Source: Betaproteobacteria bacterium HGW-Betaproteobacteria-22
GTDB lineage: Bacteria; Pseudomonadota; Gammaproteobacteria; Burkholderiales; Methylophilaceae
DNA length: 64,000 nucleotides
NCBI GenBank assembly: GCA_002842285.1
Contig: PHCJ01000002.1
Location: forward strand, 62,001 to 126,000
Direction of reading: 5' to 3'
Shown here one piece after another: positions 1-64,000 of this stretch. The notes under the pieces were generated by a model, which did no database searches, was not told where the DNA came from, and was given only the letters and a program-made list of their open reading frames with translations. A program made the position numbers and the translations under genes. Within the stretch, counting starts at the first letter, position 1. Each line of letters starts with the position of its first letter.

Positions 1-269
1 ATCAATGCAGTACCTGCATAAATCATCAACTTCAACACATCGGACATTGCATCATCAACAAAGGCGCCAGTAAACGCATAACCCACACCGGGTGAGTGTG
101 TTGTAAACGTGAAATATGCAGCGATTAATAAAGTCAATTGTGCCAGCGCATAAAGCGCAATGCGATTAGACGGTTTCAAGAAAAGGTCCGCCAATAAAAT
201 GAACATCGCCATGCCCAAAACAATAATTTCAGGCAAAGCGGTGATAAGGTCGTAACGTATATTTTCCAT
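1..269 (-). CDS. nuoN: NADH-quinone oxidoreductase subunit N, 5' part only
   Basis: This is the N-terminal ~89 residues of the complex I membrane subunit NuoN, a proton-pumping antiporter-like subunit; the rest lies beyond the left edge. The reading frame starts at the ATG complementary to 267-269 (MENIRYDLITALPEIIVLGM) and stays open to base 1. The visible part is hydrophobic, with segments typical of the first transmembrane helices of NuoN. It follows nuoM by 3 bp on the same strand, the standard last position of a nuo operon. Identity rests on position plus the N-terminal pattern. Confidence 0.9.
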   Translation of the reverse strand, partial: MENIRYDLITALPEIIVLGMAMFILLADLFLKPSNRIALYALAQLTLLIAAYFTFTTHSPGVGYAFTGAFVDDAMSDVLKLMIYAGTAL

Positions 270-272
270 GAA

Positions 273-1772
273 TTATAAACCTGCTGGCAACTTGCTTTGT
301 GCTAGATGAGAAAGGAGTTGAGTAACCGTGGCATTGGTCATATCAGTTAATGGTTGCGGATAGACACCCAAACCAAGCACTAACAACGCCAGCGTCGCTA
401 AAATCAGAAATTCACGTTTATTGAGATCTTTTAACTCTGCCACATGCTGGTTAGCTACCTCTCCATAAAATACACGTTTAACCATCCATAAGGTATATGC
501 TGCGCCAAAAATCAAGGTGAACGAAGCTAAAAAGGCATACCAGAAATTGACCTGAATCGCACCCAGTATCACCATAAACTCACCTACAAAACCTGAAGTG
601 CCAGGTAAACCGCTATTCGCCATGGCAAACAGTACGGCAAATGCAGCAAAAACAGGCATCGTATTTGCCACACCGCCGTAAGCATCGATCTGACGACTAT
701 GTACACGGTCATAGAGCACACCTACTGCCAGAAACATCGCAGCGGATATAAAGCCGTGAGAGATCATCTGTACAATTGCGCCCTCAAGACCTAAGCTATT
801 GAAAATGAAAAAGCCTAGCGTCACAAAGCCCATGTGTGAAATCGATGAATAAGCAATGAGCTTTTTCATGTCCTTTTGAACCAATGCCACCAATGCGATA
901 TAAACAATAGCGATCAGTGATAATGCAATCATAAAGCCTGATAAATGATGTGCAGCATCGGGTGCGATCGGCATCGCAAAACGCAGAAAACTATATCCGC
1001 CCAATTTCAAGGCAATCGCAGCCAACACCACCGAACCGCCAGTTGGTGCTTCCACGTGGGCATCGGGCAACCAGGTGTGTACAGGCCACATAGGAATTTT
1101 CACCGCAAATGCCGCAAAGAATGCCAGGAAAATCAACACTTGCACATGCAATGGCATTGGAAATCTATAGTAATCTACAATTTCAAAACTGCCTGTCTGA
1201 TGAAAGAGGTATATAAAAGCAACCAGCATCAGCAATGAGCCCAGCAAGGTATACAGAAAAAACTTAACCGTCGCATATACACGGTTAGGACCACCCCAAA
1301 TACCAATCACTAAAAACATGGGGATCAGCATCGCCTCCCAGAACACGTAATACAAAATCGCATCAAGTGCACTAAACACGCCTATCATCAAACCACTCAT
1401 GATCAAAAATGAGGCCATATACTGCGCAACGCGCTTTTCAATAACTTCCCACGCTGCAATCACCACAATCACCGTGGTAAAACTGGTAAGCAATATCAGG
1501 GGCACAGCAATGCCATCAGCACCCAAGTGATAATGGATATTAAAAGAGGCTATCCACTGAAAACCTTCTTGAAACTGGAAGCCGCCATCGGCAAAATTAA
1601 ACAGCGTATACAGTGGAATAGTCACCGCAAAACTTGCCAGACTACCCAGCAGCGCCAGCCAGCGCGTCGCACCCGGTTTAGCGTCATTAGCGGTGAACAG
1701 CACCAGAATGCCCGCCAAAATCGGCAGCCAAATGGCAAAACTTAAAATATGCTGGGTAAAAAAATCAACCAT
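273..1772 (-). CDS. nuoM: NADH-quinone oxidoreductase subunit M
   Basis: NuoM is one of the three antiporter-like proton-translocating subunits in the membrane arm of respiratory complex I. The 499-residue protein is almost entirely hydrophobic, with about 14 predicted membrane helices. It carries the family's conserved glutamate region (VFWEAMLIPMFLVIGIWGG, around residue 145) and a channel lysine/proline-rich stretch (AVKIPMWPVHTWLPDAHVEA, around residue 225). The segment LIAYSSISHMGFV near residue 310 is also diagnostic. Length is normal for the family. It lies between nuoL and nuoN with short gaps and is presumably co-transcribed from upstream of nuoA. Confidence 0.97.
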   Translation of the reverse strand: MVDFFTQHILSFAIWLPILAGILVLFTANDAKPGATRWLALLGSLASFAVTIPLYTLFNFADGGFQFQEGFQWIASFNIHYHLGADGIAVPLILLTSFTTVIVVIAAWEVIEKRVAQYMASFLIMSGLMIGVFSALDAILYYVFWEAMLIPMFLVIGIWGGPNRVYATVKFFLYTLLGSLLMLVAFIYLFHQTGSFEIVDYYRFPMPLHVQVLIFLAFFAAFAVKIPMWPVHTWLPDAHVEAPTGGSVVLAAIALKLGGYSFLRFAMPIAPDAAHHLSGFMIALSLIAIVYIALVALVQKDMKKLIAYSSISHMGFVTLGFFIFNSLGLEGAIVQMISHGFISAAMFLAVGVLYDRVHSRQIDAYGGVANTMPVFAAFAVLFAMANSGLPGTSGFVGEFMVILGAIQVNFWYAFLASFTLIFGAAYTLWMVKRVFYGEVANQHVAELKDLNKREFLILATLALLVLGLGVYPQPLTDMTNATVTQLLSHLAQSKLPAGL

Positions 1773-1805
1773 TTTCTTTTTGTACTTTACTTAAAATTTT
1801 TGCAC

Positions 1806-3821
1806 TTAAAATTTGAGTGTATAGAATGAAAGCATGAAGAACACGCCAATAATCATCGCAAATGCATAGTGGTAAATCATGCCAGATTGCAACTTTCTCA
1901 CTACACGGGATAGTCTGCCGATTAAATTAGCAGTACCATTGACTACTACCCCATCTATCAATTTCACGTCACCGATGAGCCATAGCTTGTTACCAATCAA
2001 TCGTGAACCTGCGGCAAACACACGGTCATTAAAGCTGTCAAATCCGTATTTATTTTCCAAAATACAATGAATGGCAGAAAAGCGTTTTTGTATCATCTCC
2101 GGAATGTCAGGGCGCTTCATGTAGAAGAACCATGCCAACCCCACACCTGAAGCTGCCAACGCAAATGGCAATGTCAACAAACCATGCAGCGCCATACCTG
2201 CTGGTGAATGGAAAATGGTATGCCAGTGATGTGCAAGCGCATACATCGCAGGATGCTGGTCACTGTCTACGAAGATTACCTTTTTAAAAAAGTCGCCATA
2301 TAACATCGGCTCAATCGCCAGATATCCGATAAACAGCGAAGGGATAGCCAGCAAAACCAATGGGAGCTTAACCACCCAACCAGGCTCATGCGGATCCTCT
2401 GTCGGACTCAAACCATGATGGTGTTCATCATGATGAGCACCATCATGCTTAATCTCACGCCATTTTTCTTTACCGTGGAACACTAAAAAGTACATGCGGA
2501 AGCTATAAAATGCCGTCACAAAAACACCTGCGAGCACTGCAAAGTAAGCGAAGCCACTTCCAGTTATCGTAGAAAATTTTGCCGCTTCAATAATACTGTC
2601 CTTGGAATAAAAACCAGACAGGAATGGTGTGCCAATCAGCGCCAATGAGCCAATCAGTGAAGTAATCCAGGTGACCGGCATATACTTCTTCAAATTACCC
2701 ATATTGCGAATGTCCTGATCGTGGTGCATTCCCATGATTACAGCGCCTGCGCCTAAAAACAACAGCGCTTTAAAGAAAGCATGCGTCATCAGATGGAATA
2801 TTGCAACAGAATAGGCTGACACACCTAAAGCTACCGTCATATAACCCAACTGCGAGAGCGTAGAGTAAGCGACCACGCGTTTAATGTCGTTTTGGATAAT
2901 ACCCAAAAACCCCATAAATAGCGCTGTAATACTGCCGATAATCAATACGAAGGATAGCGCAGTAGATGAGAGCTCGAACAAAGGTGACATACGTGCCACC
3001 ATAAAAATACCTGCCGTCACCATAGTTGCCGCGTGGATTAATGCTGAAATTGGCGTTGGACCCTCCATGGAATCCGGCAGCCAGACATGTAATGGCACCT
3101 GTGCTGACTTGCCCATCGCGCCGATGAACAGCAGAATGCAGGTGACTGTCATTAGTGACCAGTAAGTGTCGCCAATGAAGTTTACTTTTGTATCTGCCAT
3201 CTGCGGTGCCACAGAAAAAACGGCCGAATAATCCAGACTGCCAAAGTGAAACAAAACTAGACCAATTCCCAACAGAAAACCAAAATCACCTACACGGTTC
3301 ACTAAAAAGGCTTTTAAATTGGCATAGATTGCTGTGGGACGGGTATACCAAAAACCAATCAGCAAATAAGAAACCAGACCTACCGCTTCCCAACCAAAGA
3401 ACAGCTGCATGAAGTTGTTACTCATCACCAGCATCAGCATTGAGAAGGTAAACAATGAGATGTAGCTGAAGAAGCGTGCGTAACCTCTGTCTTCCGCCAT
3501 GTAACCGATGGTATAAATATGCACCATCAGCGACACAAACGTCACTACCACCATCATCATCGCACTTAGACGGTCAATCAGAAATCCGATTTCAAAGGAG
3601 AAATTGCCACTCTTTAACCACGAGTATACCGTTTCATTATAGGGGGCCGCTGTCATTGCATGATTGAGCACATATGCCGACAGCACAAATGATACGCCCA
3701 CGCCTGTAATGGTGACGATATGTGCCGCGGCTCGCGGCAGAAACTTGCCGCAGAGGCCAACAATGATCGCTGCCAGCAAAGGCAACAATGGAATTGCTAA
3801 GTAAATTTGCTGCATGGTCAT
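1806..3821 (-). CDS. nuoL: NADH-quinone oxidoreductase subunit L
   Basis: NuoL is the distal antiporter-like subunit of complex I, with the long lateral amphipathic helix that runs along the membrane arm. The 671-residue protein has about 16 membrane segments. Diagnostic motifs are the glutamate helix (FFGWEAVGLVSYLLIGFWY, ~residue 142), KSAQVPLHVWLPDSMEGPTP (~240) and VAYSTLSQLGYM (~320). A His-rich cytosolic/periplasmic loop (KHDGAHHDEHHHGLSP, ~455) is a common variable region. Length is typical. It follows nuoK by 26 bp. Confidence 0.97.
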   Translation of the reverse strand: MTMQQIYLAIPLLPLLAAIIVGLCGKFLPRAAAHIVTITGVGVSFVLSAYVLNHAMTAAPYNETVYSWLKSGNFSFEIGFLIDRLSAMMMVVVTFVSLMVHIYTIGYMAEDRGYARFFSYISLFTFSMLMLVMSNNFMQLFFGWEAVGLVSYLLIGFWYTRPTAIYANLKAFLVNRVGDFGFLLGIGLVLFHFGSLDYSAVFSVAPQMADTKVNFIGDTYWSLMTVTCILLFIGAMGKSAQVPLHVWLPDSMEGPTPISALIHAATMVTAGIFMVARMSPLFELSSTALSFVLIIGSITALFMGFLGIIQNDIKRVVAYSTLSQLGYMTVALGVSAYSVAIFHLMTHAFFKALLFLGAGAVIMGMHHDQDIRNMGNLKKYMPVTWITSLIGSLALIGTPFLSGFYSKDSIIEAAKFSTITGSGFAYFAVLAGVFVTAFYSFRMYFLVFHGKEKWREIKHDGAHHDEHHHGLSPTEDPHEPGWVVKLPLVLLAIPSLFIGYLAIEPMLYGDFFKKVIFVDSDQHPAMYALAHHWHTIFHSPAGMALHGLLTLPFALAASGVGLAWFFYMKRPDIPEMIQKRFSAIHCILENKYGFDSFNDRVFAAGSRLIGNKLWLIGDVKLIDGVVVNGTANLIGRLSRVVRKLQSGMIYHYAFAMIIGVFFMLSFYTLKF

Positions 3822-3847
3822 GCTAAATACTTATCCTTTTTAATAAC

Positions 3848-4156
3848 TTAGCCTTTTAAGGCACTCAAGTCGTCCACATTGATCGTGCGTAAATTTCTGA
3901 ACAGCACCACTAAAATAGCTAAACCAATTGCAGACTCTGCGGCAGCAACGGTCAAGATAAAAAACACAAACACCTGTCCTGCAATGTCATGCAGGTAATG
4001 TGAAAACGCAATAAAGTTAAGATTCACCGCCAGCAGCATTAGCTCAATCGCCATCAGCAGAATAATGACATTCTTACGATTAAGAAAAATACCTACTACA
4101 CTAATAGCAAACAGCAGCGTGCCTAAGATTAGATAATGAGATAGACCGACCATCAT
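3848..4156 (-). CDS. nuoK: NADH-quinone oxidoreductase subunit K
   Basis: NuoK is a small membrane subunit of complex I related to MrpC/MnhC. It has 102 residues and three predicted membrane helices. The two conserved buried glutamates of the family can be seen: one in [19 protein letters not shown] (~res 36) and one in [19 protein letters not shown] (~res 72). Its start overlaps the stop of nuoJ by 4 bp, which suggests translational coupling. Two adjacent Met codons make the precise start uncertain by one residue. Confidence 0.97.
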
Positions 4157-4821
4157 TTAGACTCCTTAACATCCGCAGCGGCATCTGTATCCGACACTAC
4201 AATTTTTTCTACCTCAGCCTTCATTTTCACTATGCGTAGACGGTCGGCTTTTTTAACCAGCACTTGCTTGGCAGGATCCATGGATTTACTTTCGCGACGC
4301 TCACGCAGTGTCAATGCAATGGCTGCCACAATCGCCACTAACAGCACCACCGAAGCCAGCTCAAACGCCAGCAAATAGTCCGTATAGAGCACACGTCCCA
4401 ATTCAGCGGTGTTGCTGTAACCTGCAGGGTGTTTAGCCGGTGCTGCCACTTTATCCACGCCGAAATTACGCACACCGACAATCATCACCATCTCAACCGC
4501 CATTAAACCACCTACAGGCAAGGCGATAGGAAGTGCTTTCCAAAAACCCTCACGCAGTCGATCAAGGTTAATATCCAGCATCATCACCACAAACAAGAAA
4601 AGCACCATCACCGCACCGACGTATACTAAAACAAGGGTGATTGCCAAAAACTCGGCTTCCAACAATAGCCAGATACCAGCCGCCGTAAAAAACGCCAGCA
4701 CCAGATACAAGGCTGCGTAAACTGGATTCCGCGTAGTAATCACGCGCAAACCTGCCATCAGCAATATGATGGCAAGCGTGTAAAAAACCAGGTCTTGAAA
4801 ATGTAAACCGAAAAATGTCAT
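4153..4821 (-). CDS. nuoJ: NADH-quinone oxidoreductase subunit J
   Basis: NuoJ is a membrane subunit of complex I next to the quinone channel. The 222-residue product has five hydrophobic helices, including the pi-bulge helix region ([20 protein letters not shown], ~residues 64-83). Beyond the last helix is a charged C-terminal tail of about 45 residues rich in Lys, Glu and Asp, somewhat longer than in E. coli. It overlaps nuoK by 4 bp. A gap of 136 bp separates it from nuoI upstream, the longest gap inside the cluster; I see no gene in it. Confidence 0.95.
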
Positions 4822-4957
4822 CTAAACTCCGTGAAAAGTAAAATGTGAAATGTGAACGCTCGCGCTAATTGACACCTTTCATTTTTATTACCCGCTTCAC
4901 TACCTTTCTATCTCAAGTTTTCTACCTAAAGTATTTCTGATTAACAATAAGCATTAT

Positions 4958-5449
4958 TTATCTGTAAGCTTTATCTTGCGCACGATCAGCCGCAATTTGT
5001 TTCTCATGCTTATCCCCGACCGCCAGCAACATTTCTTTGGTGTAGAGCAAATCACCGCGCGCCTCGCCGTGGTAGTCAAAAATCCGCGTTTCTACAATGG
5101 AATCTACCGGACATGACTCTTCACACATACCGCAGAAAATACATTTGGTTAAATCAATATCGTATCGTGTGGTTCTGCGGGTATTATCCTCACGCTGTTC
5201 AGATTCAATGGTAATCGCCATTGCCGGACATACTGCCTCACAAAGTTTACAGGCAATGCAGCGCTCTTCACCATTTGGATAGCGGCGCAACGCATGCAGA
5301 CCGCGAAACCGATTAGACTGCGGTGTATTTTCTTCGGGATATTGCACCGTGATTTTAGGCGCAAAAAAGTAGCGGCCAGTGAGGGCAAGCCCTTTTAGCA
5401 GCTCCCACAGCATCAAACTTCCGAGTGTTTGTTTAATCGATTTAATCAT
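4958..5449 (-). CDS. nuoI: NADH-quinone oxidoreductase subunit I (2 x 4Fe-4S)
   Basis: NuoI is the peripheral-arm ferredoxin-like subunit carrying clusters N6a and N6b, which pass electrons towards NuoB and quinone. The 163-residue protein has two classic 4Fe-4S motifs, [12 protein letters not shown] (~res 64) and [12 protein letters not shown] (~res 103), each with the CxxCxxCxxxCP pattern. A short N-terminal amphipathic segment anchors it to the membrane arm. It sits between nuoH (26 bp upstream) and nuoJ. Length is normal. Confidence 0.97.
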
Positions 5450-5475
5450 GTCTATTATTTATTTAAAGTCTGTAC

Positions 5476-6504
5476 CTAATGAAACAAGTGCGCCCAAGGG
5501 GTCTGCATCATGCCGCCTACGAATACAATCCACACTATGGTAATGGGGATAAAGACTTTCCAGCCCAGGCGCATAATCTGGTCATAGCGGTAGCGCGGAA
5601 AGGTTGCCCTGAACCATAAGAACAGGAATAGCAAAAACCCCACTTTGGCCAAAAGCCACAAAAAGCTGTCCGGGATAAACGAAACGGGGGATAGCCAGCC
5701 GCCTAAGAACATCAATGCTGCCAGCATAGAAACCAAAATCATATTGGCATACTCGGCCAGAAAGAACACAGCAAACGCCATACCTGAATACTCCACGTGG
5801 AAACCTGCCACAATTTCAGACTCGCCCTCAGCTACGTCAAAAGGTGCACGATTGGTTTCTGCCACCGCGGAAATAAAATAAACAATAAATAAAGGAAATA
5901 ACGGCAAAAAATACCAATGCAACAGGCCACCACTCTGGCCCATGACAATTTTCCCCAAGTTCAAGCTGTTAGCACACATCAACACGCCTACTAGGGCGAA
6001 ACCCATCGCGATCTCGTAGGAAACAATTTGTGCCGCTGATCGCAAGCTGCCCAAAAACGCGTATTTGGAATTTGATGCCCAGCCTGCAATAATCACGCCG
6101 TACACAGCCACTGAAGTCATGGCCAAAATATAAAGCAAGCCCGCATCAATATCTGCCAATACCATATTCATGTCAAACGGCACAACCGCCCATGCCGCAA
6201 AAGCCGGAGCAATGGCCAACACCGGCCCCAACAAGAACAAGGCCTTATTGGAAGCAGTAGGTAAAATCACCTCTTTGAATAATAGTTTGATACCGTCTGC
6301 CAGCGGCTGCAATAAGCCAAAATAGCCCACACGGTTAGGACCAATACGCACCTGCATATAGCCTATAACCTTACGTTCGGCTAACGTCAAGTAAGCAACA
6401 GCGCCCATCAGCGGCGCTACAATGGCAATAATCTTAATGAGCGTCCAGCCAGTAATCTCTACAGCCGGCCAGTAACTACCAAATAAATTTGACAACCATT
6501 CCAT
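5476..6504 (-). CDS. nuoH: NADH-quinone oxidoreductase subunit H
   Basis: NuoH forms much of the ubiquinone-binding chamber where the membrane and peripheral arms of complex I meet. The 342-residue protein has about eight or nine membrane helices. It contains the conserved [20 protein letters not shown] loop (~res 42) and the acidic [20 protein letters not shown] loop (~res 214), both hallmarks of the family. Its stop codon lies 26 bp before nuoI, and its start shares one base with the end of nuoG. Confidence 0.97.
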
Positions 6505-8939
6505 TAGGCATGTACTTCCGTAATTATTTTATTATTTACGATGGATGTTTCAGGCTCGTATTTTTCGACAGTAATTTCGCCCATCAAATCACCCAAGCTC
6601 GAGGTTTCCGGACGCGCCGCAGCGACACGCACACATCCCATCGCCACGTGATTATCCAAACGCACGGTCAGAATTGCGCTGCCTTTTTCCTGCCTTACCA
6701 GCACCTGGTCACCATCAACCAGCCCAAGCGCCTCCATTTCTTTCGCACACATGCGCGCCATGGGCGTAATGTTGTATTTGGTTTTCTTCAACGAGGGGGC
6801 ACGTCGCACAATCGGATCAGACTCATATTGCGGCACTTCACCAATCCGCTGCAAGCCGTCATGCTTGATGTTGACCTGAATTTCCACCAACTCACGCAAG
6901 TTATTGTTCAAACTACGCCAAACCACCGCAGATGGCTTATCTCCACCAAAAATCGCCTCTTTCACTTGATCGCTTGATTCGTAATCAAAATCATGCAGGC
7001 CCAGTGTATTAGCCAGCACACGCAAAACTTTCCAGCCAGGTCGCGCCTCACCTAATGGTCTGACTGCCGCAGCAAAGCTTTGCACCCGCCCCTCCATACT
7101 CATGAAAGTACCGGAAGTTTCTGTAAACGGCGCAATTGGCAGCAGAATGTCTGCGTTATCTAACGCTTGTGATTTATAGGCAGTAAGTGCTACTACGCAC
7201 TCAGCTTTTTCCATCGCCGCTTTTGCCAGCGCAGCATGCTGACAATCCAGCTCAGGTTCAATATTCAGCAACAGGTAGGCTTTGCGCGGCACTTCGAGCA
7301 TCGCACGGGCATGCATGCCCGTGCTTGACGGCATCACACCCATCATATGCATGCCTGTACTATTGGCTGCAGCTGGCAAAATTCCGCCTTTGGCACCTGT
7401 AATACCGCCAATAGCTTCTGCCATGCTGTACATCTCTGTAAAGCGCGGGTCGCTTAATGCCATATTCCCCAGAAAAATACCCACTTTAGGTGCAATCAGC
7501 GAGTAGTTTCTGCCATGCCCAGCCAAACTCTCGGCTATCGCCTGGGTGTTTGGACGTACTTTGATATCTTCTAACAAAGCACTCAATGTTGGGGGCAAGC
7601 ACAAAGACAAACGCTGCAAGCCGGACATCGCTTTTAGAATTTGACCTAACACATTCACAATGTCATTGGGACGCACAATCACTTTGTGGGCAACTTCCAT
7701 TAAAGGATCATTATCAAGCGGACTGACGATGGATAATTCTGCACCGTTGGCAACCGCCTTACGGAAACGCTGAGCCAGCAATGGATGTTCGTTGCGCAGA
7801 TTAGAGCCGATCACAATGATACGGTCCAGTTGTTCAAGTTCGTGAATGTTGCAACCCATCCAGGGGGTTCCTAAGCGCTTGCCGTCCAAACGGAAATCAG
7901 TTTGGCGCAAACGATAGTCCACATTGCCACAGCCAAGACCGTTTGCCAACTTTTTGGCTAAGTAGCCTTCTTCCATGGTGCTGTTAGGTGACACCAGCAC
8001 ACCCAAAGCATCACTACCATATTCGTTGGTGATGTCTTTAATCTGCCCAGCCGCAAATTCCAGTGCAGTTTTCCAGTCGACTTCCACCCACGCACCATTG
8101 TGCTTGATCATAGGCACTTTGAGACGATCCGGACTATTTAAGCCCTCGTAAGAAAAGCGATCACGGTCGGATAACCAGCACTCGTTGATGCTTTCTTTCT
8201 CTCTCGGCAATACACGCATGACTTTGTTATCTTTGACGTGCACTTCGATGTGCGAGCCCAAGCTGTCATGCGGTGCTATACTTGGGCGACGGGTAAGTTC
8301 CCAACTACGCGCGGAATAGCGGAAAGGCTTGCTGGTGAGTGCACCTACCGGGCATAGGTCAATAATATTGCCAGAAAGCTCTGAGTTCACACTTTTATCA
8401 ACATAAGCCGTGATTTCCGCGTGCTCACCTCGGCCCACCATCCCCAGCTCCTGCATGCCACCAACTTCTTTCAGGAAGCGCACACAGCGCGTGCATTGAA
8501 TGCAGCGCGTCATATCCGTACTCACCAGCGGCCCGATATTCTTATTGAACACCACACGCTTTTCTTCAGTGTAGCGTGAACCGCTCACGCCATAAGCAAC
8601 AGCAATGTCTTGCAAATCGCACTCTCCACCCTGATCGCAGATTGGGCAATCAAGCGGATGGTTAATCAGTAAGAACTCCATCACGCTTTGTTGCGCCTCA
8701 ATGGCAGATTTGGAACGTGTGAAAATTTTCATGCCGTCAGCCACTGGCGTAGCGCATGCGGGTAATGGTTTATTGAACTTTTCGACCTGCACCAGACACA
8801 TACGGCAGTTAGCCGCTACAGAGAGTTTCGGATGGTAGCAAAAACGCGGAATCGCAATACCAACCTTGTCGGCCGCATCAATGATGGTGCTACCGTGCTC
8901 AACCTCTACTGACTTGCCGTCTATTTCTATATTTAACAT
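6504..8939 (-). CDS. nuoG: NADH-quinone oxidoreductase subunit G
   Basis: NuoG is the large iron-sulfur subunit of the peripheral arm, a molybdopterin-oxidoreductase relative. In its 811 residues the N-terminal 2Fe-2S ferredoxin domain shows Cys at FCYHP and NCRMCLVQV (~res 34-50). Next come the His-Cys motif [17 protein letters not shown] (~94-110) and the 4Fe-4S pair [12 protein letters not shown] (~144) with the later [12 protein letters not shown] Cys. The C-terminal two thirds is the molybdopterin-like fold. It abuts nuoF (next base) and overlaps nuoH by one base, so the genes are tightly coupled. Confidence 0.97.
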
Positions 8940-10271
8940 TTACTTGCCATCCACCATTGATTTGCCATGCTGAATGTAATACTCAAACTCTGGCCTGAAA
9001 TGCTTGATAAAACTCAACACTGGCGTAGCTGCCGCCTCACCTAGCGCACAAATTGTGCGCCCTGCAATGTTATTGCTAACATCTGTCAGCAAGTCTAAAT
9101 CTTCCATCTTACCTTGACCTTTTATAATACGGTCTATAACGCGATAAACCCAGCCGGTGCCTTCTCGGCATGGCGTACATTGCCCACAGCTTTCTTCATA
9201 AAAAAAGTAAGATAAACGATGCAAGGTTTTTACCATGCAGGTGGTTTCGTCCATCACAATCATAGAGCCCGCACCAAGACTGGATCTTGCTTTACTAAGG
9301 CCTTCATAATCCATGGTTGCACCCAGTATCGCGGATGCCGGCAATACTGCTGTAGATGGCCCGCCAGGAATCACCGCTTTCAACTGACGACCTTTCCAGA
9401 TACCCCCTGCCATTGCCAGCAGCTCGGTAAAAGGCGTCCCCATTTTCACTTCATAGTTACCTGGTTTCTCTACATGACCTGAAACCGAGAACAGTTTGGT
9501 ACCGCCTGAGTTAGGCACACCCAACTCTGCAAAGGCTTTTCCGCCGTTTTGCATAATCCAGGGAATGCTGGTGTAACTCTCTGTGTTATTGACATTGGTT
9601 GGCTTACCGAACACGCCGTAACTCGCGGGGAATGGCGGCTTGAAACGTGGCTGACCTTTTTTACCTTCAATCGATTCGATTAAAGCCGTTTCTTCGCCGC
9701 AGATGTAAGCGCCGTAACCATGGACTGCATACAAGTCAAAGCTGAAATTAGTGCTGAAGAGGTTTTCGCCCAAATAACCCGCAGCTTTAGCTTCATGCAA
9801 AGCTGCTTCAAAAGTTTCGTAATCCTGCCAGATTTCACCATGGATATAGTTATAACCCACACGCGCACCTAAAGTATAGGCCGCGATTGCCATACCCTCA
9901 ATCAGCTGATGCGGGTTGTAGCGAATAATGTCACGGTCTTTGAATGTGCCTGGCTCACCTTCATCGGTATTGCAGACTAGATATTTAACACCATCAAAAT
10001 AACGTGGCATGAAGCTCCACTTGAGGCCGGTCGGGAACCCTGCACCGCCACGTCCACGCAAACCTGAGTTTTTCACTTCAGTGATAATGTCTGTAGCTTT
10101 GACCTTTTCAGTAACAATACGCTTTAATGTAGCATAACCACCCAACTTGAGATAAGTCTCCAACGAGGCTGGATTTTCTTCGGTTAACGTACGCAGCGTA
10201 ACCAAAGTTTGACCCGTTAAATCTGTCTTTATCACAGGTTTCTGAATCGCCGGTTTTGTAGTAGCCACCAT
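8940..10271 (-). CDS. nuoF: NADH-quinone oxidoreductase subunit F (FMN, NADH site)
   Basis: NuoF oxidises NADH, holds FMN and carries 4Fe-4S cluster N3. The 443-residue protein has the glycine-rich [16 protein letters not shown] segment (~res 69), [16 protein letters not shown] (~res 100) for nucleotide binding, and [12 protein letters not shown] (~res 362) plus a distal Cys in [10 protein letters not shown] for the cluster. The N-terminal ~35 residues form a Thr/Lys-rich extension. It overlaps nuoE by one base. Confidence 0.97.
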
Positions 10272-10744
10272 TATTTAAGACCCTCAATAATCGCGTCCAC
10301 TTTTTGAACAGTTAAGAACTCATGCATCTCGGTATTATTCACATGCATCAATGGCGCACCGCCACAACAACCCATGCATTCACCTTCTTTAAGGCAAAAT
10401 TTTCCATCAGGTGTCACTTCGTTAAAACCCACACCAAGTTTATGCTGCAAGTGCTCTACAATCTCATCAGAACCGCGTAACATGCATGAAATATTGGTAC
10501 ACACGGTGACTTTGTATTTACCTACCGGACTCAAATCGTACATGTTGTAAAAAGTTGCCACTTCCATCGCGGCGATCTCTGGGATGCCCAGATATTGGGC
10601 CACCTCGGTGATACTTTCTTTTGATAGCCAGCCGCGCTCGATTTGCACAATACGTAATGCACTCATCACGGCGGCCTGACGTTTATCCGCCGGATATTTG
10701 GTCAGCTCGTAGTCTATTTTTGCAATGGCTTCTGGACTTAACAT
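10271..10744 (-). CDS. nuoE: NADH-quinone oxidoreductase subunit E (2Fe-2S)
   Basis: NuoE is the thioredoxin-like 2Fe-2S subunit (cluster N1a) that works with NuoF in the NADH module. The 157-residue product carries the four expected cysteines: CTNISC (~res 82, with a further Cys-Met-Leu-Arg-Gly context) and [11 protein letters not shown] (~res 122). Length matches the family. It lies 48 bp after nuoD; the gap holds only a weak ribosome-binding region. Confidence 0.96.
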
Positions 10745-10792
10745 TTTATTTGTCTATTTTATCTATCAGATTTATTTATCTGCCCGACCGAA

Positions 10793-12046
10793 TTAACGGT
10801 CAATCTCACCGAAAACGATATCCTGCGTACCAATAATCGCGACCAGATCTGCAATCATGTGGCCCTTGGTCATTTCATCCAGCGCTGCTAGATGCGGAAA
10901 GCCAGGCGCGCGAATTTTCAGGCGATATGGTTTATTGGCGCCATCTGACACCATATAAATACCAAACTCACCTTTTGGATGCTCTACTGCCGCATATGCT
11001 TCACCCGCCGGCACATGAAAGCCTTCGGTAAACAACTTGAAGTGATGAATCAAATCTTCCATGTTGGTTTTCATGCCTTCACGGTTTGGCGGTGCTACTT
11101 TGTTGTCTGCTGTAATCACAGGTCCGGGATTTTTACGTAACCAGTCCACACATTGTTTAATAATGCGGTTGGATTGCCTGAACTCTTCCATACGCACCAG
11201 ATAGCGGTCATAACAGTCACCGTTGACACCTACCGGGATATCAAAGTCAAGATTCGCATAAACTTCATAAGGCTGTTTTTTACGCAAGTCCCATTCAACA
11301 CCGGAGCCGCGCAGCATGGGCCCTGTCATCCCCAATGCCAAGGCACGTTCAGGACTCACCACGCCAATACCTACAGTTCGCTGTTTCCAGATACGGTTAT
11401 CTGTGAGTAATGTTTCGTATTCATCAATGTAGGTAGGGAAGCGATTAGTAAAGTCTTCGATAAAATCCAAAAGAGAACCTTGACGGTTTTCATTTTGCGC
11501 TTTGACGGTTTTTGCATTGCGAATAGAAGAAACGGCGTACTGCGGCATACGGTCAGGCAGATCACGATACACACCGCCTGGACGATAGTAGGCTGCATGC
11601 ATACGCGCACCCGAAACCGCCTCGTATACATCGAACAGATCCTCACGCTCGCGGAACGCATAGAGGAATACGGTCATTGCACCAACATCCAGTGCATGCG
11701 CGCCAATCCACAACAAATGATTTAATACGCGCGTGATTTCATCAAACATCACGCGGATATATTGCGCACGAATAGGCACATCTATACCCAGCATCTTTTC
11801 TATCGCCATCACATAGGCATGCTCATTAGACATCATGGACACATAATCCAACCTGTCCATATAAGGCACGCTTTGCAGATAAGTGCGGTTTTCAGCAAGT
11901 TTTTCAGTACCGCGATGCAACAAGCCGATATGTGGATCAGCACGCTGAATCACCTCACCATCCAACTCCAATACCAAGCGCAATACACCATGCGCAGCAG
12001 GGTGCTGCGGGCCAAAATTCATTGTATAGTTTCTGATCTCTGCCAT
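10793..12046 (-). CDS. nuoD: NADH-quinone oxidoreductase subunit D
   Basis: NuoD is the 49-kDa subunit that lines the quinone pocket and descends from the large subunit of NiFe hydrogenases. The 417-residue protein opens with the family signature [20 protein letters not shown] (residues ~11-30), followed by [12 protein letters not shown] (~41). Its C-terminus ends with DIVFGEIDR. Separate NuoC and NuoD are present here, unlike the fused NuoCD of enterobacteria. Its start shares a base with the nuoC stop. Confidence 0.97.
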
Positions 12047-12639
12047 TATGAGTGCACCCCTTCATTACGAATGACACGCGGCACATTATTACGCAACTCA
12101 ATAGAAACAGGCTGATATATCACGCGCTGCTGCTCAGGGTCATAACGCATTTCAACGTTACCGATCATAGGGAAGTCTTTACGGAAAGGGTGGCCTACAA
12201 AACCATAGTCAGTCAACAAGCGACGCAAATCCGGGTGATTTTCAAACAGGATGCCATAAAGATCGAAAGCCTCACGCTCAAACCAGTTAGCCACAGGCCA
12301 TAAATCAACCAGCGTTGGCAAAACGGGGAACGCATCATCAACCGCAAACACGCGCAAGCGCAAGCGCTGATTCAAACTCACAGACAGAAAGTGCACCACT
12401 ACCGCATAGCGCGGCCCCTCATAGGCACCGTCAGCATAGCCCTGATAATCAACACCACACAAATCAATCAACTGTTCAAATTTAAAACTCGCGTCATCTC
12501 TTATCAACTTTGACACCGCAAGGTAATCGGAAGCATGGCATTCGATTGTCACCTCATCAAAAGCAACGGTCTGTCTAGTGATTTTCTCACCCAACCTATC
12601 CTTTAACTTGGCTGACAACTGTTCTAATTTAGCTGACAT
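12046..12639 (-). CDS. nuoC: NADH-quinone oxidoreductase subunit C
   Basis: NuoC is the 30-kDa structural subunit of the peripheral arm, close to NuoD and NuoB. The 197-residue protein shows the family signature [20 protein letters not shown] (~res 133-152) followed by GHPFRKDFP (~res 159). It overlaps nuoD by one base and starts 18 bp after nuoB. Confidence 0.97.
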
Positions 12640-12657
12640 ATTATTTTTACTTTGACG

Positions 12658-13134
12658 TTATCTGGCAATGGTATTGGTACGTTTAATTTTGTTCTGCAAC
12701 TGGATGATGCCGTACAGCAAGGCCTCTGCCGTTGGTGGACAGCCCGGCACATACACATCCACCGGTACAATACGGTCACAGCCGCGCACCACCGCATAAG
12801 AATAGTGATAGTAGCCACCGCCATTCGCGCATGAACCCATAGAAATCACCCAGCGCGGCTCGGCCATCTGGTCATACACTTTCCGCAGTGCGGGTGCCAT
12901 TTTATTGACAAGTGTTCCTGCAACAATCATTACATCAGACTGCCGAGGACTGGGTCGAAACACAATTCCAAAGCGGTCTAGATCATAACGTGAAGCACCC
13001 GCGTGCATCATCTCGACAGCGCAGCAAGCCAATCCAAACGTCATCGGCCACAAAGATCCTGTACGGGTGTAATTAATCACCGTATCCAGCGTGGTAGTGA
13101 CAAACCCTTTTTCTAAAATACCTTCAATGCTCAT
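12658..13134 (-). CDS. nuoB: NADH-quinone oxidoreductase subunit B (cluster N2)
   Basis: NuoB holds the terminal 4Fe-4S cluster N2 that reduces ubiquinone. The 158-residue protein carries the tandem cysteines in [17 protein letters not shown] (~res 35), the MGSCANGGG Cys (~100) and [14 protein letters not shown] (~130). Length is normal. A 120-bp gap separates it from nuoA upstream; nothing else is evident there. Confidence 0.97.
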
Positions 13135-13254
13135 GCTAGCAGTTTCGTTTCTAAATCAAAAATGACATGGAGGTGAAGCGCAGACCATAACAGCAACACA
13201 AAAAGTGGCAAGAGGATGTGTTTTGATTTTTACTATCCGACGCCAAATCCCCAA

Positions 13255-13614
13255 TCAATCCCATTCCAGCGCGCCTTTCATCCACTCGTAAATGAAGCCG
13301 ACTACCAACACTCCCAAAAATAGCATCATGGCAAGAAAGCCAAACAGGCCAATTTCCTGCAAAACAACGGCCCAAGGAAATAAAAATGCAATTTCCAAAT
13401 CAAACAGAATAAACAGGATAGCCACAAGATAATAACGCACATCAAACTTCATGCGTGCATCTTCAAATGCCTCAAAACCACATTCATAAGGAGAATTTTT
13501 AGCAGAGTCCGGTTTGCTGGGAGAAACCAGTTTAGACAACACCAAAGGGCCAACACCGACCGCCAGCCCAACGAGTATAAACAGCAATATTGGAAAATAG
13601 TTTTCTAGCACCAA
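13255..13614 (-). CDS. nuoA: NADH-quinone oxidoreductase subunit A
   Basis: NuoA is a three-helix membrane subunit at the quinone end of complex I and the first gene of the operon. The 119-residue protein has the conserved cysteine loop [20 protein letters not shown] (~res 42-61) followed by two hydrophobic helices. The operon promoter should lie in the ~105 bp between this gene and tRNA-Leu, but I cannot point to a confident -35/-10 pair. Confidence 0.96.
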
Positions 13615-13720
13615 TCAACCCCAGACCGCATGATTAAACAAATCATTAAAATACAAACCCATTACTACAGCCTGATTACAAAAAAACAAAGGAATCACGC
13701 ATAAACGACATAAAATCAAC

Positions 13721-13805
13721 TGGTGCCGACGGAGAGACTCGAACTCTCACGACTTTCGTCACTACCCCCTCAAGATAGCGTGTCTACCAATTCCACCACG
13801 ACGGC
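13721..13805 (-). tRNA. tRNA-Leu (anticodon GAG)
   Basis: Read on the minus strand, the sequence begins GCCGTCGTGGTGG and ends TCCGTCGGCACCA, giving a paired acceptor stem and an encoded CCA. The D-arm (GAATTGGTAGACACG) is typical of tRNA-Leu. The anticodon loop TTGAGGG is closed by CTATC/GGTAG, giving anticodon GAG. There is a long variable arm and a T-arm with GTTCGAGTC. It lies between secG and nuoA. Confidence 0.97.
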
Positions 13806-13820
13806 AATTAAACTTTAGGA

Positions 13821-14165
13821 TTATTTTGGCACAACTTCCGTATCGACCGGCACTTCCTGCTCGGCTGGTGCAGCATCTTTTTCACCACTAACCGACTGCG
13901 TGACGTGCGCCTTAACTACACTCGACTCACCCGCTTTATTGCTCGCCATATACGCCAAAGTCAAACTGGTGATAAAAAACACCATCACAAAGCCTGCTGT
14001 TGCTCGGCTCATAAAATTTGACGATCCGGACACGCCAAACAGACTGCCAGACGCACCGCTGCCAAATGAAGCGCCCATATCAGCGCCCTTACCATGCTGC
14101 AAGAGTACCAGGCCAATCACAGCCAAAGCTGCCAACACATGAATTACCAACACAAACTTTTCCAT
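13821..14165 (-). CDS. secG: preprotein translocase subunit SecG
   Basis: SecG is the small helper subunit of the SecYEG protein-export channel. The 114-residue product has two membrane helices (~res 4-21 and ~56-76) joined by the conserved loop VLLQHGKGADMGASFGSGAS. After the second helix comes an Ala/Glu/Lys/Val-rich tail of about 40 residues, low-complexity as is common in proteobacterial SecG. Placement between tpiA and tRNA-Leu/nuo is frequent in Betaproteobacteria. Confidence 0.95.
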   Translation of the reverse strand: MEKFVLVIHVLAALAVIGLVLLQHGKGADMGASFGSGASGSLFGVSGSSNFMSRATAGFVMVFFITSLTLAYMASNKAGESSVVKAHVTQSVSGEKDAAPAEQEVPVDTEVVPK

Positions 14166-14333
14166 TTTAAACCTTTAACCTAACCACCTGTTTTACTTGG
14201 CTACTCACTTTAATTTAGCCACCAATAACTTAGCTGCCGATTTTAATTAACGACCAATTAACTTCAAATCCGGATTAATCCTAACCCTGACCATACTGCA
14301 TGCACGCTTACGCTCCAGTTAAACCTGCCCCAG

Positions 14334-15107
14334 TCAAACTTGAGGCAAACCTGTTTCACTTGCGGCACGACATATCCCTGCAAACTCATCCGCATTTAAT
14401 GAGCATCTACCGACCAGACCGCCATCGATGTCCTGCATAACGAATAATTGTACCGCATTTTGAGGATTTACGCTCCCCCCATACAAGATTTTCAAACGCT
14501 GCGCCGCGTCTATATCATGCACAGAAATTCTATTACGGATGAACTCATGCATACTTTGGGCCTGATCAGGGGTTGCTGCCAAACCAGTACCAATCGCCCA
14601 AATCGGCTCATAAGAAATCACGGTGTCTGCAAAAATTGCGGCGCCATACATGTGAATAATCGTGTCGATTTGCTTGGCCACCACCCTTTCCATGACGCCC
14701 GCCTCACGCTCAATCAGGGTTTCGCCCACGCACAGAATTGGCGTCAGCCCATGCGTTCTGGCCTGCATAAACTTGGTAGCGATATTCTCATCAGATTCGC
14801 AATAGGCAGTGGCACGCTCCGAGTGGCCGATAATGACATAAGATGCACCAAAGTCCTTAAGCATCCCTGCGCTCACCTCACCGGTGTATGCCCCTTCGGT
14901 ATCTTTACTCAAATTCTGTGCACCCCAGGCAATAGGAGTTCCCTCCAAAAGGGACTGCATCTGGGCCAGGTAAGGATAAGGCACACATACCACGACTTCA
15001 ATGTTATTAAATGGCAAAAGCCTATGAACATAAGCTGCTATCAGCTGCTGATTAACCGCAAGATTGCCATGCATTTTCCAATTAGCAACCACTAGTTTTT
15101 TTGACAT
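14334..15107 (-). CDS. tpiA: triose-phosphate isomerase
   Basis: TpiA interconverts dihydroxyacetone phosphate and glyceraldehyde 3-phosphate in glycolysis and gluconeogenesis. I chose the start at the ATG complementary to 15105-15107 ([15 protein letters not shown]), because the open frame upstream of it lacks family sequence. The ~257-residue protein has the substrate lysine in NWKMHGN, the catalytic histidine in [16 protein letters not shown] (~res 95), the catalytic glutamate in [19 protein letters not shown] (~168) and the phosphate loop [11 protein letters not shown]. It is followed 168 bp later by secG; that gap holds no gene. Confidence 0.97.
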
Positions 15108-15261
15108 GCCGTCCCTAAGTTGTTCTTTGTTGTTCTTTGAAATTAAAATTGCAATGACACCCACATCGCCTGCAAAATGCAATTATCCGATAGCAATTAC
15201 ACCTTGCCACGCTTATCAGTTCTTAACATTTTAAACTAAAAACAGGTGTAAACTAATCTCT

Positions 15262-15857
15262 ATGTTTAAAAAACACATCGCATTAGCTACATTGGCAGTT
15301 CTACTTTCAACAAGCGCTTTTTCTGAAGAGTCCACTCAAAGTGACATATGGGATAAGGCCGGTCAATCCCTTACAGAAACATGGGCATCCACTGATTATG
15401 AGCTCTATGTGCCCATCAACACATGGCATAATCGCAGCTATTACAGCGCAAGAAAAATTGACGAATTCAACGAGCAGCCTTGGGGCTGGGGATAGGCAAG
15501 TACAGATACGACGAAAACGGCGACTGGCATAGCCTCTACACCATGGCTTTTAAGGACTCACATAACGACATCGAACCCGTAGCCGGTTACGGTTTTCAGA
15601 AAACATGGCGACCTGGACAGGGGCTCCGGTTGGGGGCGGGGTACACTGTTGGGTTCACTTTGCGTAGCGATTTTCACTATTTGCCAGTTCCTGTCATAGC
15701 GCCTTTATTTTCAGTTGAATACAAACAGCTAGCCTTGCAATCCACTTACATCTTTGGCGGCAATGGTAACGGCAACATTCTATTCACATGGCTACGCTGG
15801 CAAATCAGGCAAACTGAACACAACCATCACAATGAAAACCGCCCACCTCTCAGGTAA
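15262..15857 (+). pseudogene. pagP: lipid A palmitoyltransferase PagP, frameshifted
   Basis: PagP is an outer-membrane beta-barrel enzyme that moves a palmitate chain onto lipid A. The first frame (15262-15495) gives a signal peptide ending around TSAFSEE, then TWASTDYELYVPINTWHNRS with the conserved active-site His, and YNEQPWG-like sequence before an early stop. The second frame takes over near 15480 with GIGKYRYDENGDWHSLYTMA, FKDSHNDIEPVAGYG and the barrel to 15857. Adding one base to the GGGG run at 15482-15485 joins them as PWGLGIGKY. It is therefore a one-base deletion, or a sequencing error in a G run. A programmed shift is possible but has no other support. Confidence 0.85.
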
Positions 15858-15893
15858 ACCTGGCTGATGAACTGGTTAAGGTTTGAATGTACG

Positions 15894-16751
15894 TTACAAA
15901 TTTTGATTGAGTCGATTAATGACAGAACGCATCTCCAGAGCGATTTCCGAGGCACTCACACCTAAAGGGCCTATACCTCTGGCCACCAAAGCATCGGCGG
16001 CGGCACCATGCACATAAACACCCAACTTTACAGCATCCACTGCGACCAACCCCTGCGCCACCAATCCTGCAATCGCACCGCTAAGTACATCTCCTGTACC
16101 TGCCGCTGCTAGCGCCGGATTGCCTGTAGGATTAATCACGTACTGCCCATCACGCTGAGCGATGACGGTGCCCGCCCCCTTCAACACACAGGTCACCTGC
16201 AGTCGTTTTGCCAACGCCAGTGCCATTTCAACGCGGTTTTTCTGCACACTCTCCGCACTCAAGCCCAAAAGCCTGGCCGCTTCACCCACATGTGGCGTAA
16301 TCACCACCTCACCTGGGCACTTTCGCAGCTGATTTTCTAAATCAACATTCGCCGCAATTATGTTAAGTGCATCTGCATCTAGCAATAAAGCTACCTGCCG
16401 CTGCAACCAGAACGCAAGCACCTCTAATGCTAAAGACGACCGCCCCAAACCAGGCCCTATCGCCACGCAGTCTAGCTGAGGCAAAGCCACTAATGCAGAG
16501 GGCGAACGCATCATCAACTCGGGATGCAATATATCGACTGCGGGTGCGGACTTGCCAAGCATTGCGGCATAGACCCGACCGGCACCAATCAGCGAAGCCG
16601 CTCTCGACGCCAAAATAATGGCTCCCAACATGCCATCATCCCCGCCTATAAGCGCAACACTCCCTGCATCACCTTTATGCGCATCTGATTGACGCGATGG
16701 CAAAATGGGCTGAAGCATTTCTACTGAGAGTAAATCCTGACCTGTTAGCAT
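15894..16751 (-). CDS. nnrD: ADP-dependent NAD(P)H-hydrate dehydratase
   Basis: NnrD repairs damaged hydrated NADH/NADPH by ATP/ADP-dependent dehydration. The 285-residue protein is the ribokinase-like carbohydrate kinase fold. It has the AIGPGLGRSS region (~res 96), LLDADALNII (~120), the LKGAGTVIA strand (~190) and the anion-hole motif NPALAAAGTGDVLSGAIAG (~212). The epimerase half found in fused E. coli YjeF/Nnr is absent. It begins 9 bp after the recJ stop codon, so it was probably co-transcribed with recJ; the large insertion now separates it from the promoter upstream of recJ. Confidence 0.9.
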   Translation of the reverse strand: MLTGQDLLSVEMLQPILPSRQSDAHKGDAGSVALIGGDDGMLGAIILASRAASLIGAGRVYAAMLGKSAPAVDILHPELMMRSPSALVALPQLDCVAIGPGLGRSSLALEVLAFWLQRQVALLLDADALNIIAANVDLENQLRKCPGEVVITPHVGEAARLLGLSAESVQKNRVEMALALAKRLQVTCVLKGAGTVIAQRDGQYVINPTGNPALAAAGTGDVLSGAIAGLVAQGLVAVDAVKLGVYVHGAAADALVARGIGPLGVSASEIALEMRSVINRLNQNL

Positions 16752-16760
16752 TCGCTTAAA

Positions 16761-18266
16761 TCATTCCGATACATGTTTTATATTCAGCTGCACTTTTTGC
16801 ACACCATTGTAACTGTTGGTCTGCAACTGATACGCTGCATGAACGTGCTTTCCCGGCAACACTGTTTGATTAAAATATATTGCGTCCACACCGGCACTTG
16901 AAGCAGAAGCAGGATCTGCCACACCTAAAGGGGGCACTGGCATTAACAGCAGTTTCAAGTGCTTTTCACCCAAGATGCGCTGATTTCGCACCTCAAACTT
17001 ATCATAAAACAAGGGTGGCGCAAAACCTTGCCCCCATACTTGCTGCTCCAGCATTTCAGCCATCTCGAATGTCATGTCTTCTGCACTTAAACTGCCATCC
17101 ACTTCCAGCACTGCACTTAAATCCGCCGCTGTCAGCAACTGACTTACTGCAATTTCAAAGCTGAGTTTAAACAGATTAAAATCGGCAAGCCTGATGGTCA
17201 GCCCTGCTGCCATGGCATGGCCGCCAAACTTGAGTATCAGATCAGGCTGTTGCTTGCTTAACAAATCCAAGGCATCGCGTAAATGCAGCCCCGCGATTGA
17301 TCTGCCTGACCCCTTTAGCAACGCCTGTCCATTACAGTCCTCCTGCGCATCTGCAAAGATAATCGTGGGACGATGATAACGCTCCTTGATGCGTGAGGCT
17401 AAAATACCAATCACACCTTGATGCCAATCCGGCTGATAAAGGCTAATGGAATACTGATGTGCAACCTGTGTATCTTCCAGGGTGACATTAGCGCTGTCCT
17501 GCATGTCTGCTTCAATACTGCGACGCTGCATATTAAGCGCCTGCAATTGTTCAGCCATTTGCATGGCTTCAGTTTCAGAACCGGCAAGCAGACACTGAAT
17601 GCCCAATCGCATATCATCTAACCGTCCCGCCGCATTCAAGCGCGGCCCGACATAGAACCCCAAATCCTGCGCGGTAACTTTTGCCGGTGTGCGCCCTGCA
17701 ATTTTAAGTAATGCCGTAATGCCGTAACTGCATGTGCCAGCGCGAATTCTACGCAGCCCCTGCTCGACCAGAATGCGATTATTCCCATCCAGTTTAACTA
17801 GATCAGCAACCGTGCCCAACGCTACCAAATCCAGCAACTCACTTAAATTTGGCTCGCTCTTTCCAACAAAAACACCACGCTCGCGCAGTTCTGAGCGTAA
17901 AGCCAGCAATACATAGAACATCACGCCTACACCCGCTAGATGCTTGCTGGCAAAGTCGCAGCCATGCTGATTAGGATTGACAATACAATCCGCCTGCGGC
18001 GTTTCTGCCCCAGGCAGGTGATGATCGGTAATTAGCACCTGGATACCAAGTGCGTTAGCTTTTGCAACGCCATCAACGCTGGCAATCCCATTATCTACCG
18101 TCACTATCATGTCTGGCGACTGCAAGGCTGCCAATGCGACAATTTCAGGCGTGAGGCCGTATCCGTACTCAAAACGATTAGGCACTAAAAAATTCACTTG
18201 CGCACCCAGCGCGGTTAATCCTTTCACTGCCACTGCGGTCGCTGTTGCACCATCTGCATCGTAGTC
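16761..18266 (-). pseudogene. recJ: recJ, 3' part (native RecJ split by the element)
   Basis: This is the C-terminal 501 residues of the host single-strand 5'-3' exonuclease RecJ. In frame upstream of the first possible start (GTG complementary to 18231-18233), the codons complementary to 18264-18266 onward read DYDADGATATA, which is catalytic motif I. Then come FLVPNRFEYGYGL, the DHH motif (VLITDHHLPGAE), DLVALGTVADLV, GPRLNAAGRLDD and the DHHA1-type LKFGGHAMAAGL. Upstream of DYDADG the frame meets a TGA stop inside the element (18273-18275). Without the missing N-terminal ~79 residues and a proper start, this part is unlikely to make active enzyme. It continues into nnrD. Confidence 0.95.
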
Positions 18267-18289
18267 TTTTGGTCATTTTATAATGACTT
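18261..18289. other. left end/attachment junction of the island
   Basis: Bases 18261-18266 (GTAGTC) are recJ codons Y and D read backwards, and 18267 onward is element sequence. Just inside is a near-palindrome, GGTCATTTTATAATGACT (18271-18288), whose outer arm GGTCAT recurs at the right tip. It is a plausible recombinase binding site. The exact crossover bases cannot be fixed from one copy. Confidence 0.7.
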
Positions 18290-18410
18290 TGTTAAAAAAT
18301 AAAATAGATAACTGATTTTTTTGATTTTTTTAAAAAATAATTAACATCAAATTTACAATTTTGTTATTGTAATGAAAATTACCGGCATATTAATATTAAG
18401 CGTTAATTAA

Positions 18411-19733
18411 ATGAAGCTACTACAAATTGGAAATTATTATTCTTGCGTTATAAATGAAAATGGGTTTATTCAATATCCATATAGTCATTTTATAAATCAA
18501 AAATCCAACCCTGGGACGCGCTTAGTTGAATTGAAGGCGTTGAGAATCTTAAATAAGTATTTATTTGCTCACAGAATAGAACTTGCCAATCAGTGCTTCA
18601 AAAATGAATTACTTACTTACGATCAAGCTAGAGAAATTAGAAACCTATGCTGGATTCCAATTGAATCGATTGATTCAATGTCAGACCAAGTCCTTGTAAG
18701 GTTATTTAAGGCCACATCTAAAGCAAGACCAGAAAATAGACCAAATTCAGTAAGTAGAAGAACAGCTGCCCAGCGAGCTGAAACAATTTCACGTTTCCTT
18801 AATCATTATGAAATGTACTTTGTACCTCAATTAATCTCCAATGAAGAATCGCGACTGAAAATCAAAGACAACCTGCGAATGATTAACAATTTGCTTCGTT
18901 CCATAAAAGTTTCAGATTCTAGCCACCCTGGACAAATAGTAAGCCTACCATCATCGAAGTTTATTTCTGTTATTGAAAATGTATTAAAAAATCCAGAAAA
19001 AATTTTTGCAAATGAAATTGGAAAAGTTTCAAGAAACATTTTAAGAGATCAATGTATATTTTTACTTGCTTGCGAAGGACTACGCCCTGGTGCGATTGCT
19101 TCAATTGTGCTTGGTCTACATTACCAACAAAGCTCTGGCTACCTTGATTTATCATCACAATCAGCACCTTCAAATTCGCCATGGTCGCCACGGTCCAAGG
19201 GGTCAACTAGTATTTCAAGGGCGTATTCTCAACCTAGGTTAAGGGTATACCCATTTACGCAAAAACTAATTGATCTTTATATCAAAACAGAACGAGCTGC
19301 CATTCTTAGAAAATCAGCCACAAATAAAAGCCATGGTCGATTATTTATCTCTGAGCGCGGCCAACCCATTGCCAGTTCAACGACACTAAAAAACATATTC
19401 ACTCAAGCTGCAAACTCTTTAGGAAAACTGGGAGTATTAGACATTGAAAATGATCCCCACATGCTCTCTAAAAAGAGAAATGGAGAAGATAGCTATAAAT
19501 TTTATGCTTATGTTTTAAGGCATAGTGCAGCATCATTTTTTCTAGCAGCCAATGGTATAAGTGACGCAACTCTTGATTCCATGAAATCAAGATTTGGCTG
19601 GTCAAGAAACAGCGATCAACCACAAAGATACGCACAACGACAGTTTATTGACATTTCTAATGCCGTTTTACATGACCACATGAATCAACTGGAAGAGTTT
19701 GCCAAAAAAAATAAAGGAACGGCAAGTGACTAA
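18411..19733 (+). CDS. tyrosine recombinase 1 of the element trio
   Basis: This is a site-specific recombinase of the phage-integrase superfamily and the first gene of a four-gene overlapping set at the left end. The 440-residue protein has a C-terminal catalytic domain with the first arginine in CEGLRPGAIASI (~res 227) and the second in YAYVLRHSAASFF (~res 367). In that box the usual histidine of HxxR is replaced by tyrosine. A tryptophan lies in RFGWSRNSDQ, and the likely nucleophile tyrosine is in PQRYAQRQF (~res 407). No strong Shine-Dalgarno is seen. The AT-rich 140 bp before it should hold the operon promoter. Composition is much more AT-rich than the nuo region, suggesting transfer. 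Confidence 0.85.
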   Translation: MKLLQIGNYYSCVINENGFIQYPYSHFINQKSNPGTRLVELKALRILNKYLFAHRIELANQCFKNELLTYDQAREIRNLCWIPIESIDSMSDQVLVRLFKATSKARPENRPNSVSRRTAAQRAETISRFLNHYEMYFVPQLISNEESRLKIKDNLRMINNLLRSIKVSDSSHPGQIVSLPSSKFISVIENVLKNPEKIFANEIGKVSRNILRDQCIFLLACEGLRPGAIASIVLGLHYQQSSGYLDLSSQSAPSNSPWSPRSKGSTSISRAYSQPRLRVYPFTQKLIDLYIKTERAAILRKSATNKSHGRLFISERGQPIASSTTLKNIFTQAANSLGKLGVLDIENDPHMLSKKRNGEDSYKFYAYVLRHSAASFFLAANGISDATLDSMKSRFGWSRNSDQPQRYAQRQFIDISNAVLHDHMNQLEEFAKKNKGTASD

Positions 19734-21225
19734 AAATTATAGATTATATGGAAATGGCAGTATTGAATTTGATAATCAGTCTTTTGAATTAATAATTACT
19801 CAAAAGAATGAATTTGGTGATAAATCAATTCGCATTAACTTTTCAAAACTTAGGGGCTACTATAGTGATCGGTTTTTGTCGAATATAGCTGATTATTTAG
19901 TGTTTCGCTCAGAAAAAGGAATAGCACTTTCATCCATCAGATCTGAGGGAGGCTTAATTCTAAGCTTGCTAAACAAAACAATTGGCTCTGACCTGCTAAA
20001 AGAAAACGCACAGCTAGAATTAATTTCACAAACATATTTGGACTGTCTTCATTTAATTGACAATAAGCTATTAGAAGGTGAACTCTGCAACCTCTCTCTA
20101 ATATTTAATACTAAATTTCCTGGCATTTTTGGTAATGATGTCAACAAGTCATCACTACCTAGAAAAACTAATCCTCTTGGGCATTTAGGCAGTAGAATCA
20201 AAAACATTTTGAAGCAATCTTTTTCGCCAGCCACGCTTGCTTCCATAATGGTTATTCTTGAAAACTGCTATGAAGAAGGAGAAATAACATTAGGTCAGTG
20301 GGCGTTCTTCAATCTAATGCTAAATACCCGGGTGCGCATCGGAAGCATAAGAATGATGTCTGTTGCAGACATAGTTCATGATGAAAAAAAGGATCAATAT
20401 TATGCTTATATACTTCCAGAAAAACAAAATGTCGATAACCCACAAAAAAGCACATTTTTACTAACGAGAAGTGTGGGTCGTATTTTAAGAAAGCAAAGAC
20501 TAGAAGTACTTAAATGTAATAATTCGAAAAATATTGCCATAAATAATCAACAAAAAATTGCATTATTTCCTTCATTATCATTTCAAAGTAGCTGCTCGAG
20601 CAAAAAAAATGAACTTGGCTTTTATTTATCAGTAGGAGGATTTGCCAATTACTATCAGACATCAATTAACTTACTTTTAGCGGAAAATAAAATATCTACA
20701 AATGTTTTTCGTCATAGCGTTGGCACTCATTTAGCAAGTAACGGAATGAGCTCCAAAACCATTCAAGCAGTTTTACGCCATGTTGGCGCGCGCACATGCC
20801 AAGCATATGTGGAAATTCACTTAAATGGGAATTTAGAGCGGCTTAGCAACGCGCTTGAGCCAGCCTTCGACAAATACTTTCCTGTATTTAAGGAATTTTT
20901 ATCTTCTAATGCAGTACACGACCAAAGTAAAGTAATCTTTAGTGACAATCTTGAAAGTGGCGAAACTGTGAAAGAAGGTCTATGTGGATCTGACATGCGT
21001 TGTTTCTCCGCCCCATTTAGTTGTTATTCATGTAAAAAATTTACCCCATTCTATGACGTTGACCATGAAATAAATCTAAAAATTATTGAATCTAAAATAA
21101 CCAAATTTAAATTACAAGGTCTCGCATTTCAAGATTCCATTCAGACCCTAAAGAATACCAAAGCATTTATTAACCTAACGATTCAAGCTTGCAATTCGTA
21201 CAAGAGCTCTTTAAATGATTATTAA
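19726..21225 (+). CDS. tyrosine recombinase 2 of the element trio
   Basis: This is a second integrase-superfamily protein. I favour the GTG at 19726 because it follows AAAGGAAC and overlaps the preceding stop by 8 bp, giving 499 residues. The catalytic domain shows an arginine in NTRVRIGSIRMMS (~res 204), NVFRHSVGTHLASNGMS (~res 326, Asn in place of the usual His of HxxR), LRHVGARTCQAYVEI with the presumed nucleophile tyrosine, and a C-terminal cysteine cluster CGSDMRCFSAPFSCYSC that looks like a zinc-binding tail. Such a tail is seen in other transposon-type recombinases working in groups. The next gene starts 11 bp before its stop. Confidence 0.83.
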   Translation: MTKNYRLYGNGSIEFDNQSFELIITQKNEFGDKSIRINFSKLRGYYSDRFLSNIADYLVFRSEKGIALSSIRSEGGLILSLLNKTIGSDLLKENAQLELISQTYLDCLHLIDNKLLEGELCNLSLIFNTKFPGIFGNDVNKSSLPRKTNPLGHLGSRIKNILKQSFSPATLASIMVILENCYEEGEITLGQWAFFNLMLNTRVRIGSIRMMSVADIVHDEKKDQYYAYILPEKQNVDNPQKSTFLLTRSVGRILRKQRLEVLKCNNSKNIAINNQQKIALFPSLSFQSSCSSKKNELGFYLSVGGFANYYQTSINLLLAENKISTNVFRHSVGTHLASNGMSSKTIQAVLRHVGARTCQAYVEIHLNGNLERLSNALEPAFDKYFPVFKEFLSSNAVHDQSKVIFSDNLESGETVKEGLCGSDMRCFSAPFSCYSCKKFTPFYDVDHEINLKIIESKITKFKLQGLAFQDSIQTLKNTKAFINLTIQACNSYKSSLNDY

Positions 21226-23680
21226 TCTAGAGCTGGCAAAACAAAAAATTGCACTTGATATATGGGTTGAAAAATGCATAAATAAAATGCATGACCGGTT
21301 TCCTAGTGTGGATTTTTATACTGATACTTGGAAACTAGCCGATCAATCATTAAAAAATCCACTTCAAAAATCTTCCGTTAGCAATGCACCTAAATGCCTG
21401 CAAATTAGCTTTAGTTCATCAATAAAAAAATTTCAGGGTAAAGATACAAACTTCGTATTGTGTTTGAAGTGTTTAGCATTCGAATTCATTCAAACTAACA
21501 AAGTTGATTTTTTATCAATAAATCTAGTCTATAACGAACTTGCAAAGCTTCCTATTCAAACAATTTTCTCAGTTACTGATTTTGATTTAAGAAGAATTGA
21601 GAATGATCTATTATCAAAATCTAAATTAAATTCTATCAGCTCTGAATCACATCTCAGGTTTTTGAGACTTTTAGAATCTTTCATAGTTCCTAAAATAAGA
21701 GAAGCAAAGGTCATCCCTCAGTTATTTTTCCGACAAGACCCAGCAATTAAAAACGAACTCATAGTATTAAAAGATAAACATCTAAGCGATAAATCAAAAA
21801 GAAGAAAGAATTCAGATGACAGAAACGCAAGAGTTGCAGCTACGTCTGATGCCATAAGTGCAAGTTTCAATAACGACCCTCGACTTAACGATTTTGACCA
21901 CTTAGTATGCTGTACTCTCGTTATATTATTTACTGCGCCGTCTCGAATTAATGAGCCTCTTTTGATGAGTCTCGACGATTTCATTTCAATTGAAACTTAC
22001 AAGGAACGTGCTGAAGGTGAAATGGCATCTGTTTATGTAGCTCAAAACCAACTCTTTATTGCAATGAAGGGTTCAAAAGGTGCAGACTGGGCTCCTAAAC
22101 CGGCCCTTAGCTTTATGCATGATCTTCTGTTAATGGCTATTGAGCGTATCAAAAATTTTGGTAAAAGATCTAGGATGCTACTTGAGCATTACGAAGAAAA
22201 TCCAGAAATTTTATATTTACCAAAAGAACTGGAATACCTAAGAAAAAAAGATCTTTGGGGATCTGAAGATATCACAAGGGTAATAAGACTCAACTGGGAA
22301 AACAAATACGCTGACATTTCTAGAGCCCAACATATTATTAATAATATTGTTGATTCAAAACCAAATGGAATGATAAAAGTAAAACTATCTGGCAAAGATA
22401 GCTTTTTAATTCCACGAGAGGTAGTTGAAACATATCTACTTGGAATGGTCAAAGATGCTATTAAGAAATGCAGAAAACACGACAATCAAATCTATTACGG
22501 ACGTTTATCAAATCGCCTCTTTTTATGCGATGTAGCAACGAACCAACTTGAATTTCTTCCTAACGTTCTAAGATATAGCACCCTTTCGCGGAGACTTGTT
22601 CAACGACAAGGTCCAAAAACAGTAGTAACTGGCAGTATTTTTACCAAACTTGGGCTTAAAGTGCCTTCTGGAAATAACATTATTGATGCCTATATTACTA
22701 CTCATGAAGCACGATACTTTTTAACAGATGCCGCTGCAAAATACGGGGATGATCTTTCAGATGTATTAATTAACAAGTGGGCAAGGCGTCTCAATATTAG
22801 CCAACTAAATCACTATATCAAGGATGACCCAACGTTTGACGCCAATCACTCCTTAATGCCTAAGATTGACTCCTTGAATGAGTTTAGTGAGCTTTCAGAT
22901 GCAATTGAACAGACGACAAAAATTAATGAAGAGTTTGGGGTTAAAACAGACTTAATTAGAGTAAATGAATCACGCGTATTAGTTACGCAAATCGATGCTG
23001 TAGTCAAGGCTATTGAGGACAGACCTGTCGCAAGAGTCAGTAATAAAATCATCTTATTATATCCATCAGAATTTGGAATTTGCCTGCACCAACATCATGA
23101 AACCCCATGCCAAAGTTATGGGGTCGAATGTATGGGATGTAATGACAACATTACGATTAAGGGTCATTTACCTTCTAACGATGCAGTTAGAAATGAATCT
23201 TATAAACTACAAAACAGTGTTATTAGTCAATTAGAGAAACTAGTGACAGAGTACCATCGCGAGATTGCTGAAAACCAGGATACTTTTGCTGATCATATTG
23301 TTAATTTGGTGAAAGGCTCACTAAACGTAGAAACACTTTCAAGCAAACTAATCGATGAATTTGAGGAAATTAAAGATTTAATAAAGGACATGAATCTAAG
23401 ACGGAGACTCGAACAAGCGTTCGTCGCTAAAAAAACAGTTCAGTTTATTGATGATGAAAAAACCATGGTTGGAGGAACGATTAGATATCGCAATCCTTAC
23501 AAAAACGGAAGACAAGGCGCAGATAAAGTAGAGTTAAACTTTGGTGGATGGGAAAAACATTGGCAAGAAGAAAAAGAAATTGAAGATAAATTCCCGTTCC
23601 TTAAGAATACTCGTGTATCTGAGCTAACTGACACAAGCGAGAACTTTATTGATTATAGTGTTGATGAGGATGTGGATTAG
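21215..23680 (+). CDS. large tyrosine recombinase 3 of the element trio
   Basis: This 821-residue protein is the largest of the trio, and its ATG overlaps the previous stop (translational coupling). The integrase-like core has a first arginine in FTAPSRINEPLLMSL (~res 245). The second-arginine box THEARYFLTDAAAKYGDDLS (~res 507) keeps the HxxR pattern. NKWARRLN supplies the Trp/His position and LNHYIKDDP a candidate nucleophile tyrosine (~res 542). A Cys/His cluster, CLHQHHETPCQSYGVECMGC (~res 626), suggests a zinc site before a charged, partly helical C-terminal region. It is far longer than an ordinary integrase; the first ~240 residues have no motif I recognise. Confidence 0.8.
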   Translation: MIINLELAKQKIALDIWVEKCINKMHDRFPSVDFYTDTWKLADQSLKNPLQKSSVSNAPKCLQISFSSSIKKFQGKDTNFVLCLKCLAFEFIQTNKVDFLSINLVYNELAKLPIQTIFSVTDFDLRRIENDLLSKSKLNSISSESHLRFLRLLESFIVPKIREAKVIPQLFFRQDPAIKNELIVLKDKHLSDKSKRRKNSDDRNARVAATSDAISASFNNDPRLNDFDHLVCCTLVILFTAPSRINEPLLMSLDDFISIETYKERAEGEMASVYVAQNQLFIAMKGSKGADWAPKPALSFMHDLLLMAIERIKNFGKRSRMLLEHYEENPEILYLPKELEYLRKKDLWGSEDITRVIRLNWENKYADISRAQHIINNIVDSKPNGMIKVKLSGKDSFLIPREVVETYLLGMVKDAIKKCRKHDNQIYYGRLSNRLFLCDVATNQLEFLPNVLRYSTLSRRLVQRQGPKTVVTGSIFTKLGLKVPSGNNIIDAYITTHEARYFLTDAAAKYGDDLSDVLINKWARRLNISQLNHYIKDDPTFDANHSLMPKIDSLNEFSELSDAIEQTTKINEEFGVKTDLIRVNESRVLVTQIDAVVKAIEDRPVARVSNKIILLYPSEFGICLHQHHETPCQSYGVECMGCNDNITIKGHLPSNDAVRNESYKLQNSVISQLEKLVTEYHREIAENQDTFADHIVNLVKGSLNVETLSSKLIDEFEEIKDLIKDMNLRRRLEQAFVAKKTVQFIDDEKTMVGGTIRYRNPYKNGRQGADKVELNFGGWEKHWQEEKEIEDKFPFLKNTRVSELTDTSENFIDYSVDEDVD

Positions 23681-23684
23681 TCAT

Positions 23685-24017
23685 ATGAATGGACCAGGAA
23701 GAAAACCAAGCATTAATGATCAGTTGCAAAAAAAAATTATTCGACTGATACACTCTTTAGAAGTTACCGAAACCAAAATTTCTTGGGACTTATTAAAAGA
23801 CGAGATCAAAAAAAGTTATAAACTTAACATTACACGACAAACTCTCGCTAGCAATTCGAAAATTGTTGAAGCCTTTAGAAATGCAAAAGAATACCAGTTA
23901 AGCTTGAAGCGACAAAAACTAGATTTACCTTTTAAAACACTTCCTAGAGATGTCAAACAGCGTCCAAAACTTTCCACTAATCAGCGTCCAATTGTTTCCA
24001 CTTTTTCACTCTGCTGA
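23685..24017 (+). pseudogene. small fourth protein of the recombinase operon, 3' end replaced by IS21
   Basis: It starts at the ATG 4 bp after the stop of recombinase 3 (MNGPGRKPSINDQLQKK). The native sequence runs for 89 codons to the IS21 tip at 23952. The last ~21 codons, ending at 24017, are read from the IS terminal repeats, so the natural C-terminus has been lost. The visible part is basic and helical, with a helix-turn-helix-like stretch (YKLNITRQTLASNSKIVEAF). In position and size it resembles the TnpC-type helper that follows the recombinases in Tn554-like elements; that parallel is inferred from gene order only. Loss of its end may affect mobility. Confidence 0.6.
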
Positions 24018-24748
24018 GCACGGCTTTTGCGGTGCTTAAAACGGTAAGAATCATTACCTGTTTCCAATATTTCACAATGATGTGTAATGCGATCCAGTAG
24101 CGCCGTCGTCATCTTCGCATCACCAAATACTTGCACCCACTCACCGAATGTCAGGTTCGTGGTGATGATTAAAGACGTTTTCTCATAAAGCTGACTGATG
24201 AGGTGAAATAGTAATGCGCCACCAGATGCTGGAAATGGCAAATAACCCAGCTCATCTAAAATGACCGCATCCACCAAGCACAGTTGTTTCGCCAGATTGC
24301 CGACCTTGCCCTGCGTCTTCTCACGCTCCAATTGATTGACCAAATCTACTGCGTTGTAGAAACGCACACGCTTACCTTGATGAATCGCAGCCACGCCAAT
24401 GGCTGTGGCCAGATGCGATTTACCTGTGCCCGTGCCGCCCACCAGAATCAAGTTATGCGCAGCTTCCATAAACGCTGCACTGGCTAACTGTTCAACCACC
24501 ACCTGTGACAGCGGCGTTTCGGTCCAGTCAATGCCTGTTAAATCACGATGAATTGGGAAGCGTGCTGCCTTAAGTTGATGACGCAGGCTTTTGAGTTTAC
24601 GATCAGTTTGCTCTGCCGCCAGTAAACGCTCCATCCAGGTTTCTGGACGATGCGCTTGCTTGGGTTTCTCAGCTTGTAATTCACTCCATGCCGTTGCCAT
24701 GCCATAGAGTTTTAGTGCCTTTAAGCTGGTTGCGTAATCAATGGACAT
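23981..24748 (-). CDS. istB: IS21 helper ATPase IstB
   Basis: IstB is the AAA+ helper that assembles on target DNA and activates the IstA transposase. The 255-residue protein has the Walker A motif [17 protein letters not shown] (~res 102), Walker [16 protein letters not shown] (~res 157) and a sensor region [16 protein letters not shown] (~res 196). Its start overlaps the istA stop by 11 bp and its stop lies within the left terminal repeats. It looks intact. Confidence 0.95.
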
Positions 24749-26246
24749 TGCCAGCCCCTAACAAGTAGTCGTAACGGTGGCAATTGGCAACAGGTTCCAT
24801 CGTGAGTGCAATGCCATCTGGTACGTTAATTGACGTGGCTGGCAAGTGCGGAGAGATCAGTCTGCGTAACTCATTCATCACAACAGGTGCGTTGACGACT
24901 CCGCCTTCCAACGCCAGCTCACAAGCCACAGCAAGCGCATCCAAGCCGGCTTCGCCTGCCAGCATGAGTAGTTCAACAAAGGCGCGATCACCTTTCGGTT
25001 GCTTCAGAATACGATCACGCACGGTAATAATAGGACGCGGTAAATCCCATGTCACAAATGGCGCGCCATCCCTGAGTGCGCCGGGTTTCTTATCCAGTAC
25101 TGGTAGATAGTGCCACGGATCGCAGACCAGTTGGTCACGACCAAACACTCTGGAATGCGCGGCAACAACTTCGCCATTGGCCACGATGCGTACTTGGTCT
25201 GCGGTGGTGCGCGCTGAAACGGCCTGACCAGCAAAGCTTGCTGGGACACTATAACGATTGCGATCAACAAGCACCAAGCAAGTGGAAGACACGCGCATCA
25301 TATGTTCGACATAACCATCAAAGCTGGCAGTGATGGGACGTAGTAGCGGCTGCTCGTCAGCAAAGCATTCAGCAATGGTACGTTGGCGTTGTGTCGGGTG
25401 TTTGCGCTGCGCTAACTCTTTGCAGCGCGTCGCGAGCCATTCGTTCAATTCGGCAAATGAAGCAAAGCGTGCTAATGGCGTGAACAGCCATTCACGGATA
25501 TTGCCGACTTGATTCTCGACTTGCCCTTTCTCCCAGCCAGAGGCTGGCGTACAGGCGACGGGTTCAAACAAATAGTGATTGGCCATGGTTAAGAAGCGGC
25601 GGTTAAATTGACGCTCTTTACCTGAGTACACGGTATCGACAACGGCCTTAAGGTTATCGTAGATCAGGCGTGCAGGCACGCCACCAAAGAAGGCGAATGC
25701 GCGCACATGGGCGTCTAGCACCATTTCCTGTATTTCTCTGGGATAAGCCACGACAAACATTTGCCGACTATAAGTTAAACGAAAGTGCGCGACTTTAATC
25801 TTCTGTAATACACCACCTAGCTCGACTTCTTCTTGGCTCCAGTCAAACTGGCAGGCATCACCTGGCAGAAATAACAATGGTACGAAGGCATCGCTTAGCT
25901 TTGGGCTGTGGTTACTGGATTTCCAGCGACGAACAAAGCGCTGTACGCTGTCGTAAGCGCCGCTGTAACCGATGGTTTGCAGACCTTCAAATAGCCGCTG
26001 CCCACTGCGGCGGCGTGATTTTGCAAGTTTAGCGTCTTCAACAAGCCATTGTGTGAGCTGCGCTTTAAATGGATCAAACTTAGGAGCCGCTGTTTCATCC
26101 CGTTTGTATTTGGGTTCGTCAACAGTAAGGATGTGTTTGCGTACGGTGGGACGGGAAAGTCCCATGTCTTTGGCTATGTCTGTAATCGTTTGCTTTTGTA
26201 CTAAATAACGCCTGCGTATTTCGTAAATCATGTCCATATAAATCAC
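24738..26246 (-). CDS. istA: IS21 transposase IstA
   Basis: IstA is the DDE transposase of IS21-type elements. The 502-residue protein begins with a helix-turn-helix ([20 protein letters not shown], ~res 19-38). The retroviral-integrase fold then shows D in [13 protein letters not shown] (~res 133), D in [12 protein letters not shown] (~res 195) and E in [15 protein letters not shown] (~res 240). A C-terminal SH3-like region follows ([13 protein letters not shown]). The open frame is complete. A second in-frame Met at codon 4 could be the true start. Confidence 0.95.
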
Positions 26247-26350
26247 TCCAGATACCCCCAGCTAAAACACTGGATGGTGACATACTGAGGTGGAAACTAT
26301 TGGACGCTGTTTCCACCTCTAATCTGGAAAGTATTACACGCTGTTTGACA

Positions 26351-26503
26351 ATTACAAAAACAAATCTGGCCAAAAGAATGAAAATCAGCCGTAATACTGT
26401 TAATAGATTACTGGATGACACTAATACTCATCTAACTCTAACAATGCTGGTCAAAGCAGCCATTGCCCTTAATAAAACAATCAGGTTAGAACTAACCAAC
26501 TAA
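26351..26503 (+). pseudogene. 3' fragment of an XRE-type HTH gene
   Basis: Immediately after the IS21 right tip an open frame runs for 50 codons to a stop, with TNLAKRMKISRNTVNRLLD, TLTMLVKAAIALNKTIRLEL. This is the helix-turn-helix and tail of HigA/XRE-type regulators or antitoxins. The 5' half is missing and is not found on the other side of IS21, so it was deleted. No promoter or partner toxin gene is visible. It is the only trace of a DNA-binding regulator in the cargo region. Confidence 0.7.
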
Positions 26504-26609
26504 TAGTGACATCAGAATTATATTCACATTAGGCAGCTAAATCCGCAAAGCTGACGGTCAACTATAGAAGCTAACCGACTGTGATCAGCCCAAAGCGGAC
26601 GTTCAATGT

Positions 26610-26662
26610 CTGAATTAAGCTGTGCCGCGAAGCGGCGTCACGCATGAAGGAATCGTCATGTG
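26610..26662 (-). other. integron attC-like relic downstream of the RlpA-like gene
   Basis: On the minus strand, right after the RlpA-like stop codon, the sequence ACGATTCCTTCATGC is followed by GACGCCGCTTCGCGGC and then AGCTTAATTC. From memory this matches the arms and stem of the attC (59-base element) of aadA-type cassettes at most positions. The outer core sites (GTTRRRY and RYYYAAC) are degraded. The stem GCCGC/GCGGC closes on a TTC loop. ORF followed by attC is the layout of a gene cassette. A plain hairpin terminator is the alternative, but there is no T run. Confidence 0.5.
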
Positions 26663-27052
26663 CTACTGAACAACTTCTATACTAACGTTTATCACACCAG
26701 AAGATGGGTTGCCAATACTAATAAATGCAGATTTTGAAAGATCAATAACTCGGCCTTTTGCGAATTGGCCACGATCATTTACTTTTACAACGACGCTTTT
26801 GCCATTATTCTTGTTCGTTACCTTTACGCTTGAACCGAAAGGGATTTTGTTATGAGCCGCTGTTTTTAAACTATGGTTATACCGCTCTCCGCTAGCAGTT
26901 TTTCGATTCTGAAATTTATCAGCGTAGAAAGAAGCTTCTCCCGATTCGGTATGTCCTATCCAATTGTCGCGACCACCACTTGGAATGCTGCTACAACCGG
27001 ACAAAGCCAGTAAAAATGCGAATATCAATAACGTTTTCAAAATGAGTTCCAA
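26663..27052 (-). CDS. RlpA-like lipoprotein (double-psi beta-barrel)
   Basis: This 129-residue protein begins with a lipoprotein signal ending at the lipobox LALSGC (Cys at ~res 20), so it should be anchored in a membrane facing the periplasm. The rest is a single RlpA domain: ESGEASFYADKFQNRKTASG, AAHNKIPFGSSVKVTN, NGKSVVVKVNDRGQF and GRVIDLSKSAF. RlpA proteins cut or bind denuded peptidoglycan glycans; the family Asp and His are present (DRGQF, AAHNK). No SPOR domain follows, so it is a short version. It is divergent from the metal genes and may be a former integron cassette. Confidence 0.85.
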   Translation of the reverse strand: MELILKTLLIFAFLLALSGCSSIPSGGRDNWIGHTESGEASFYADKFQNRKTASGERYNHSLKTAAHNKIPFGSSVKVTNKNNGKSVVVKVNDRGQFAKGRVIDLSKSAFISIGNPSSGVINVSIEVVQ

Positions 27053-27129
27053 TTATCATTTCTATTTTTTATCATACATAGTACGTTCAAGTAATTGCAA
27101 AGAGTTTTTTTTAAGCGTAAAATTGATCC

Positions 27130-27498
27130 GTGAAGTCCAAAATAATTAAATTCATTACGCTATTCATTATGCTGATATGCCTCCCTGTAGAAGGCATGGC
27201 AGCAGTAGCTATGCCTAATTGTCAGATGCATGATACCCAGCAAATGCAGGTGAATGCTGACATGAGCAATATGGATGATATGGCTCACTGCGATCACCAT
27301 GACAGTGCAAAACCAGCTAAAAATGTAACATGTGACAAATGCCTGCCCTGCCATTTAAGCGTAGCACAGGCAATTATTCCATTTAACACCCCTCTGGAAT
27401 TTAGTGGTGCATTACCTATGTACTCCACCGATATATCTGAAGTTCCGGATACCGTTCCACCCTCACTTTTTCATCCCCCCAGACAAACCTTCGCATAG
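27130..27498 (+). CDS. small exported Met/His/Cys-rich protein, first gene of the copper block
   Basis: This is a 122-residue protein starting at GTG. A hydrophobic signal peptide (~res 8-24) is followed by a segment dense in potential metal ligands (MPNCQMHDTQQMQ, MSNMDDMAHCDHHD) and the pair CDKCLPCHLS (~res 73). The C-terminal third is Pro-rich. It resembles the small DUF2946/CzcI-like proteins that precede metal efflux operons, but I cannot place it in a family with certainty. A role in periplasmic copper or silver binding or signalling is inferred from composition and from the cusFCBA genes downstream. Confidence 0.6.
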   Translation: MKSKIIKFITLFIMLICLPVEGMAAVAMPNCQMHDTQQMQVNADMSNMDDMAHCDHHDSAKPAKNVTCDKCLPCHLSVAQAIIPFNTPLEFSGALPMYSTDISEVPDTVPPSLFHPPRQTFA

Positions 27499-27723
27499 TG
27501 CCGAAGGTCGTCTTGTTTTAAACGGCTCTCGAACTCAGATGCTTATCTGAGTACTTGATCGTACCCAACACACTTCTATTTCTTCGGCACGTATTCCCGG
27601 CGGTGGTTTTATATCCGTTCGAGGTCTAGCGTATGGCTGTTTACGCCTATACATAACCGCGCACGACTGCTGAACCACCTCTATGCAATTGCAGTGACTA
27701 TAAATTGTCTAGGAGTATTTATC
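27499..27723. other. noncoding gap before the copper operon
   Basis: A stretch of 225 bp has no convincing gene on either strand. It is likely to contain the promoter for the genes that begin at 27724. I found no CueR-type dyad and no clear two-component box. A short inverted pair (CAGATGCTTATCTG near 27536) may form a small hairpin after the preceding gene. Confidence 0.4.
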
Positions 27724-28149
27724 ATGAAGAATCAAACCATTTACAAAATGATTGCAACACTTGCTGTCTGTAGCATCAGCTTTCTATCTGTGTCCGCGAT
27801 TGCTGCGCAGGATGAATTTCAAAGGCAGATGACTCAAAAAGTTATGCAAGCCAAGCAGAAGCTTAAAGCAGCTGAGGCCGCCAAAGGCGATGAGCGTAAA
27901 AAACTTATGGGCGAACACATGAAAATGATGCATGACAACATGGGCAAAATGCAGGCTATGAAACCGAAGTCAGGCATGACCATGCAGGAACATGAAGAAT
28001 GGATGAGCGAGCATCAGAAACTCATGGATGAAATGATGAGCCAGATGATGGACGAGCATCACATGATGATGAATATGGGTGGCATGTCTAAAGGGTCAGG
28101 TGAAATGGACTGTATGTCCAAAGGAACTGACAATACACACAAGCATTAA
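27724..28149 (+). CDS. periplasmic Met/His-rich protein
   Basis: The start is taken at the ATG at 27724 because AGGAG lies just upstream (27711-27715), giving 141 residues. A signal peptide ends near AIAAQDEF (~res 30). The mature part is a charged helix (MTQKVMQAKQKLKAAEAAKG) followed by a long Met/His/Glu region (HMKMMHDNMGKMQ, MDEMMSQMMDEHHMMMNMGG). Such sequence suits weak, multi-site Cu(I)/Ag(I) binding in the periplasm. It is similar in style to the product of 41418-41900. No catalytic motif is visible; function is inferred from composition and its place before cusF. Confidence 0.7.
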   Translation: MKNQTIYKMIATLAVCSISFLSVSAIAAQDEFQRQMTQKVMQAKQKLKAAEAAKGDERKKLMGEHMKMMHDNMGKMQAMKPKSGMTMQEHEEWMSEHQKLMDEMMSQMMDEHHMMMNMGGMSKGSGEMDCMSKGTDNTHKH

Positions 28150-28159
28150 TTTGTGAATC

Positions 28160-28179
28160 GGGCGGGCAACGTCCCGCCC
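28160..28179 (+). terminator. GC hairpin between the Met-rich gene and cusF
   Basis: A perfect 7-bp stem, GGGCGGG (28160-28166) with CCCGCCC (28173-28179), encloses a six-base loop 11 bp after the Met-rich stop codon. There is no run of T after it, so full termination is doubtful. It may instead protect or partly end the upstream message and set the ratio of the Met-rich protein to the efflux genes. Confidence 0.5.
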
Positions 28180-28210
28180 AGATTCAATCAAACATTAAAG
28201 GATCAAAGAA

Positions 28211-28540
28211 ATGAAAAAGTTATTAATTTGTATGTTCGTTGCGGTATTGAGTATCGCTGCTGCTCCAGTCTACGCCAACGATGCCCATCATCAGACTGCA
28301 GATAATCAAAAGAGTTATTCAGCAAAAGGTGAAGTCGTTGCCATGGACAGTGCATTAAGCAAGGTTAAATTGAAGCATGACGCTGTTCCGGAGCTTAAAT
28401 GGCCTGGTATGACCATGTTTTTTAACGTTGCTGGCAAGGCTCTGCTGGACACAGTAAAGATTGGTGATCAGGTTGAATTCGAGTTCGTTAAAGTCGACGG
28501 TAGTGGCCCATTGATTACAAAAATCAAACCAGTTAAATAA
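28211..28540 (+). CDS. cusF: CusF-type periplasmic copper/silver chaperone
   Basis: CusF hands Cu(I) or Ag(I) to the CusCBA efflux pump. The 109-residue protein has a signal peptide ending at VYANDA (~res 23) and the OB-fold metal site: His in VKLKHDAVPEL (~res 58), then Trp and Met in KWPGMTMFFNV (~res 67-74). The Trp and two Met residues match the cation-pi copper site known for CusF. An AAAGGAT ribosome-binding site precedes the ATG. It is followed by cusC. Confidence 0.9.
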   Translation: MKKLLICMFVAVLSIAAAPVYANDAHHQTADNQKSYSAKGEVVAMDSALSKVKLKHDAVPELKWPGMTMFFNVAGKALLDTVKIGDQVEFEFVKVDGSGPLITKIKPVK

Positions 28541-28593
28541 GGAATCTGGGCTAGCCGCAATTCAACGTGGTAGCCATACAGATGACTACAGGT

Positions 28594-29886
28594 ATGAAAA
28601 TGAAAACAAATAATTCAAAAACAATGCTCGTCCTGACCTTCACAGCACTTATGTTGCCAGGCCTTTCCTGGGCGGAAGACGTCGCTTCCGGCAACCCTAT
28701 CGGTGCCAATGTACAGGAATTACTAAACTGGGCAGACACACATAACCCTGAGCTTACGGCAATGCGATATGAGACGGATGCAGCAAGCGAGCGAATCGCA
28801 CCTGCAGGCGCTCTACCTGACCCTTTGCTGCGCGTTGAATTTATGGATTTTGCTGGGCGTGATGCGCCTGATGGTTTTAATCCTTTTCCTGGCAAAGGAA
28901 GTGGAACTAAATACACTCTAATGCAGAGCATTCCACTTTGGGGAAAGCGGGACTTGCGTAGGGAAGTGGCTACTGCACAGCTTGAGCAGTTTAAAGGACG
29001 CAGGCTCATCGGTGTTGCCGAAACCCACGCCCGAATCAAAAACGCTTATGCCCAGTATTTTCAGACTGTTGGCCTCAAGAAGCTTAACGAGGATATCTTA
29101 ACCTTGCTAGGCGATCTTGAATCGGTCACTCGCGTTCGCTATGCCAGTGGTTTAGTGCCGCAGCAAGATGCAATTCGCGCTCAAGTTGAGAAGACCACCT
29201 TACAGTCCGAGATTATCAGCCTGGAGACCGATCAGCAACAGGCTAAGGCGCGTCTTAACGCGATACTGGGGCGGACACAAGGTGCGCCTCTTTCTGCGTT
29301 ACCAGAGTTGCGTCGTCTGCCGCTAGAAAAGCTGGATACAGTGGCCTTGCAACAAAAGGTGGTACGAAATAACCCACTACTTGCTACACAATCAGCACAA
29401 ATATCAGCGGCAGATGCTAACAAGCGATTGATAGAAAAGAATCGTTACCCAGATCTAACGCTAGGCATTGCGCCTACTCAACGTGGTAGCAATATCAGTA
29501 GCTGGGAGGCGATGGTAGAGGTCAATATTCCTATCCGCTTTGATACGCGCAGGTCCCAGGAAAGTGAGGCTGCCGCTATGCTAGATGCAGCCAAGGAACG
29601 TCGTAGCGGAGTAGAGAATCAGGTGATAGGCGAACTTCAGGAAAACCTGGTCGCTTTCGAGGCAGCAGAAAAACAAGGGCGCCTTATTACTTACACATTA
29701 CTCCCGCAAGCAGAGTTGACCTTCCGCTCGGCATTGGCAGGTTACGAAAACGGTAAAGTGGACTTTGCAACGCTGCTGGATGCACAAAAGGCAATCAGGC
29801 TTGCGCGACAAGGCCAGATAAAGATGCGGGTTGAACAGGAAGTCCGCCTTGCAGAGATTGAAAGAATGATTGGGGAAGATTTATGA
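28594..29886 (+). CDS. cusC: CusC-type outer-membrane efflux channel
   Basis: This is a TolC-family outer-membrane factor for the copper/silver RND pump. I place the start at 28594 (MKMKTNNSKTMLV) so that the signal peptide sits at the N-terminus and ends near GLSWAEDVA; an upstream GTG at 28567 is possible. The mature protein has two TolC-type coiled-coil repeats, with LLNWADTHNPELTAMRYETD near the start and VDFATLLDAQKAIRLARQG near the end. Length (~430) is normal. No N-terminal Cys acylation site is obvious, unlike E. coli CusC. Its stop overlaps the cusB start by 4 bp. Confidence 0.85.
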   Translation: MKMKTNNSKTMLVLTFTALMLPGLSWAEDVASGNPIGANVQELLNWADTHNPELTAMRYETDAASERIAPAGALPDPLLRVEFMDFAGRDAPDGFNPFPGKGSGTKYTLMQSIPLWGKRDLRREVATAQLEQFKGRRLIGVAETHARIKNAYAQYFQTVGLKKLNEDILTLLGDLESVTRVRYASGLVPQQDAIRAQVEKTTLQSEIISLETDQQQAKARLNAILGRTQGAPLSALPELRRLPLEKLDTVALQQKVVRNNPLLATQSAQISAADANKRLIEKNRYPDLTLGIAPTQRGSNISSWEAMVEVNIPIRFDTRRSQESEAAAMLDAAKERRSGVENQVIGELQENLVAFEAAEKQGRLITYTLLPQAELTFRSALAGYENGKVDFATLLDAQKAIRLARQGQIKMRVEQEVRLAEIERMIGEDL

Positions 29887-31217
29887 AGCGCTTTGGAATA
29901 TGGATTGCACTGGCGCTAGCTGTTGTTGCTGCGGCTGTAAGTGGCGGCTACTGGTGGGGATTGCAGCAGGTTAGCCACCCGTCAGTAGAAATGCCTGCGG
30001 CTATTACAGCACCGGCTGAACGGAAGATACTCTATTACCGAAATCCTATGGGATTGCCGGATACATCTCCAGTGCCTAAGCAGGACTCTATGGGTATGGA
30101 TTACACCCCAGTGTATGCAGATGAGGAAGTTTCTAATAACCAGGTCAAGATCAGTACCGACAAGGTACAGAAGCTTGGCGTAAAAACTGAGCCAGTGCTA
30201 TCGCGAAAAATGGTCAATACGGTGCGTGCGGTGGGGCAGTTCCAATTTAACGAACAGCGTTTCTCAACAGTCACCACCAAATTTGAGGGATACATTGAAA
30301 AACTCTATGTCAATTCAACCGGGCAGCCGGTAAAACGTGGGCAGCCACTGATGGAAGTTTACAGTCCGGAACTGGTATCTGCGCAGGAAGAATACCTGAT
30401 CGCCTGGAATGGCCGACAGTCATTGAGTAACGGCACCTCGGAATCATTGCTTGGTGTTGGTCAACTGGCTGACAGCGCGCTTAAACGTTTACGTAACTGG
30501 GATATTTCAGATGCTCAATTACAGCGTTTGAAAAAGGACGGTAAAGCGACACGTACGCTTACGATGTACTCGCCGGCAAACGGCGTGGTATTGGAGAAAA
30601 CTGCTGTGCAGGGTATGCGCTTTATGCCGGGCGAACTCCTGTTCAAGATTGCAGATCTATCGAGAGTCTGGCTGCTGGCCGATGTGTTCGAGCAGGACAT
30701 CGCTCTGGTGCATGTTGGCCAGACGGTGAACATTACTGTCAATGCCTATCCAGGTAAGGAGCTCAAAGGCAAGATTGATTACATCTATCCAACAGTCACC
30801 TCTGAGACCCGCACTGCCAAAGTACGGATAGTGCTGGCTAACCCAGACGGAATTCTAAAACCTGATATGTATGCCAGCATTCAACTGATGTCAGGTCATG
30901 ATGCCAGCGTATTGGCGGTTCCGGATTCGGCTGTGATCGACAGTGGTATACGTCAGGTTGTGCTGGTTCAACTCACAGAAGGGCTGTATGAGCCACGTGA
31001 GGTCAAGCTTGGTATGCGTAGCGATGGTTATGTTGAGGTGGCTGAAGGATTAAGTGAAGGTGAGAACGTGGTAGTTCGCGCCAATTTCCTGATTGATGCT
31101 GAAAGCAATCTTAAAGCCGCACTAGGGAGCTTTGGCGAGCACAGTTCACATTCAAGCAGTTTGCCGGAACCTGCGGAAACCACTCCTGCACCGGTAACTG
31201 GGCACGAAGGGCACTGA
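29883..31217 (+). CDS. cusB: CusB-type membrane fusion protein
   Basis: This periplasmic adaptor links the RND pump to the outer-membrane channel. The 444-residue protein has an N-terminal membrane anchor (~res 7-26), a heavy-metal-binding motif region ILYYRNPMGLPDTSPVPKQD followed by SMGMDYTPVY (~res 50-78), then the barrel-sandwich and helical hairpin (LMEVYSPELVSAQEEYLIAW) and the beta-barrel/MP domain (VWLLADVFEQDIALVHVGQ). The tail is His-rich (HSSHSSSLPEPAE and HEGH). It starts within the cusC stop and ends 1 bp before cusA. Confidence 0.9.
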   Translation: MKRFGIWIALALAVVAAAVSGGYWWGLQQVSHPSVEMPAAITAPAERKILYYRNPMGLPDTSPVPKQDSMGMDYTPVYADEEVSNNQVKISTDKVQKLGVKTEPVLSRKMVNTVRAVGQFQFNEQRFSTVTTKFEGYIEKLYVNSTGQPVKRGQPLMEVYSPELVSAQEEYLIAWNGRQSLSNGTSESLLGVGQLADSALKRLRNWDISDAQLQRLKKDGKATRTLTMYSPANGVVLEKTAVQGMRFMPGELLFKIADLSRVWLLADVFEQDIALVHVGQTVNITVNAYPGKELKGKIDYIYPTVTSETRTAKVRIVLANPDGILKPDMYASIQLMSGHDASVLAVPDSAVIDSGIRQVVLVQLTEGLYEPREVKLGMRSDGYVEVAEGLSEGENVVVRANFLIDAESNLKAALGSFGEHSSHSSSLPEPAETTPAPVTGHEGH

Positions 31218-31218
31218 C

Positions 31219-34200
31219 ATGTTGGAAAAAATTATTAACTGGTCAGTACGCAACGTATTTCTTGTCTTGTTAGCCACGTTATTTACAGTGGGTGCCGGTG
31301 TTTATTCGTTGCTAAAAACGCCTCTGGATGCCATCCCGGATTTGTCCGATGTTCAAGTGATAGTCTATACCGAGTATCCGGGGCAGGCGCCACAGGTTGT
31401 AGAGGATCAGGTGACCTATCCACTCACTACCTCGATGTTGTCAGTACCAAAATCAAAAGTCGTGCGTGGCTTTTCGTTCTTTGGTGCCAGCTTTGTTTAC
31501 GTGATCTTTGAAGATGGTACTGATATTTACTGGGCACGTTCTCGCGTACTGGAATACTTGAACAGTGTGACTGGCCGATTGCCACGCGGCGTTACGCCAA
31601 CGCTGGGTCCGGATGCTACTGGTGTAGGCTGGGTTTATCAGTATGTGGTATTGGCAAAAAATCGCTCTCTTGAGGAATTGCGCGCAATTCAGGACTGGTA
31701 TTTACGTTATCAGCTGACCAAGGCGCATGGCGTAGCAGAGGTTGCCAGCGTTGGCGGCTTTGTTAAACAGTATCAAGTCGTTCTTGATCCACGCAAGCTG
31801 CAAGCCTATGGTGTATCACCATCGCGTGTTACACAGGTGATTCGCGAGAGCAATCGCGATGTCGGCGGACGCGTAGTCGAGATGACGGAAACCGAATATA
31901 TGGTGCGTGGCAAAGGATATCTGCGCGGCATCGGTGACTTGGAAACACTCGTAGTCAAGGCCGATAAAGGTACACCGGTATTGCTGCGTGATTTGGCAAG
32001 GGTTGAATTGGCACCGGATGAGCGACGCGGCATTGCCGAGCTCAATGGTGAAGGCGAAGTGGTCGCCGGCATTGCCATGTCCCGCTACGGTCAGAATGCA
32101 CTTGAAGTCATCCACAACATCAAGCAAAAACTCGTTGAGCTTGCGCCTGGCTTACCACCGGGCGTTACGGTGGAAACCGTATATGACCGTTCCGATTTGA
32201 TTCATCGGGCGATTGATAATCTCAAGACCACGCTGCTGGAAGAAAGCATCGTGGTCGCATTGGTTTGCATGCTATTCCTGATGCATGTGCGAAGTGCGCT
32301 AGTCGCGATTGTGATGTTGCCGGTTGGTGTTCTGATTGCATTTTCGCTGATGCATGCGTTAGGTCTCAATTCCAACATCATGAGCTTGGGCGGCATCGCG
32401 ATTGCCATCGGCGCTATGGTAGATGCTGCCATTGTGATGATAGAGAATGCCCACAAGCATATTGAACGGGCACCGCCTGATGCGCCTCGATTGCAGCTTA
32501 TTATTGATGCCTGTAAAGAGGTAGGCCCTGCGCTATTTTTTAGCCTGCTGATCATTACCGTTTCCTTCTTGCCTGTATTTACGCTGGAATCGCAGGAAGG
32601 CCGCATGTTTCAGCCGCTTGCATTCACCAAGACATTCTCGATGGCTGGAGCAGCACTGCTTTCGGTAACGCTTGTACCAGTACTGATGCTGCTGTTTGTA
32701 CGAGGCAAAATCATGGCAGAAGGTAAAAATCCGGTAAATCGCTTCCTGATCTGGATTTATCGTCCTGTCATTGCATTAGTGATGCGCTGGAAAAAAACTA
32801 CCATCCTGCTTGCGCTGCTTGTGCTTGGTATCTCTGTCTATCCTCTGACTAAACTCGGCAGCGAGTTCATGCCCACCCTCAACGAAGGCACCTTGCTCTA
32901 CATGCCAGCCACCTTGCCCGGACTATCTGTGACGAAGGCCGCAGAGATTATGCAAACCCAGAACAAAATCATTAAGAGCTTCCCGGAAGTAGCCTCGGTT
33001 TTTGGCAAGGCAGGTCGCGCTAATACCGCTACGGACCCGGCGCCTATGGAAATGTTTGAGACAGTCATTAATCTTAAACCGGAGAGCGAATGGCGTCCTG
33101 GCATGAATATCGACAAGATTATCTCGGAGCTGGATAAAGCCGTGCAATTGCCCGGTGTGAGCAACGCCTGGACGATGCCGATTAAGGCACGTATCGACAT
33201 GCTGTCAACAGGTATCCGCACACCAATCGGCATCAAGGTATTCGGCAGGGATTTGATTGAAATGGAAAAGCTCGCCAAATCTATCGAGGCTGTAGTTAAA
33301 AACGTACCGGGAACCACGAGTGCTTATGCAGAGCGTATCACGGGAGGTTATTACCTGAATATTGAGCCGGATCGGATGGCACTGGCTCGCTATGGTCTAG
33401 CCGTGGGCGACTTGCAGGATGTGATCAGCAGCGCGCTTGGCGGGGAAGTAGTTACCACGACGGTTGAAGGACGAGAGCGCTTTGGGGTAATCACGCGTTA
33501 TCCACGCGAACTGCGTTCAGACCCGGATGCTATCGCGCGTCAGGTATTAGTGCCTGCCATGAACGGAGCATTGATCCCGCTAGGTCAATTGGCGCACATT
33601 TCCTTAGAGAAAGGGCCGCCTAGCATCCGTACCGAGAATGCATTGCTATCCGCTTATATTTTTGTCGATATTCGCGATAGAGACATCGGCAGTTATGTAG
33701 CCGATGCGCAGAAAGCGGTTCGTGAGCAGGTTAAATTCCAACCTGGATATTACGCAACATGGAGCGGCCAGTTTGAATATATGGAACGCGCTAAAGCCAA
33801 GATGAAGATCGTGATTCCACTTACATTGCTCATCATCTTCGTGCTGCTATATCTAAACTTCAAGCGCTTAACAGAAACCTTTATCGTCATGCTGTCAGTG
33901 CCGTTTTCTCTGGTTGGCGGAATCTGGCTGATGTATTGGCTAGGCTACAACATGAGCGTTGCCGTTGCGGTTGGGTTCATTGCATTAGCTGGTGTAGCTG
34001 CGGAGACCGGTGTGATTATGCTGATCTATATCGATCATGCATACATTGAGCTCAAAACAAAGCGCGAGTCCGAAGGCAAAGTCTTCACTGTCGCCGATAT
34101 TTATGAAGCCGTGATGGAAGGTGCGGTAGAACGTGTACGACCAAAGATGATGACTGTAGTGGCCATCATGGCAGGTTTACTTCCTATTATGTGGGGAAGC

Positions 34201-34350
34201 GGCACTGGGTCTGAAGTGATGCGGCGTATTGCTGCGCCTATGGTAGGCGGTATGGTTTCTTCAACGGTATTGACGCTTATCGTGATCCCGGCAATTTACG
34301 CACTTATAAAACAAATATCACTCCAAAGAAAAGGAGCTCCGAATGCCTGA
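31219..34350 (+). CDS. cusA: CusA-type Cu(I)/Ag(I) RND efflux pump
   Basis: CusA is the inner-membrane RND transporter that exports Cu(I)/Ag(I) from the periplasm or cytoplasm using the proton gradient. The 1043-residue protein has the HME-RND layout with 12 helices. TM4 has the proton-relay Asp in GAMVDAAIVMIENAHKH (~res 401), the pattern of the copper/silver (HME4) branch. The methionine triad is present: LLYMPATLPG, APMEMFET and RIDMLSTGI (~res 559-660). It overlaps the next gene by 8 bp. Confidence 0.93.
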   Translation: MLEKIINWSVRNVFLVLLATLFTVGAGVYSLLKTPLDAIPDLSDVQVIVYTEYPGQAPQVVEDQVTYPLTTSMLSVPKSKVVRGFSFFGASFVYVIFEDGTDIYWARSRVLEYLNSVTGRLPRGVTPTLGPDATGVGWVYQYVVLAKNRSLEELRAIQDWYLRYQLTKAHGVAEVASVGGFVKQYQVVLDPRKLQAYGVSPSRVTQVIRESNRDVGGRVVEMTETEYMVRGKGYLRGIGDLETLVVKADKGTPVLLRDLARVELAPDERRGIAELNGEGEVVAGIAMSRYGQNALEVIHNIKQKLVELAPGLPPGVTVETVYDRSDLIHRAIDNLKTTLLEESIVVALVCMLFLMHVRSALVAIVMLPVGVLIAFSLMHALGLNSNIMSLGGIAIAIGAMVDAAIVMIENAHKHIERAPPDAPRLQLIIDACKEVGPALFFSLLIITVSFLPVFTLESQEGRMFQPLAFTKTFSMAGAALLSVTLVPVLMLLFVRGKIMAEGKNPVNRFLIWIYRPVIALVMRWKKTTILLALLVLGISVYPLTKLGSEFMPTLNEGTLLYMPATLPGLSVTKAAEIMQTQNKIIKSFPEVASVFGKAGRANTATDPAPMEMFETVINLKPESEWRPGMNIDKIISELDKAVQLPGVSNAWTMPIKARIDMLSTGIRTPIGIKVFGRDLIEMEKLAKSIEAVVKNVPGTTSAYAERITGGYYLNIEPDRMALARYGLAVGDLQDVISSALGGEVVTTTVEGRERFGVITRYPRELRSDPDAIARQVLVPAMNGALIPLGQLAHISLEKGPPSIRTENALLSAYIFVDIRDRDIGSYVADAQKAVREQVKFQPGYYATWSGQFEYMERAKAKMKIVIPLTLLIIFVLLYLNFKRLTETFIVMLSVPFSLVGGIWLMYWLGYNMSVAVAVGFIALAGVAAETGVIMLIYIDHAYIELKTKRESEGKVFTVADIYEAVMEGAVERVRPKMMTVVAIMAGLLPIMWGSGTGSEVMRRIAAPMVGGMVSSTVLTLIVIPAIYALIKQISLQRKGAPNA

Positions 34351-34918
34351 AATAATTCCTAACCTGCATCCGTTGATAGTGCACTTTCCAATTGCACTTA
34401 CCACGGTGTCAGCTTTTTTTCATATTGCGGCAGCTGCAACGCGAGGGAAGCCAATTTTCAGCAACTTTGCCACTCTTGCTCGCACTCTATTGTGGCTAAG
34501 CGCATTATCAGTATTGCCAGCCGTGTTTTTTGGCTGGCAGGCTTATAACAGCGTAACCCATGATGATGCCAGTCACGCTGCCATGTTAATCCACCGCAAC
34601 TGGGCGTTAGGAACATCGATAGTATTAATCATTCTGGCTAGCTGGGATGGTTGGCGCAATAAGATAGATTCACCTCCTGTTTGGTGGTTTGTAGTTGCGG
34701 TGATTGGCGCGTGGAGTATGGTCGCCATCACGGCATGGCATGGTGGAGAGCTAGTCTACCGGCATGGCTTGGGAGTCATGTCACTGCCAGTTCCACAAGA
34801 TGGTGTTGGACATGGTCACTACAGTGACACTGCGACCGACATGAGTGAACATTCCCATGCGGATACAGTGCCAGATGATCAAGTTCATGAGCATTCGCAG
34901 CATGAGCATACACACTAA
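34343..34918 (+). CDS. DUF2231 membrane protein with His-rich tail
   Basis: This is a 191-residue inner-membrane protein with four predicted helices (IPNLHPLIVHFPIALTTVSA at the N-terminus is the DUF2231 signature). The C-terminal ~45 residues are rich in His and Asp (GHGHYSDTATDMSEHSHADT, HEHSQHEHTH), likely a metal-binding tail. The biochemical role of DUF2231 is not established. Its 8-bp overlap with cusA and the position before the chaperone and CopA link it to copper/silver handling. Confidence 0.75.
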   Translation: MPEIIPNLHPLIVHFPIALTTVSAFFHIAAAATRGKPIFSNFATLARTLLWLSALSVLPAVFFGWQAYNSVTHDDASHAAMLIHRNWALGTSIVLIILASWDGWRNKIDSPPVWWFVVAVIGAWSMVAITAWHGGELVYRHGLGVMSLPVPQDGVGHGHYSDTATDMSEHSHADTVPDDQVHEHSQHEHTH

Positions 34919-34935
34919 ATTTAAGGAGAATCATC

Positions 34936-35145
34936 ATGAAAACAGAATTTTTAAAAGTAACCGGCATGACATGTGGCGGTTGCGTAAATAGTTTAACGCG
35001 AGCACTGAAATCTATTAACGGTGTTGATGGAGTGCAGGTGGAGTTATCAACTGGCGATACTCAGGTTCAATACGACGAGAATTTTACTACCTCGGATCAG
35101 CTTAGATCGGCTGTGAAAAACGCTGGGTACGGTTTGGTTGGTTAG
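34936..35145 (+). CDS. copZ: CopZ-like copper chaperone (HMA domain)
   Basis: This 69-residue protein is one ferredoxin-like heavy-metal-associated domain with the metal loop GMTCGGCVNSLTRAL (Cys ~res 12 and 15). It should carry Cu(I) in the cytoplasm. A clear TTTAAGGAGAATC ribosome-binding site precedes the start. It is 34 bp upstream of copA, whose N-terminus lacks its own CxxC domain, so this free chaperone may stand in for it. Confidence 0.88.
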   Translation: MKTEFLKVTGMTCGGCVNSLTRALKSINGVDGVQVELSTGDTQVQYDENFTTSDQLRSAVKNAGYGLVG

Positions 35146-35179
35146 TTAAGCTACATTAATAATCGAAGGAGTAGAGCCC

Positions 35180-37480
35180 GTGGATATGCATAACAATAAC
35201 TCTGAGCAGTTAAAAGATCCGGTATGTGGAATGAGTGTTACTGAACAGTCTCCACATTCTTTGCAGCATTCAGGCAAAATGTTTTATTTCTGCAGTGCGA
35301 GATGTAAGGGTAAATTTACAGAAAATCCTTCTCAATATCATCAATCTAATCCTGTTAATACTGAGCCGGTAACTGCCGAAATTAATGCCACAGGTACAAT
35401 TTATACCTGCCCAATGCACCCCGAGGTACGTCAGGACAAACCTGGTGCCTGCCCTAAGTGCGGCATGTCTCTGGAGCCGGAAATGCCGACTCTGGAAGAA
35501 GGTGATAGTCCCGAATTGGTGGATTTCAAACGACGTTTTATTTGGACGTTGCCACTCACCATCATCGTCACAGTCTTAGCGATGCTGGGTCACAGATTAC
35601 AGTGGTTCGAAATGACAACACAAAGCTGGATCGAGCTCGTTCTTTCATTACCGATTGTATTATGGGCAGGCTGGCCTTTCTTCCAGCGGGGTGTGCAGTC
35701 AGTCATTAATCGCAAACCTAACATGTGGACTCTGATTGGTCTGGGTACTTCAGCAGCATTTGTTTACAGCGTTGTTGCTACGGTAGCTCCTGATGTTTTT
35801 CCCGAGTCGTTTATGGCGATGGGGCGTGTGGCAGTCTACTTTGAGGCGGCTGCCGTAATCATTTCCCTGACCTTGCTGGGTCAGGTGCTTGAACTGAAGG
35901 CACGCTCACAGACATCTGCTGCAATAAAATCCTTACTGGGATTGGCACCTAAGACTGCCCGCAGGATTAATGCTGATGGCAGTGAAGAGGATGTGCCTTT
36001 GACGCACGTTCATGTCGGTGACACGCTTCGCGTTCGTCCAGGTGAGAAAGTGCCGGTAGATGGTGTCGTGATTGAAGGCGGAAGTGCAGTAGATGAATCC
36101 ATGCTAACGGGTGAACCTGTTCCTGTAACAAAACGTGTCGGTGATAAGCTGATTGGAGCAACGCTAAACATAAATGGTGCATTAATGTTGCGCGCCGAGA
36201 AGGTAGGTGCTCAGACTGTGCTCTCTAGTATTGTGCAAATGGTGATGCAGGCTCAACGTTCCAGAGCTCCAATGCAGCGTATGGCTGATCATGTGGCTGG
36301 CTACTTTGTTGTCACCGTTGTCGTCATCGCGATACTGACATTTTTTGCATGGGGAATATTTGGCCCAGAGCCTAGTTGGGTCTATGGTCTCATTAATGCT
36401 GTTGCGGTGCTTATTATTGCCTGTCCATGTGCATTAGGATTGGCAACGCCGATGTCTATTATGGTTGCTACGGGTAAGGCGGCTTCTCAGGGTGTGTTAT
36501 TCCGTGATGCTGCAGCTATAGAGAACTTCCGAAAAATTGACACCATTATTGTCGATAAGACAGGGACGTTAACAGAAGGCAAACCTAGATTTGACCGTAT
36601 TATTGCTAACAAAGGGTTCACCGAGGATGAAGTGCTGCGTCTGGCGGCTAGTTTAGATCAGGGAAGTGAACATCCTCTGGCAGATGCTATTGTGCAAGCC
36701 GCGCGAGAAAAGGGGCTTGTACTGGATAAGGTAGAAGCATTTGATTCAATTTCTGGTATCGGTGTTAAAGGGATTGTGACCGGCAAAGCACTTGCGTTAG
36801 GCAATACTGCACTGATGACGCAAATTGGTGTATTTGTAGAAGATTTGAAGCCACAGGCAGAAGCATTAAGAGCCGAGGGGGCTAGTGTCATGATATTGGC
36901 GGTAGATCGGAAAATGGCCGGATTACTAGCTGTTTCTGACCCAATTAAGGCAAGTTCATTAGAAGCATTGAGCATTCTCAGATCGTTTGATATTCGGGTA
37001 ATCATGGCAACCGGAGATGGTCTTGCAACAGCAAAATCAGTAGCTGCCAAACTTGGTATTGATGAGGTCTATGGCGAAGTCAGGCCTGCTGACAAATTAG
37101 CGCTGGTAGATAAATTACAACGTGAGGGCCGTTTCGTTGCAATGGCGGGCGATGGTATCAACGACGCACCTGCGCTAGCTAAAGCGAATGTAGGTGTCGC
37201 AATGGGGACTGGAACAGACGTTGCAATGAATAGTGCCCAAGTGACTCTTGTAAAAGGTGACCTGCGCGGCATCGCTCAAGCGAGAGCAATCTCGGAGCAG
37301 ACGATTATTAATATGAAGCAAAACCTTACCTTTGCCTTCGTTTACAATTCGCTAGGTGTACCTTTGGCAGCTGGTCTGCTTTACCCACTGACTGGATGGT
37401 TACTATCACCGATGATTGCAGCTCTCGCCATGAGTTTGAGTTCTGTATCAGTGATTACCAATGCATTACGTTTGAGGTAA
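35180..37480 (+). CDS. copA: Cu(I)-translocating P1B-type ATPase
   Basis: CopA pumps Cu(I)/Ag(I) out of the cytoplasm with ATP. The GTG at 35180 is preceded by GAAGGAG at good spacing and gives 766 residues. The N-terminus has a YHS/TRASH-type motif ([23 protein letters not shown]) and a heavy-metal-binding domain ([20 protein letters not shown]) in place of CxxC HMA domains, as in SilP/CopF-type pumps. Then come the TGE loop ([12 protein letters not shown]), [12 protein letters not shown] in TM6, the phosphorylation site [20 protein letters not shown], and [21 protein letters not shown]7/8 ([11 protein letters not shown] and MSLSSVSVI) fits the copper subgroup. Confidence 0.93.
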
Positions 37481-37509
37481 TACAATTATTCAATCAATAT
37501 CTAGTGTAT

Positions 37510-37605
37510 TTTGAACGTCTGCTTTGGATAGTCTATAGAGATCAATTCACAAAAATGGAATAGCCGCTTTGTCCCCCTGTTATGCCGAAGGCGTGTTAAA
37601 GGCGA
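37510..37605 (+). repeat. dispersed repeat copy downstream of copA
   Basis: This is a noncoding stretch with two short blocks, AACGTCTGCTTTGG (from 37513) and CCGCTTTGTCCCCCT (from 37565), about 50 bp apart. The same pair of blocks recurs around the IS1182 insertion (56128-57846), and related pieces lie at 26530-26610 and 40226-40330. The second block continues as TATGCCGAAGGCGTGTTAA, matched by TATGCCATAGTCGTGTTAA near 40250. These look like intergenic repeats of the host, marking cargo junctions. Confidence 0.55.
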
Positions 37606-37668
37606 AATTGAGACTAGCTTTCCGTAATATTAATGTCTTTAGAGCACTGGCATCAGGATTAAATTGGT

Positions 37669-39786
37669 CTAGAACAGCATTTTCCAACTCAATGCAGCAG
37701 TCAAATCAGCATCCTGGCCAGCACTTGCAACAAAGCTACTCATGCTGATTAGATTAGCTGGGTTGACTCTATAATCAATCTCAGCACCGAGACGCGCCCA
37801 GTTCTTTTGAACTTGATTCCCATCCTGACGGAAACCTATACCCACGCCAAGGGCATTAATGTTGCCTTGTATAGTGGCCACTTTATCATCAAAACGATGG
37901 GCAATTTCAGCATGCCCCAGCAGGGTTACTTGCTCGCTCAAAAGATACTTACCGGTCAATCCAATACGTAACTCTTTAGCTGTATGGTTTTGGTCTTGGA
38001 AATTTGCCGGAGCAGACCCACCAATCTCTCTATACCCATCCACCTCAGTTTTCATAAGGGAGTAAGCAATACGCGGACTGAAAGAGACCTCTCCCAAAGA
38101 GAACGCATCTTGCCAATCTATTCTGGCTCTCAGGCTATAACCCGTGATATCCGTTTCACCTTTGGATCGAACTGTACCTGAGATGGCATAGCCACGTGAT
38201 AGGTTGGCATCCCACTCACCATAAACACCTAATACAGAAGCGAGTAGGGTTGTGTTTGGAATATACCAATTGACCTCAGCTACACCATATTGTCCATTGA
38301 TACGACTTTTACCGTTGTTCGCTAAATCAAGATTGGAGAAGTTGCTACCCACACCAAAACCTATCATCACACCCTGATTAGTGAATTTGTGACAGGCACC
38401 CACTTCAGCAGTACCGATTGTCCCATTGGCTTGACGCCAAAGACGACTGAGATCACCGCTTACCCAACCACAACTCTGACCATTCTGTAGAGCGATCTCG
38501 GACAATGTCCTGTGATGCGCACCATTGAGTGTGAGCGAGGTAAGACCTTCCATCTGGTTACTAACGGCGTGCGTTTGCGCCATGCTGTTTGCCAAATCCG
38601 TCAGGCCGATGATGCCGTTGCCACCGCCCGTCAAATCAGGTTCGACACGTGCAATAAAAGCCTCCCTGCCATTTACAGATTGCCCATAACCGACCACAGT
38701 GTGACCATCACCACTTATGCCACGGGCTTCAGTCAACTTTGTAAATCCTACGGCGCTGACACCTGCATCTGCTAACCAGTCCTGCACTCGAATCATGCCG
38801 CCAGTCTGTGTCCAGCGGAACGCTTCCTGACCACTGGCACTAACCCCATAACCGACAACCACCGAACCATCGCTATTGACCGCATTTGCCTGACTAAGAA
38901 AACTACCCCCTGCCAGATCGCCCAGCCCCACCATGCCACCGGCCTGTGTCCAGCGAAAGGCTTCTCGACCAGCGGCACTATTCCCGAAGCCCACTACTAC
39001 AGAGCCATCGCTATTGACCGCTTTCGCCTCACTAGAGAAACTTCCACCTGCTAGGTCTCCCAGCCCCACCATGCCACCGGCCTGTGTCCAGCGGAAAGCT
39101 TCGAAACCACTCGCGCTATTTCCTAAGCCAACCACTACCGAACCATCGCTATTGACCGCATTCGCCTGACTATAAGTACTTCCACCTGCTATGTCCCCCA
39201 GCCCCACCATGCCGCCGGCCTGTGTCCAGCGGAAGGCTTCTCGACCAGTGACAGTATTCCCGTAGCCCACCACTACCGAACCATCGCTACTAACCCCATA
39301 TGCCTGACTAGAGAATGCTCCTCCTGCCAGATCTCCAAGCCCCATCATACCGCCGGCCTGTGTCCAGCGGAAGGCTTCGGTACCACTGGTACCATTCCCA
39401 TAGCCTACCACCACTGAACCATCACTACTCACAGCATTTGCCTGACTCTGGAAGTAACTGCCAGCCAGATCTCCAAGCCCCACCATGCCACCGGCCTGTG
39501 TCCAGCGGAAAGCTTGAAAGGTAATACCACTGTATCCCACCACTACCGAACCATCGCTACTGATCGCATTTGCCTCACTATAGAAAGTTCCTCCCGCCAA
39601 CTCACCCAAGCCACTGAAAGTGTCCGCGGCATAGGCTGCTGGAGAGATGAGTGGCATTACAGAGAGCAGAGCGAGCAGAATTGGCCTGACACTCATGCCT
39701 CTAGGCATTTGGGATTTGTAATACTTAGTATTCTTAAGAAGAGAAGTTCTATTACGGGATGGTTGCACAATTTTTTTATTCGTCAT
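37669..39786 (-). CDS. HAF-repeat autotransporter (outer-membrane beta-barrel)
   Basis: I use the ATG complementary to 39784-39786 (MTNKKIVQPSRN), giving ~705 residues. A long N-terminal region (~50 aa) ends in a signal peptide (VMPLISPAAYA). The passenger is made of about seven copies of a 46-residue HAF-type repeat (GLGDLAGGSFSSQANAV, SDGSVVVGYGN, AFRWTQAGGMVGLGD). The C-terminal ~270 residues form an autotransporter beta-domain ending in a typical Phe (AALSWKMLF). It should be displayed on the cell surface; adhesion is a reasonable guess but not shown. A GEMM riboswitch lies in its leader, so cyclic-di-GMP probably controls it. Confidence 0.85.
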   Translation of the reverse strand: MTNKKIVQPSRNRTSLLKNTKYYKSQMPRGMSVRPILLALLSVMPLISPAAYAADTFSGLGELAGGTFYSEANAISSDGSVVVGYSGITFQAFRWTQAGGMVGLGDLAGSYFQSQANAVSSDGSVVVGYGNGTSGTEAFRWTQAGGMMGLGDLAGGAFSSQAYGVSSDGSVVVGYGNTVTGREAFRWTQAGGMVGLGDIAGGSTYSQANAVNSDGSVVVGLGNSASGFEAFRWTQAGGMVGLGDLAGGSFSSEAKAVNSDGSVVVGFGNSAAGREAFRWTQAGGMVGLGDLAGGSFLSQANAVNSDGSVVVGYGVSASGQEAFRWTQTGGMIRVQDWLADAGVSAVGFTKLTEARGISGDGHTVVGYGQSVNGREAFIARVEPDLTGGGNGIIGLTDLANSMAQTHAVSNQMEGLTSLTLNGAHHRTLSEIALQNGQSCGWVSGDLSRLWRQANGTIGTAEVGACHKFTNQGVMIGFGVGSNFSNLDLANNGKSRINGQYGVAEVNWYIPNTTLLASVLGVYGEWDANLSRGYAISGTVRSKGETDITGYSLRARIDWQDAFSLGEVSFSPRIAYSLMKTEVDGYREIGGSAPANFQDQNHTAKELRIGLTGKYLLSEQVTLLGHAEIAHRFDDKVATIQGNINALGVGIGFRQDGNQVQKNWARLGAEIDYRVNPANLISMSSFVASAGQDADLTAALSWKMLF
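38770..39600 (-). repeat. in-gene tandem repeats of ~138 bp (HAF passenger)
   Basis: Six to seven units repeat at ~138-bp spacing. The block CCGGCCTGTGTCCAGCGGAA (coding for FRWTQAGG on the other strand) appears near 38940, 39075, 39210, 39350 and 39490, with small changes. DNA identity between units is high in the FRWTQAGG and SDGSVVVG parts and lower in the linkers. Such arrays can gain or lose units by recombination. Confidence 0.85.
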
Positions 39787-39977
39787 TATTGAAGCTTTTT
39801 TGATGTTATTTGATTGCTTTAGTGTTTCTAATATATAACCCAACTTAAAAATTGAAATTATTAATTTAGAAAGATGGTAAAAGAATTTCCCTACTTACGT
39901 AAATGGGGGGCAGAGAAATAACGAAAGAAGTTTAAGAATCGCAGAGTTCCGCGACAGAAAGACGCACCTCTGGACTG

Positions 39978-40091
39978 ATACCTAGTTTACATAGGTATGA
40001 AGATTGGCGATCTCGCTGTCATAGAGCAATATTTAAATTATTCCTTAGACCGGTAACTTTGCGTCCCCGCTTTTCAGTCGGGTATACCTTT
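39978..40091 (-). promoter_or_regulatory. cyclic-di-GMP-I (GEMM) riboswitch
   Basis: Read on the minus strand from 40091, the leader contains AAGGTATACCCG, a GAAAA loop, GCGGGGACGCAAAG and ACCGGTCTAAGG. These are the conserved core of the GEMM-I aptamer (GGGACGCAAAG plus CTAAGG). Helix P1 pairs AGGTAT at the 5' side with ATACCT at 39993-39998 (as read on the other strand). That 3' strand can instead pair with a downstream copy: ATACCTA-TGTAAAC-TAGGTAT (39978-39998) is a perfect 7-bp hairpin, a ready expression platform. The autotransporter start codon is ~190 nt downstream. Whether ligand turns the gene on or off cannot be told. Confidence 0.82.
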
Positions 40092-40099
40092 TATATTAA

Positions 40100-40498
40100 A
40101 TTCAGTCTACTCTCTTTGAAATCGGAGTCAATAAATCCAAACTAATAAAATTAACAACAATCAAAGTGTCATGTCCTATAAAGGCAGGTTTCTTCTTGCC
40201 GCCTCCCATAGCTTTAGTTTAATGCATAGACTGGCAGCTTTGTCCCGCTAATATGCCATAGTCGTGTTAATCCGCAAAGCTGACTGTCAGCATCAACACG
40301 CACAGACAGCCATCAACCGCTTTGTCCGACAAATCGCACTGCTACTAGTCCTTGTCTTTACTGCAAACGTACAGTGCCAGCCCAAAGAGGAACTTGCGAA
40401 GTTGATGGTAAAGAAATGAAAATTACTATCGGGCAAGCAGGCAACTAAGCTTCATTTCACTTAATGTATATTTATCCTGATTTGAAAGGATCATTGCT
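40100..40498. other. noncoding gap with dispersed repeat pieces
   Basis: No credible gene is seen on either strand. The left part should hold the promoter that transcribes the riboswitch leftwards. Between 40226 and 40330 lie pieces of the dispersed repeat (CAGCTTTGTCCCGC, TCCGCAAAGCTGACTGTCA and CAACCGCTTTGTCC) in both orientations. The right part leads to the DUF2703 gene with an AAAGGA ribosome-binding site. Confidence 0.5.
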
Positions 40499-40912
40499 AT
40501 GAAATCATTACCGATAATTTGGCAGAGACTAGTGAGCTCGAAAGGAAGGACGTGCGATCGCTGCAACGCCACCAATCTGGAAATGCAGCAAGCCATCAGT
40601 AAACTCCAGGAGGCACTTCGCCCCTTGGGTATTGAGCCAACCCTTGAGACCAGAGAGATAGACGAAGAATCATTCAAAGCCAACCCCTCTGAATCCAACC
40701 GCATTTGGATCGCGGGCAGGCCCATGGAAGAATGGCTTGGTGCAAGGGTCGGCAGCAGTCGTTGTTGTTCTGTTTGTGGTGAATCAGAGTGTCGAACGAT
40801 AGAGGTAGAGGGAACTGCGTTCGAGGCCATTCCCGAGAAGCTCTTTCTCAAAGCTGCCTTGGTCGCTTCTGCTGAGTTGTTAGATCCCACCCCTGATGCG
40901 CCGGCGCGTTAA
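40499..40912 (+). CDS. DUF2703-type cysteine-rich protein
   Basis: This 137-residue soluble protein has two cysteine pairs: GRTCDRCNATN (~res 19) and SRCCSVCGESECRTIEV (~res 86). The spacing TCDRC ... CCSVCGESEC matches DUF2703 proteins as I know them, a thioredoxin-like group often near metal or mercury resistance genes. No activity is established. It is cytosolic by lack of a signal peptide. It converges with the DUF302 gene, with 3 bp between the stops. Confidence 0.65.
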   Translation: MKSLPIIWQRLVSSKGRTCDRCNATNLEMQQAISKLQEALRPLGIEPTLETREIDEESFKANPSESNRIWIAGRPMEEWLGARVGSSRCCSVCGESECRTIEVEGTAFEAIPEKLFLKAALVASAELLDPTPDAPAR

Positions 40913-40915
40913 TGT

Positions 40916-41299
40916 TCATTTTGCCTCGTCAACCATTTGAATGGTGGTCGCTTCAACTTCCTTGGCGACTTGAACCAGCCCTGCATCTTGCGATAGCGCC
41001 GAAATCATATCCGCCGGTCTAATCAGACCGATCTTGGTCTTGCCTTTCTCGGTAAATACCGAGATACGGCAGGGCAGTGCCATATTCAGGCGCATGTCGG
41101 TAGATAACACTTTTGATGCCTGTACCGGGTTGCAAACCTCGAACACTTTGCATTCCTCCCCAAAGGCAATCCCCTTGCTACGCAGAGTGTTACCCAAGTC
41201 GTGAACATGCAGCACGCCGAAAGCGTGACGCTTCACTGCAGATTCAAGGTCTGTAGCCGCTTGTTCGAAGGTTTTATCTGTTTCAACGATGTAGTACAT
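40916..41299 (-). CDS. DUF302 family protein
   Basis: This 127-residue cytosolic protein of the DUF302 fold shows the typical start (YYIVETDKTFEQAATDLESA), HAFGVLHVHDLGNTL and EECKVFEVCNPVQASKVL, then ALPCRISVFTEKGKTKIGLI. The conserved Cys residues in ALPCRI and CNPVQA are present. DUF302 proteins occur widely in metal-stress and sulfur-oxidation loci with no settled function. It lies downstream of the Met-rich gene on the same strand. Confidence 0.8.
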   Translation of the reverse strand: MYYIVETDKTFEQAATDLESAVKRHAFGVLHVHDLGNTLRSKGIAFGEECKVFEVCNPVQASKVLSTDMRLNMALPCRISVFTEKGKTKIGLIRPADMISALSQDAGLVQVAKEVEATTIQMVDEAK

Positions 41300-41342
41300 G
41301 AAAACTCCTATTGTCCAAGACTGTTTGGTTAAATGGTTTCAG

Positions 41343-41395
41343 CAGGCACACTAAATATCCGCAATTGCAAATCGATCGGGCATGTTTAGTGTGCC
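41343..41395 (-). terminator. 12-bp inverted repeat between Met-rich and DUF302 genes
   Basis: AGGCACACTAAA (41343-41354) and its exact complement TTTAGTGTGCCT (41384-41395) are separated by 29 bp. The structure lies 22 bp after the stop of the Met-rich gene and 44 bp before the DUF302 start on the minus strand. It could be a long-loop terminator, an RNA stabiliser or a binding site for a dimeric regulator. Confidence 0.45.
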
Positions 41396-41417
41396 TCCCT
41401 GTGTGGCGCAGCCTTAA

Positions 41418-41900
41418 TTATCTTGAGGGTTGTCCCCACATTTCATGCTGATGCTGCATCATATGATCCATCATCATCTGCTGCATGGGCATGTAATGAT
41501 CCATCATGTACTGGCGCTGCTTCATTTGCTCGGGGGTGAGGTTGGAATAATAGTCGTCCATGTCGTCCCATCCCATCATCATGTCGTGTCCCATTCCCAT
41601 ACAGCCATCAGGTCCCCACATGCCTTCCATCATATGCATGTTGTTCTGCATGGTCGACCAGTGCTCCTTGAGCAGTTTCTGCCGCTTCTGCGGATCCTGG
41701 GTCTGATGAATTTTGTCCATCTCTTGCTGCATCTTCTTCATGTTTTCCTGAATCTGCTTCATTTGCTTGTCGAACTCAGCCACATTAGGTGCATTTTGCT
41801 GAATTTGCGCACCGTTTTGGGGTGTCGTTTTTTCAGCCATTGCCGGGGTAGCCGAAAAAATGGCTGTAACCAATAGTGCTATCAAAGCAGTCCGTTTCAT
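41418..41900 (-). CDS. periplasmic Met-rich protein next to cadA
   Basis: This 160-residue protein has a clean signal peptide (ATPAMAEKT, cleavage ~res 22). A helical Gln/Lys/Met segment follows (FDKQMKQIQENMKKMQQEMD), then Met/His/Asp-rich stretches (MGMGHDMMMGWDDMDDYY, HYMPMQQMMMDHMMQHQHEM). It is similar in plan to the product of 27724-28149 and to Spy/ZraP-like or copper-binding periplasmic proteins, without a firm family match. It lies 45 bp after the P-type ATPase gene and probably shares its message. Confidence 0.7.
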   Translation of the reverse strand: MKRTALIALLVTAIFSATPAMAEKTTPQNGAQIQQNAPNVAEFDKQMKQIQENMKKMQQEMDKIHQTQDPQKRQKLLKEHWSTMQNNMHMMEGMWGPDGCMGMGHDMMMGWDDMDDYYSNLTPEQMKQRQYMMDHYMPMQQMMMDHMMQHQHEMWGQPSR

Positions 41901-41945
41901 TCTGAATCTCCTTTAATCGGTATAAAACAAAGGGGAATGACTTCC

Positions 41946-44132
41946 CTATCTCCGTAACAACCGGAGTCCGTTTGCTACAACCAACAAACTGGCACCCATG
42001 TCGGCGAATACAGCCATCCACATAGTCGTCATTCCTACGAAAGTAAGCATAAAAAATACCAGCTTGATGCCGAGTGCGAGTGCGATGTTCTGTTTCAGTA
42101 TCGCAGCTGTATCCCGAGACAAGCGCACGAAAGCTGGAATCTTGCGCAGGTCGTCATCCATCAACGCCACATCGGCGGTCTCAATGGCGGTATCGGTACC
42201 AGCTGCCCCCATGGCAAAGCCTATGTCGGCGCGTGCCAAGGCAGGCGCATCGTTGATGCCGTCGCCTACCATGCCGATCTTCCCGCCGTTTCCGTCTTTC
42301 AGGAGTTGCTCAATGGTTGTGAGCTTGTTCTCCGGCAGCTGGTTCCCTCTCGCTTCATCAATGCCGACCTCGCTTGCAATGGCTTCGGCAGTGTGCGCGT
42401 TGTCGCCAGTCAGCATCAGGGTTTTTACCCCGAGAGAATGCAGTTCTGCAATGGCTTGACGACTGGTATCCCGCACCGTATCGGCAACCGCGAAAATACC
42501 GAGCACCCCAGTCTGATTCGCCAATAGCACAGCCGTTTTACCCTGGCGCTCCAACGGCATGAGCTTGGCCTCGATGTCTGCGGAACACAAGCCCAGATCT
42601 TCAATCAGTTGATGGTTGCCGAGTTGGTAAGTATGACCATCAATACTGCCCTTCACCCCACGTCCTAGAATGGCGGCAAAGTCATCAACATCAAGCAACA
42701 CAATCCCAGACTCATTAGCTGCACGAGCAATGGCTAATGAAACCGGATGATCGGAGCGTCCCGCCAGACTTGCCGCCAGGGTGTGAATCTGAGTGACGTC
42801 ATCACCAGTTAGTGCGATAAAGTCGGTCTGGGCAGGCTTCCCGTGGGTAATGGTGCCGGTCTTGTCGAGTGCGAGAGTCGTTAATTGATGACCTTCCTCA
42901 AGATAGACACCGCCTTTGATCAATATGCCTTTGCGCGCAGCCGCAGCCAGCCCGCTGACAATGGTGACCGGCGTTGAAATCACCAATGCACACGGGCAGG
43001 CGATGACGAGCAGCACCAAGGCCTTGTAGATCCAGTCGAGCCATGATCCCCCATTGAGCAAAGGCGGCAGGATAGCGACCAGCAGTGCGATGGCAAATAT
43101 GGATGGCGTGTAGATTTTGGCAAACTGGTCGACAAAACGTTGAGTGGGGGCACGGCTACCCTGAGCCGATTCTACGGCATGGATGATGCGGGACAGTGTG
43201 GAATGGCTCGCTTCTGCTGTTACACGGTATTCGAATGAGCCGGTTTCGTTGATAGTGCCTGCGAAGACAGTATCCCCTTCAGCTTTGTCCACGGGTAGGC
43301 TTTCGCCGGTGATCGGTGCCTGATTTACCGCTGACCGACCACTGGTGACAACGCCATCCAACGCGATCCGCTCTCCAGGACGCAGGCGTACTACCGCCCC
43401 AAGTGGCACTTCCTTAGCGTGCATGTCTACCCAGCTGCCATCTTGCTGACGAACTGTCGCGGTTTCCGGGGCAAGTTCCATCAACCCGCGTATAGCGTTA
43501 CGCGCACGGTCGAGGGACTTGGCTTCAATCAGTTCCGCCAGCGCAAAGAGAAACGTCACCATGGCCGCCTCTGGCCAGTGTCCGATAGCAACCGCGCCGG
43601 TTACCGCAATCGACATCAGGGCGTTTATGTTCAGATTGCCGTTTTTGAGCGCGACCCAGCCTTTCTTGTAGGTCGGCAGACCACCGGACAAAATCGCCAA
43701 CAAAGCGAGCGCAATGATCGCCCACTCTTGCACGCCGGCAATCCAGCCCACGACTTCAGATAACGTAGCCGCGACCCCTGAAAATGCCAATGGCCACCAG
43801 TTGGTCTTGGAAACTGGTTCAATCTGTGGGGTTACAGCGGTTGCATTGCCCGATTCAATCTTCGCTTCGAAACCGATGGCTTGTAACGCCGTAACGATGT
43901 TATCCAAAACTTCCGGTGAGTGTGTAACGGTGAGGCGCCGCTGTATCAGATTGAAATCCAGCGCGGCTACACCGATCATCCCCGTCAGCTTGGCTCTGAT
44001 GAGATTTTCTTCGGTCGGGCAATCCATGTCGTCAATACGAAAAACAGTCTTGCCTGCCCCATGATCAGGTCCGACCATCATTGAAGATGAGTCAGTCGCA
44101 CAATCACACGTATTGGAATCGCAAACTTTCAT
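41946..44132 (-). CDS. cadA: Zn/Cd/Pb-translocating P1B-type ATPase
   Basis: This 728-residue pump exports Zn(II), Cd(II) or Pb(II). The N-terminus has a Cys-rich start (CDSNTCDCATD) and an HMA fold whose metal loop is DMDCPTEENLIRAKL, with Asp-Cys-Pro in place of CxxC, as in some betaproteobacterial CadA/PbrA. Core motifs: PITGESLPVDKAEGD, IACPCALVISTPVTIV (CPC of TM6), LDKTGTITHGK, SDHPVSLAIA and [20 protein letters not shown]. The last helix pair, with Lys in GIKLVFFML and Asp in VFADMGASLLVVANGLRL, fits the zinc/cadmium subgroup. A MerR-type promoter lies directly upstream. Confidence 0.93.
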   Translation of the reverse strand: MKVCDSNTCDCATDSSSMMVGPDHGAGKTVFRIDDMDCPTEENLIRAKLTGMIGVAALDFNLIQRRLTVTHSPEVLDNIVTALQAIGFEAKIESGNATAVTPQIEPVSKTNWWPLAFSGVAATLSEVVGWIAGVQEWAIIALALLAILSGGLPTYKKGWVALKNGNLNINALMSIAVTGAVAIGHWPEAAMVTFLFALAELIEAKSLDRARNAIRGLMELAPETATVRQQDGSWVDMHAKEVPLGAVVRLRPGERIALDGVVTSGRSAVNQAPITGESLPVDKAEGDTVFAGTINETGSFEYRVTAEASHSTLSRIIHAVESAQGSRAPTQRFVDQFAKIYTPSIFAIALLVAILPPLLNGGSWLDWIYKALVLLVIACPCALVISTPVTIVSGLAAAARKGILIKGGVYLEEGHQLTTLALDKTGTITHGKPAQTDFIALTGDDVTQIHTLAASLAGRSDHPVSLAIARAANESGIVLLDVDDFAAILGRGVKGSIDGHTYQLGNHQLIEDLGLCSADIEAKLMPLERQGKTAVLLANQTGVLGIFAVADTVRDTSRQAIAELHSLGVKTLMLTGDNAHTAEAIASEVGIDEARGNQLPENKLTTIEQLLKDGNGGKIGMVGDGINDAPALARADIGFAMGAAGTDTAIETADVALMDDDLRKIPAFVRLSRDTAAILKQNIALALGIKLVFFMLTFVGMTTMWMAVFADMGASLLVVANGLRLLRR

Positions 44133-44158
44133 ATCAGTCTTATCATTTGTAGAGAAAT

Positions 44159-44191
44159 ATTTAAGCTACCCTGCAGCGGCTATAGAGTCAA
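44159..44191 (-). promoter_or_regulatory. MerR-family (CadR/PbrR/ZntR-type) promoter of cadA
   Basis: On the minus strand TTGACT (44186-44191) is the -35 box and TTAAAT/CTTAAA (44159-44165) the -10 box. The spacer is overlong, at 20-21 bp, as MerR-type activators require. The spacer holds the imperfect dyad ACTCTATAG-CCG-CTGCAGGGT (44168-44188). No merR-type gene is present nearby, so a regulator encoded elsewhere must act. The remaining gap to 44447 (about 255 bp) shows no gene and should contain the czcI promoter. Confidence 0.75.
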
Positions 44192-44447
44192 GTGATTGTT
44201 ATGATGGAGACCCAGACTTTCTGACAATGACATGAAAGTTGGGTAGTGAGCAAAACTAACGCGCGCAAAAATCGAGACAATTCGCAGCAGTAATTAATCG
44301 ATGGTTACACAAAATTCAGAACCCCCTTGATATTGAACTGGAGCACCGAGCTTCTGCTGTTGGTATGGATAACTTTGTAACAGGTATTATCTACTTATAC
44401 CACCCATTTTCCTTGAGTATTGATTATTGATATGTTAAATTTAACTT

Positions 44448-44813
44448 GTGAAGATATTATCTAAAATCCTTTTAATCTTATTCGTGTTGCAGTCTACATG
44501 GGCTGTTGCTGCTCAATATTGCCAGCACGAAGAAAGTCCGAAGGTTGAGCATATTGGTCACCATACGCATAAGCATACTTCTCAAAGTGCTGACAGTAAT
44601 CATGTGACCGATCAAAAATCAAGCGACAGCTCTAAGTCAGGAGTTGATACTGATTGCCCTTTCTGTCACTTAAGCAGTATCAAATCAATGATTAGTAACT
44701 TGCCTGTGATTGATGCAGAAATCGAGTCTGTTGTAATAGTCGGTATTTATCGCAGCTATCCTGAAATTATTCCACTGAAGCCTGAACGACCCAACTGGAA
44801 TCTTGCTGTTTAA
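44448..44813 (+). CDS. czcI: CzcI-type small periplasmic metal-response protein
   Basis: This 121-residue protein has a signal peptide ending near AVAAQYCQH (~res 22). A His-rich segment (HIGHHTHKHTSQ) follows, then DTDCPFCHLSSIKSM (~res 70) and a C-terminus close to the CzcI pattern (RSYPEIIPLKPERPNWN). CzcI lies first in czc operons and modulates induction; its exact action is unknown. The last codons and stop sit in a 13-bp inverted repeat shared with the czcC leader. Confidence 0.82.
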   Translation: MKILSKILLILFVLQSTWAVAAQYCQHEESPKVEHIGHHTHKHTSQSADSNHVTDQKSSDSSKSGVDTDCPFCHLSSIKSMISNLPVIDAEIESVVIVGIYRSYPEIIPLKPERPNWNLAV

Positions 44814-44880
44814 TTCAGCGAGATTTTGTCATCTTTAAATACTAGTTATTCTGTAGCAATTAACATTATCTCGCTGAATT
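44812..44880 (+). promoter_or_regulatory. perfect 13-bp inverted repeat between czcI and czcC
   Basis: AATTCAGCGAGAT (44812-44824) and ATCTCGCTGAATT (44868-44880) are exact complements with a 43-bp loop. The left arm includes part of the czcI stop codon, and the right arm ends 25 bp before the czcC start. In RNA this would fold into a long hairpin able to affect read-through or czcC translation. Confidence 0.55.
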
Positions 44881-44905
44881 CTGACCTTATTTTTAGGAGA
44901 ATTCT

Positions 44906-46171
44906 ATGCGTTTATGTTATTTGTTTTTATCATTTATTTTATTATCAATCCCGGTACTGGCGGCAAATGACGCTGCCCTACAACATGCCGAAAACCAAAA
45001 TTTAACAGATCTTTCTCTTTCAGACTCACTTGATCTGGCATTGAAGGCAAATCCTGATATTGCCGTTGCCATACGCGAGCGAGAGGCTATAGATGGAGTA
45101 AAAGTACAAGCTGCCACTAGGCCCAATCCCTTTGTATCAACCTCTATTCAAGACACCCGAAGTGCTACACGGCAGATTTATCTTCAATTTAACCAAGAGA
45201 TTGAGCTAGGAGATAAGCGTACAGCCAGGATGGAAGCTGCCGATGCTTTCTATAGCAAAGCAGATGCCGAGCTAGCCACTAAAAAAGCTGAAATTCACGC
45301 TAATGTGGTGTTGGCTTTTTATGAGTTACTGGTGGCACAAGAACGAGTGACACTTGCCAAGTCCTCAGTGGTAGTTGCCGAATCGGCACTTGATGCTGCT
45401 TCTAAGCGTGTCAAAGCTGGCAAAAGTTCACCCGTTGAGCAAACCAAATCAACTGTTGCTGCTGCATCCGCAAAAATTGAGCTGGTTCAAGCCATGACGC
45501 AATTAAACAATAGTCGCAAACGTTTAAGTGCTCTGTGGGGTGATAACGCACCTAGCTTCGAGCGTGCAACTGGTGAAGTTGCAACCATTCCTGAAATAAG
45601 CTCACTGAGTAACCTTCAATCATTAATAGATAGCGCTCCATCCGTCAAATTAGCCAAACTGGAAATTGATGCGCGAAAGGCAATGACTAGGATTGAGCGT
45701 AGCAGAGCCATCCCTAATATCACAATCAGTGCAGGGGTAGTGAATAACCAAGAGATTGGGCTTAATCAGGCCTTGTTTGGATTGTCCATTCCAATCCCAG
45801 TCTTTGATCGTAACCAAGGTAATGTTCAAGAGGCTGCCAGCCGCACATTTAAAGCTGAAGACGAACTGATTGCTGTAAAAAACAGAATTCAAACAAATCT
45901 GGCTACACAATATGAAAGACTAAATGCGGCCAGACAGGCAACTCTGTCGCTGCAAAGTGACATTCTACCCAATGCTCAAAGCGCGTTTGATGCTGCCAAC
46001 AGAGGCTTTAGTTTGGGTAAGTTTAACTTTCTGGATGTGTTGGATGCTCAACGCACGCTATATCAAGCCAAATCTCAATATATCAACGCACTCTTGGAAG
46101 CACATCAATCGATTGCTGAAATAGAACGTACTCTTGGTGAAGTTGTAGAGCACCAAGCAACAAAGCCTTAA
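44906..46171 (+). CDS. czcC: CzcC-type outer-membrane efflux channel
   Basis: This TolC-family outer-membrane factor of the zinc/cobalt/cadmium pump has 421 residues. A signal peptide ends at IPVLAANDAA (~res 20). Two TolC repeats are seen (LSLSDSLDLALKANPDIAV and, late, LGKFNFLDVLDAQRTLYQAK). A TTTTAGGAG site precedes the ATG. It is followed after 12 bp by czcB. Confidence 0.9.
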   Translation: MRLCYLFLSFILLSIPVLAANDAALQHAENQNLTDLSLSDSLDLALKANPDIAVAIREREAIDGVKVQAATRPNPFVSTSIQDTRSATRQIYLQFNQEIELGDKRTARMEAADAFYSKADAELATKKAEIHANVVLAFYELLVAQERVTLAKSSVVVAESALDAASKRVKAGKSSPVEQTKSTVAAASAKIELVQAMTQLNNSRKRLSALWGDNAPSFERATGEVATIPEISSLSNLQSLIDSAPSVKLAKLEIDARKAMTRIERSRAIPNITISAGVVNNQEIGLNQALFGLSIPIPVFDRNQGNVQEAASRTFKAEDELIAVKNRIQTNLATQYERLNAARQATLSLQSDILPNAQSAFDAANRGFSLGKFNFLDVLDAQRTLYQAKSQYINALLEAHQSIAEIERTLGEVVEHQATKP

Positions 46172-46183
46172 GGATAATTAATC

Positions 46184-47782
46184 ATGAATTTTAATTTCGA
46201 TAAAAGTAGCAAAAAAAACGGACAAGTGATCGCAATTATCTTGGTCATCATTATCAGTATTGTATTAGGTGCGTTGATACTAAAGACCGAAAAGCCCAAG
46301 GCTATGACCGAAGAACATGAAGAGCACTCTGAAGGCGAGGCGCAGGCAGAGCATGATGAAGGCATGCCTGAGGAGTCATCAGGCTTAGATAAGAAGGCCA
46401 TGGAAGCGCACGAAAAGCAGCATACAGCACAAGTACCGGAAGTTTTAAAAGGGCCACATGGCGGAAAGCTTTTCGTAAAGGATGACTATGGCGTAGAGAT
46501 TGCAATCTTTGAAGAAGATACACCGCCGGAATTCAGGATATATACCTACTTAAATGAAAAGCCTTTGGAACCAACTTTATCAAAAGTCAGTGTGGAACTG
46601 ACGCGTCTAGGCAGAAACCCAGAAAAATTCAATTTTGTTAAAGAAAACGATTATTTAAAAAGTAATGCGACGGTGATGGAGCCACATTCGTTTGATGTAC
46701 ACCTCAATGCCGTTTACAACAACAAAAGTTATACGTTTGCTTACAAACAGGTTGAAGGCAGAATTTCAATGTCCGATAAGCAGCTAACATTAAACGCCGT
46801 TGAAGTGCTGACCGCAGGTCCTGCAAAAATAAAAAGTACATTGAAACTACAAGGTGAGATCAAGCTGAATGCTGACAAGAGTGTGCAGATTGTGTCTAGA
46901 GTCGGAGGCATAGTAGAAAAGGTCAGCGTGAATGCTGGCGATAACGTACGTAAAGGTCAAGTTTTAGCGACAGTATCCAGTCAAGCGATTGCAGACGTAC
47001 GTAGTGATTTATTGGCTGCTCAAAAAAGAGTTGGCCTTGCGCGCACCACTTACGAACGTGAAAAACAACTTTGGGAAGAGAAAATCTCAGCGCAGCAAGA
47101 TTACTTGCAGGCGCAGCATGATTTACAAGAAGCGGAAATTAACTTAAATCGTATTCAACAAAAGCTGGGCGCCTTAGGTGCTGGTGCTAGTGGATCTGGG
47201 CAAGCTCGCTATGACATCCGCTCGCCAATTGACGGCATGGTGACATTAAAAAAAGTCAGTCAAGGTCAAGTGATAAGCGAAATCGACAGTTTGTTTGAAG
47301 TATCTGACTTATCAACAGTTTGGGCGGAGATGACCATTTACGCCAAAGATATTAATACAGTGAAATCAGGTCAGCAAGTCACTGTTAAAGCGAGCGCTTT
47401 TGATGCGCATGCATTGGGCAGTATAGCTTACGTGAGTTCACTGGTTGGTGAGCAATCGCGGACTGCGATGGCGAGAGTGGTGCTCAATAATCCTGATAAA
47501 ACTTGGTTGCCTGGTTTGCCCGTCAATATTGAACTCACTTCAAGTGAAGCGGATGTGCCATTGGCGGTATCAGTAGAAGGTATTCAATCGTTAAATGAAG
47601 AAACGGTTGTATTCGGTCGCTATGGCAACTATTTTGAGGCTAGACCTGTCACGCTGGGACGCAGAGATGAAAAATATGTGGAAGTGTTAGAGGGGCTAAA
47701 TGCAGGGGAAAAATATGCAGCTGGGAACAGCTATTTGATTAAGGCTGACATTGGCAAAGCAGGAGCAAGTCATGAGCATTAA
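46184..47782 (+). CDS. czcB: CzcB-type membrane fusion protein
   Basis: This is the periplasmic adaptor of the Czc pump. The 532-residue protein has an N-terminal anchor helix (VIAIILVIIISIVLGALI), a Glu/His-rich linker (EEHEEHSEGEAQAEHDEG) and an extra N-terminal domain with GPHGGKLFVKDDYGVEIAIF. The usual barrel-sandwich, long hairpin (LAAQKRVGLARTTYEREK) and beta-barrel follow (VWAEMTIYAKDINTV). It ends with a short His tail (GASHEH). The N-terminal acidic and GPHGG region is typical of CzcB and distinguishes it from CusB. Confidence 0.92.
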   Translation: MNFNFDKSSKKNGQVIAIILVIIISIVLGALILKTEKPKAMTEEHEEHSEGEAQAEHDEGMPEESSGLDKKAMEAHEKQHTAQVPEVLKGPHGGKLFVKDDYGVEIAIFEEDTPPEFRIYTYLNEKPLEPTLSKVSVELTRLGRNPEKFNFVKENDYLKSNATVMEPHSFDVHLNAVYNNKSYTFAYKQVEGRISMSDKQLTLNAVEVLTAGPAKIKSTLKLQGEIKLNADKSVQIVSRVGGIVEKVSVNAGDNVRKGQVLATVSSQAIADVRSDLLAAQKRVGLARTTYEREKQLWEEKISAQQDYLQAQHDLQEAEINLNRIQQKLGALGAGASGSGQARYDIRSPIDGMVTLKKVSQGQVISEIDSLFEVSDLSTVWAEMTIYAKDINTVKSGQQVTVKASAFDAHALGSIAYVSSLVGEQSRTAMARVVLNNPDKTWLPGLPVNIELTSSEADVPLAVSVEGIQSLNEETVVFGRYGNYFEARPVTLGRRDEKYVEVLEGLNAGEKYAAGNSYLIKADIGKAGASHEH

Positions 47783-47826
47783 TGCATTGATTTTGAAATC
47801 TGCTGATAAACCAAAGGAGCTATCAA

Positions 47827-50800
47827 ATGTTTGAGAAGATTATTCGATTTGCAATTGAGCAACGATGGTTAACATTAACCATGGTGCTAGCTATTGCCTT
47901 ATTAGGCATGTTCAGCTATCAAAAACTCCCAATTGATGCTGTGCCAGATATTACTAATATTCAGGTTCAAATCAACACCTCAGCGCCAGGCTATGCACCA
48001 CTGGAGACTGAGCAACGGATCACATATCCGATTGAAACAGTCATGGCGGGCATCCCCAAGCTGGAGCAAACCAGATCCATTTCTCGCTATGGACTATCTC
48101 AGGTAACGGTTATTTTTGAGGAAGGGACGGATATTTTCTTTGCAAGGCAGTTGGTGAACGAGCGTATTCAGCAAGCTAAGGAAAAACTACCTGCAGGCAT
48201 TCTTCCTGAGATGGGCCCTACCTCAACTGGTCTTGGTGAAATCTTCATGTGGACGGTTGAAGCGAAAGAAGGCGCACTTAAGCCCGACAAAACACCCTAC
48301 ACCCCAATGGATTTAAGAGAGGTGCAAGATTGGATTGTTAAGCCTCAGTTGCGAAATGTCTCAGGTGTGAATGAAATTAACACGATTGGTGGCAATGTTA
48401 AGCAATATCAGGTCGCACCATCCGCAGAAAAACTGACGGCGAGAGGGTTGTCTATTGATGATTTAGTCACTGCGCTAGAAAACAATAATGCCAATATGGG
48501 GGCTGGCTTTATCGAAAAATCAGGTGAGCAGTATTTGATTCGTGTGCCCGGCCAAGTGAAAGATATGGTCGACATCAGTAATATTGTGGTCAGTGCTAAA
48601 AATGGCGTACCTATCCGCGTTTCAGATGTAGCAGAAGTCATGATTGGGAGTGAGGCACGTAGCGGAGCTGCAACTGAAAACAGCCAAGAAGTCGTGCTGG
48701 GCACAGTTTTTATGCTGATGGGTGAAAATAGCCGTACCGTATCTGCTGCGGTTGAAAAGAAACTGGCAGAAATTAATAAATCATTGCCTCCTGGAATTGT
48801 TGCCAAAACGGTTTACGACAGAACTATCCTTATTGATAAGGCAATAAACACTGTTAAGAAAAACCTGCTTGAAGGCGCACTTTTAGTGATTGCCATCCTG
48901 TTTATTTTTCTAGGCAATATTCGCGCGGCCATTATCACGATGTTAGTCATTCCGCTATCCATGCTATTTACTTTCACTGGCATGGCCGCTGCAAAAGTAA
49001 GTGCGAACCTAATGAGTTTAGGCGCATTGGATTTCGGCATTATTATTGATGGTGCAGTTGTCATTGTAGAAAACTGCATGCGCAGGCTTGCCCATGCACA
49101 ATCTGTGATAGGCCGACCACTGACACGTTCAGAACGCTTTTCAGAAGTATTTGAGGCGGCTAAAGAAGCAAGAAAGCCGCTAATCTACGGTCAACTTATT
49201 ATCATGGTCGTTTATCTCCCCATTTTTGCTTTAACTGGGGTAGAGGGAAAAATGTTTCACCCAATGGCTTTAACCGTAGTGATAGCCTTGATAGGTGCCA
49301 TGTTATTTTCTGTCACTTTTATTCCTGCTGCGGTTGCACTTTTTATCAATGGAAAAGTTGATGAAAAAGAGCAGTATTTAATTCGCTTAGCTAAGCGTGG
49401 ATACCAGCCAATTTATAACAAAGTAATGGACAACGGTGCATTGGTGTTAACGCTTGCAATTGCTTCGGTGGTGCTTAGCGGCTTATTGACTACGCGCATG
49501 GGTAGCGAGTTTGTACCAAGTTTAAATGAGGGTGATATTGCCCTCCATGCTTTACGTATACCTGGAACCAGTCTGTCTCAAGCGATTGAGATGCAAAAAG
49601 AGCTTGAGCATACGGTTAAATCATTTCCACAAGTTGATAGGATTTTTGCCAAAATCGGTACAGCGGAAATTGCTTCTGACCCTATGCCACCCAATGTAGC
49701 CGATAACTACATTATGCTGAAACCAAAATCAGAATGGCCAGACCCCAACTTAAGCAAAAATGAGTTAACGGCGCAAATTCAAAAAGCCGTGAGTACAGTG
49801 CCCGGCAATAACTATGAGTTTACGCAACCTATTCAGATGCGTTTTAATGAGCTGATTTCAGGCGTGCGCAGTGATGTGGCGGTGAAAATCTTTGGCGATG
49901 ACATGGAGATAATGAACAACAAAGCCAAAGAAATTTCTGAGGTATTATCAAAAATTCAAGGTGGTGAAGACATCAAAGTTGAGCAAACCACAGGGTTGCC
50001 AATTCTCACAGTCAATATCGATCGCCAAAAAATAGCAAGACTTGGCGTTAATGTGTCTCAAGTGCAAGACGCTATTTCCACCGCGATGAATGGTAAAGAA
50101 ACAGGGACAGTTTTTCAGGGGGATCGCAGATTTGATATTGTTGTAAGACTGCCAGACACGTTGAGAACGGATATGGATAGCTTTAAGCGCTTACCCATCA
50201 AAATAGCCAACGATAGCGGTATGCCTGTTTACTTGCAGCTCGGTGAAGTTGCTTCCATTGATATTGCTCCCGGCCCCAATCAGTTTAGTCGTGAAAATGG
50301 CAAGCGTAACGTAGTTGTTACTGCTAACGTAAGAGACCGAGATATTGGCTCGTACGTTGCAGAGGCACAGCAACGTATCCAAGAAGAAATAAAAATACCC
50401 GCTGGCTATTGGATTAATTGGGGTGGCACTTTTGAGCAACTGCAATCAGCCAGTCAACGCTTAAAGATAGTGGTGCCCATCTCTCTTCTGCTTGTTTTCA
50501 TATTGCTTTACATGATGTTCAACAATTTGAAAGATGGATTGATTGTTTTTACTGGGATTCCATTTGCCTTAACTGGCGGTATTCTCGCTTTATATTTACG
50601 TGACATACCGCTTTCAATATCGGCTGGGGTCGGATTTATTGCCCTATCTGGCGTTGCTGTTTTGAACGGCTTGGTTATGATTACTTTTATCAGAGGCTTA
50701 ATTGCCGAAGGCAAACCACTGGATGTAGCAATTCAAGAGGGAAGTATGAATCGGTTACGCCCGATTTTAATCACTGCACTCGTCGCCTCTCTTGGCTTTT

Positions 50801-50982
50801 TGCCCATGGCTATTGCAACTGGAACAGGAGCAGAGGTTCAACGACCGCTCGCTACAGTGGTTATTGGCGGTATCCTGTCATCTACAATTCTGACATTACT
50901 GGTACTACCGTTGTTATATCGAATAGTTAATCAGTCTAAATCCAAATCCAGCACAACTAAAATAATCGGAGAAGGTTCATGA
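47827..50982 (+). CDS. czcA: CzcA-type Zn/Co/Cd RND efflux pump
   Basis: This inner-membrane RND transporter exports Zn(II), Co(II) and Cd(II) by proton antiport. The 1051-residue protein has 12 helices. TM4 carries ALDFGIIIDGAVVIVEN (~res 398), the DFGxxxDGAVVxVEN signature of the HME1 (Zn/Co/Cd) branch, with both proton-relay aspartates. An AAAGGAG ribosome-binding site precedes the ATG. Its stop overlaps czcD by 4 bp. Confidence 0.94.
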   Translation: MFEKIIRFAIEQRWLTLTMVLAIALLGMFSYQKLPIDAVPDITNIQVQINTSAPGYAPLETEQRITYPIETVMAGIPKLEQTRSISRYGLSQVTVIFEEGTDIFFARQLVNERIQQAKEKLPAGILPEMGPTSTGLGEIFMWTVEAKEGALKPDKTPYTPMDLREVQDWIVKPQLRNVSGVNEINTIGGNVKQYQVAPSAEKLTARGLSIDDLVTALENNNANMGAGFIEKSGEQYLIRVPGQVKDMVDISNIVVSAKNGVPIRVSDVAEVMIGSEARSGAATENSQEVVLGTVFMLMGENSRTVSAAVEKKLAEINKSLPPGIVAKTVYDRTILIDKAINTVKKNLLEGALLVIAILFIFLGNIRAAIITMLVIPLSMLFTFTGMAAAKVSANLMSLGALDFGIIIDGAVVIVENCMRRLAHAQSVIGRPLTRSERFSEVFEAAKEARKPLIYGQLIIMVVYLPIFALTGVEGKMFHPMALTVVIALIGAMLFSVTFIPAAVALFINGKVDEKEQYLIRLAKRGYQPIYNKVMDNGALVLTLAIASVVLSGLLTTRMGSEFVPSLNEGDIALHALRIPGTSLSQAIEMQKELEHTVKSFPQVDRIFAKIGTAEIASDPMPPNVADNYIMLKPKSEWPDPNLSKNELTAQIQKAVSTVPGNNYEFTQPIQMRFNELISGVRSDVAVKIFGDDMEIMNNKAKEISEVLSKIQGGEDIKVEQTTGLPILTVNIDRQKIARLGVNVSQVQDAISTAMNGKETGTVFQGDRRFDIVVRLPDTLRTDMDSFKRLPIKIANDSGMPVYLQLGEVASIDIAPGPNQFSRENGKRNVVVTANVRDRDIGSYVAEAQQRIQEEIKIPAGYWINWGGTFEQLQSASQRLKIVVPISLLLVFILLYMMFNNLKDGLIVFTGIPFALTGGILALYLRDIPLSISAGVGFIALSGVAVLNGLVMITFIRGLIAEGKPLDVAIQEGSMNRLRPILITALVASLGFLPMAIATGTGAEVQRPLATVVIGGILSSTILTLLVLPLLYRIVNQSKSKSSTTKIIGEGS

Positions 50983-51917
50983 GTGCTGAACATAACCACG
51001 CATTACCGAGTACTCAAAATGAGAAAGTGTTATGGGCAGCCTTTGCATTAACCACAACATTTCTCATTGCCGAGGCTATGGCAGGGGTTTTATTGAACAG
51101 CCTTGCACTGTTATCAGATGCAGCGCATATGTTTACAGATTCGGCGGCGCTAGGCATTGCCCTGGCTGCCGTCAGAATTGCAAAAAACCCTGCAGATCAA
51201 TACAGGACGTACGGCTATCACCGCTTTGAAATATTAGCGGCTACCTTTAATGCGTTGCTGCTTTTTGGTGTTGCAATTTACATTCTGCATGAGGCATGGC
51301 AACGTTTTCAAAGCCCTGTTGCAGTGCAATCAGTCGGCATGATGGCGGTTGCAAGCTTGGGTCTCGTTATCAACTTGATCAGTATCAGATTGCTCAGTGC
51401 TGGTAAGGACAGCAGCTTGAATCTTAAAGGAGCCTATCTAGAGGTGTGGAGTGATTTGGTAGGGTCTATCGGCGTTATTGTCGGTGGCATAGTCATCTAT
51501 TTTACTGGTTGGGCTTGGGTGGACACCTTAGTTGCTGTTGGCATTGGCTTATGGGTCTTGCCGAGAACATGGATATTACTTAAAGAAAGTTTGAATCTAC
51601 TTTTGGAAGGCGTTCCACTTGGTATTGATATAGAGGAAGTGGAAAAAGAAATATTAAGTCAAAAAGGTGTTGTGAGCTTACATGACTTGCATTTATGGGC
51701 AATTACAAGCGGTAAAAATAGCCTCACAGCGCATATTCTGATGGATGGAACAGTCGAATCGACTACGCTTATAAACGCTATTCAATCTAGCCTTTCTGAT
51801 AAGTTTGCTATTACACACACCACATTGCAATGCGAAACTAAATTATGCGATCAGGCTGAAAAATGCGTATTCATTGATGGGTCAAATACACTTCAGCAGC
51901 ATTCCCACAATCACTAA
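50979..51917 (+). CDS. czcD: CDF-family cation efflux protein CzcD
   Basis: CzcD moves Zn(II), Co(II) or Cd(II) from cytoplasm to periplasm, feeding the Czc pump and helping regulation. The 312-residue protein has six helices and the transport-site residues in LLSDAAHMFTDSAALG (~res 43-58) and the WSDLVGSIGVIVGG helix (HxxxD replaced by S-D-x-x-G-S-I in this branch). YGYHRFEILAA (~res 75) is diagnostic. There is a short His-containing N-terminus and C-terminus (QQHSHNH). Its 4-bp overlap with czcA shows an operon. Confidence 0.92.
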   Translation: MSAEHNHALPSTQNEKVLWAAFALTTTFLIAEAMAGVLLNSLALLSDAAHMFTDSAALGIALAAVRIAKNPADQYRTYGYHRFEILAATFNALLLFGVAIYILHEAWQRFQSPVAVQSVGMMAVASLGLVINLISIRLLSAGKDSSLNLKGAYLEVWSDLVGSIGVIVGGIVIYFTGWAWVDTLVAVGIGLWVLPRTWILLKESLNLLLEGVPLGIDIEEVEKEILSQKGVVSLHDLHLWAITSGKNSLTAHILMDGTVESTTLINAIQSSLSDKFAITHTTLQCETKLCDQAEKCVFIDGSNTLQQHSHNH

Positions 51918-51948
51918 CCTAACTAATGATTAATTTAAAGGATATGAG

Positions 51949-52401
51949 ATGGACTGGAACGCAGAGTTTATTTTATCGGTTCGCATTATTTACGCCGCAA
52001 TATTAGGCGGACTAATCGGATGGGAGCGAGAAAATCATAATCGCGATGCAGGTGTTCGCACCTATATGGCTGTAGCGGTTGGCGCATGTGCGTTTAGCAT
52101 TATCTCTAATCATGTACCCGGAGAGACAACGCGCATAGCTTCACAAGTTGTCACAGGTATGGGCTTTATTGGTGCAGGTGTAATTTTACAGGTAAAAGGA
52201 AGAGTTCAAGGCTTAACTACTGCGGCAACATTATGGGCTACTGCTGCAGTTGGGATGGCAAGTGCATATGGCATGTATTTACTTTCTGGACTTACAGCCT
52301 TATTAATCCTTGGTACGCTAGGTTTACATCACATACCAGGCTGGGCTCGGCTTGTCAAAAAACATCATGTTCGTTCCGAGGAAAGGGAGTCCAATGAGTA
52401 A
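51949..52401 (+). CDS. MgtC-family membrane protein
   Basis: This 150-residue protein has four hydrophobic helices and the MgtC signature: ILGGLIGWERENHNRDAGVR (~res 20-39), VVTGMGFIGAGVIL and GLTTAATLWATAAVGMASA. MgtC proteins modulate growth at low magnesium and in host cells, partly by acting on ATP synthase. Their role beside czc genes is not known. The C-terminal ACT-like domain of longer MgtC proteins is absent. It overlaps the next gene by 8 bp. Confidence 0.85.
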   Translation: MDWNAEFILSVRIIYAAILGGLIGWERENHNRDAGVRTYMAVAVGACAFSIISNHVPGETTRIASQVVTGMGFIGAGVILQVKGRVQGLTTAATLWATAAVGMASAYGMYLLSGLTALLILGTLGLHHIPGWARLVKKHHVRSEERESNE

Positions 52402-52978
52402 TTTTATAGTGGATCATTTCAAAGATGTCGCCAAACTCATCACAGAGTCAGCAATTAGTTTACAGGTTCCTATTTCTGAGGCGATAGCACTTTTCACCCT
52501 TTCGTTAAAGCATGGAAATAAAATACTCGCCTGTGGTAATGGTGGTTCTGCTGCTGATGCTCAGCATTTCACATCAGAACTCATGGGAAGGTTTGAGAAA
52601 GAGCGCGGACCTTTACCTGCAGTGGCACTAAATACTGACACCTCACTATTGACTGCAGTAGCCAACGACTATCACTTTAAGCAGGTGTTTGCACGACAAG
52701 TTTATGGCCTCGGCCGTGCAGGTGATGTATTACTTGCTATTTCGACATCTGGCAATTCAAGCAATATTATTGCTGCCGTAGAAGCTGCCCATAAATTGGA
52801 AATTTCTGTTGTCATGCTTACTGGACGCGATGGTGGAATACTATCAAAAACCTTAAATCCGAATGATATTTTGATTAATGTTGCTCATTCACGTACTGCG
52901 TTTATTCAAGAAGTACATGCGATTGTCATTCATTGCTTGTGTGAGGGTGTTGACAATCATCTGATACAGCTCGATTAG
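52394..52978 (+). CDS. gmhA: sedoheptulose 7-phosphate isomerase (GmhA)
   Basis: GmhA makes D-glycero-D-manno-heptose 7-phosphate, the first step to LPS inner-core heptose. The start at 52394 has GGGAG just upstream and overlaps the mgtC-like stop. The 194-residue SIS-domain protein shows ACGNGGSAADAQHFTSELMG (~res 38-57), LNTDTSLLTAVAND, ISTSGNSSNII (~105) and EVHAIVIHCLCEGVD near the C-terminus, matching the family active site. Its presence in a metal operon, next to an LPS transferase, suggests coordinated envelope change. Confidence 0.9.
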   Translation: MSNFIVDHFKDVAKLITESAISLQVPISEAIALFTLSLKHGNKILACGNGGSAADAQHFTSELMGRFEKERGPLPAVALNTDTSLLTAVANDYHFKQVFARQVYGLGRAGDVLLAISTSGNSSNIIAAVEAAHKLEISVVMLTGRDGGILSKTLNPNDILINVAHSRTAFIQEVHAIVIHCLCEGVDNHLIQLD

Positions 52979-52998
52979 TCTGAGTATTGATTGTCACT

Positions 52999-54609
52999 AT
53001 GTTCTCCACTCCAAATATACGTCTAGTATTAATCGTCTCCGTATTCATCTTGGTTACTGGAAACTTCGCCCTATTTCATCGACTAACTGAAATATACCCA
53101 TTTGTTGAAAAATGGCCTTTCGTAATAGCACTCATGGGATTTTTTTCTTTTTCGACCATGCTATTTTTAATCTGGACTTGTTTTGGCAAATTCAGTAAAT
53201 GGGTTCTCACAACTTTTCTAGTCACTTCTGCATTTGCTGCCTATTATATGGATCAGTTTGGTGTAGTGATTGATCGAGACATGATCGCTAACATGATGGA
53301 AACCAATCCACAAGAATTTGCAGGGCTTGTTAGTATTAAGCTGGTTGTTCACGTACTATTAATCGGTATTATTCCATCAATGCTTGTTTTTAAATTTGCT
53401 CCAATGTCCACTAGTTTTGGCAGTGGGTTAAAAGTTAGACTACGTTTAACGGCACTTTTAATAGTGCTATGTATTCTCAGTATATCGCTCTTTACAGCAG
53501 ACTTTGCCAGTTTTGTTCGAGAGCATAAAATCACTCGTATGTATGCTAACCCCTTAGGGTTTACCTACTCGCTAATCTCCTATGGTAAAACGCAATTTAA
53601 ACGCCAACCTGTTTATGTTTTAAAGCATACGGCGGCGGATGCGAAGAAATTATTTCATATAGGTAATAAAAAATTAATCATTTTAGTTGTTGGAGAAACT
53701 GCAAGATCAGATCGATTCTCGCTTAATGGCTACAATAAGGAAACAACCCCAGAACTTAAGAAGCTGAATGTGGTAAGTTTTAAAAACGTCACATCCTGTG
53801 GTACTGCAACGAAGATTTCACTGCCATGTATGTTTTCTAATTTAGGGCGTTCCAATTACGATGAGAATCAAGCCTTTCAACAAGAAAATGCATTGGATGT
53901 ACTTTCTGAATATGGGGTAAAAGTGCTATGGAGAGAGAACAACTCAGACTCTAAAGGAGTTGCTACAAGGATTCCTTACCAGTATTTTAAAAGTCCGACC
54001 TTGAATCCTGTTTGCGATGAGGAATGTAGAGATATTGGAATGTTAAGTGGACTAGATCAATATATTAAATCGCACGAAGGCAAAGACATTTTAATTGTGT
54101 TGCATCAGATGGGTAACCATGGCCCAGAATATTACAGACGTTACCCTGAAAATTTCAGGCGGTTTCAACCAATGTGTATGACAGGTGAGTTAGGCGATTG
54201 CACGAAACAGGAAGTCGATAATGCCTATGACAATGCTATTTTATATACAGATTATTTTTTGGCAAATGTCATCAAATTCCTTAAGCGGTATGATGAAACA
54301 TATTCTACTGCCATGCTTTATGTTGCAGATCATGGGGAGTCGCTGGGGGAACGTGGCATTTACCTCCATGCAGCCCCTTATGTGATTGCGCCAAAAGTAC
54401 AAACGCACATTCCTGTCATTATCTGGACTGGAAAATATTTTGATTATCAAATTGAAGACATTCAACCCTGGCAAGATTTTCCATTTAGTCATGATGATTT
54501 ATTTTGCACGCTGCTTATCGCAAATGATATATATAGTAATAAAACGTGTGGTAGCAAAGAAACATGGTTTCTTAAGAATAAAAACTTGAAATTTAAAGAT
54601 ACGAAGTAA
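52999..54609 (+). CDS. eptA: EptA/MCR-type phosphoethanolamine transferase
   Basis: This inner-membrane enzyme transfers phosphoethanolamine from phosphatidylethanolamine to lipid A, reducing negative charge and often polymyxin sensitivity. The start is the ATG at 52999; a TTG 12 bp earlier is in frame. The ~536-residue protein has five N-terminal helices and a periplasmic sulfatase-fold domain: LVVGETARSDRFSLNGY (~res 230), nucleophile Thr in CGTATKISLPCMFS (~res 270), VLHQMGNHGPEYYRRYP and VADHGESLGERGIYLH (zinc ligands). The gene follows gmhA by 20 bp. Confidence 0.92.
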   Translation: MFSTPNIRLVLIVSVFILVTGNFALFHRLTEIYPFVEKWPFVIALMGFFSFSTMLFLIWTCFGKFSKWVLTTFLVTSAFAAYYMDQFGVVIDRDMIANMMETNPQEFAGLVSIKLVVHVLLIGIIPSMLVFKFAPMSTSFGSGLKVRLRLTALLIVLCILSISLFTADFASFVREHKITRMYANPLGFTYSLISYGKTQFKRQPVYVLKHTAADAKKLFHIGNKKLIILVVGETARSDRFSLNGYNKETTPELKKLNVVSFKNVTSCGTATKISLPCMFSNLGRSNYDENQAFQQENALDVLSEYGVKVLWRENNSDSKGVATRIPYQYFKSPTLNPVCDEECRDIGMLSGLDQYIKSHEGKDILIVLHQMGNHGPEYYRRYPENFRRFQPMCMTGELGDCTKQEVDNAYDNAILYTDYFLANVIKFLKRYDETYSTAMLYVADHGESLGERGIYLHAAPYVIAPKVQTHIPVIIWTGKYFDYQIEDIQPWQDFPFSHDDLFCTLLIANDIYSNKTCGSKETWFLKNKNLKFKDTK

Positions 54610-54612
54610 TTT

Positions 54613-55602
54613 ATGAAAAAATTCCACATCATTATTTTACTTTTAATGCTGACTGAGTATGTAAAAGCCAGTGAAGACAATACATTTTATGATCAGTTAA
54701 ATGTTGGTGGGTTTTCTAGCGCTGCGATTACATTACATCGCGATGCAAAAGCCGAGGCTGCAATAAATGAACTAAATCTTTTATTATCATGGAATAATCA
54801 TAGTAGGCTAAGTTTTTTTAGTGAATTGGAAATCGAGAGGCCTTTAGCGTGGAACGATAATGAGCGCTATAGTCGCAAGGAAAGTAAACTTGATTTAGAG
54901 CGGCTCTATTTTGATTACAACTTATCAGAGGTAGTAAATTTTAGATTTGGTCGTTTCCTTACCCCGAATAGCCGTTGGAATTTATTCCGAGCACCTCCAT
55001 TAATGTGGACAAATTCAAGACCGTTAGCAACTAGTCGATTATTTCCTATCGCCACTAATGGAATTACGCTACATGGTGCCTTGCCATTTAAAAATGTTGA
55101 ACTTGAATATAAGTTATTTACAGAGTTGTTAGAGGATCAACAGCAGGATAATAATGAATTACAATTTGAACATGTAAGAGGTGCTAGATTCAGTGTTAAA
55201 AGTGATTCAGATATTGGCATTTCTATACTGTCTTTTAGCGAACGAGATGCCTTTAATGGTCTTTCTGGCGCGAGTTATCGAATGTTAGGTTTAGATTTCG
55301 TTACCAATTTATATGAAACAGAAATAAGTGGAGAGGTTTTTCAGCGTTTTACTTCAAAAGGAAAAGAGGGAGGAAGCGGTGCTTATATCCAAACAGCTGT
55401 TCCTATTAAGGGTAATTGGTATTGGATTACAAGGCTAGAGTCGCTCAATCGTCCAAATGAAGGTTCATTTGGACGTTGGCTTATTGGTGCGACATGGCGA
55501 ATAAAACCAACTCAGTTGTTAAAATTTGAATTCTCTGGTGGAAGTGGAGATCAGCCAGAAGCTCCCCGGGGGTTTAGTGCTTCTTATGCTTTGTTTTTTT
55601 GA
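54613..55602 (+). CDS. predicted outer-membrane beta-barrel/porin-like protein
   Basis: The 329-residue product has a signal peptide (cleavage near YVKASEDN) and alternating hydrophobic/polar strands. It ends in aromatic residues (FSASYALFF), the usual signal for barrel assembly. Segments such as LDLERLYFDYNLSEVVNFRF and GRFLTPNSRWNLF resemble phosphate-selective (OprP-like) porins and carbohydrate porins. Substrate is unknown. It begins 3 bp after the eptA stop, so it is the last gene of the czc-eptA operon. Confidence 0.65.
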   Translation: MKKFHIIILLLMLTEYVKASEDNTFYDQLNVGGFSSAAITLHRDAKAEAAINELNLLLSWNNHSRLSFFSELEIERPLAWNDNERYSRKESKLDLERLYFDYNLSEVVNFRFGRFLTPNSRWNLFRAPPLMWTNSRPLATSRLFPIATNGITLHGALPFKNVELEYKLFTELLEDQQQDNNELQFEHVRGARFSVKSDSDIGISILSFSERDAFNGLSGASYRMLGLDFVTNLYETEISGEVFQRFTSKGKEGGSGAYIQTAVPIKGNWYWITRLESLNRPNEGSFGRWLIGATWRIKPTQLLKFEFSGGSGDQPEAPRGFSASYALFF

Positions 55603-55721
55603 TGGTAGCAGAAATTCGATAGCGCAGTTATTTCACATGATTTATTTACGCAGTAGCTAGCCATGCCTTACAGATTTAAGTTGAATTAGACAGGACAAAT
55701 GTTCATGATGAGTTGTTTTGG

Positions 55722-56054
55722 TTAAGTGCTTCGAGGGGCGAACATGATAATGCCCATCCCAAGTAAAGCCACACCAACTCCCAGAAAATCCCAGTTACTC
55801 GGTTTTATTCCATCTACCGCCCACAACCAGAATATTGCTACACAGATATAAACTCCACCGTATGCGGCATAGACTCTACCTGCCGCAGAAGGATGAAGGG
55901 TTAGTAACTAAGCAAATAGCGCTAATGAAATTGCTGCAGGAATTAATAAGAGTGGGCTTTTATTTTGAACAAGCCACAGATAAGGCAAATAGCAACCAAC
56001 AATTTCTGCAATAGCGGTAATTATAAACAACGCAATAGTCTTTATCTCAAACAT
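55722..56054 (-). pseudogene. ynfA: YnfA-family small membrane protein with an in-frame amber codon
   Basis: Translating the minus strand from the ATG at 56052-56054 gives [28 protein letters not shown] and [16 protein letters not shown] stop follows at 55908-55910 (codon 49), then [35 protein letters not shown] and a final stop at 55722-55724. Length (110 codons) and sequence match UPF0060/YnfA proteins, four-helix membrane proteins of the small multidrug transporter type. The stop replaces what should be TGG (Trp) in the family motif. It is therefore a recent single-base loss, unless amber is read through. Confidence 0.85.
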
Positions 56055-56141
56055 TCCAAGCCCCATGACCTTAACTTAGTAAAATTATAAACGACCTACT
56101 TGGTAATGAATAGGCTGAAAGTTCTATGTCTGCTTTGGGCC

Positions 56142-57787
56142 GAGGCTGTGTCAAAACGCCCATAAATTCAATCTGAAATAAACACATCGATGTAGATGTT
56201 GTATAATTTAACCATCTGATTACATTGTGTTTATTTAAACATGAAACGATTTATACAAGGTCAAGATAGAACACAAAGCACGCTTTTGCCAGAGCTACTG
56301 GATGAATACATAACCGAAGATAACCCAGTACGCGTCATTGATGTCTTTGTCGATCAATTAGCGTTATCAGAGTTAGGGTTTGAAGGCGTGCACCCTGCAC
56401 AGACTGGACGACCGTCTTATCATCCTGCTGCTATGCTCAAACTCTATATCTACGGATACCTCAACCGCATTCAATCAAGTAGGCGCTTGGAAGCAGAAGC
56501 CAATCGCAATGTTGAACTCATGTGGTTGATTGCAAGACTCAATCCTGACTTCAAAACCATTGCCAGATTCAGAAATGAGAATGGCTCTGCTATACGCAAG
56601 GTTTGCAGCCAGTTTGTAGAATTGTGCCGTCGTTTGAATTTATTTGCTGATTCCATGGTGGCTATCGATGGCAGCAAGTTCAAAGCCGTCAACAGCTCTG
56701 ATCACAACTACACACAAGCCAAGATTAAAAGTCGCATGCAAGCAGTGGAGAAGAACATTCAACAATACCTGGATGATTTAGAAGCCGCTGATATTATCTC
56801 CCCTAAGCAATCAACACCCCATCAAATAAGATTAGCTGAGCGTATTGCCATGTTCCAAGCGCAAATGAAAGTACTGGAAACAATCGAAGCTGAAGTGCAG
56901 TCAACGCCAGATAAGCAACTCTCACAAACCGACCCAGATGCACGCTCTATGCAACATCGTGGTGGTGGCATAGTGGGTTATAACGTACAAACCGCTGTTG
57001 ATACGCAACATCATCTCATCGTTGCACACGAGGTCACGACAGTTGGGCATGATAGAACGCAGTTATCGAACATGGGTAAGCAGGCAAAGGATGTCTTGCA
57101 AAAAGAGACGCTGACGGTGGTCGCAGATAAAGGTTACTACAAGGGTGAGGAAGTGGTGGCTTGCGTAACCGAAGGCATCACCCCGATCATGCCCAAGTGT
57201 TTAACCTCAGGAAACAAAGCCAATGGCTTATTTGATAAGCGCCACTTTGTGTACGACCCTAAGAGTAATACCTATCAATGTCCAGCAGGTGAATTGCTGA
57301 TAGAACGTTTCCGCTCACTTGAAAAAGGTAGGCCGCACATCACCTATTGGAGTTCAAGCTGTAAGAATTGCACATTGAAATCTAGTTGCACGACCAGCGA
57401 TCAAAGACGGATTAAGCGTTGGGAGAATGAGGCAATCTTGGATCAAATGCAATCGAATCTAGAAAGCATGCCTGAGGCTATGAAGATTAGGCGATGCACC
57501 ATAGAACATACCTTTGGTACCTTAAAACACTGGATGGGTGCTTCGCACTTCTTGATGAAAACCAAGGCGCATGTCAGTACAGAAATGAGCTTACATATTC
57601 TGGCATACAATATGAAGCGAGTAATAAGCATCATGGGAAGTGTGGCATTGATGAAGGCGATGGCTGCGTAAGGCCTGCGGACTTTCTTTGTGCCAAAGTT
57701 GTAGAACAAACTTCGATCTAAACTATTTCGACTGGTTCAGCGAGACATAATTACAAATATCTGATTCTAGCGTTTTGACACAGCCTC
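56142..57787 (+). mobile_element. IS1182-family insertion sequence
   Basis: One transposase gene is flanked by perfect inverted ends, GAGGCTGTGTCAAAACG at 56142-56158 and its complement at 57771-57787. The 4-bp palindrome GGCC is repeated outside each end (56138-56141 and 57788-57791), consistent with a target duplication; because it is palindromic it could also be counted as part of the ends. Removing the IS restores TGCTTTGGGCCGATAGC, which belongs to a dispersed repeat of the region. Confidence 0.9.
56241..57671 (+). CDS. IS1182-family transposase
   Basis: This 476-residue DDE transposase has an N-terminal DUF772-type domain (RTQSTLLPELLDEYITEDNP, GRPSYHPAAMLKLYIYGYLN). The catalytic residues appear in SMVAIDGSKFKAVNS (~res 143), TVVADKGYYKGEEVVA (~res 293) and RCTIEHTFGTLKHWMG (~res 425). 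A Cys cluster, CKNCTLKSSC (~res 375), is typical of the family. The gene is intact and the IS may still be active. Confidence 0.93.
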   Translation: MKRFIQGQDRTQSTLLPELLDEYITEDNPVRVIDVFVDQLALSELGFEGVHPAQTGRPSYHPAAMLKLYIYGYLNRIQSSRRLEAEANRNVELMWLIARLNPDFKTIARFRNENGSAIRKVCSQFVELCRRLNLFADSMVAIDGSKFKAVNSSDHNYTQAKIKSRMQAVEKNIQQYLDDLEAADIISPKQSTPHQIRLAERIAMFQAQMKVLETIEAEVQSTPDKQLSQTDPDARSMQHRGGGIVGYNVQTAVDTQHHLIVAHEVTTVGHDRTQLSNMGKQAKDVLQKETLTVVADKGYYKGEEVVACVTEGITPIMPKCLTSGNKANGLFDKRHFVYDPKSNTYQCPAGELLIERFRSLEKGRPHITYWSSSCKNCTLKSSCTTSDQRRIKRWENEAILDQMQSNLESMPEAMKIRRCTIEHTFGTLKHWMGASHFLMKTKAHVSTEMSLHILAYNMKRVISIMGSVALMKAMAA

Positions 57788-57992
57788 GGCCGATAGCTGA
57801 AATCTAAAAAACCTAAACTTAACGACCGCTTTGTCCCCCTTTGCAGACCAACAACCATTTGGCTTAGTTAAGATAATTATTAGAGGCTCTTTTAAAATAA
57901 TTCTAGGTGGCTCTTTTCACTGGAATACTCACTCTTTGACATTCATCTGCATATTTATACCAAATACAGCACATAAACTAAATTAATTTCAA

Positions 57993-58820
57993 TTAAATTA
58001 AATCGTTCATATCAATTTTGTATCCTGATTGCTTCATCTCTTTTGCCAGCTGAAGTTGCCAAGCAGAAGCCTCATCAATATTTATGTATATGACACCACT
58101 AATATCATTAGGCAGCTCAATCGGGGCCTCAACTAATGCTACAACATTTTCTCTTCCCAATTTACCGATAAGATAACCATGTTCAAAAACAACATTCTGA
58201 CGCGCTCTTCCATTCAGTTCATCGACTTTAGTTTTAACATTTCCAAGATCATCAGGCGTATAAAGCACGATTGCAAAACCTACATTTGAGTAATGCTCAA
58301 TTTTCTCAATTATTGTCCGTCCAGAACTTGCTTTTTCATGAAGTATTATGGCTTCTAATCCTAGTTTCTCAACAAATCTGGCAGTCTTTGATTGCGCTGC
58401 TTGATCATGTCCATGAACGATAAATACTTTGCTTCTATCTATGCGTTCAAATTCAATCGCTGCATTATTATTAACAAGTTTAGATTTATATCCAGGAGGC
58501 CCTGCAATAAATTCATCAGTAACATCGTTGGATCGATTTATAGCTCTTTGTATATAAGAAGGTCCTCCGATAATTGTGACTCGCGAGTTCATATCCTCAG
58601 CCTTGATAGCCGGAACATATGACTCAATGGTTTTATCACTGTAATGGAATGTTATTCTTTCGATATCATGAGGCATCACAGTTTTACCATTAATCAATAT
58701 TGGCTTTCCTAGCTCATATGGTTCGACATAACGAGATATAAGTTGCTCGCGAGTTAAATCAGTTTTATATTCACCGTACAGCTTATCTGATTTTGGTTGA
58801 ATTATTACGTGATAAAACAT
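57993..58820 (-). CDS. TIR-like nucleotide-binding effector protein
   Basis: The 275-residue protein has an uncharacterised N-terminal ~130 residues. Its C-terminal domain is TIR-like, of the CAP12/Pycsar-effector type: SKVFIVHGHDQAAQSKTARF (~res 130), ILHEKASSGRTIIEKIE with the putative catalytic Glu (~res 160), FAIVLYTPDDLG (~res 178), NVVFEHGYLIGKLGRENVVA and ISGVIYINID. Such domains degrade NAD+ in anti-phage defence. No cyclase gene is adjacent, so the trigger is unknown; the N-terminal part could be a sensor. It lies 68 bp downstream of the decayed methylase/GIY-YIG locus on the same strand. Confidence 0.78.
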   Translation of the reverse strand: MFYHVIIQPKSDKLYGEYKTDLTREQLISRYVEPYELGKPILINGKTVMPHDIERITFHYSDKTIESYVPAIKAEDMNSRVTIIGGPSYIQRAINRSNDVTDEFIAGPPGYKSKLVNNNAAIEFERIDRSKVFIVHGHDQAAQSKTARFVEKLGLEAIILHEKASSGRTIIEKIEHYSNVGFAIVLYTPDDLGNVKTKVDELNGRARQNVVFEHGYLIGKLGRENVVALVEAPIELPNDISGVIYINIDEASAWQLQLAKEMKQSGYKIDMNDLI

Positions 58821-58888
58821 CTATTATCCTTATTAGATTGACACACTGGTACAAATGTAGATTAGCTGTACTTTTCAAAAAATCTTAA

Positions 58889-59949
58889 CTAAACTTTCAC
58901 CAACCTTGCTTCATTAGCATCATATCGATAATTAATTAGACTTCCATTTTTAATCTTTTCTACTACTTCATCTATCACAAATATCGGAACCATAAACCAT
59001 TCTCGTGGATTAATTGGGTTACCAAAGCGATCACTTATTTGAATATTTAGTCTGGCCGATTCGAAAAAACGATGAAGTAAATTTTCGAGCTTGACTCGAT
59101 TGATGTTATACAGCTCATAAGTGGCAACGATTTCAACATCTGCCATTAAAAACGTAGGATCAAGTTTAGCGTTCACTAAACGTTTTTCAACGCTACCTCC
59201 AGTTACACCGATTTTATGCAATAAACTTACATGAGGTTTAATTTCCGGATGATCTGATTTGCTTCTTAGCACGTAAATTGTGCCACTCTCAATATCATCA
59301 TCTCCCACATTGTCATCGAACAACGGCCCAGCGTTAGGATCGGTTATTCTGCGGCCAGCTTCGTCTTTATAAAGAGCCCGCTGAAAAGAACGCTTCAGTA
59401 TGTTGTATTCTGTTCCGTTATCATAAATAACGCGCATTCTTGCATCTAATTTTCCGTTTGGAGGTACGAATTCTTCGCCAACTTCAGCTATATATGCAAT
59501 CTGGCCAGCCAGTATAAAAAACTCACCTTGATTAACACTGGCGTCTTCTTTAAAGCGACGAGTTTTCCTAACATCTGCCTTTAATTCGTATTGTACTTGC
59601 TCAAATAACGGCTTGAACTGTTCAAACGTTTTACAAACCGTTCGCTGAGCAACCTCTTCAGCAGCTCTGATTTCAGCACGCGGACGAACATGTTTAAGAT
59701 TGGTAATGTCGCTTCCACCGGTCGCATCAATACCAAGTTCAGCAAGTAATGCATCATCATCTAAATCTTCGAGTGCCTTTTCCGCAAGATTTGGTGCGTT
59801 TGTTAGTAATCCATTTTTATCAAACTCAGCCAGTAACTCTCTGCATTCTGACGATGAACGTATCTTATCCAGCCTTACCGCATAGACTCTTTCAAAAATA
59901 TCTTTATCTTCGCCGTGCATAGGCAATCGCCCATGGTCGGAAATTGCCT
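58889..59949 (-). pseudogene. GIY-YIG (T5orf172) nuclease-family protein, N-terminus deleted
   Basis: From about 59944 downward the frame reads ISDHGRLPMHGEDKDIFER, VYAVRLDKI, DDDALLAELGID and KTFEQFKPLFEQVQYEL. It ends with a GIY-YIG/T5orf172 domain: GTIYVLRSKSDHPEIK, LHKIGVTGGSVEKRL, ATYELYNINRVKLENLLHRF. Proteins of this type usually start ~40-60 residues earlier and sit beside large DNA methylases. Here the 5' end is fused, out of frame, to a truncated methylase gene. The C-terminal domain is otherwise complete and might be made from an internal start such as the Met of LPMHGE. Confidence 0.75.
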
Positions 59950-60641
59950 GATGCGCGGTCTTCAAGCTTTGTATTCATGGCACGAAAAATTTCGCTAATA
60001 ACCCAATCAATATCTGAGGCATCCCTAGCACTCATTTGTTCTATGGTGCCGGTAAACAGGTCATCGCCATTAAATATGTCGGTATCTTCAGAAAAAAAGC
60101 AGAAAATTAAACGAGCCATAAAATGGTTCATGTCATGGCGACGTTCTGGCTTACCCCATTCAGGGTTGCTTCTTAGCAGTTCAACATAAAGCCTATTAAG
60201 GCGACTGGTCGCCCGAATATCAAATGAACTTTCGCGTATCTGTTTTACGGTAGAGATTCCAGCAAGCGCTAGGAAAAAGCCAAAATGATTAGGAAAGTCT
60301 TGATAGGTACATGCTACGGTTTCACCAGAGGTTAAGTCTTCTGCCTCAAAATCTAAACCATCGGTTGCTAATATAAATTTAGCTTTAGCCGTTGCAGGAC
60401 TTGAACGCAGCTCGTTTAAGATTGTGTTTGTATTACCTAGACTGCAAACAGCAATGTGAATGTTATTACGCTGAAGCACACCATTTTCGACATCAGATTT
60501 ATTCTCGCCACCAGTTCTAAGGCGCTTAATTGTGGTTTCTTTATTACCAAAAGCTTCTAGGAACGCATAGGGGAAATTTGCAGCATCAAATGGCTGTTCC
60601 GCTAAGTTACTAATGGCTTCTTCAATTTCTACGGCATTCAA
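59904..60641 (-). pseudogene. N-terminal fragment of a large class I DNA methyltransferase
   Basis: Residues 1 to ~228 (MNAVEIEEAISNLAEQPFDA, YAFLEAFGNKETTIKRLRTG, RNNIHIAVCSLGN, DFPNHFGFFLALAG, RHDMNHFMARLIFCFFSEDT) match the N-terminal region of large (~900 aa) single-chain adenine methylases of the type IIG/BREX-like kind. The frame then breaks at about 59945 and ends at 59904 with unrelated residues. The catalytic NPPF/Y domain and specificity region are gone. A deletion joining it to the GIY-YIG gene explains both truncated ends. Confidence 0.75.
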
Positions 60642-60822
60642 GGAATTTTTACTCTTCTAATTATTGTTTAGATTATAAGGTTTTAAGATCGAATTAATGC
60701 CTCTCTTAGCATCCTTTCCAAGAAGTTTAGCATAATGGTAGTAAGCTATTAGATTAGCGTTGTTCACATGCTTGTAAAGTTAAGTATTGTTTTAACTAAT
60801 AAGTCTAAATGCAAGTGGGCAG
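60642..60822. other. noncoding gap between methylase fragment and recJ-like gene
   Basis: This is 181 AT-rich bases with no gene seen. It should hold the promoter of the leftward methylase/GIY-YIG/TIR genes and any terminator of the recJ-like gene. No inverted repeat strong enough to name was found. Confidence 0.4.
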
Positions 60823-62598
60823 TTAATTATCAATTTTAGAAATGATTTGGAGTTGTATTTTTTTGTTATTGCGATACCAATTACTCTTTAAAACATAAAC
60901 AAGATTTAAAGTACTTCCAATATTAAATTCTATAACAGCATCATCTTGAACAGCATTAAACCAAATAGCATCCAAAACTTTAACGCCATCCCAAAGTTCA
61001 AGTTTCAAGTGACTACCATCCCCCAGCGTTTTTATTGCCTTTACTTCAAACTTACCTTTGAAGGTAGGGTAAGCAAAATCTCTTCCCCAAGGCTCCAATT
61101 TTTCTAATTCACCCAGAATATTAAAATCGCTAAGTCCTGTTGGTAATTCGCCATCGACCCAAATTATTGGCTTCAATTCTTTATTGCCAATCTGGGCATT
61201 AACAGCTTCTTCATAAGCAATCACAAATTGTTCAAATGAAGAGATTAAAATTGATCCGCCACCTGCACCTACATGGCCACCATGACTTAAAAGTAATTCG
61301 GGATACTTTTCGCTAACGTATGACAATGCCTCTTTAACATTAAAGCCAGGTATTCCACGAAACGACCCAGAAGCAATTTTTATTTCATCAGTTGAAATTA
61401 CGTTCTTAACACCAGCACCTTTCGGTGAAAAAATCCCTGCAGGTTTACCGAAAGCCTCAACTAATCTGCTTGCAGTAATTCCATGAACTCCACTATGTCC
61501 ATCTTCAAAAAATAAAACGATTGATTGACCATTTTTTTTACATGCCTCAGGTATCGCTTTTTCCCTTAACTTCTTCTCAATTTCTTTTCGTAATGTGTTT
61601 TCATTCTGTAATTCTTGCCAATGTTTTTGCGCCTCTGATTTGGTCTTGGCAATTAAAAACTTAAAGCCCACTTCAGCCCAATCAAGTCTCCCTGCTGCCG
61701 CCACTGCAGGTGCAAGTCGAAAACCAATAGTTTCTGCATCAACAGGGCCGTGAAGGTCAGAGCAAAACACTTCCCAACAAGGTCGGGTCTTATTATTAAT
61801 TAATTGCAAACCACGCTTTACAAAAGTTCTATTAGTTGACGCTTTATCTGGTTTCATTGAAACGCAATCTGCTATTGTCGCTACAGCAACATAATCCAAA
61901 AGGGGCGCTAGGCTTGGAATCTTTTCTCGAACTCCTTCTTGAATTAAAGCTGTCCTAACTTTTGCCATAGTTAGAAATGCAACACCAGCACCGCATACAT
62001 GCTTGTCGTAATTTGAATCAGATCGTATTGGATTGACGACAGCGATAGCAGACTTAGGAGGACCGTTAGCGCCAATTTCATGATGATCAGTCACTATTAC
62101 ATCAATGCCAGCATCTGCAATCTTTTTAATTCGTGGTTCATCACTACTCCCCTTATCCGCAGATATAACCAAGCCTGGTTTAATATCAATGATTCTTTGA
62201 GCAACTGGTTCTGTAATACCATAACCTTCAGTAAGTCTATGGCTAGTAACTACATTTACTAATGAAGGGTTAACATTGAAGTAATCAATTAATGCTGACC
62301 ATAAAACAGCCGCCGAGCCCGTACCATCCATATCATGGTCACAGACTAGTACTATTTTTTCTTCGTTTTTGATGGCGCCCACTATCCGCCTTACTGCAAC
62401 ATCCATATCAGGTATTGATGATGGATCTTCTACATCAGATAAATCATTGGAATACAACAATTCAACATTAATTGGTTTATCTAGTCTTGATGATAAAATT
62501 TTGGCAAGCCAGCTAGACATCCCATTTTCAATTAGATTTGAATATACGGATTCATCAATTTCACGAGCTTTAAATATGGGATTTGGTGGCTTTGACAT
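60823..62598 (-). CDS. element-borne RecJ-family DHH single-strand exonuclease
   Basis: This is a complete 591-residue member of the DHH/DHHA1 family, close in length to RecJ. Motif I is VLVCDHDMDGTGSAAVL (~res 81), followed by the Asp motif LVISADKGSSDE (~138) and the DHH motif IDVIVTDHHEIGANGPP (~157). Then come GAGVAFLTM, VAVATIADCVSMKPDK, the substrate segment APAVAAAGRLDWAEVGFKF, the DHHA1 glycines SHGGHVGAGGGSI (~res 435) and a C-terminal OB-like domain (LEPWGRDFAYPTFKGKFEV). All catalytic acidic and His positions are kept. It differs strongly from the host RecJ around it and is more AT-rich. It points the same way as recJ and begins ~330 bp inside the right end. Confidence 0.9.
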   Translation of the reverse strand: MSKPPNPIFKAREIDESVYSNLIENGMSSWLAKILSSRLDKPINVELLYSNDLSDVEDPSSIPDMDVAVRRIVGAIKNEEKIVLVCDHDMDGTGSAAVLWSALIDYFNVNPSLVNVVTSHRLTEGYGITEPVAQRIIDIKPGLVISADKGSSDEPRIKKIADAGIDVIVTDHHEIGANGPPKSAIAVVNPIRSDSNYDKHVCGAGVAFLTMAKVRTALIQEGVREKIPSLAPLLDYVAVATIADCVSMKPDKASTNRTFVKRGLQLINNKTRPCWEVFCSDLHGPVDAETIGFRLAPAVAAAGRLDWAEVGFKFLIAKTKSEAQKHWQELQNENTLRKEIEKKLREKAIPEACKKNGQSIVLFFEDGHSGVHGITASRLVEAFGKPAGIFSPKGAGVKNVISTDEIKIASGSFRGIPGFNVKEALSYVSEKYPELLLSHGGHVGAGGGSILISSFEQFVIAYEEAVNAQIGNKELKPIIWVDGELPTGLSDFNILGELEKLEPWGRDFAYPTFKGKFEVKAIKTLGDGSHLKLELWDGVKVLDAIWFNAVQDDAVIEFNIGSTLNLVYVLKSNWYRNNKKIQLQIISKIDN

Positions 62599-62917
62599 TT
62601 ATACGTCCATTATTTTTACTCAGAGTGCTTTAAATGTGACTGATATAACTTTTGAATAAAAATTAATTATTTAAGAATTTACTCTAGCCCTGATCATATC
62701 TAGGCTAGTTAGTGGCATTACAACTTATGAAATTAATTGTGAAACACTAAATTTAAGAATCAGTTAATGAATAATACTTTTGTTAAACAATTAGAAAACT
62801 ACAAAGCAAATAAAGTATTTTTTTACAAACTATTATTTTATTGTTAATATATCATCGTGATAATTAATGCAGTATATTGTTTTTATTAATTTTTTTATTT
62901 AAATAATAAAAAATTTC
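62599..62917. other. AT-rich noncoding right arm of the element
   Basis: These are 319 bases of very AT-rich sequence without a gene on either strand. They separate the RecJ-like start from the right tip. They probably contain the promoter and leader of the recJ-like gene (AT-rich blocks such as TTTTATTGTTAATATATCATC) and recombinase-binding sites. The stretch has no obvious terminator facing the recJ promoter, so read-through is possible. Confidence 0.5.
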
Positions 62918-62936
62918 ATGACCGAAGAAAATCACC
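62918..62936. other. right end/attachment junction of the island
   Basis: ATGACC (62918-62923) is the inverted copy of the left tip GGTCAT. GAAGAAA (62924-62930) is the outermost element sequence, and ATCACC (62931-62936) is recJ (codons G and D read backwards). Joined to the left junction, the original recJ target reads GTAG-GTGA-CTAC on the coding strand, a short inverted repeat centred on the insertion point. Confidence 0.7.
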
Positions 62937-63167
62937 TACAATCAGTATTTTTTTGTTGGCTTGAATGGCATCCGCCAGCAAGCGCGCCATCTGTTGATTA
63001 TGTGTAAGGCTATGTGGTGACAACAACTGATTTAACGAAGTTTTAACCTGAGCAACATCCGCAACGCCTCTTGCCGCAAAAAGCTTGGCCAGTATCGGTG
63101 CAACCCCTGCCAACTCCAATATTTTCACCGCTTCTTTTGGTATATTTCTCTGTACAATTCGTGTCAT
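62931..63167 (-). pseudogene. recJ: recJ, 5' part (first 79 codons)
   Basis: The N-terminus of native RecJ: MTRIVQRNIPKEAVKI, LAKLFAARGVADVAQVKTSL and ANKKILIVGD, ending in the strand just before motif I. The frame then enters the element, adds FLRS and stops at TGA (62916-62918). This would give an inactive 83-residue peptide. The start codon and presumably the original promoter or operon with the RpfE-type gene (8 bp upstream) are intact. Confidence 0.93.
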
Positions 63168-63174
63168 CGTTCGC

Positions 63175-64000
63175 CTAGCAAATGATTTGCGGCACAGGTT
63201 TGGTGGCTTGCCAGAACTTCAGGGTATCCCAGTAATTTAATTCTGCCAACATTGTTCTATCGTAACATCCTAAATTTAAAGTCAGTTTTTTAATTTTATT
63301 TCGCTTGAGTCCCTGACATATCGCTGCAAAAACTGGCTGCTGCAACTGCCCCGCGCCCAACCCGATACGCACGCGTTTTGCTTCTGCTGCACCGTCCAAA
63401 GCATCAGCCCAACGCCCATTGACTGCATGAAAAGGCACACCAGACCAAGCTGCCAAACCTTGATAAAAAATATCATCTGTCAGGACTAAATCAACACCAT
63501 GCGCTGGCTTTTTCTGCAATGCAGGAAAAACACCACCACCCGACAACCAAAGGCTATTCACTAATGTCTGATTTGAAGCCTCACGCTCGGCATTGACAGG
63601 ATGCGTATGCAATAGCATCTGAATCTCATTCAAATAAGCACGCCATGTTTGCGCCTCATCACCTTGAGGCAGACACGCAAAAACATTTCTGCCAATAGCT
63701 TCGCTGGCAAAAGCGGTTTTAATCTGCGGAGAATGCGCCAAACGTACATACCATGCACCTGAGCTTCCCAGTATAAAAGTTAAGCCATCTGCGCTGAAGT
63801 GCTGATTCAAACTCTCAATCACACGCATCGCATGCGCGTGACTTAATAATAGTGGCACATCCTCACTTAAACTCAGACTGTCACGCTGCATCACAAGATG
63901 CACTGGCGTTGCATGCAGCCAATAATCATGTCCAACCGCTAGGCCATCCATATGGGCGGCCATTGCCGCGACTGGGTAATCTGGCTGGGGAGTTAAACCA
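63175..64000 (-). CDS. RpfE-type / phosphoglycerate-mutase-like protein, 5' end beyond window
   Basis: The frame is open to the right edge (preceding codons include DYPVAAMAAHMDGLAVGHDY), so the N-terminus is missing. The visible ~275 residues contain WLHATPVHLVMQRDSL, ILGSSGAWYVRLAHSP, VNSLWLSGGGVFP and DDIFYQGLAAWSGVPFHAV, close to the proteins encoded directly upstream of recJ in many Beta- and Gammaproteobacteria. Those are annotated as RpfE-like or cofactor-independent phosphoglycerate-mutase-like. Activity is not established. Its stop is 7 bp before the recJ start, so they were one operon. Confidence 0.6.
   Translation of the reverse strand, partial: GLTPQPDYPVAAMAAHMDGLAVGHDYWLHATPVHLVMQRDSLSLSEDVPLLLSHAHAMRVIESLNQHFSADGLTFILGSSGAWYVRLAHSPQIKTAFASEAIGRNVFACLPQGDEAQTWRAYLNEIQMLLHTHPVNAEREASNQTLVNSLWLSGGGVFPALQKKPAHGVDLVLTDDIFYQGLAAWSGVPFHAVNGRWADALDGAAEAKRVRIGLGAGQLQQPVFAAICQGLKRNKIKKLTLNLGCYDRTMLAELNYWDTLKFWQATKPVPQIIC

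Follow-up and report, generated by a model that had tools for sequence, protein, structure and literature searches.

The interrupted recJ locus

The analyzed stretch of DNA (64,000 nucleotides; hereafter, the window) belongs to a 40-contig draft genome (G000) of the family Methylophilaceae. Its host recJ gene is interrupted by an element of about 44.7 kb, which, as read from the window coordinates, lies between VGD and YDADG (Table 1). The N-terminal part of the gene ends in ...GTAGGTGAT and, read in place, continues through FLRS to a stop inside the element. The C-terminal part begins with GACTACGATGCAGATGGT, is open as far as its natural stop, and is 72% identical to the intact RecJ of a relative (residues 71 to 558). 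Both halves are still in frame, and the coordinates give a joined host protein of 579 amino acids when the overlap codon is counted once. A preliminary description of this DNA had given the same split, junction, and protein length, and both halves were found where it placed them. A search of the whole genome with the Pfam DHH profile (PF01368) yielded two matches at E ≤ 0.001, the element gene and the broken host gene. Because there is no third match, no second intact host recJ, which that description had named as evidence against its own reading, was seen in this genome.

The limits of the element are ambiguous by a few bases. A GAT/GAC codon is found on both sides of the insertion and is, therefore, probably the crossover overlap. 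At the element ends, only GATT/GACT is clearly repeated directly, compared with the imperfect repeats of about 10 to 11 nt that serve as a criterion for GInt islands. Between the two ends, imperfect inverted-repeat pairing is possible (ATGACCAAAAGA / TTTTCTTCGGTCAT). The G+C content is 43.5% in the element versus 47% in the flanks, and 45.9% in the cargo at 26.3 to 55.6 kb.

Table 1. Features of the window, with the evidence for each
Feature	Position	Strand	Basis
Host recJ, C-terminal part, DYDADG to natural stop, separated from its start	16761..18266	-	Sequence
Inserted element, about 44.7 kb	18267..62930		recJ halves and uncut sites in relatives
Recombinase A, 440 aa, weak tyrosine-recombinase match	18411..19733	+	PF00589, E = 0.0051, below cut-off
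Recombinase B, 508 aa, tyrosine recombinase	19699..21225	+	PF00589, E = 6.3e-10
Recombinase-like C, 821 aa	21215..23680	+	23% identical to third trio gene of G013, E = 1.5e-13
Small fourth gene (D) of the integration operon, ginD-like by position	23649..24017	+	G013 counterpart, 31% over 59 aa, E = 2.8e-7
Cargo, many copper/silver and cobalt-zinc-cadmium efflux-like genes	26663..55602		Translations read, no family search
Defense-type cargo	57993..60641	-	TIR protein (PDC-S35), T5orf172/MUG113 protein, N-terminal remnant of MmeI-type restriction enzyme
Element RecJ, 591 aa	60823..62598	-	Starts about 330 bp inside the element end, reads inwards
AT-rich element end, upstream of element recJ	62599..62930		Sequence
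Host recJ, N-terminal part, 79 codons, last residues VGD	62931..63167	-	Read from sequence

Among the integration genes, recombinase A matches two integrase profiles (E = 0.0018 and 0.004), recombinase B matches NF041502 below the cut-off (E = 4.4e-23, 81.8 of 350 bits), and recombinase-like C has no family match in Pfam, NCBIfam, or PHROGs. The recombinase trio of the preliminary description (18411 to 23680) is followed by the small fourth gene, with which the layout becomes GInt-like.

The RecJ encoded by the element

In a profile search, the element RecJ is complete, with the Pfam domains DHH, DHHA1, and RecJ_OB in order, and it matches TIGR00644 with E = 4.5e-107 (358.6 bits, under the curated cut-off of 396.9). 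The earlier claim that this RecJ is intact holds for its length and for the motifs DHDMDG, DHH, and GGH, but DNG is replaced by DKG and GPRLNAAGR by APAVAAAGR. Instead of the motif V consensus GPRxNAAGR, all five element-type proteins have APAVAAAGR. A motif V arginine, Arg280 in Deinococcus radiodurans RecJ, helps hold the 5′ phosphate, according to the available parts of two reports (PMC4846377, PMC7515722). The objection raised by motif V and DKG is softened because the chromosomal RecJ of genome G597, at a standard recJ place, has the same changes (APAVAA at motif V).

Across 16 aligned RecJs, residues D87, D89, D91, D148, D171, H172, H173, D244, S412, R414, and H442 are invariant. The metal-binding Asp and His residues of motifs I to IV, whose roles are described in the available part of PMC4846377, and the GGH histidine are present in the element RecJ. 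An AlphaFold2 model (pLDDT 91.3, pTM 0.90) has bacterial RecJ proteins as all of its best 8 matches in the PDB. These results show a full-length protein with a predicted RecJ fold and conserved metal-binding residues. Among the four island copies described below, NG86 dN/dS is 0.06 to 0.13 in the 6 pairs (dS 1.2 to 2.0 in 5 of them); as judged from these ratios, the element recJ is under purifying selection.

The element RecJ diverges from the host copy by about 70%. In a tree of 38 RecJs, the element-type proteins form a clade (UFboot 100) whose nearest neighbor is the RecJ of G597 (97). This clade falls inside a larger one (UFboot 100) that holds RecJs of other proteobacteria and of plasmids, and the host RecJs stand apart. 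Seven of the eight class-wide relatives were included in the tree; G689, of the same genus as G900, was left out. The RecJs of G597 and G891 are found at hom-thrC-recJ and recJ-prfB-lysS-like places (gene labels assigned by reading). The tree indicates that the element RecJ descends from a RecJ lineage other than that of the host.

Islands in recJ across the Methylophilaceae

Using the element RecJ, rather than the recJ locus, as the query, we found an element-type RecJ in 5 of 187 genomes of the family. In four of the five genomes, the gene starts about 260 to 380 bp from a junction with a broken host recJ, so that every island-borne copy (4 of 4) adjoins the broken gene. The four island copies known are all from Methylophilaceae, three of them in draft assemblies. 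The single-contig 3.06-Mb genome G013 has both recJ halves, 49.5 kb apart; G010 has both halves on two contigs; and UBA6140 (G206) has only the C-terminal half. A scan of genome contigs gave two loci, matching G206 and G010, and a scan of viral contigs gave two distant RecJs (30% and 26%). Most relatives without the element have a full-length recJ among the matches listed, and 13 of the 187 genomes had no match in a recJ search. Of the checks proposed in the preliminary description, recurrence of its DHH protein beside split recJ genes was observed, and an intact recJ was seen in most species without the element among the matches listed, with one apparent misfit (G033, below).

The islands use three breakpoints: between VGD and YDADG (motif I), inside DHH, and between GPR and LNAAGR, the last in two islands. 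The earlier suggestion that the most conserved codons are targeted receives moderate support, as the three sites are conserved when tested jointly (P about 0.02), but the GPR site, taken by itself, does not stand out (31% of positions are as conserved). At two of these three insertion points, the element RecJ departs in sequence from the host target; at DHH, the element recJ keeps GATCATCATG or GACCACCATG and is therefore not clearly immune to the DHH-site island.

Between the window and G013, recombinases B, C, and D are 22%, 23%, and 31% identical, and A has no significant match. The two large recombinase-like genes of G010 match neither the window nor the G013 set. By these comparisons, the three recombinase sets seen (window, G013, and G010) are distant or unrelated. 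At E ≤ 1e-5, recombinase A of the window occurs in 1 of 52 genomes of the genus, its own, which leaves little power to find the same element inserted elsewhere, an outcome that the preliminary description had held to count against it. Recombinase A of G013 has two matches at E ≤ 1e-25 in 399 genomes of the order: one in G517 (32%), just after an ssb gene identified by reading, and one in G542 (31%), a frame with one stop. Against NCBIfam integrase_1, the G013 set scores below the cut-off (E = 1.6e-86, 291 of 350 bits). In the 187 family genomes, the first recombinase of G010 matches itself and two distant proteins (31% and 29%); in G036, the distant G010-type recombinase lies at another place and recJ is intact, which fits so remote a relationship. 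The fourth gene of the G010 island matches, below cut-off, the NCBIfam VPA1267 family (E = 1.4e-10), which we take to belong to the gamma-mobile-trio. The likeness of this island to that system consists of this one match among four operon proteins, the others having no family match.

We compared the island parts available (44.7 kb of G000, 40.5 of about 49.5 kb of G013, 16.2 kb of G010, and 5.5 kb of UBA6140). At the protein level, RecJ is the sole protein common to all four; G000 and G013 additionally have in common a transposase (63%) and the distantly related trio genes B, C, and D. The window's genes beside recJ match none in the other three islands, and no replication gene is common to the four parts. 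Near the recJ end, blastn homology between islands covers recJ end to end and ceases there or within about 35 bp (92.6% over 1,778 bp between G000 and G206), and blastn matches the AT-rich end of the window element to none of the corresponding ends in G013, G010, and UBA6140. The RecJ nearest to that of the window, from UBA6140 (94%), is located at a different recJ site. The islands are inserted in recJ and share a recJ with homology confined to the gene, and we infer that the gene has been exchanged between them. Every C-terminal part of a host gene is open, G000 and G010 show only a slight rise in pN/pS, and dS is mostly saturated; decay of the host copy is, therefore, not demonstrated.

The fifth element-type RecJ, in G184 (66%), stands alone. 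The 52 kb around it contain no match to the trio or to the G010 recombinases and no second RecJ, and no host-type recJ was found in this genome. A recJ-tamA-tamB block of three relatives is missing upstream of both tpiA genes of G184 (labels assigned by reading). A search for NAD(P)H-hydrate dehydratase in G184 gave no match, and members of that genus do not have this gene linked to recJ. G184 may represent domestication, with the host recJ lost.

In G033, homology to host recJ starts between ADL and VKLDDNN, preceded by 171 bp of 29% G+C and then the contig end; the gene is thus probably interrupted at a fourth site, in motif IV. A search of this draft (90% complete, 450 contigs) found no element-type RecJ, and the contig stops short of the distance at which RecJ starts in the four islands. 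G033 is a possible island without RecJ, which counts against replacement. The recJ fragments in G015, G066, and G152 reach contig ends, and these genomes and G146 were left out of the count of broken genes. In G146, a C-terminal part with a stop and a frame break starts 2 bp from the contig end, near the GPR-LNAAGR site, and is suggestive of a further case there. Partial recJ matches were also seen in G104, G107, and G112. G201 was rejected as a split recJ; a single contig there holds two additional RecJs together with replication- and repair-like genes. On a 3.9-kb contig of G343, a 38% RecJ faces, in convergent orientation, the gene usually found ahead of recJ.

Proposed gene replacement, its rivals, and known systems

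We consider it likely that a gene-replacement cassette lets integrases use recJ as a landing site. The element would be a site-specific, GInt-like integrative island whose attachment site lies inside recJ and which carries, opposite its recombinases, a complete RecJ of a different lineage. Integration would cut the catalytic part of the host gene and simultaneously bring a replacement. With a carried RecJ unlike the host target at two of three sites, the cell would stay RecJ-plus. Islands would carry this RecJ for the host's RecJ work, which it would then perform. In Methylophilaceae, the replacement gene would be a portable single-gene cassette on islands with different recombinases at three recJ sites. 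That the element replaces the gene it breaks, as the preliminary description proposed, is well supported by the position of all four island copies beside broken recJ genes, by purifying selection, and by the intact recJ of most relatives among the matches listed. We give even chances to a wider proposal, in which recJ is a tradable "landing licence." A xenologous housekeeping gene would move as a bare ORF, and unrelated integrases would each target a different catalytic block (motif I, DHH, motif V, and perhaps motif IV in G033). A reversible swap and later loss of the host copy (G184) would then displace a repair gene by a non-orthologous lineage.

It is unlikely that the arrangement is an addiction in which cells that lose the island are crippled because their sole RecJ supply is gone. 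Consistent with it are the lack of another DHH match in the window genome and the fact that the only RecJ found in G184 is element-type. In E. coli, however, losing RecJ by itself has mild effects, and because the host halves are in frame, precise excision should restore recJ. Excision restored the target in the analogous Vibrio recA island, as described in the available part of PMC4405046, and we expect it to restore the host recJ here, contrary to the addiction-like arrangement first suggested. Losing the island would do harm only after decay or loss of the host copy, which may have happened in G184.

We also regard as improbable that RecJ is ordinary cargo for island replication or recombination, as on large plasmids, with insertion in recJ incidental to the integrase. 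RecJ-like genes are present in 164 of 72,556 plasmid records, and plasmid RecJs fall in the same wider clade. Those of Xanthomonas, Dyella, and Rhodanobacter plasmids are 36 to 39% identical to the element RecJ and lie near HU, thermonuclease, RdgC, RusA, or PRTRC genes (3 regions; gene tables without pseudogenes). G033, as a possible broken recJ without RecJ, would also fit. Against this reading, four of four copies lie beside broken recJ, at three sites and with distant or unrelated recombinases, and recJ, but no replication gene, is common to the four island parts compared.

A defense or anti-defense nuclease is very unlikely: the TIR protein (PDC-S35) and restriction remnant lie nearby, but the element RecJ itself has no PADLOC match and its neighbors differ in the G013, G010, and UBA6140 islands. 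A chimeric assembly join, conceivable in a 40-contig draft of a family with recJ fragments at contig ends (G015, G066, G152, G146), can practically be dismissed, as single-contig G013 and the separate assemblies of G010 and UBA6140 show the same arrangement, none of the junctions used falls at a contig end, and inverted-repeat pairing is possible between the island ends.

The principle of gene replacement is already known from the recA mobile element (RME) of Vibrio cholerae S24 (Rapa et al., PMC4405046). The available part of that report describes an island inside recA with a divergent full-length recA aboard, which works in E. coli and was proposed to spare the host. In RME and in the present element, as well as in G010 and G013, a divergent complete copy of the target lies at one end and the integrase or recombinases at the other; RME has inverted repeats at its ends, and the ends of the present element allow such pairing imperfectly. 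They differ in the target and carried gene (recA versus recJ), in the divergence of the carried copy from that of the host (23% versus about 70%), in occurrence (one site in one strain versus three sites and four islands), and in recombination genes (a phage integrase and a XerS-like gene versus a trio). Neither sharing across unrelated islands nor host-gene loss is reported in the available part of PMC4405046. New here are recJ, the several sites, the sharing across integrases, and the possible domestication; no island in recJ carrying recJ was among the best matches listed in the open-licence PMC literature. The general question is how mobile elements afford landing inside conserved genes that are costly to lose. 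Recurrence with a second repair gene, at several sites and with recombinases that are distant or unrelated, points to a general strategy, and we predict that further cases will combine a broken conserved gene with a diverged copy at the far end of an island. Such islands would offer a concrete route by which a distant homologue displaces a housekeeping gene, as well as a system for testing how species exchange DNA-repair nucleases.

In GInt islands (Bardaji et al., PMC5385486), one end holds three integrases with a small fourth gene, the cargo is large and variable, the other end is short and AT-rich, and direct repeats are imperfect, as given in the available part of that paper. The window element has a GInt-like layout, with three recombinases or recombinase-like genes, a small fourth gene, large cargo, and an AT-rich other end, and by integrase family score the G013 set (291 of 350 bits) is more GInt-like than recombinase B of the window (81.8 of 350). 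The available text names ssb as a GInt site, contains no occurrence of "recJ," and argues that targets of GInts are probably not inactivated completely (gene ends, outward promoter). In the window, by contrast, the insertion cuts through the catalytic part of its target and would bring the replacement. A further likeness is a 4.2-kb insert in the thymidylate synthase gene of Clostridioides difficile, which, as cited in the available part of PMC4405046, carries a more active version of the gene; there, too, a gene is disrupted and another version brought, in a different gene and organism.

Host recJ and the RecJ carried by the element

The window covers positions 62001-126000 of contig C28 in the source genome G000, a 2.53-Mb draft of 40 contigs (99.98% complete), in which the element sits between the N-part and the C-part of host recJ (see the table), as the preliminary description had reported. 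Because both element ends carry GAT/GAC, the empty site would hold a single copy, and the joined host RecJ would be 579 residues long. The ends can also pair into an imperfect inverted repeat. Since the N-part in place continues with FLRS and then stops (read from the sequence), neither host half should form an active site.

Coordinates of features in the window and in related genomes
Feature	Location	Coordinates	Strand	Remarks
Host recJ N-part	Window	63167-62931	-	First 79 codons, ends VGD
Host recJ C-part	Window	18266-16761	-	Begins DYDADG, open to stop
Efflux-type cargo	Window	26663-55602
Autotransporter-like ORF	Window	37669-39843		Label by reading
c-di-GMP-I riboswitch	Window	40003-40098	-	Score above gathering score
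TIR and restriction genes	Window	57993-60641
Host recJ C-half	G013	2036204-2037403		Element RecJ starts ~370-380 bp beyond
Host recJ N-half	G013	2086900-2087391		Recombinase trio and small gene adjoin
Sequence beyond recJ break (L032)	G033:C71	about 3280-3451		171 bp, AT-rich, 29% G+C, to contig end
recJ C-part (L046)	G146:C87	7998-8774		Starts 2 bp from contig end
RecJ, 38% (L090)	G343:C106	1574-3370		Contig of 3.9 kb
GInt-like recombinase (L114)	G517:C146	10637-12496		Distant

The 591-aa element RecJ contains DHH, DHHA1 and RecJ_OB (Pfam domain search) and matches a RecJ-like PHROG (E = 6.9e-73) and solved RecJs (E = 1.2e-52 to 8y30). All of the best eight Foldseek matches to its predicted structure (pLDDT 91.3, pTM 0.90) are bacterial RecJ entries. 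The metal-binding residues of Deinococcus radiodurans RecJ (Asp79/81/83, Asp135, His159 and Asp223; PMC4846377) correspond by motif to D87/89/91, D148, H172 or H173, and D244, and all of these are invariant among 16 aligned RecJs. Counting against an intact RecJ, motif V reads APAVAAAGR versus GPRLNAAGR, DKG replaces DNG, and the TIGR00644 score is below its cut-off. Because the chromosomal RecJ of the relative G597, located after hom and thrC (labels by reading), has the same changes, they look like a feature of this RecJ lineage rather than decay on the island. Among the four island copies, dN/dS (NG86) is 0.06-0.13, with dS > 1 in five of six pairs, which indicates that the element recJ is maintained.

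Recurrence at broken recJ and possible exchange between islands

We searched for the element RecJ first in 61 genomes (60 relatives and the source genome G000) and then in 187 genomes of the family, where the element type occurs in five: G000, UBA6140 (G206; 94% identity), G010 (86%), G013 (83%) and G184 (66%). An order sample yielded three of 399 genomes (E <= 1e-72), namely G000 and two at 39% and 36%, and a profile search of a class sample yielded 9 of 369, G000 included (E <= 1e-120). The eight other class-sample RecJs are 37-45% identical to the element RecJ. At least two of them are at standard recJ neighborhoods (labels by reading), and 12 integration-module proteins of three islands had no match (E <= 1e-4) in the stretches fetched around the eight. 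Every plasmid and phage match was <60% identical.

All four island copies lie at a broken recJ, with three cut sites and three recombinase sets among them. Host recJ is cut within the DHH codons in G013 (a single contig) and at GPR/LNAAGR (slash, cut) in G010, where one contig joins the element-type RecJ to the C-half and a second has the N-half followed by two large recombinase-like genes. UBA6140, whose contig covers only the RecJ/C-half end, shares the G010 cut and its terminal sequence, and its RecJ likewise adjoins the C-half. In all four islands RecJ is read from the island end toward the interior; where both ends were seen (three islands), the recombinases point inwards from the opposite end. 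Relative to host recJ, the window's island is oriented opposite to those of G010 and G013 (read from the sequence). G146 has a C-part of recJ, interrupted by a stop and a frame break, that starts close to the GPR/LNAAGR insertion site used in two islands.

The islands otherwise have little in common in the parts compared. Trio genes B, C and D of G000 and G013 are 22-31% identical and A is not significant; neither set is matched by the two large genes of G010, and only the small fourth gene is weakly similar between G010 and G013 (46% over 28 aa, E = 0.001). In blastn near the recJ end, homology among the four islands is the recJ reading frame and ends there or within ~35 bp; G010 and UBA6140 also share ~80 bp across the junction with host recJ. 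A comparison of ORFs of >=100 aa at E <= 1e-6, over the island parts retrieved (all of G000, 40.5 of ~49.5 kb of G013, 16.2 kb of G010 and 5.5 kb of UBA6140), shows RecJ as the sole protein common to all four, and base-level matches agree. Beyond RecJ, G000 and G013 have the distant trio genes B, C and D in common, together with a transposase at 63%. Because the RecJ closest to the window's belongs to UBA6140, whose island occupies another site within recJ, gene history and insertion site disagree, which suggests that recJ was exchanged between islands. Alternatively, the islands may descend from one old common island, with all other parts since replaced. In G517, a GInt-like recombinase begins directly after an ssb gene (by reading), and an ssb-adjacent site is named for GInts in PMC5385486.

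The relative G033 so far departs from this pattern. Its homology to recJ begins at residue 232 (ADL/VKLDDNN), counted on a 569-aa relative, beside the motif-IV aspartate, and we found no recJ or other clear homology in the 171 bp beyond; this is likely a fourth insertion point. Its 90%-complete draft (450 contigs) has one RecJ match in all, among the matches listed, and no element-type RecJ was found there. The contig stops short of where RecJ begins in the other islands (260-380 bp); taken at face value, G033 would have a recJ-breaking island that lacks a replacement gene.

Ancestry of the two genes and fate of the host copy

An IQ-TREE phylogeny of 38 RecJs groups all five element-type proteins together (UFboot 100), with G597 as their nearest neighbor (97). 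They lie inside a wider clade (100) with RecJs of other proteobacteria, G343, and Xanthomonas, Dyella and Rhodanobacter plasmids, separate from the RecJs of Methylophilaceae hosts and of E. coli. In a larger FastTree phylogeny, the C-halves group with their own hosts (G206-G205, G013-G028, G010-G034, G000-G016/G024). Together, the trees indicate that the broken genes are vertical and the carried gene foreign. All four C-halves are open; their pN/pS to relatives is 0.042-0.049 (G013), 0.154-0.203 (G000), 0.203-0.249 (G010) and 0.154-0.231 (G206), against 0.046-0.205 for intact recJ pairs, and, because dS is often saturated, we do not claim decay.

The G184 element-type RecJ is flanked by rhlE-like helicase and corA genes (labels by reading), and the 52 kb fetched there held no match to the integration-module proteins of three islands or to any other RecJ. 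A host-type recJ was not found in this genome (87% complete), and the recJ-tamA-tamB block of three relatives is absent upstream of both its tpiA genes. These findings are consistent with, but do not prove, domestication.

Elsewhere, a RecJ gene of G343 converges on a homologue of the gene preceding the window's host recJ, as if a foreign RecJ occupied the usual place in reverse orientation. The family genomes G151, G098 and G177 (91-97% complete) gave no RecJ match to a host-type query (E <= 0.001). Two further RecJ genes (L047 and L048; 48% and 39% to that query) lie on one 225-kb contig, G201:C7, which also has SbcCD- and polymerase-like genes (by reading) and resembles a large plasmid or phage.

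Target choice, mechanism and cargo

The preliminary description held that the most conserved recJ codons are targeted. For 20-nt windows centered on the three cuts (alignment of 46 host recJ genes), the share of positions with equal or higher conservation is 9%, 7% and 31%; the sites together depart from chance (P ~0.02), but the third is unexceptional. A more generous measure, which takes the best-conserved 18-nt window around each site, gives ranks of 15, 121 and 306 of 1681. At motif I and GPR/LNAAGR the element recJ is strongly diverged from the host target, and at DHH it keeps the core with a different flank, so that escape of the carried gene from its own integrase would fit two of the three sites.

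The anatomy shows that an integrase cuts host recJ. By analogy with a recA island, for which complementation, excision and restoration were demonstrated experimentally (PMC4405046), the terminal RecJ of the island may then take over, excision would restore host recJ, and loss of a host half would fix the exchange. Given that precedent the principle is not new; the literature searched yielded no recJ case, no use of several sites and no sharing between unrelated integrases. Of the earlier account, the proposed addiction stands on the weakest ground: as long as both host halves keep their frame, precise excision should do no harm.

The large cargo resembles copper/silver (two P-type ATPases and an RND set) and Czc-type efflux genes (labels by reading translations) and probably constitutes the island's selectable payload. 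A c-di-GMP-I riboswitch precedes the autotransporter-like ORF. Near RecJ lie a TIR protein that matches PADLOC PDC-S35 (E = 2.4e-95), a T5orf172/MUG113 protein and, from an MmeI-type restriction enzyme, the N-terminal 245 aa, in what looks like a truncated system.
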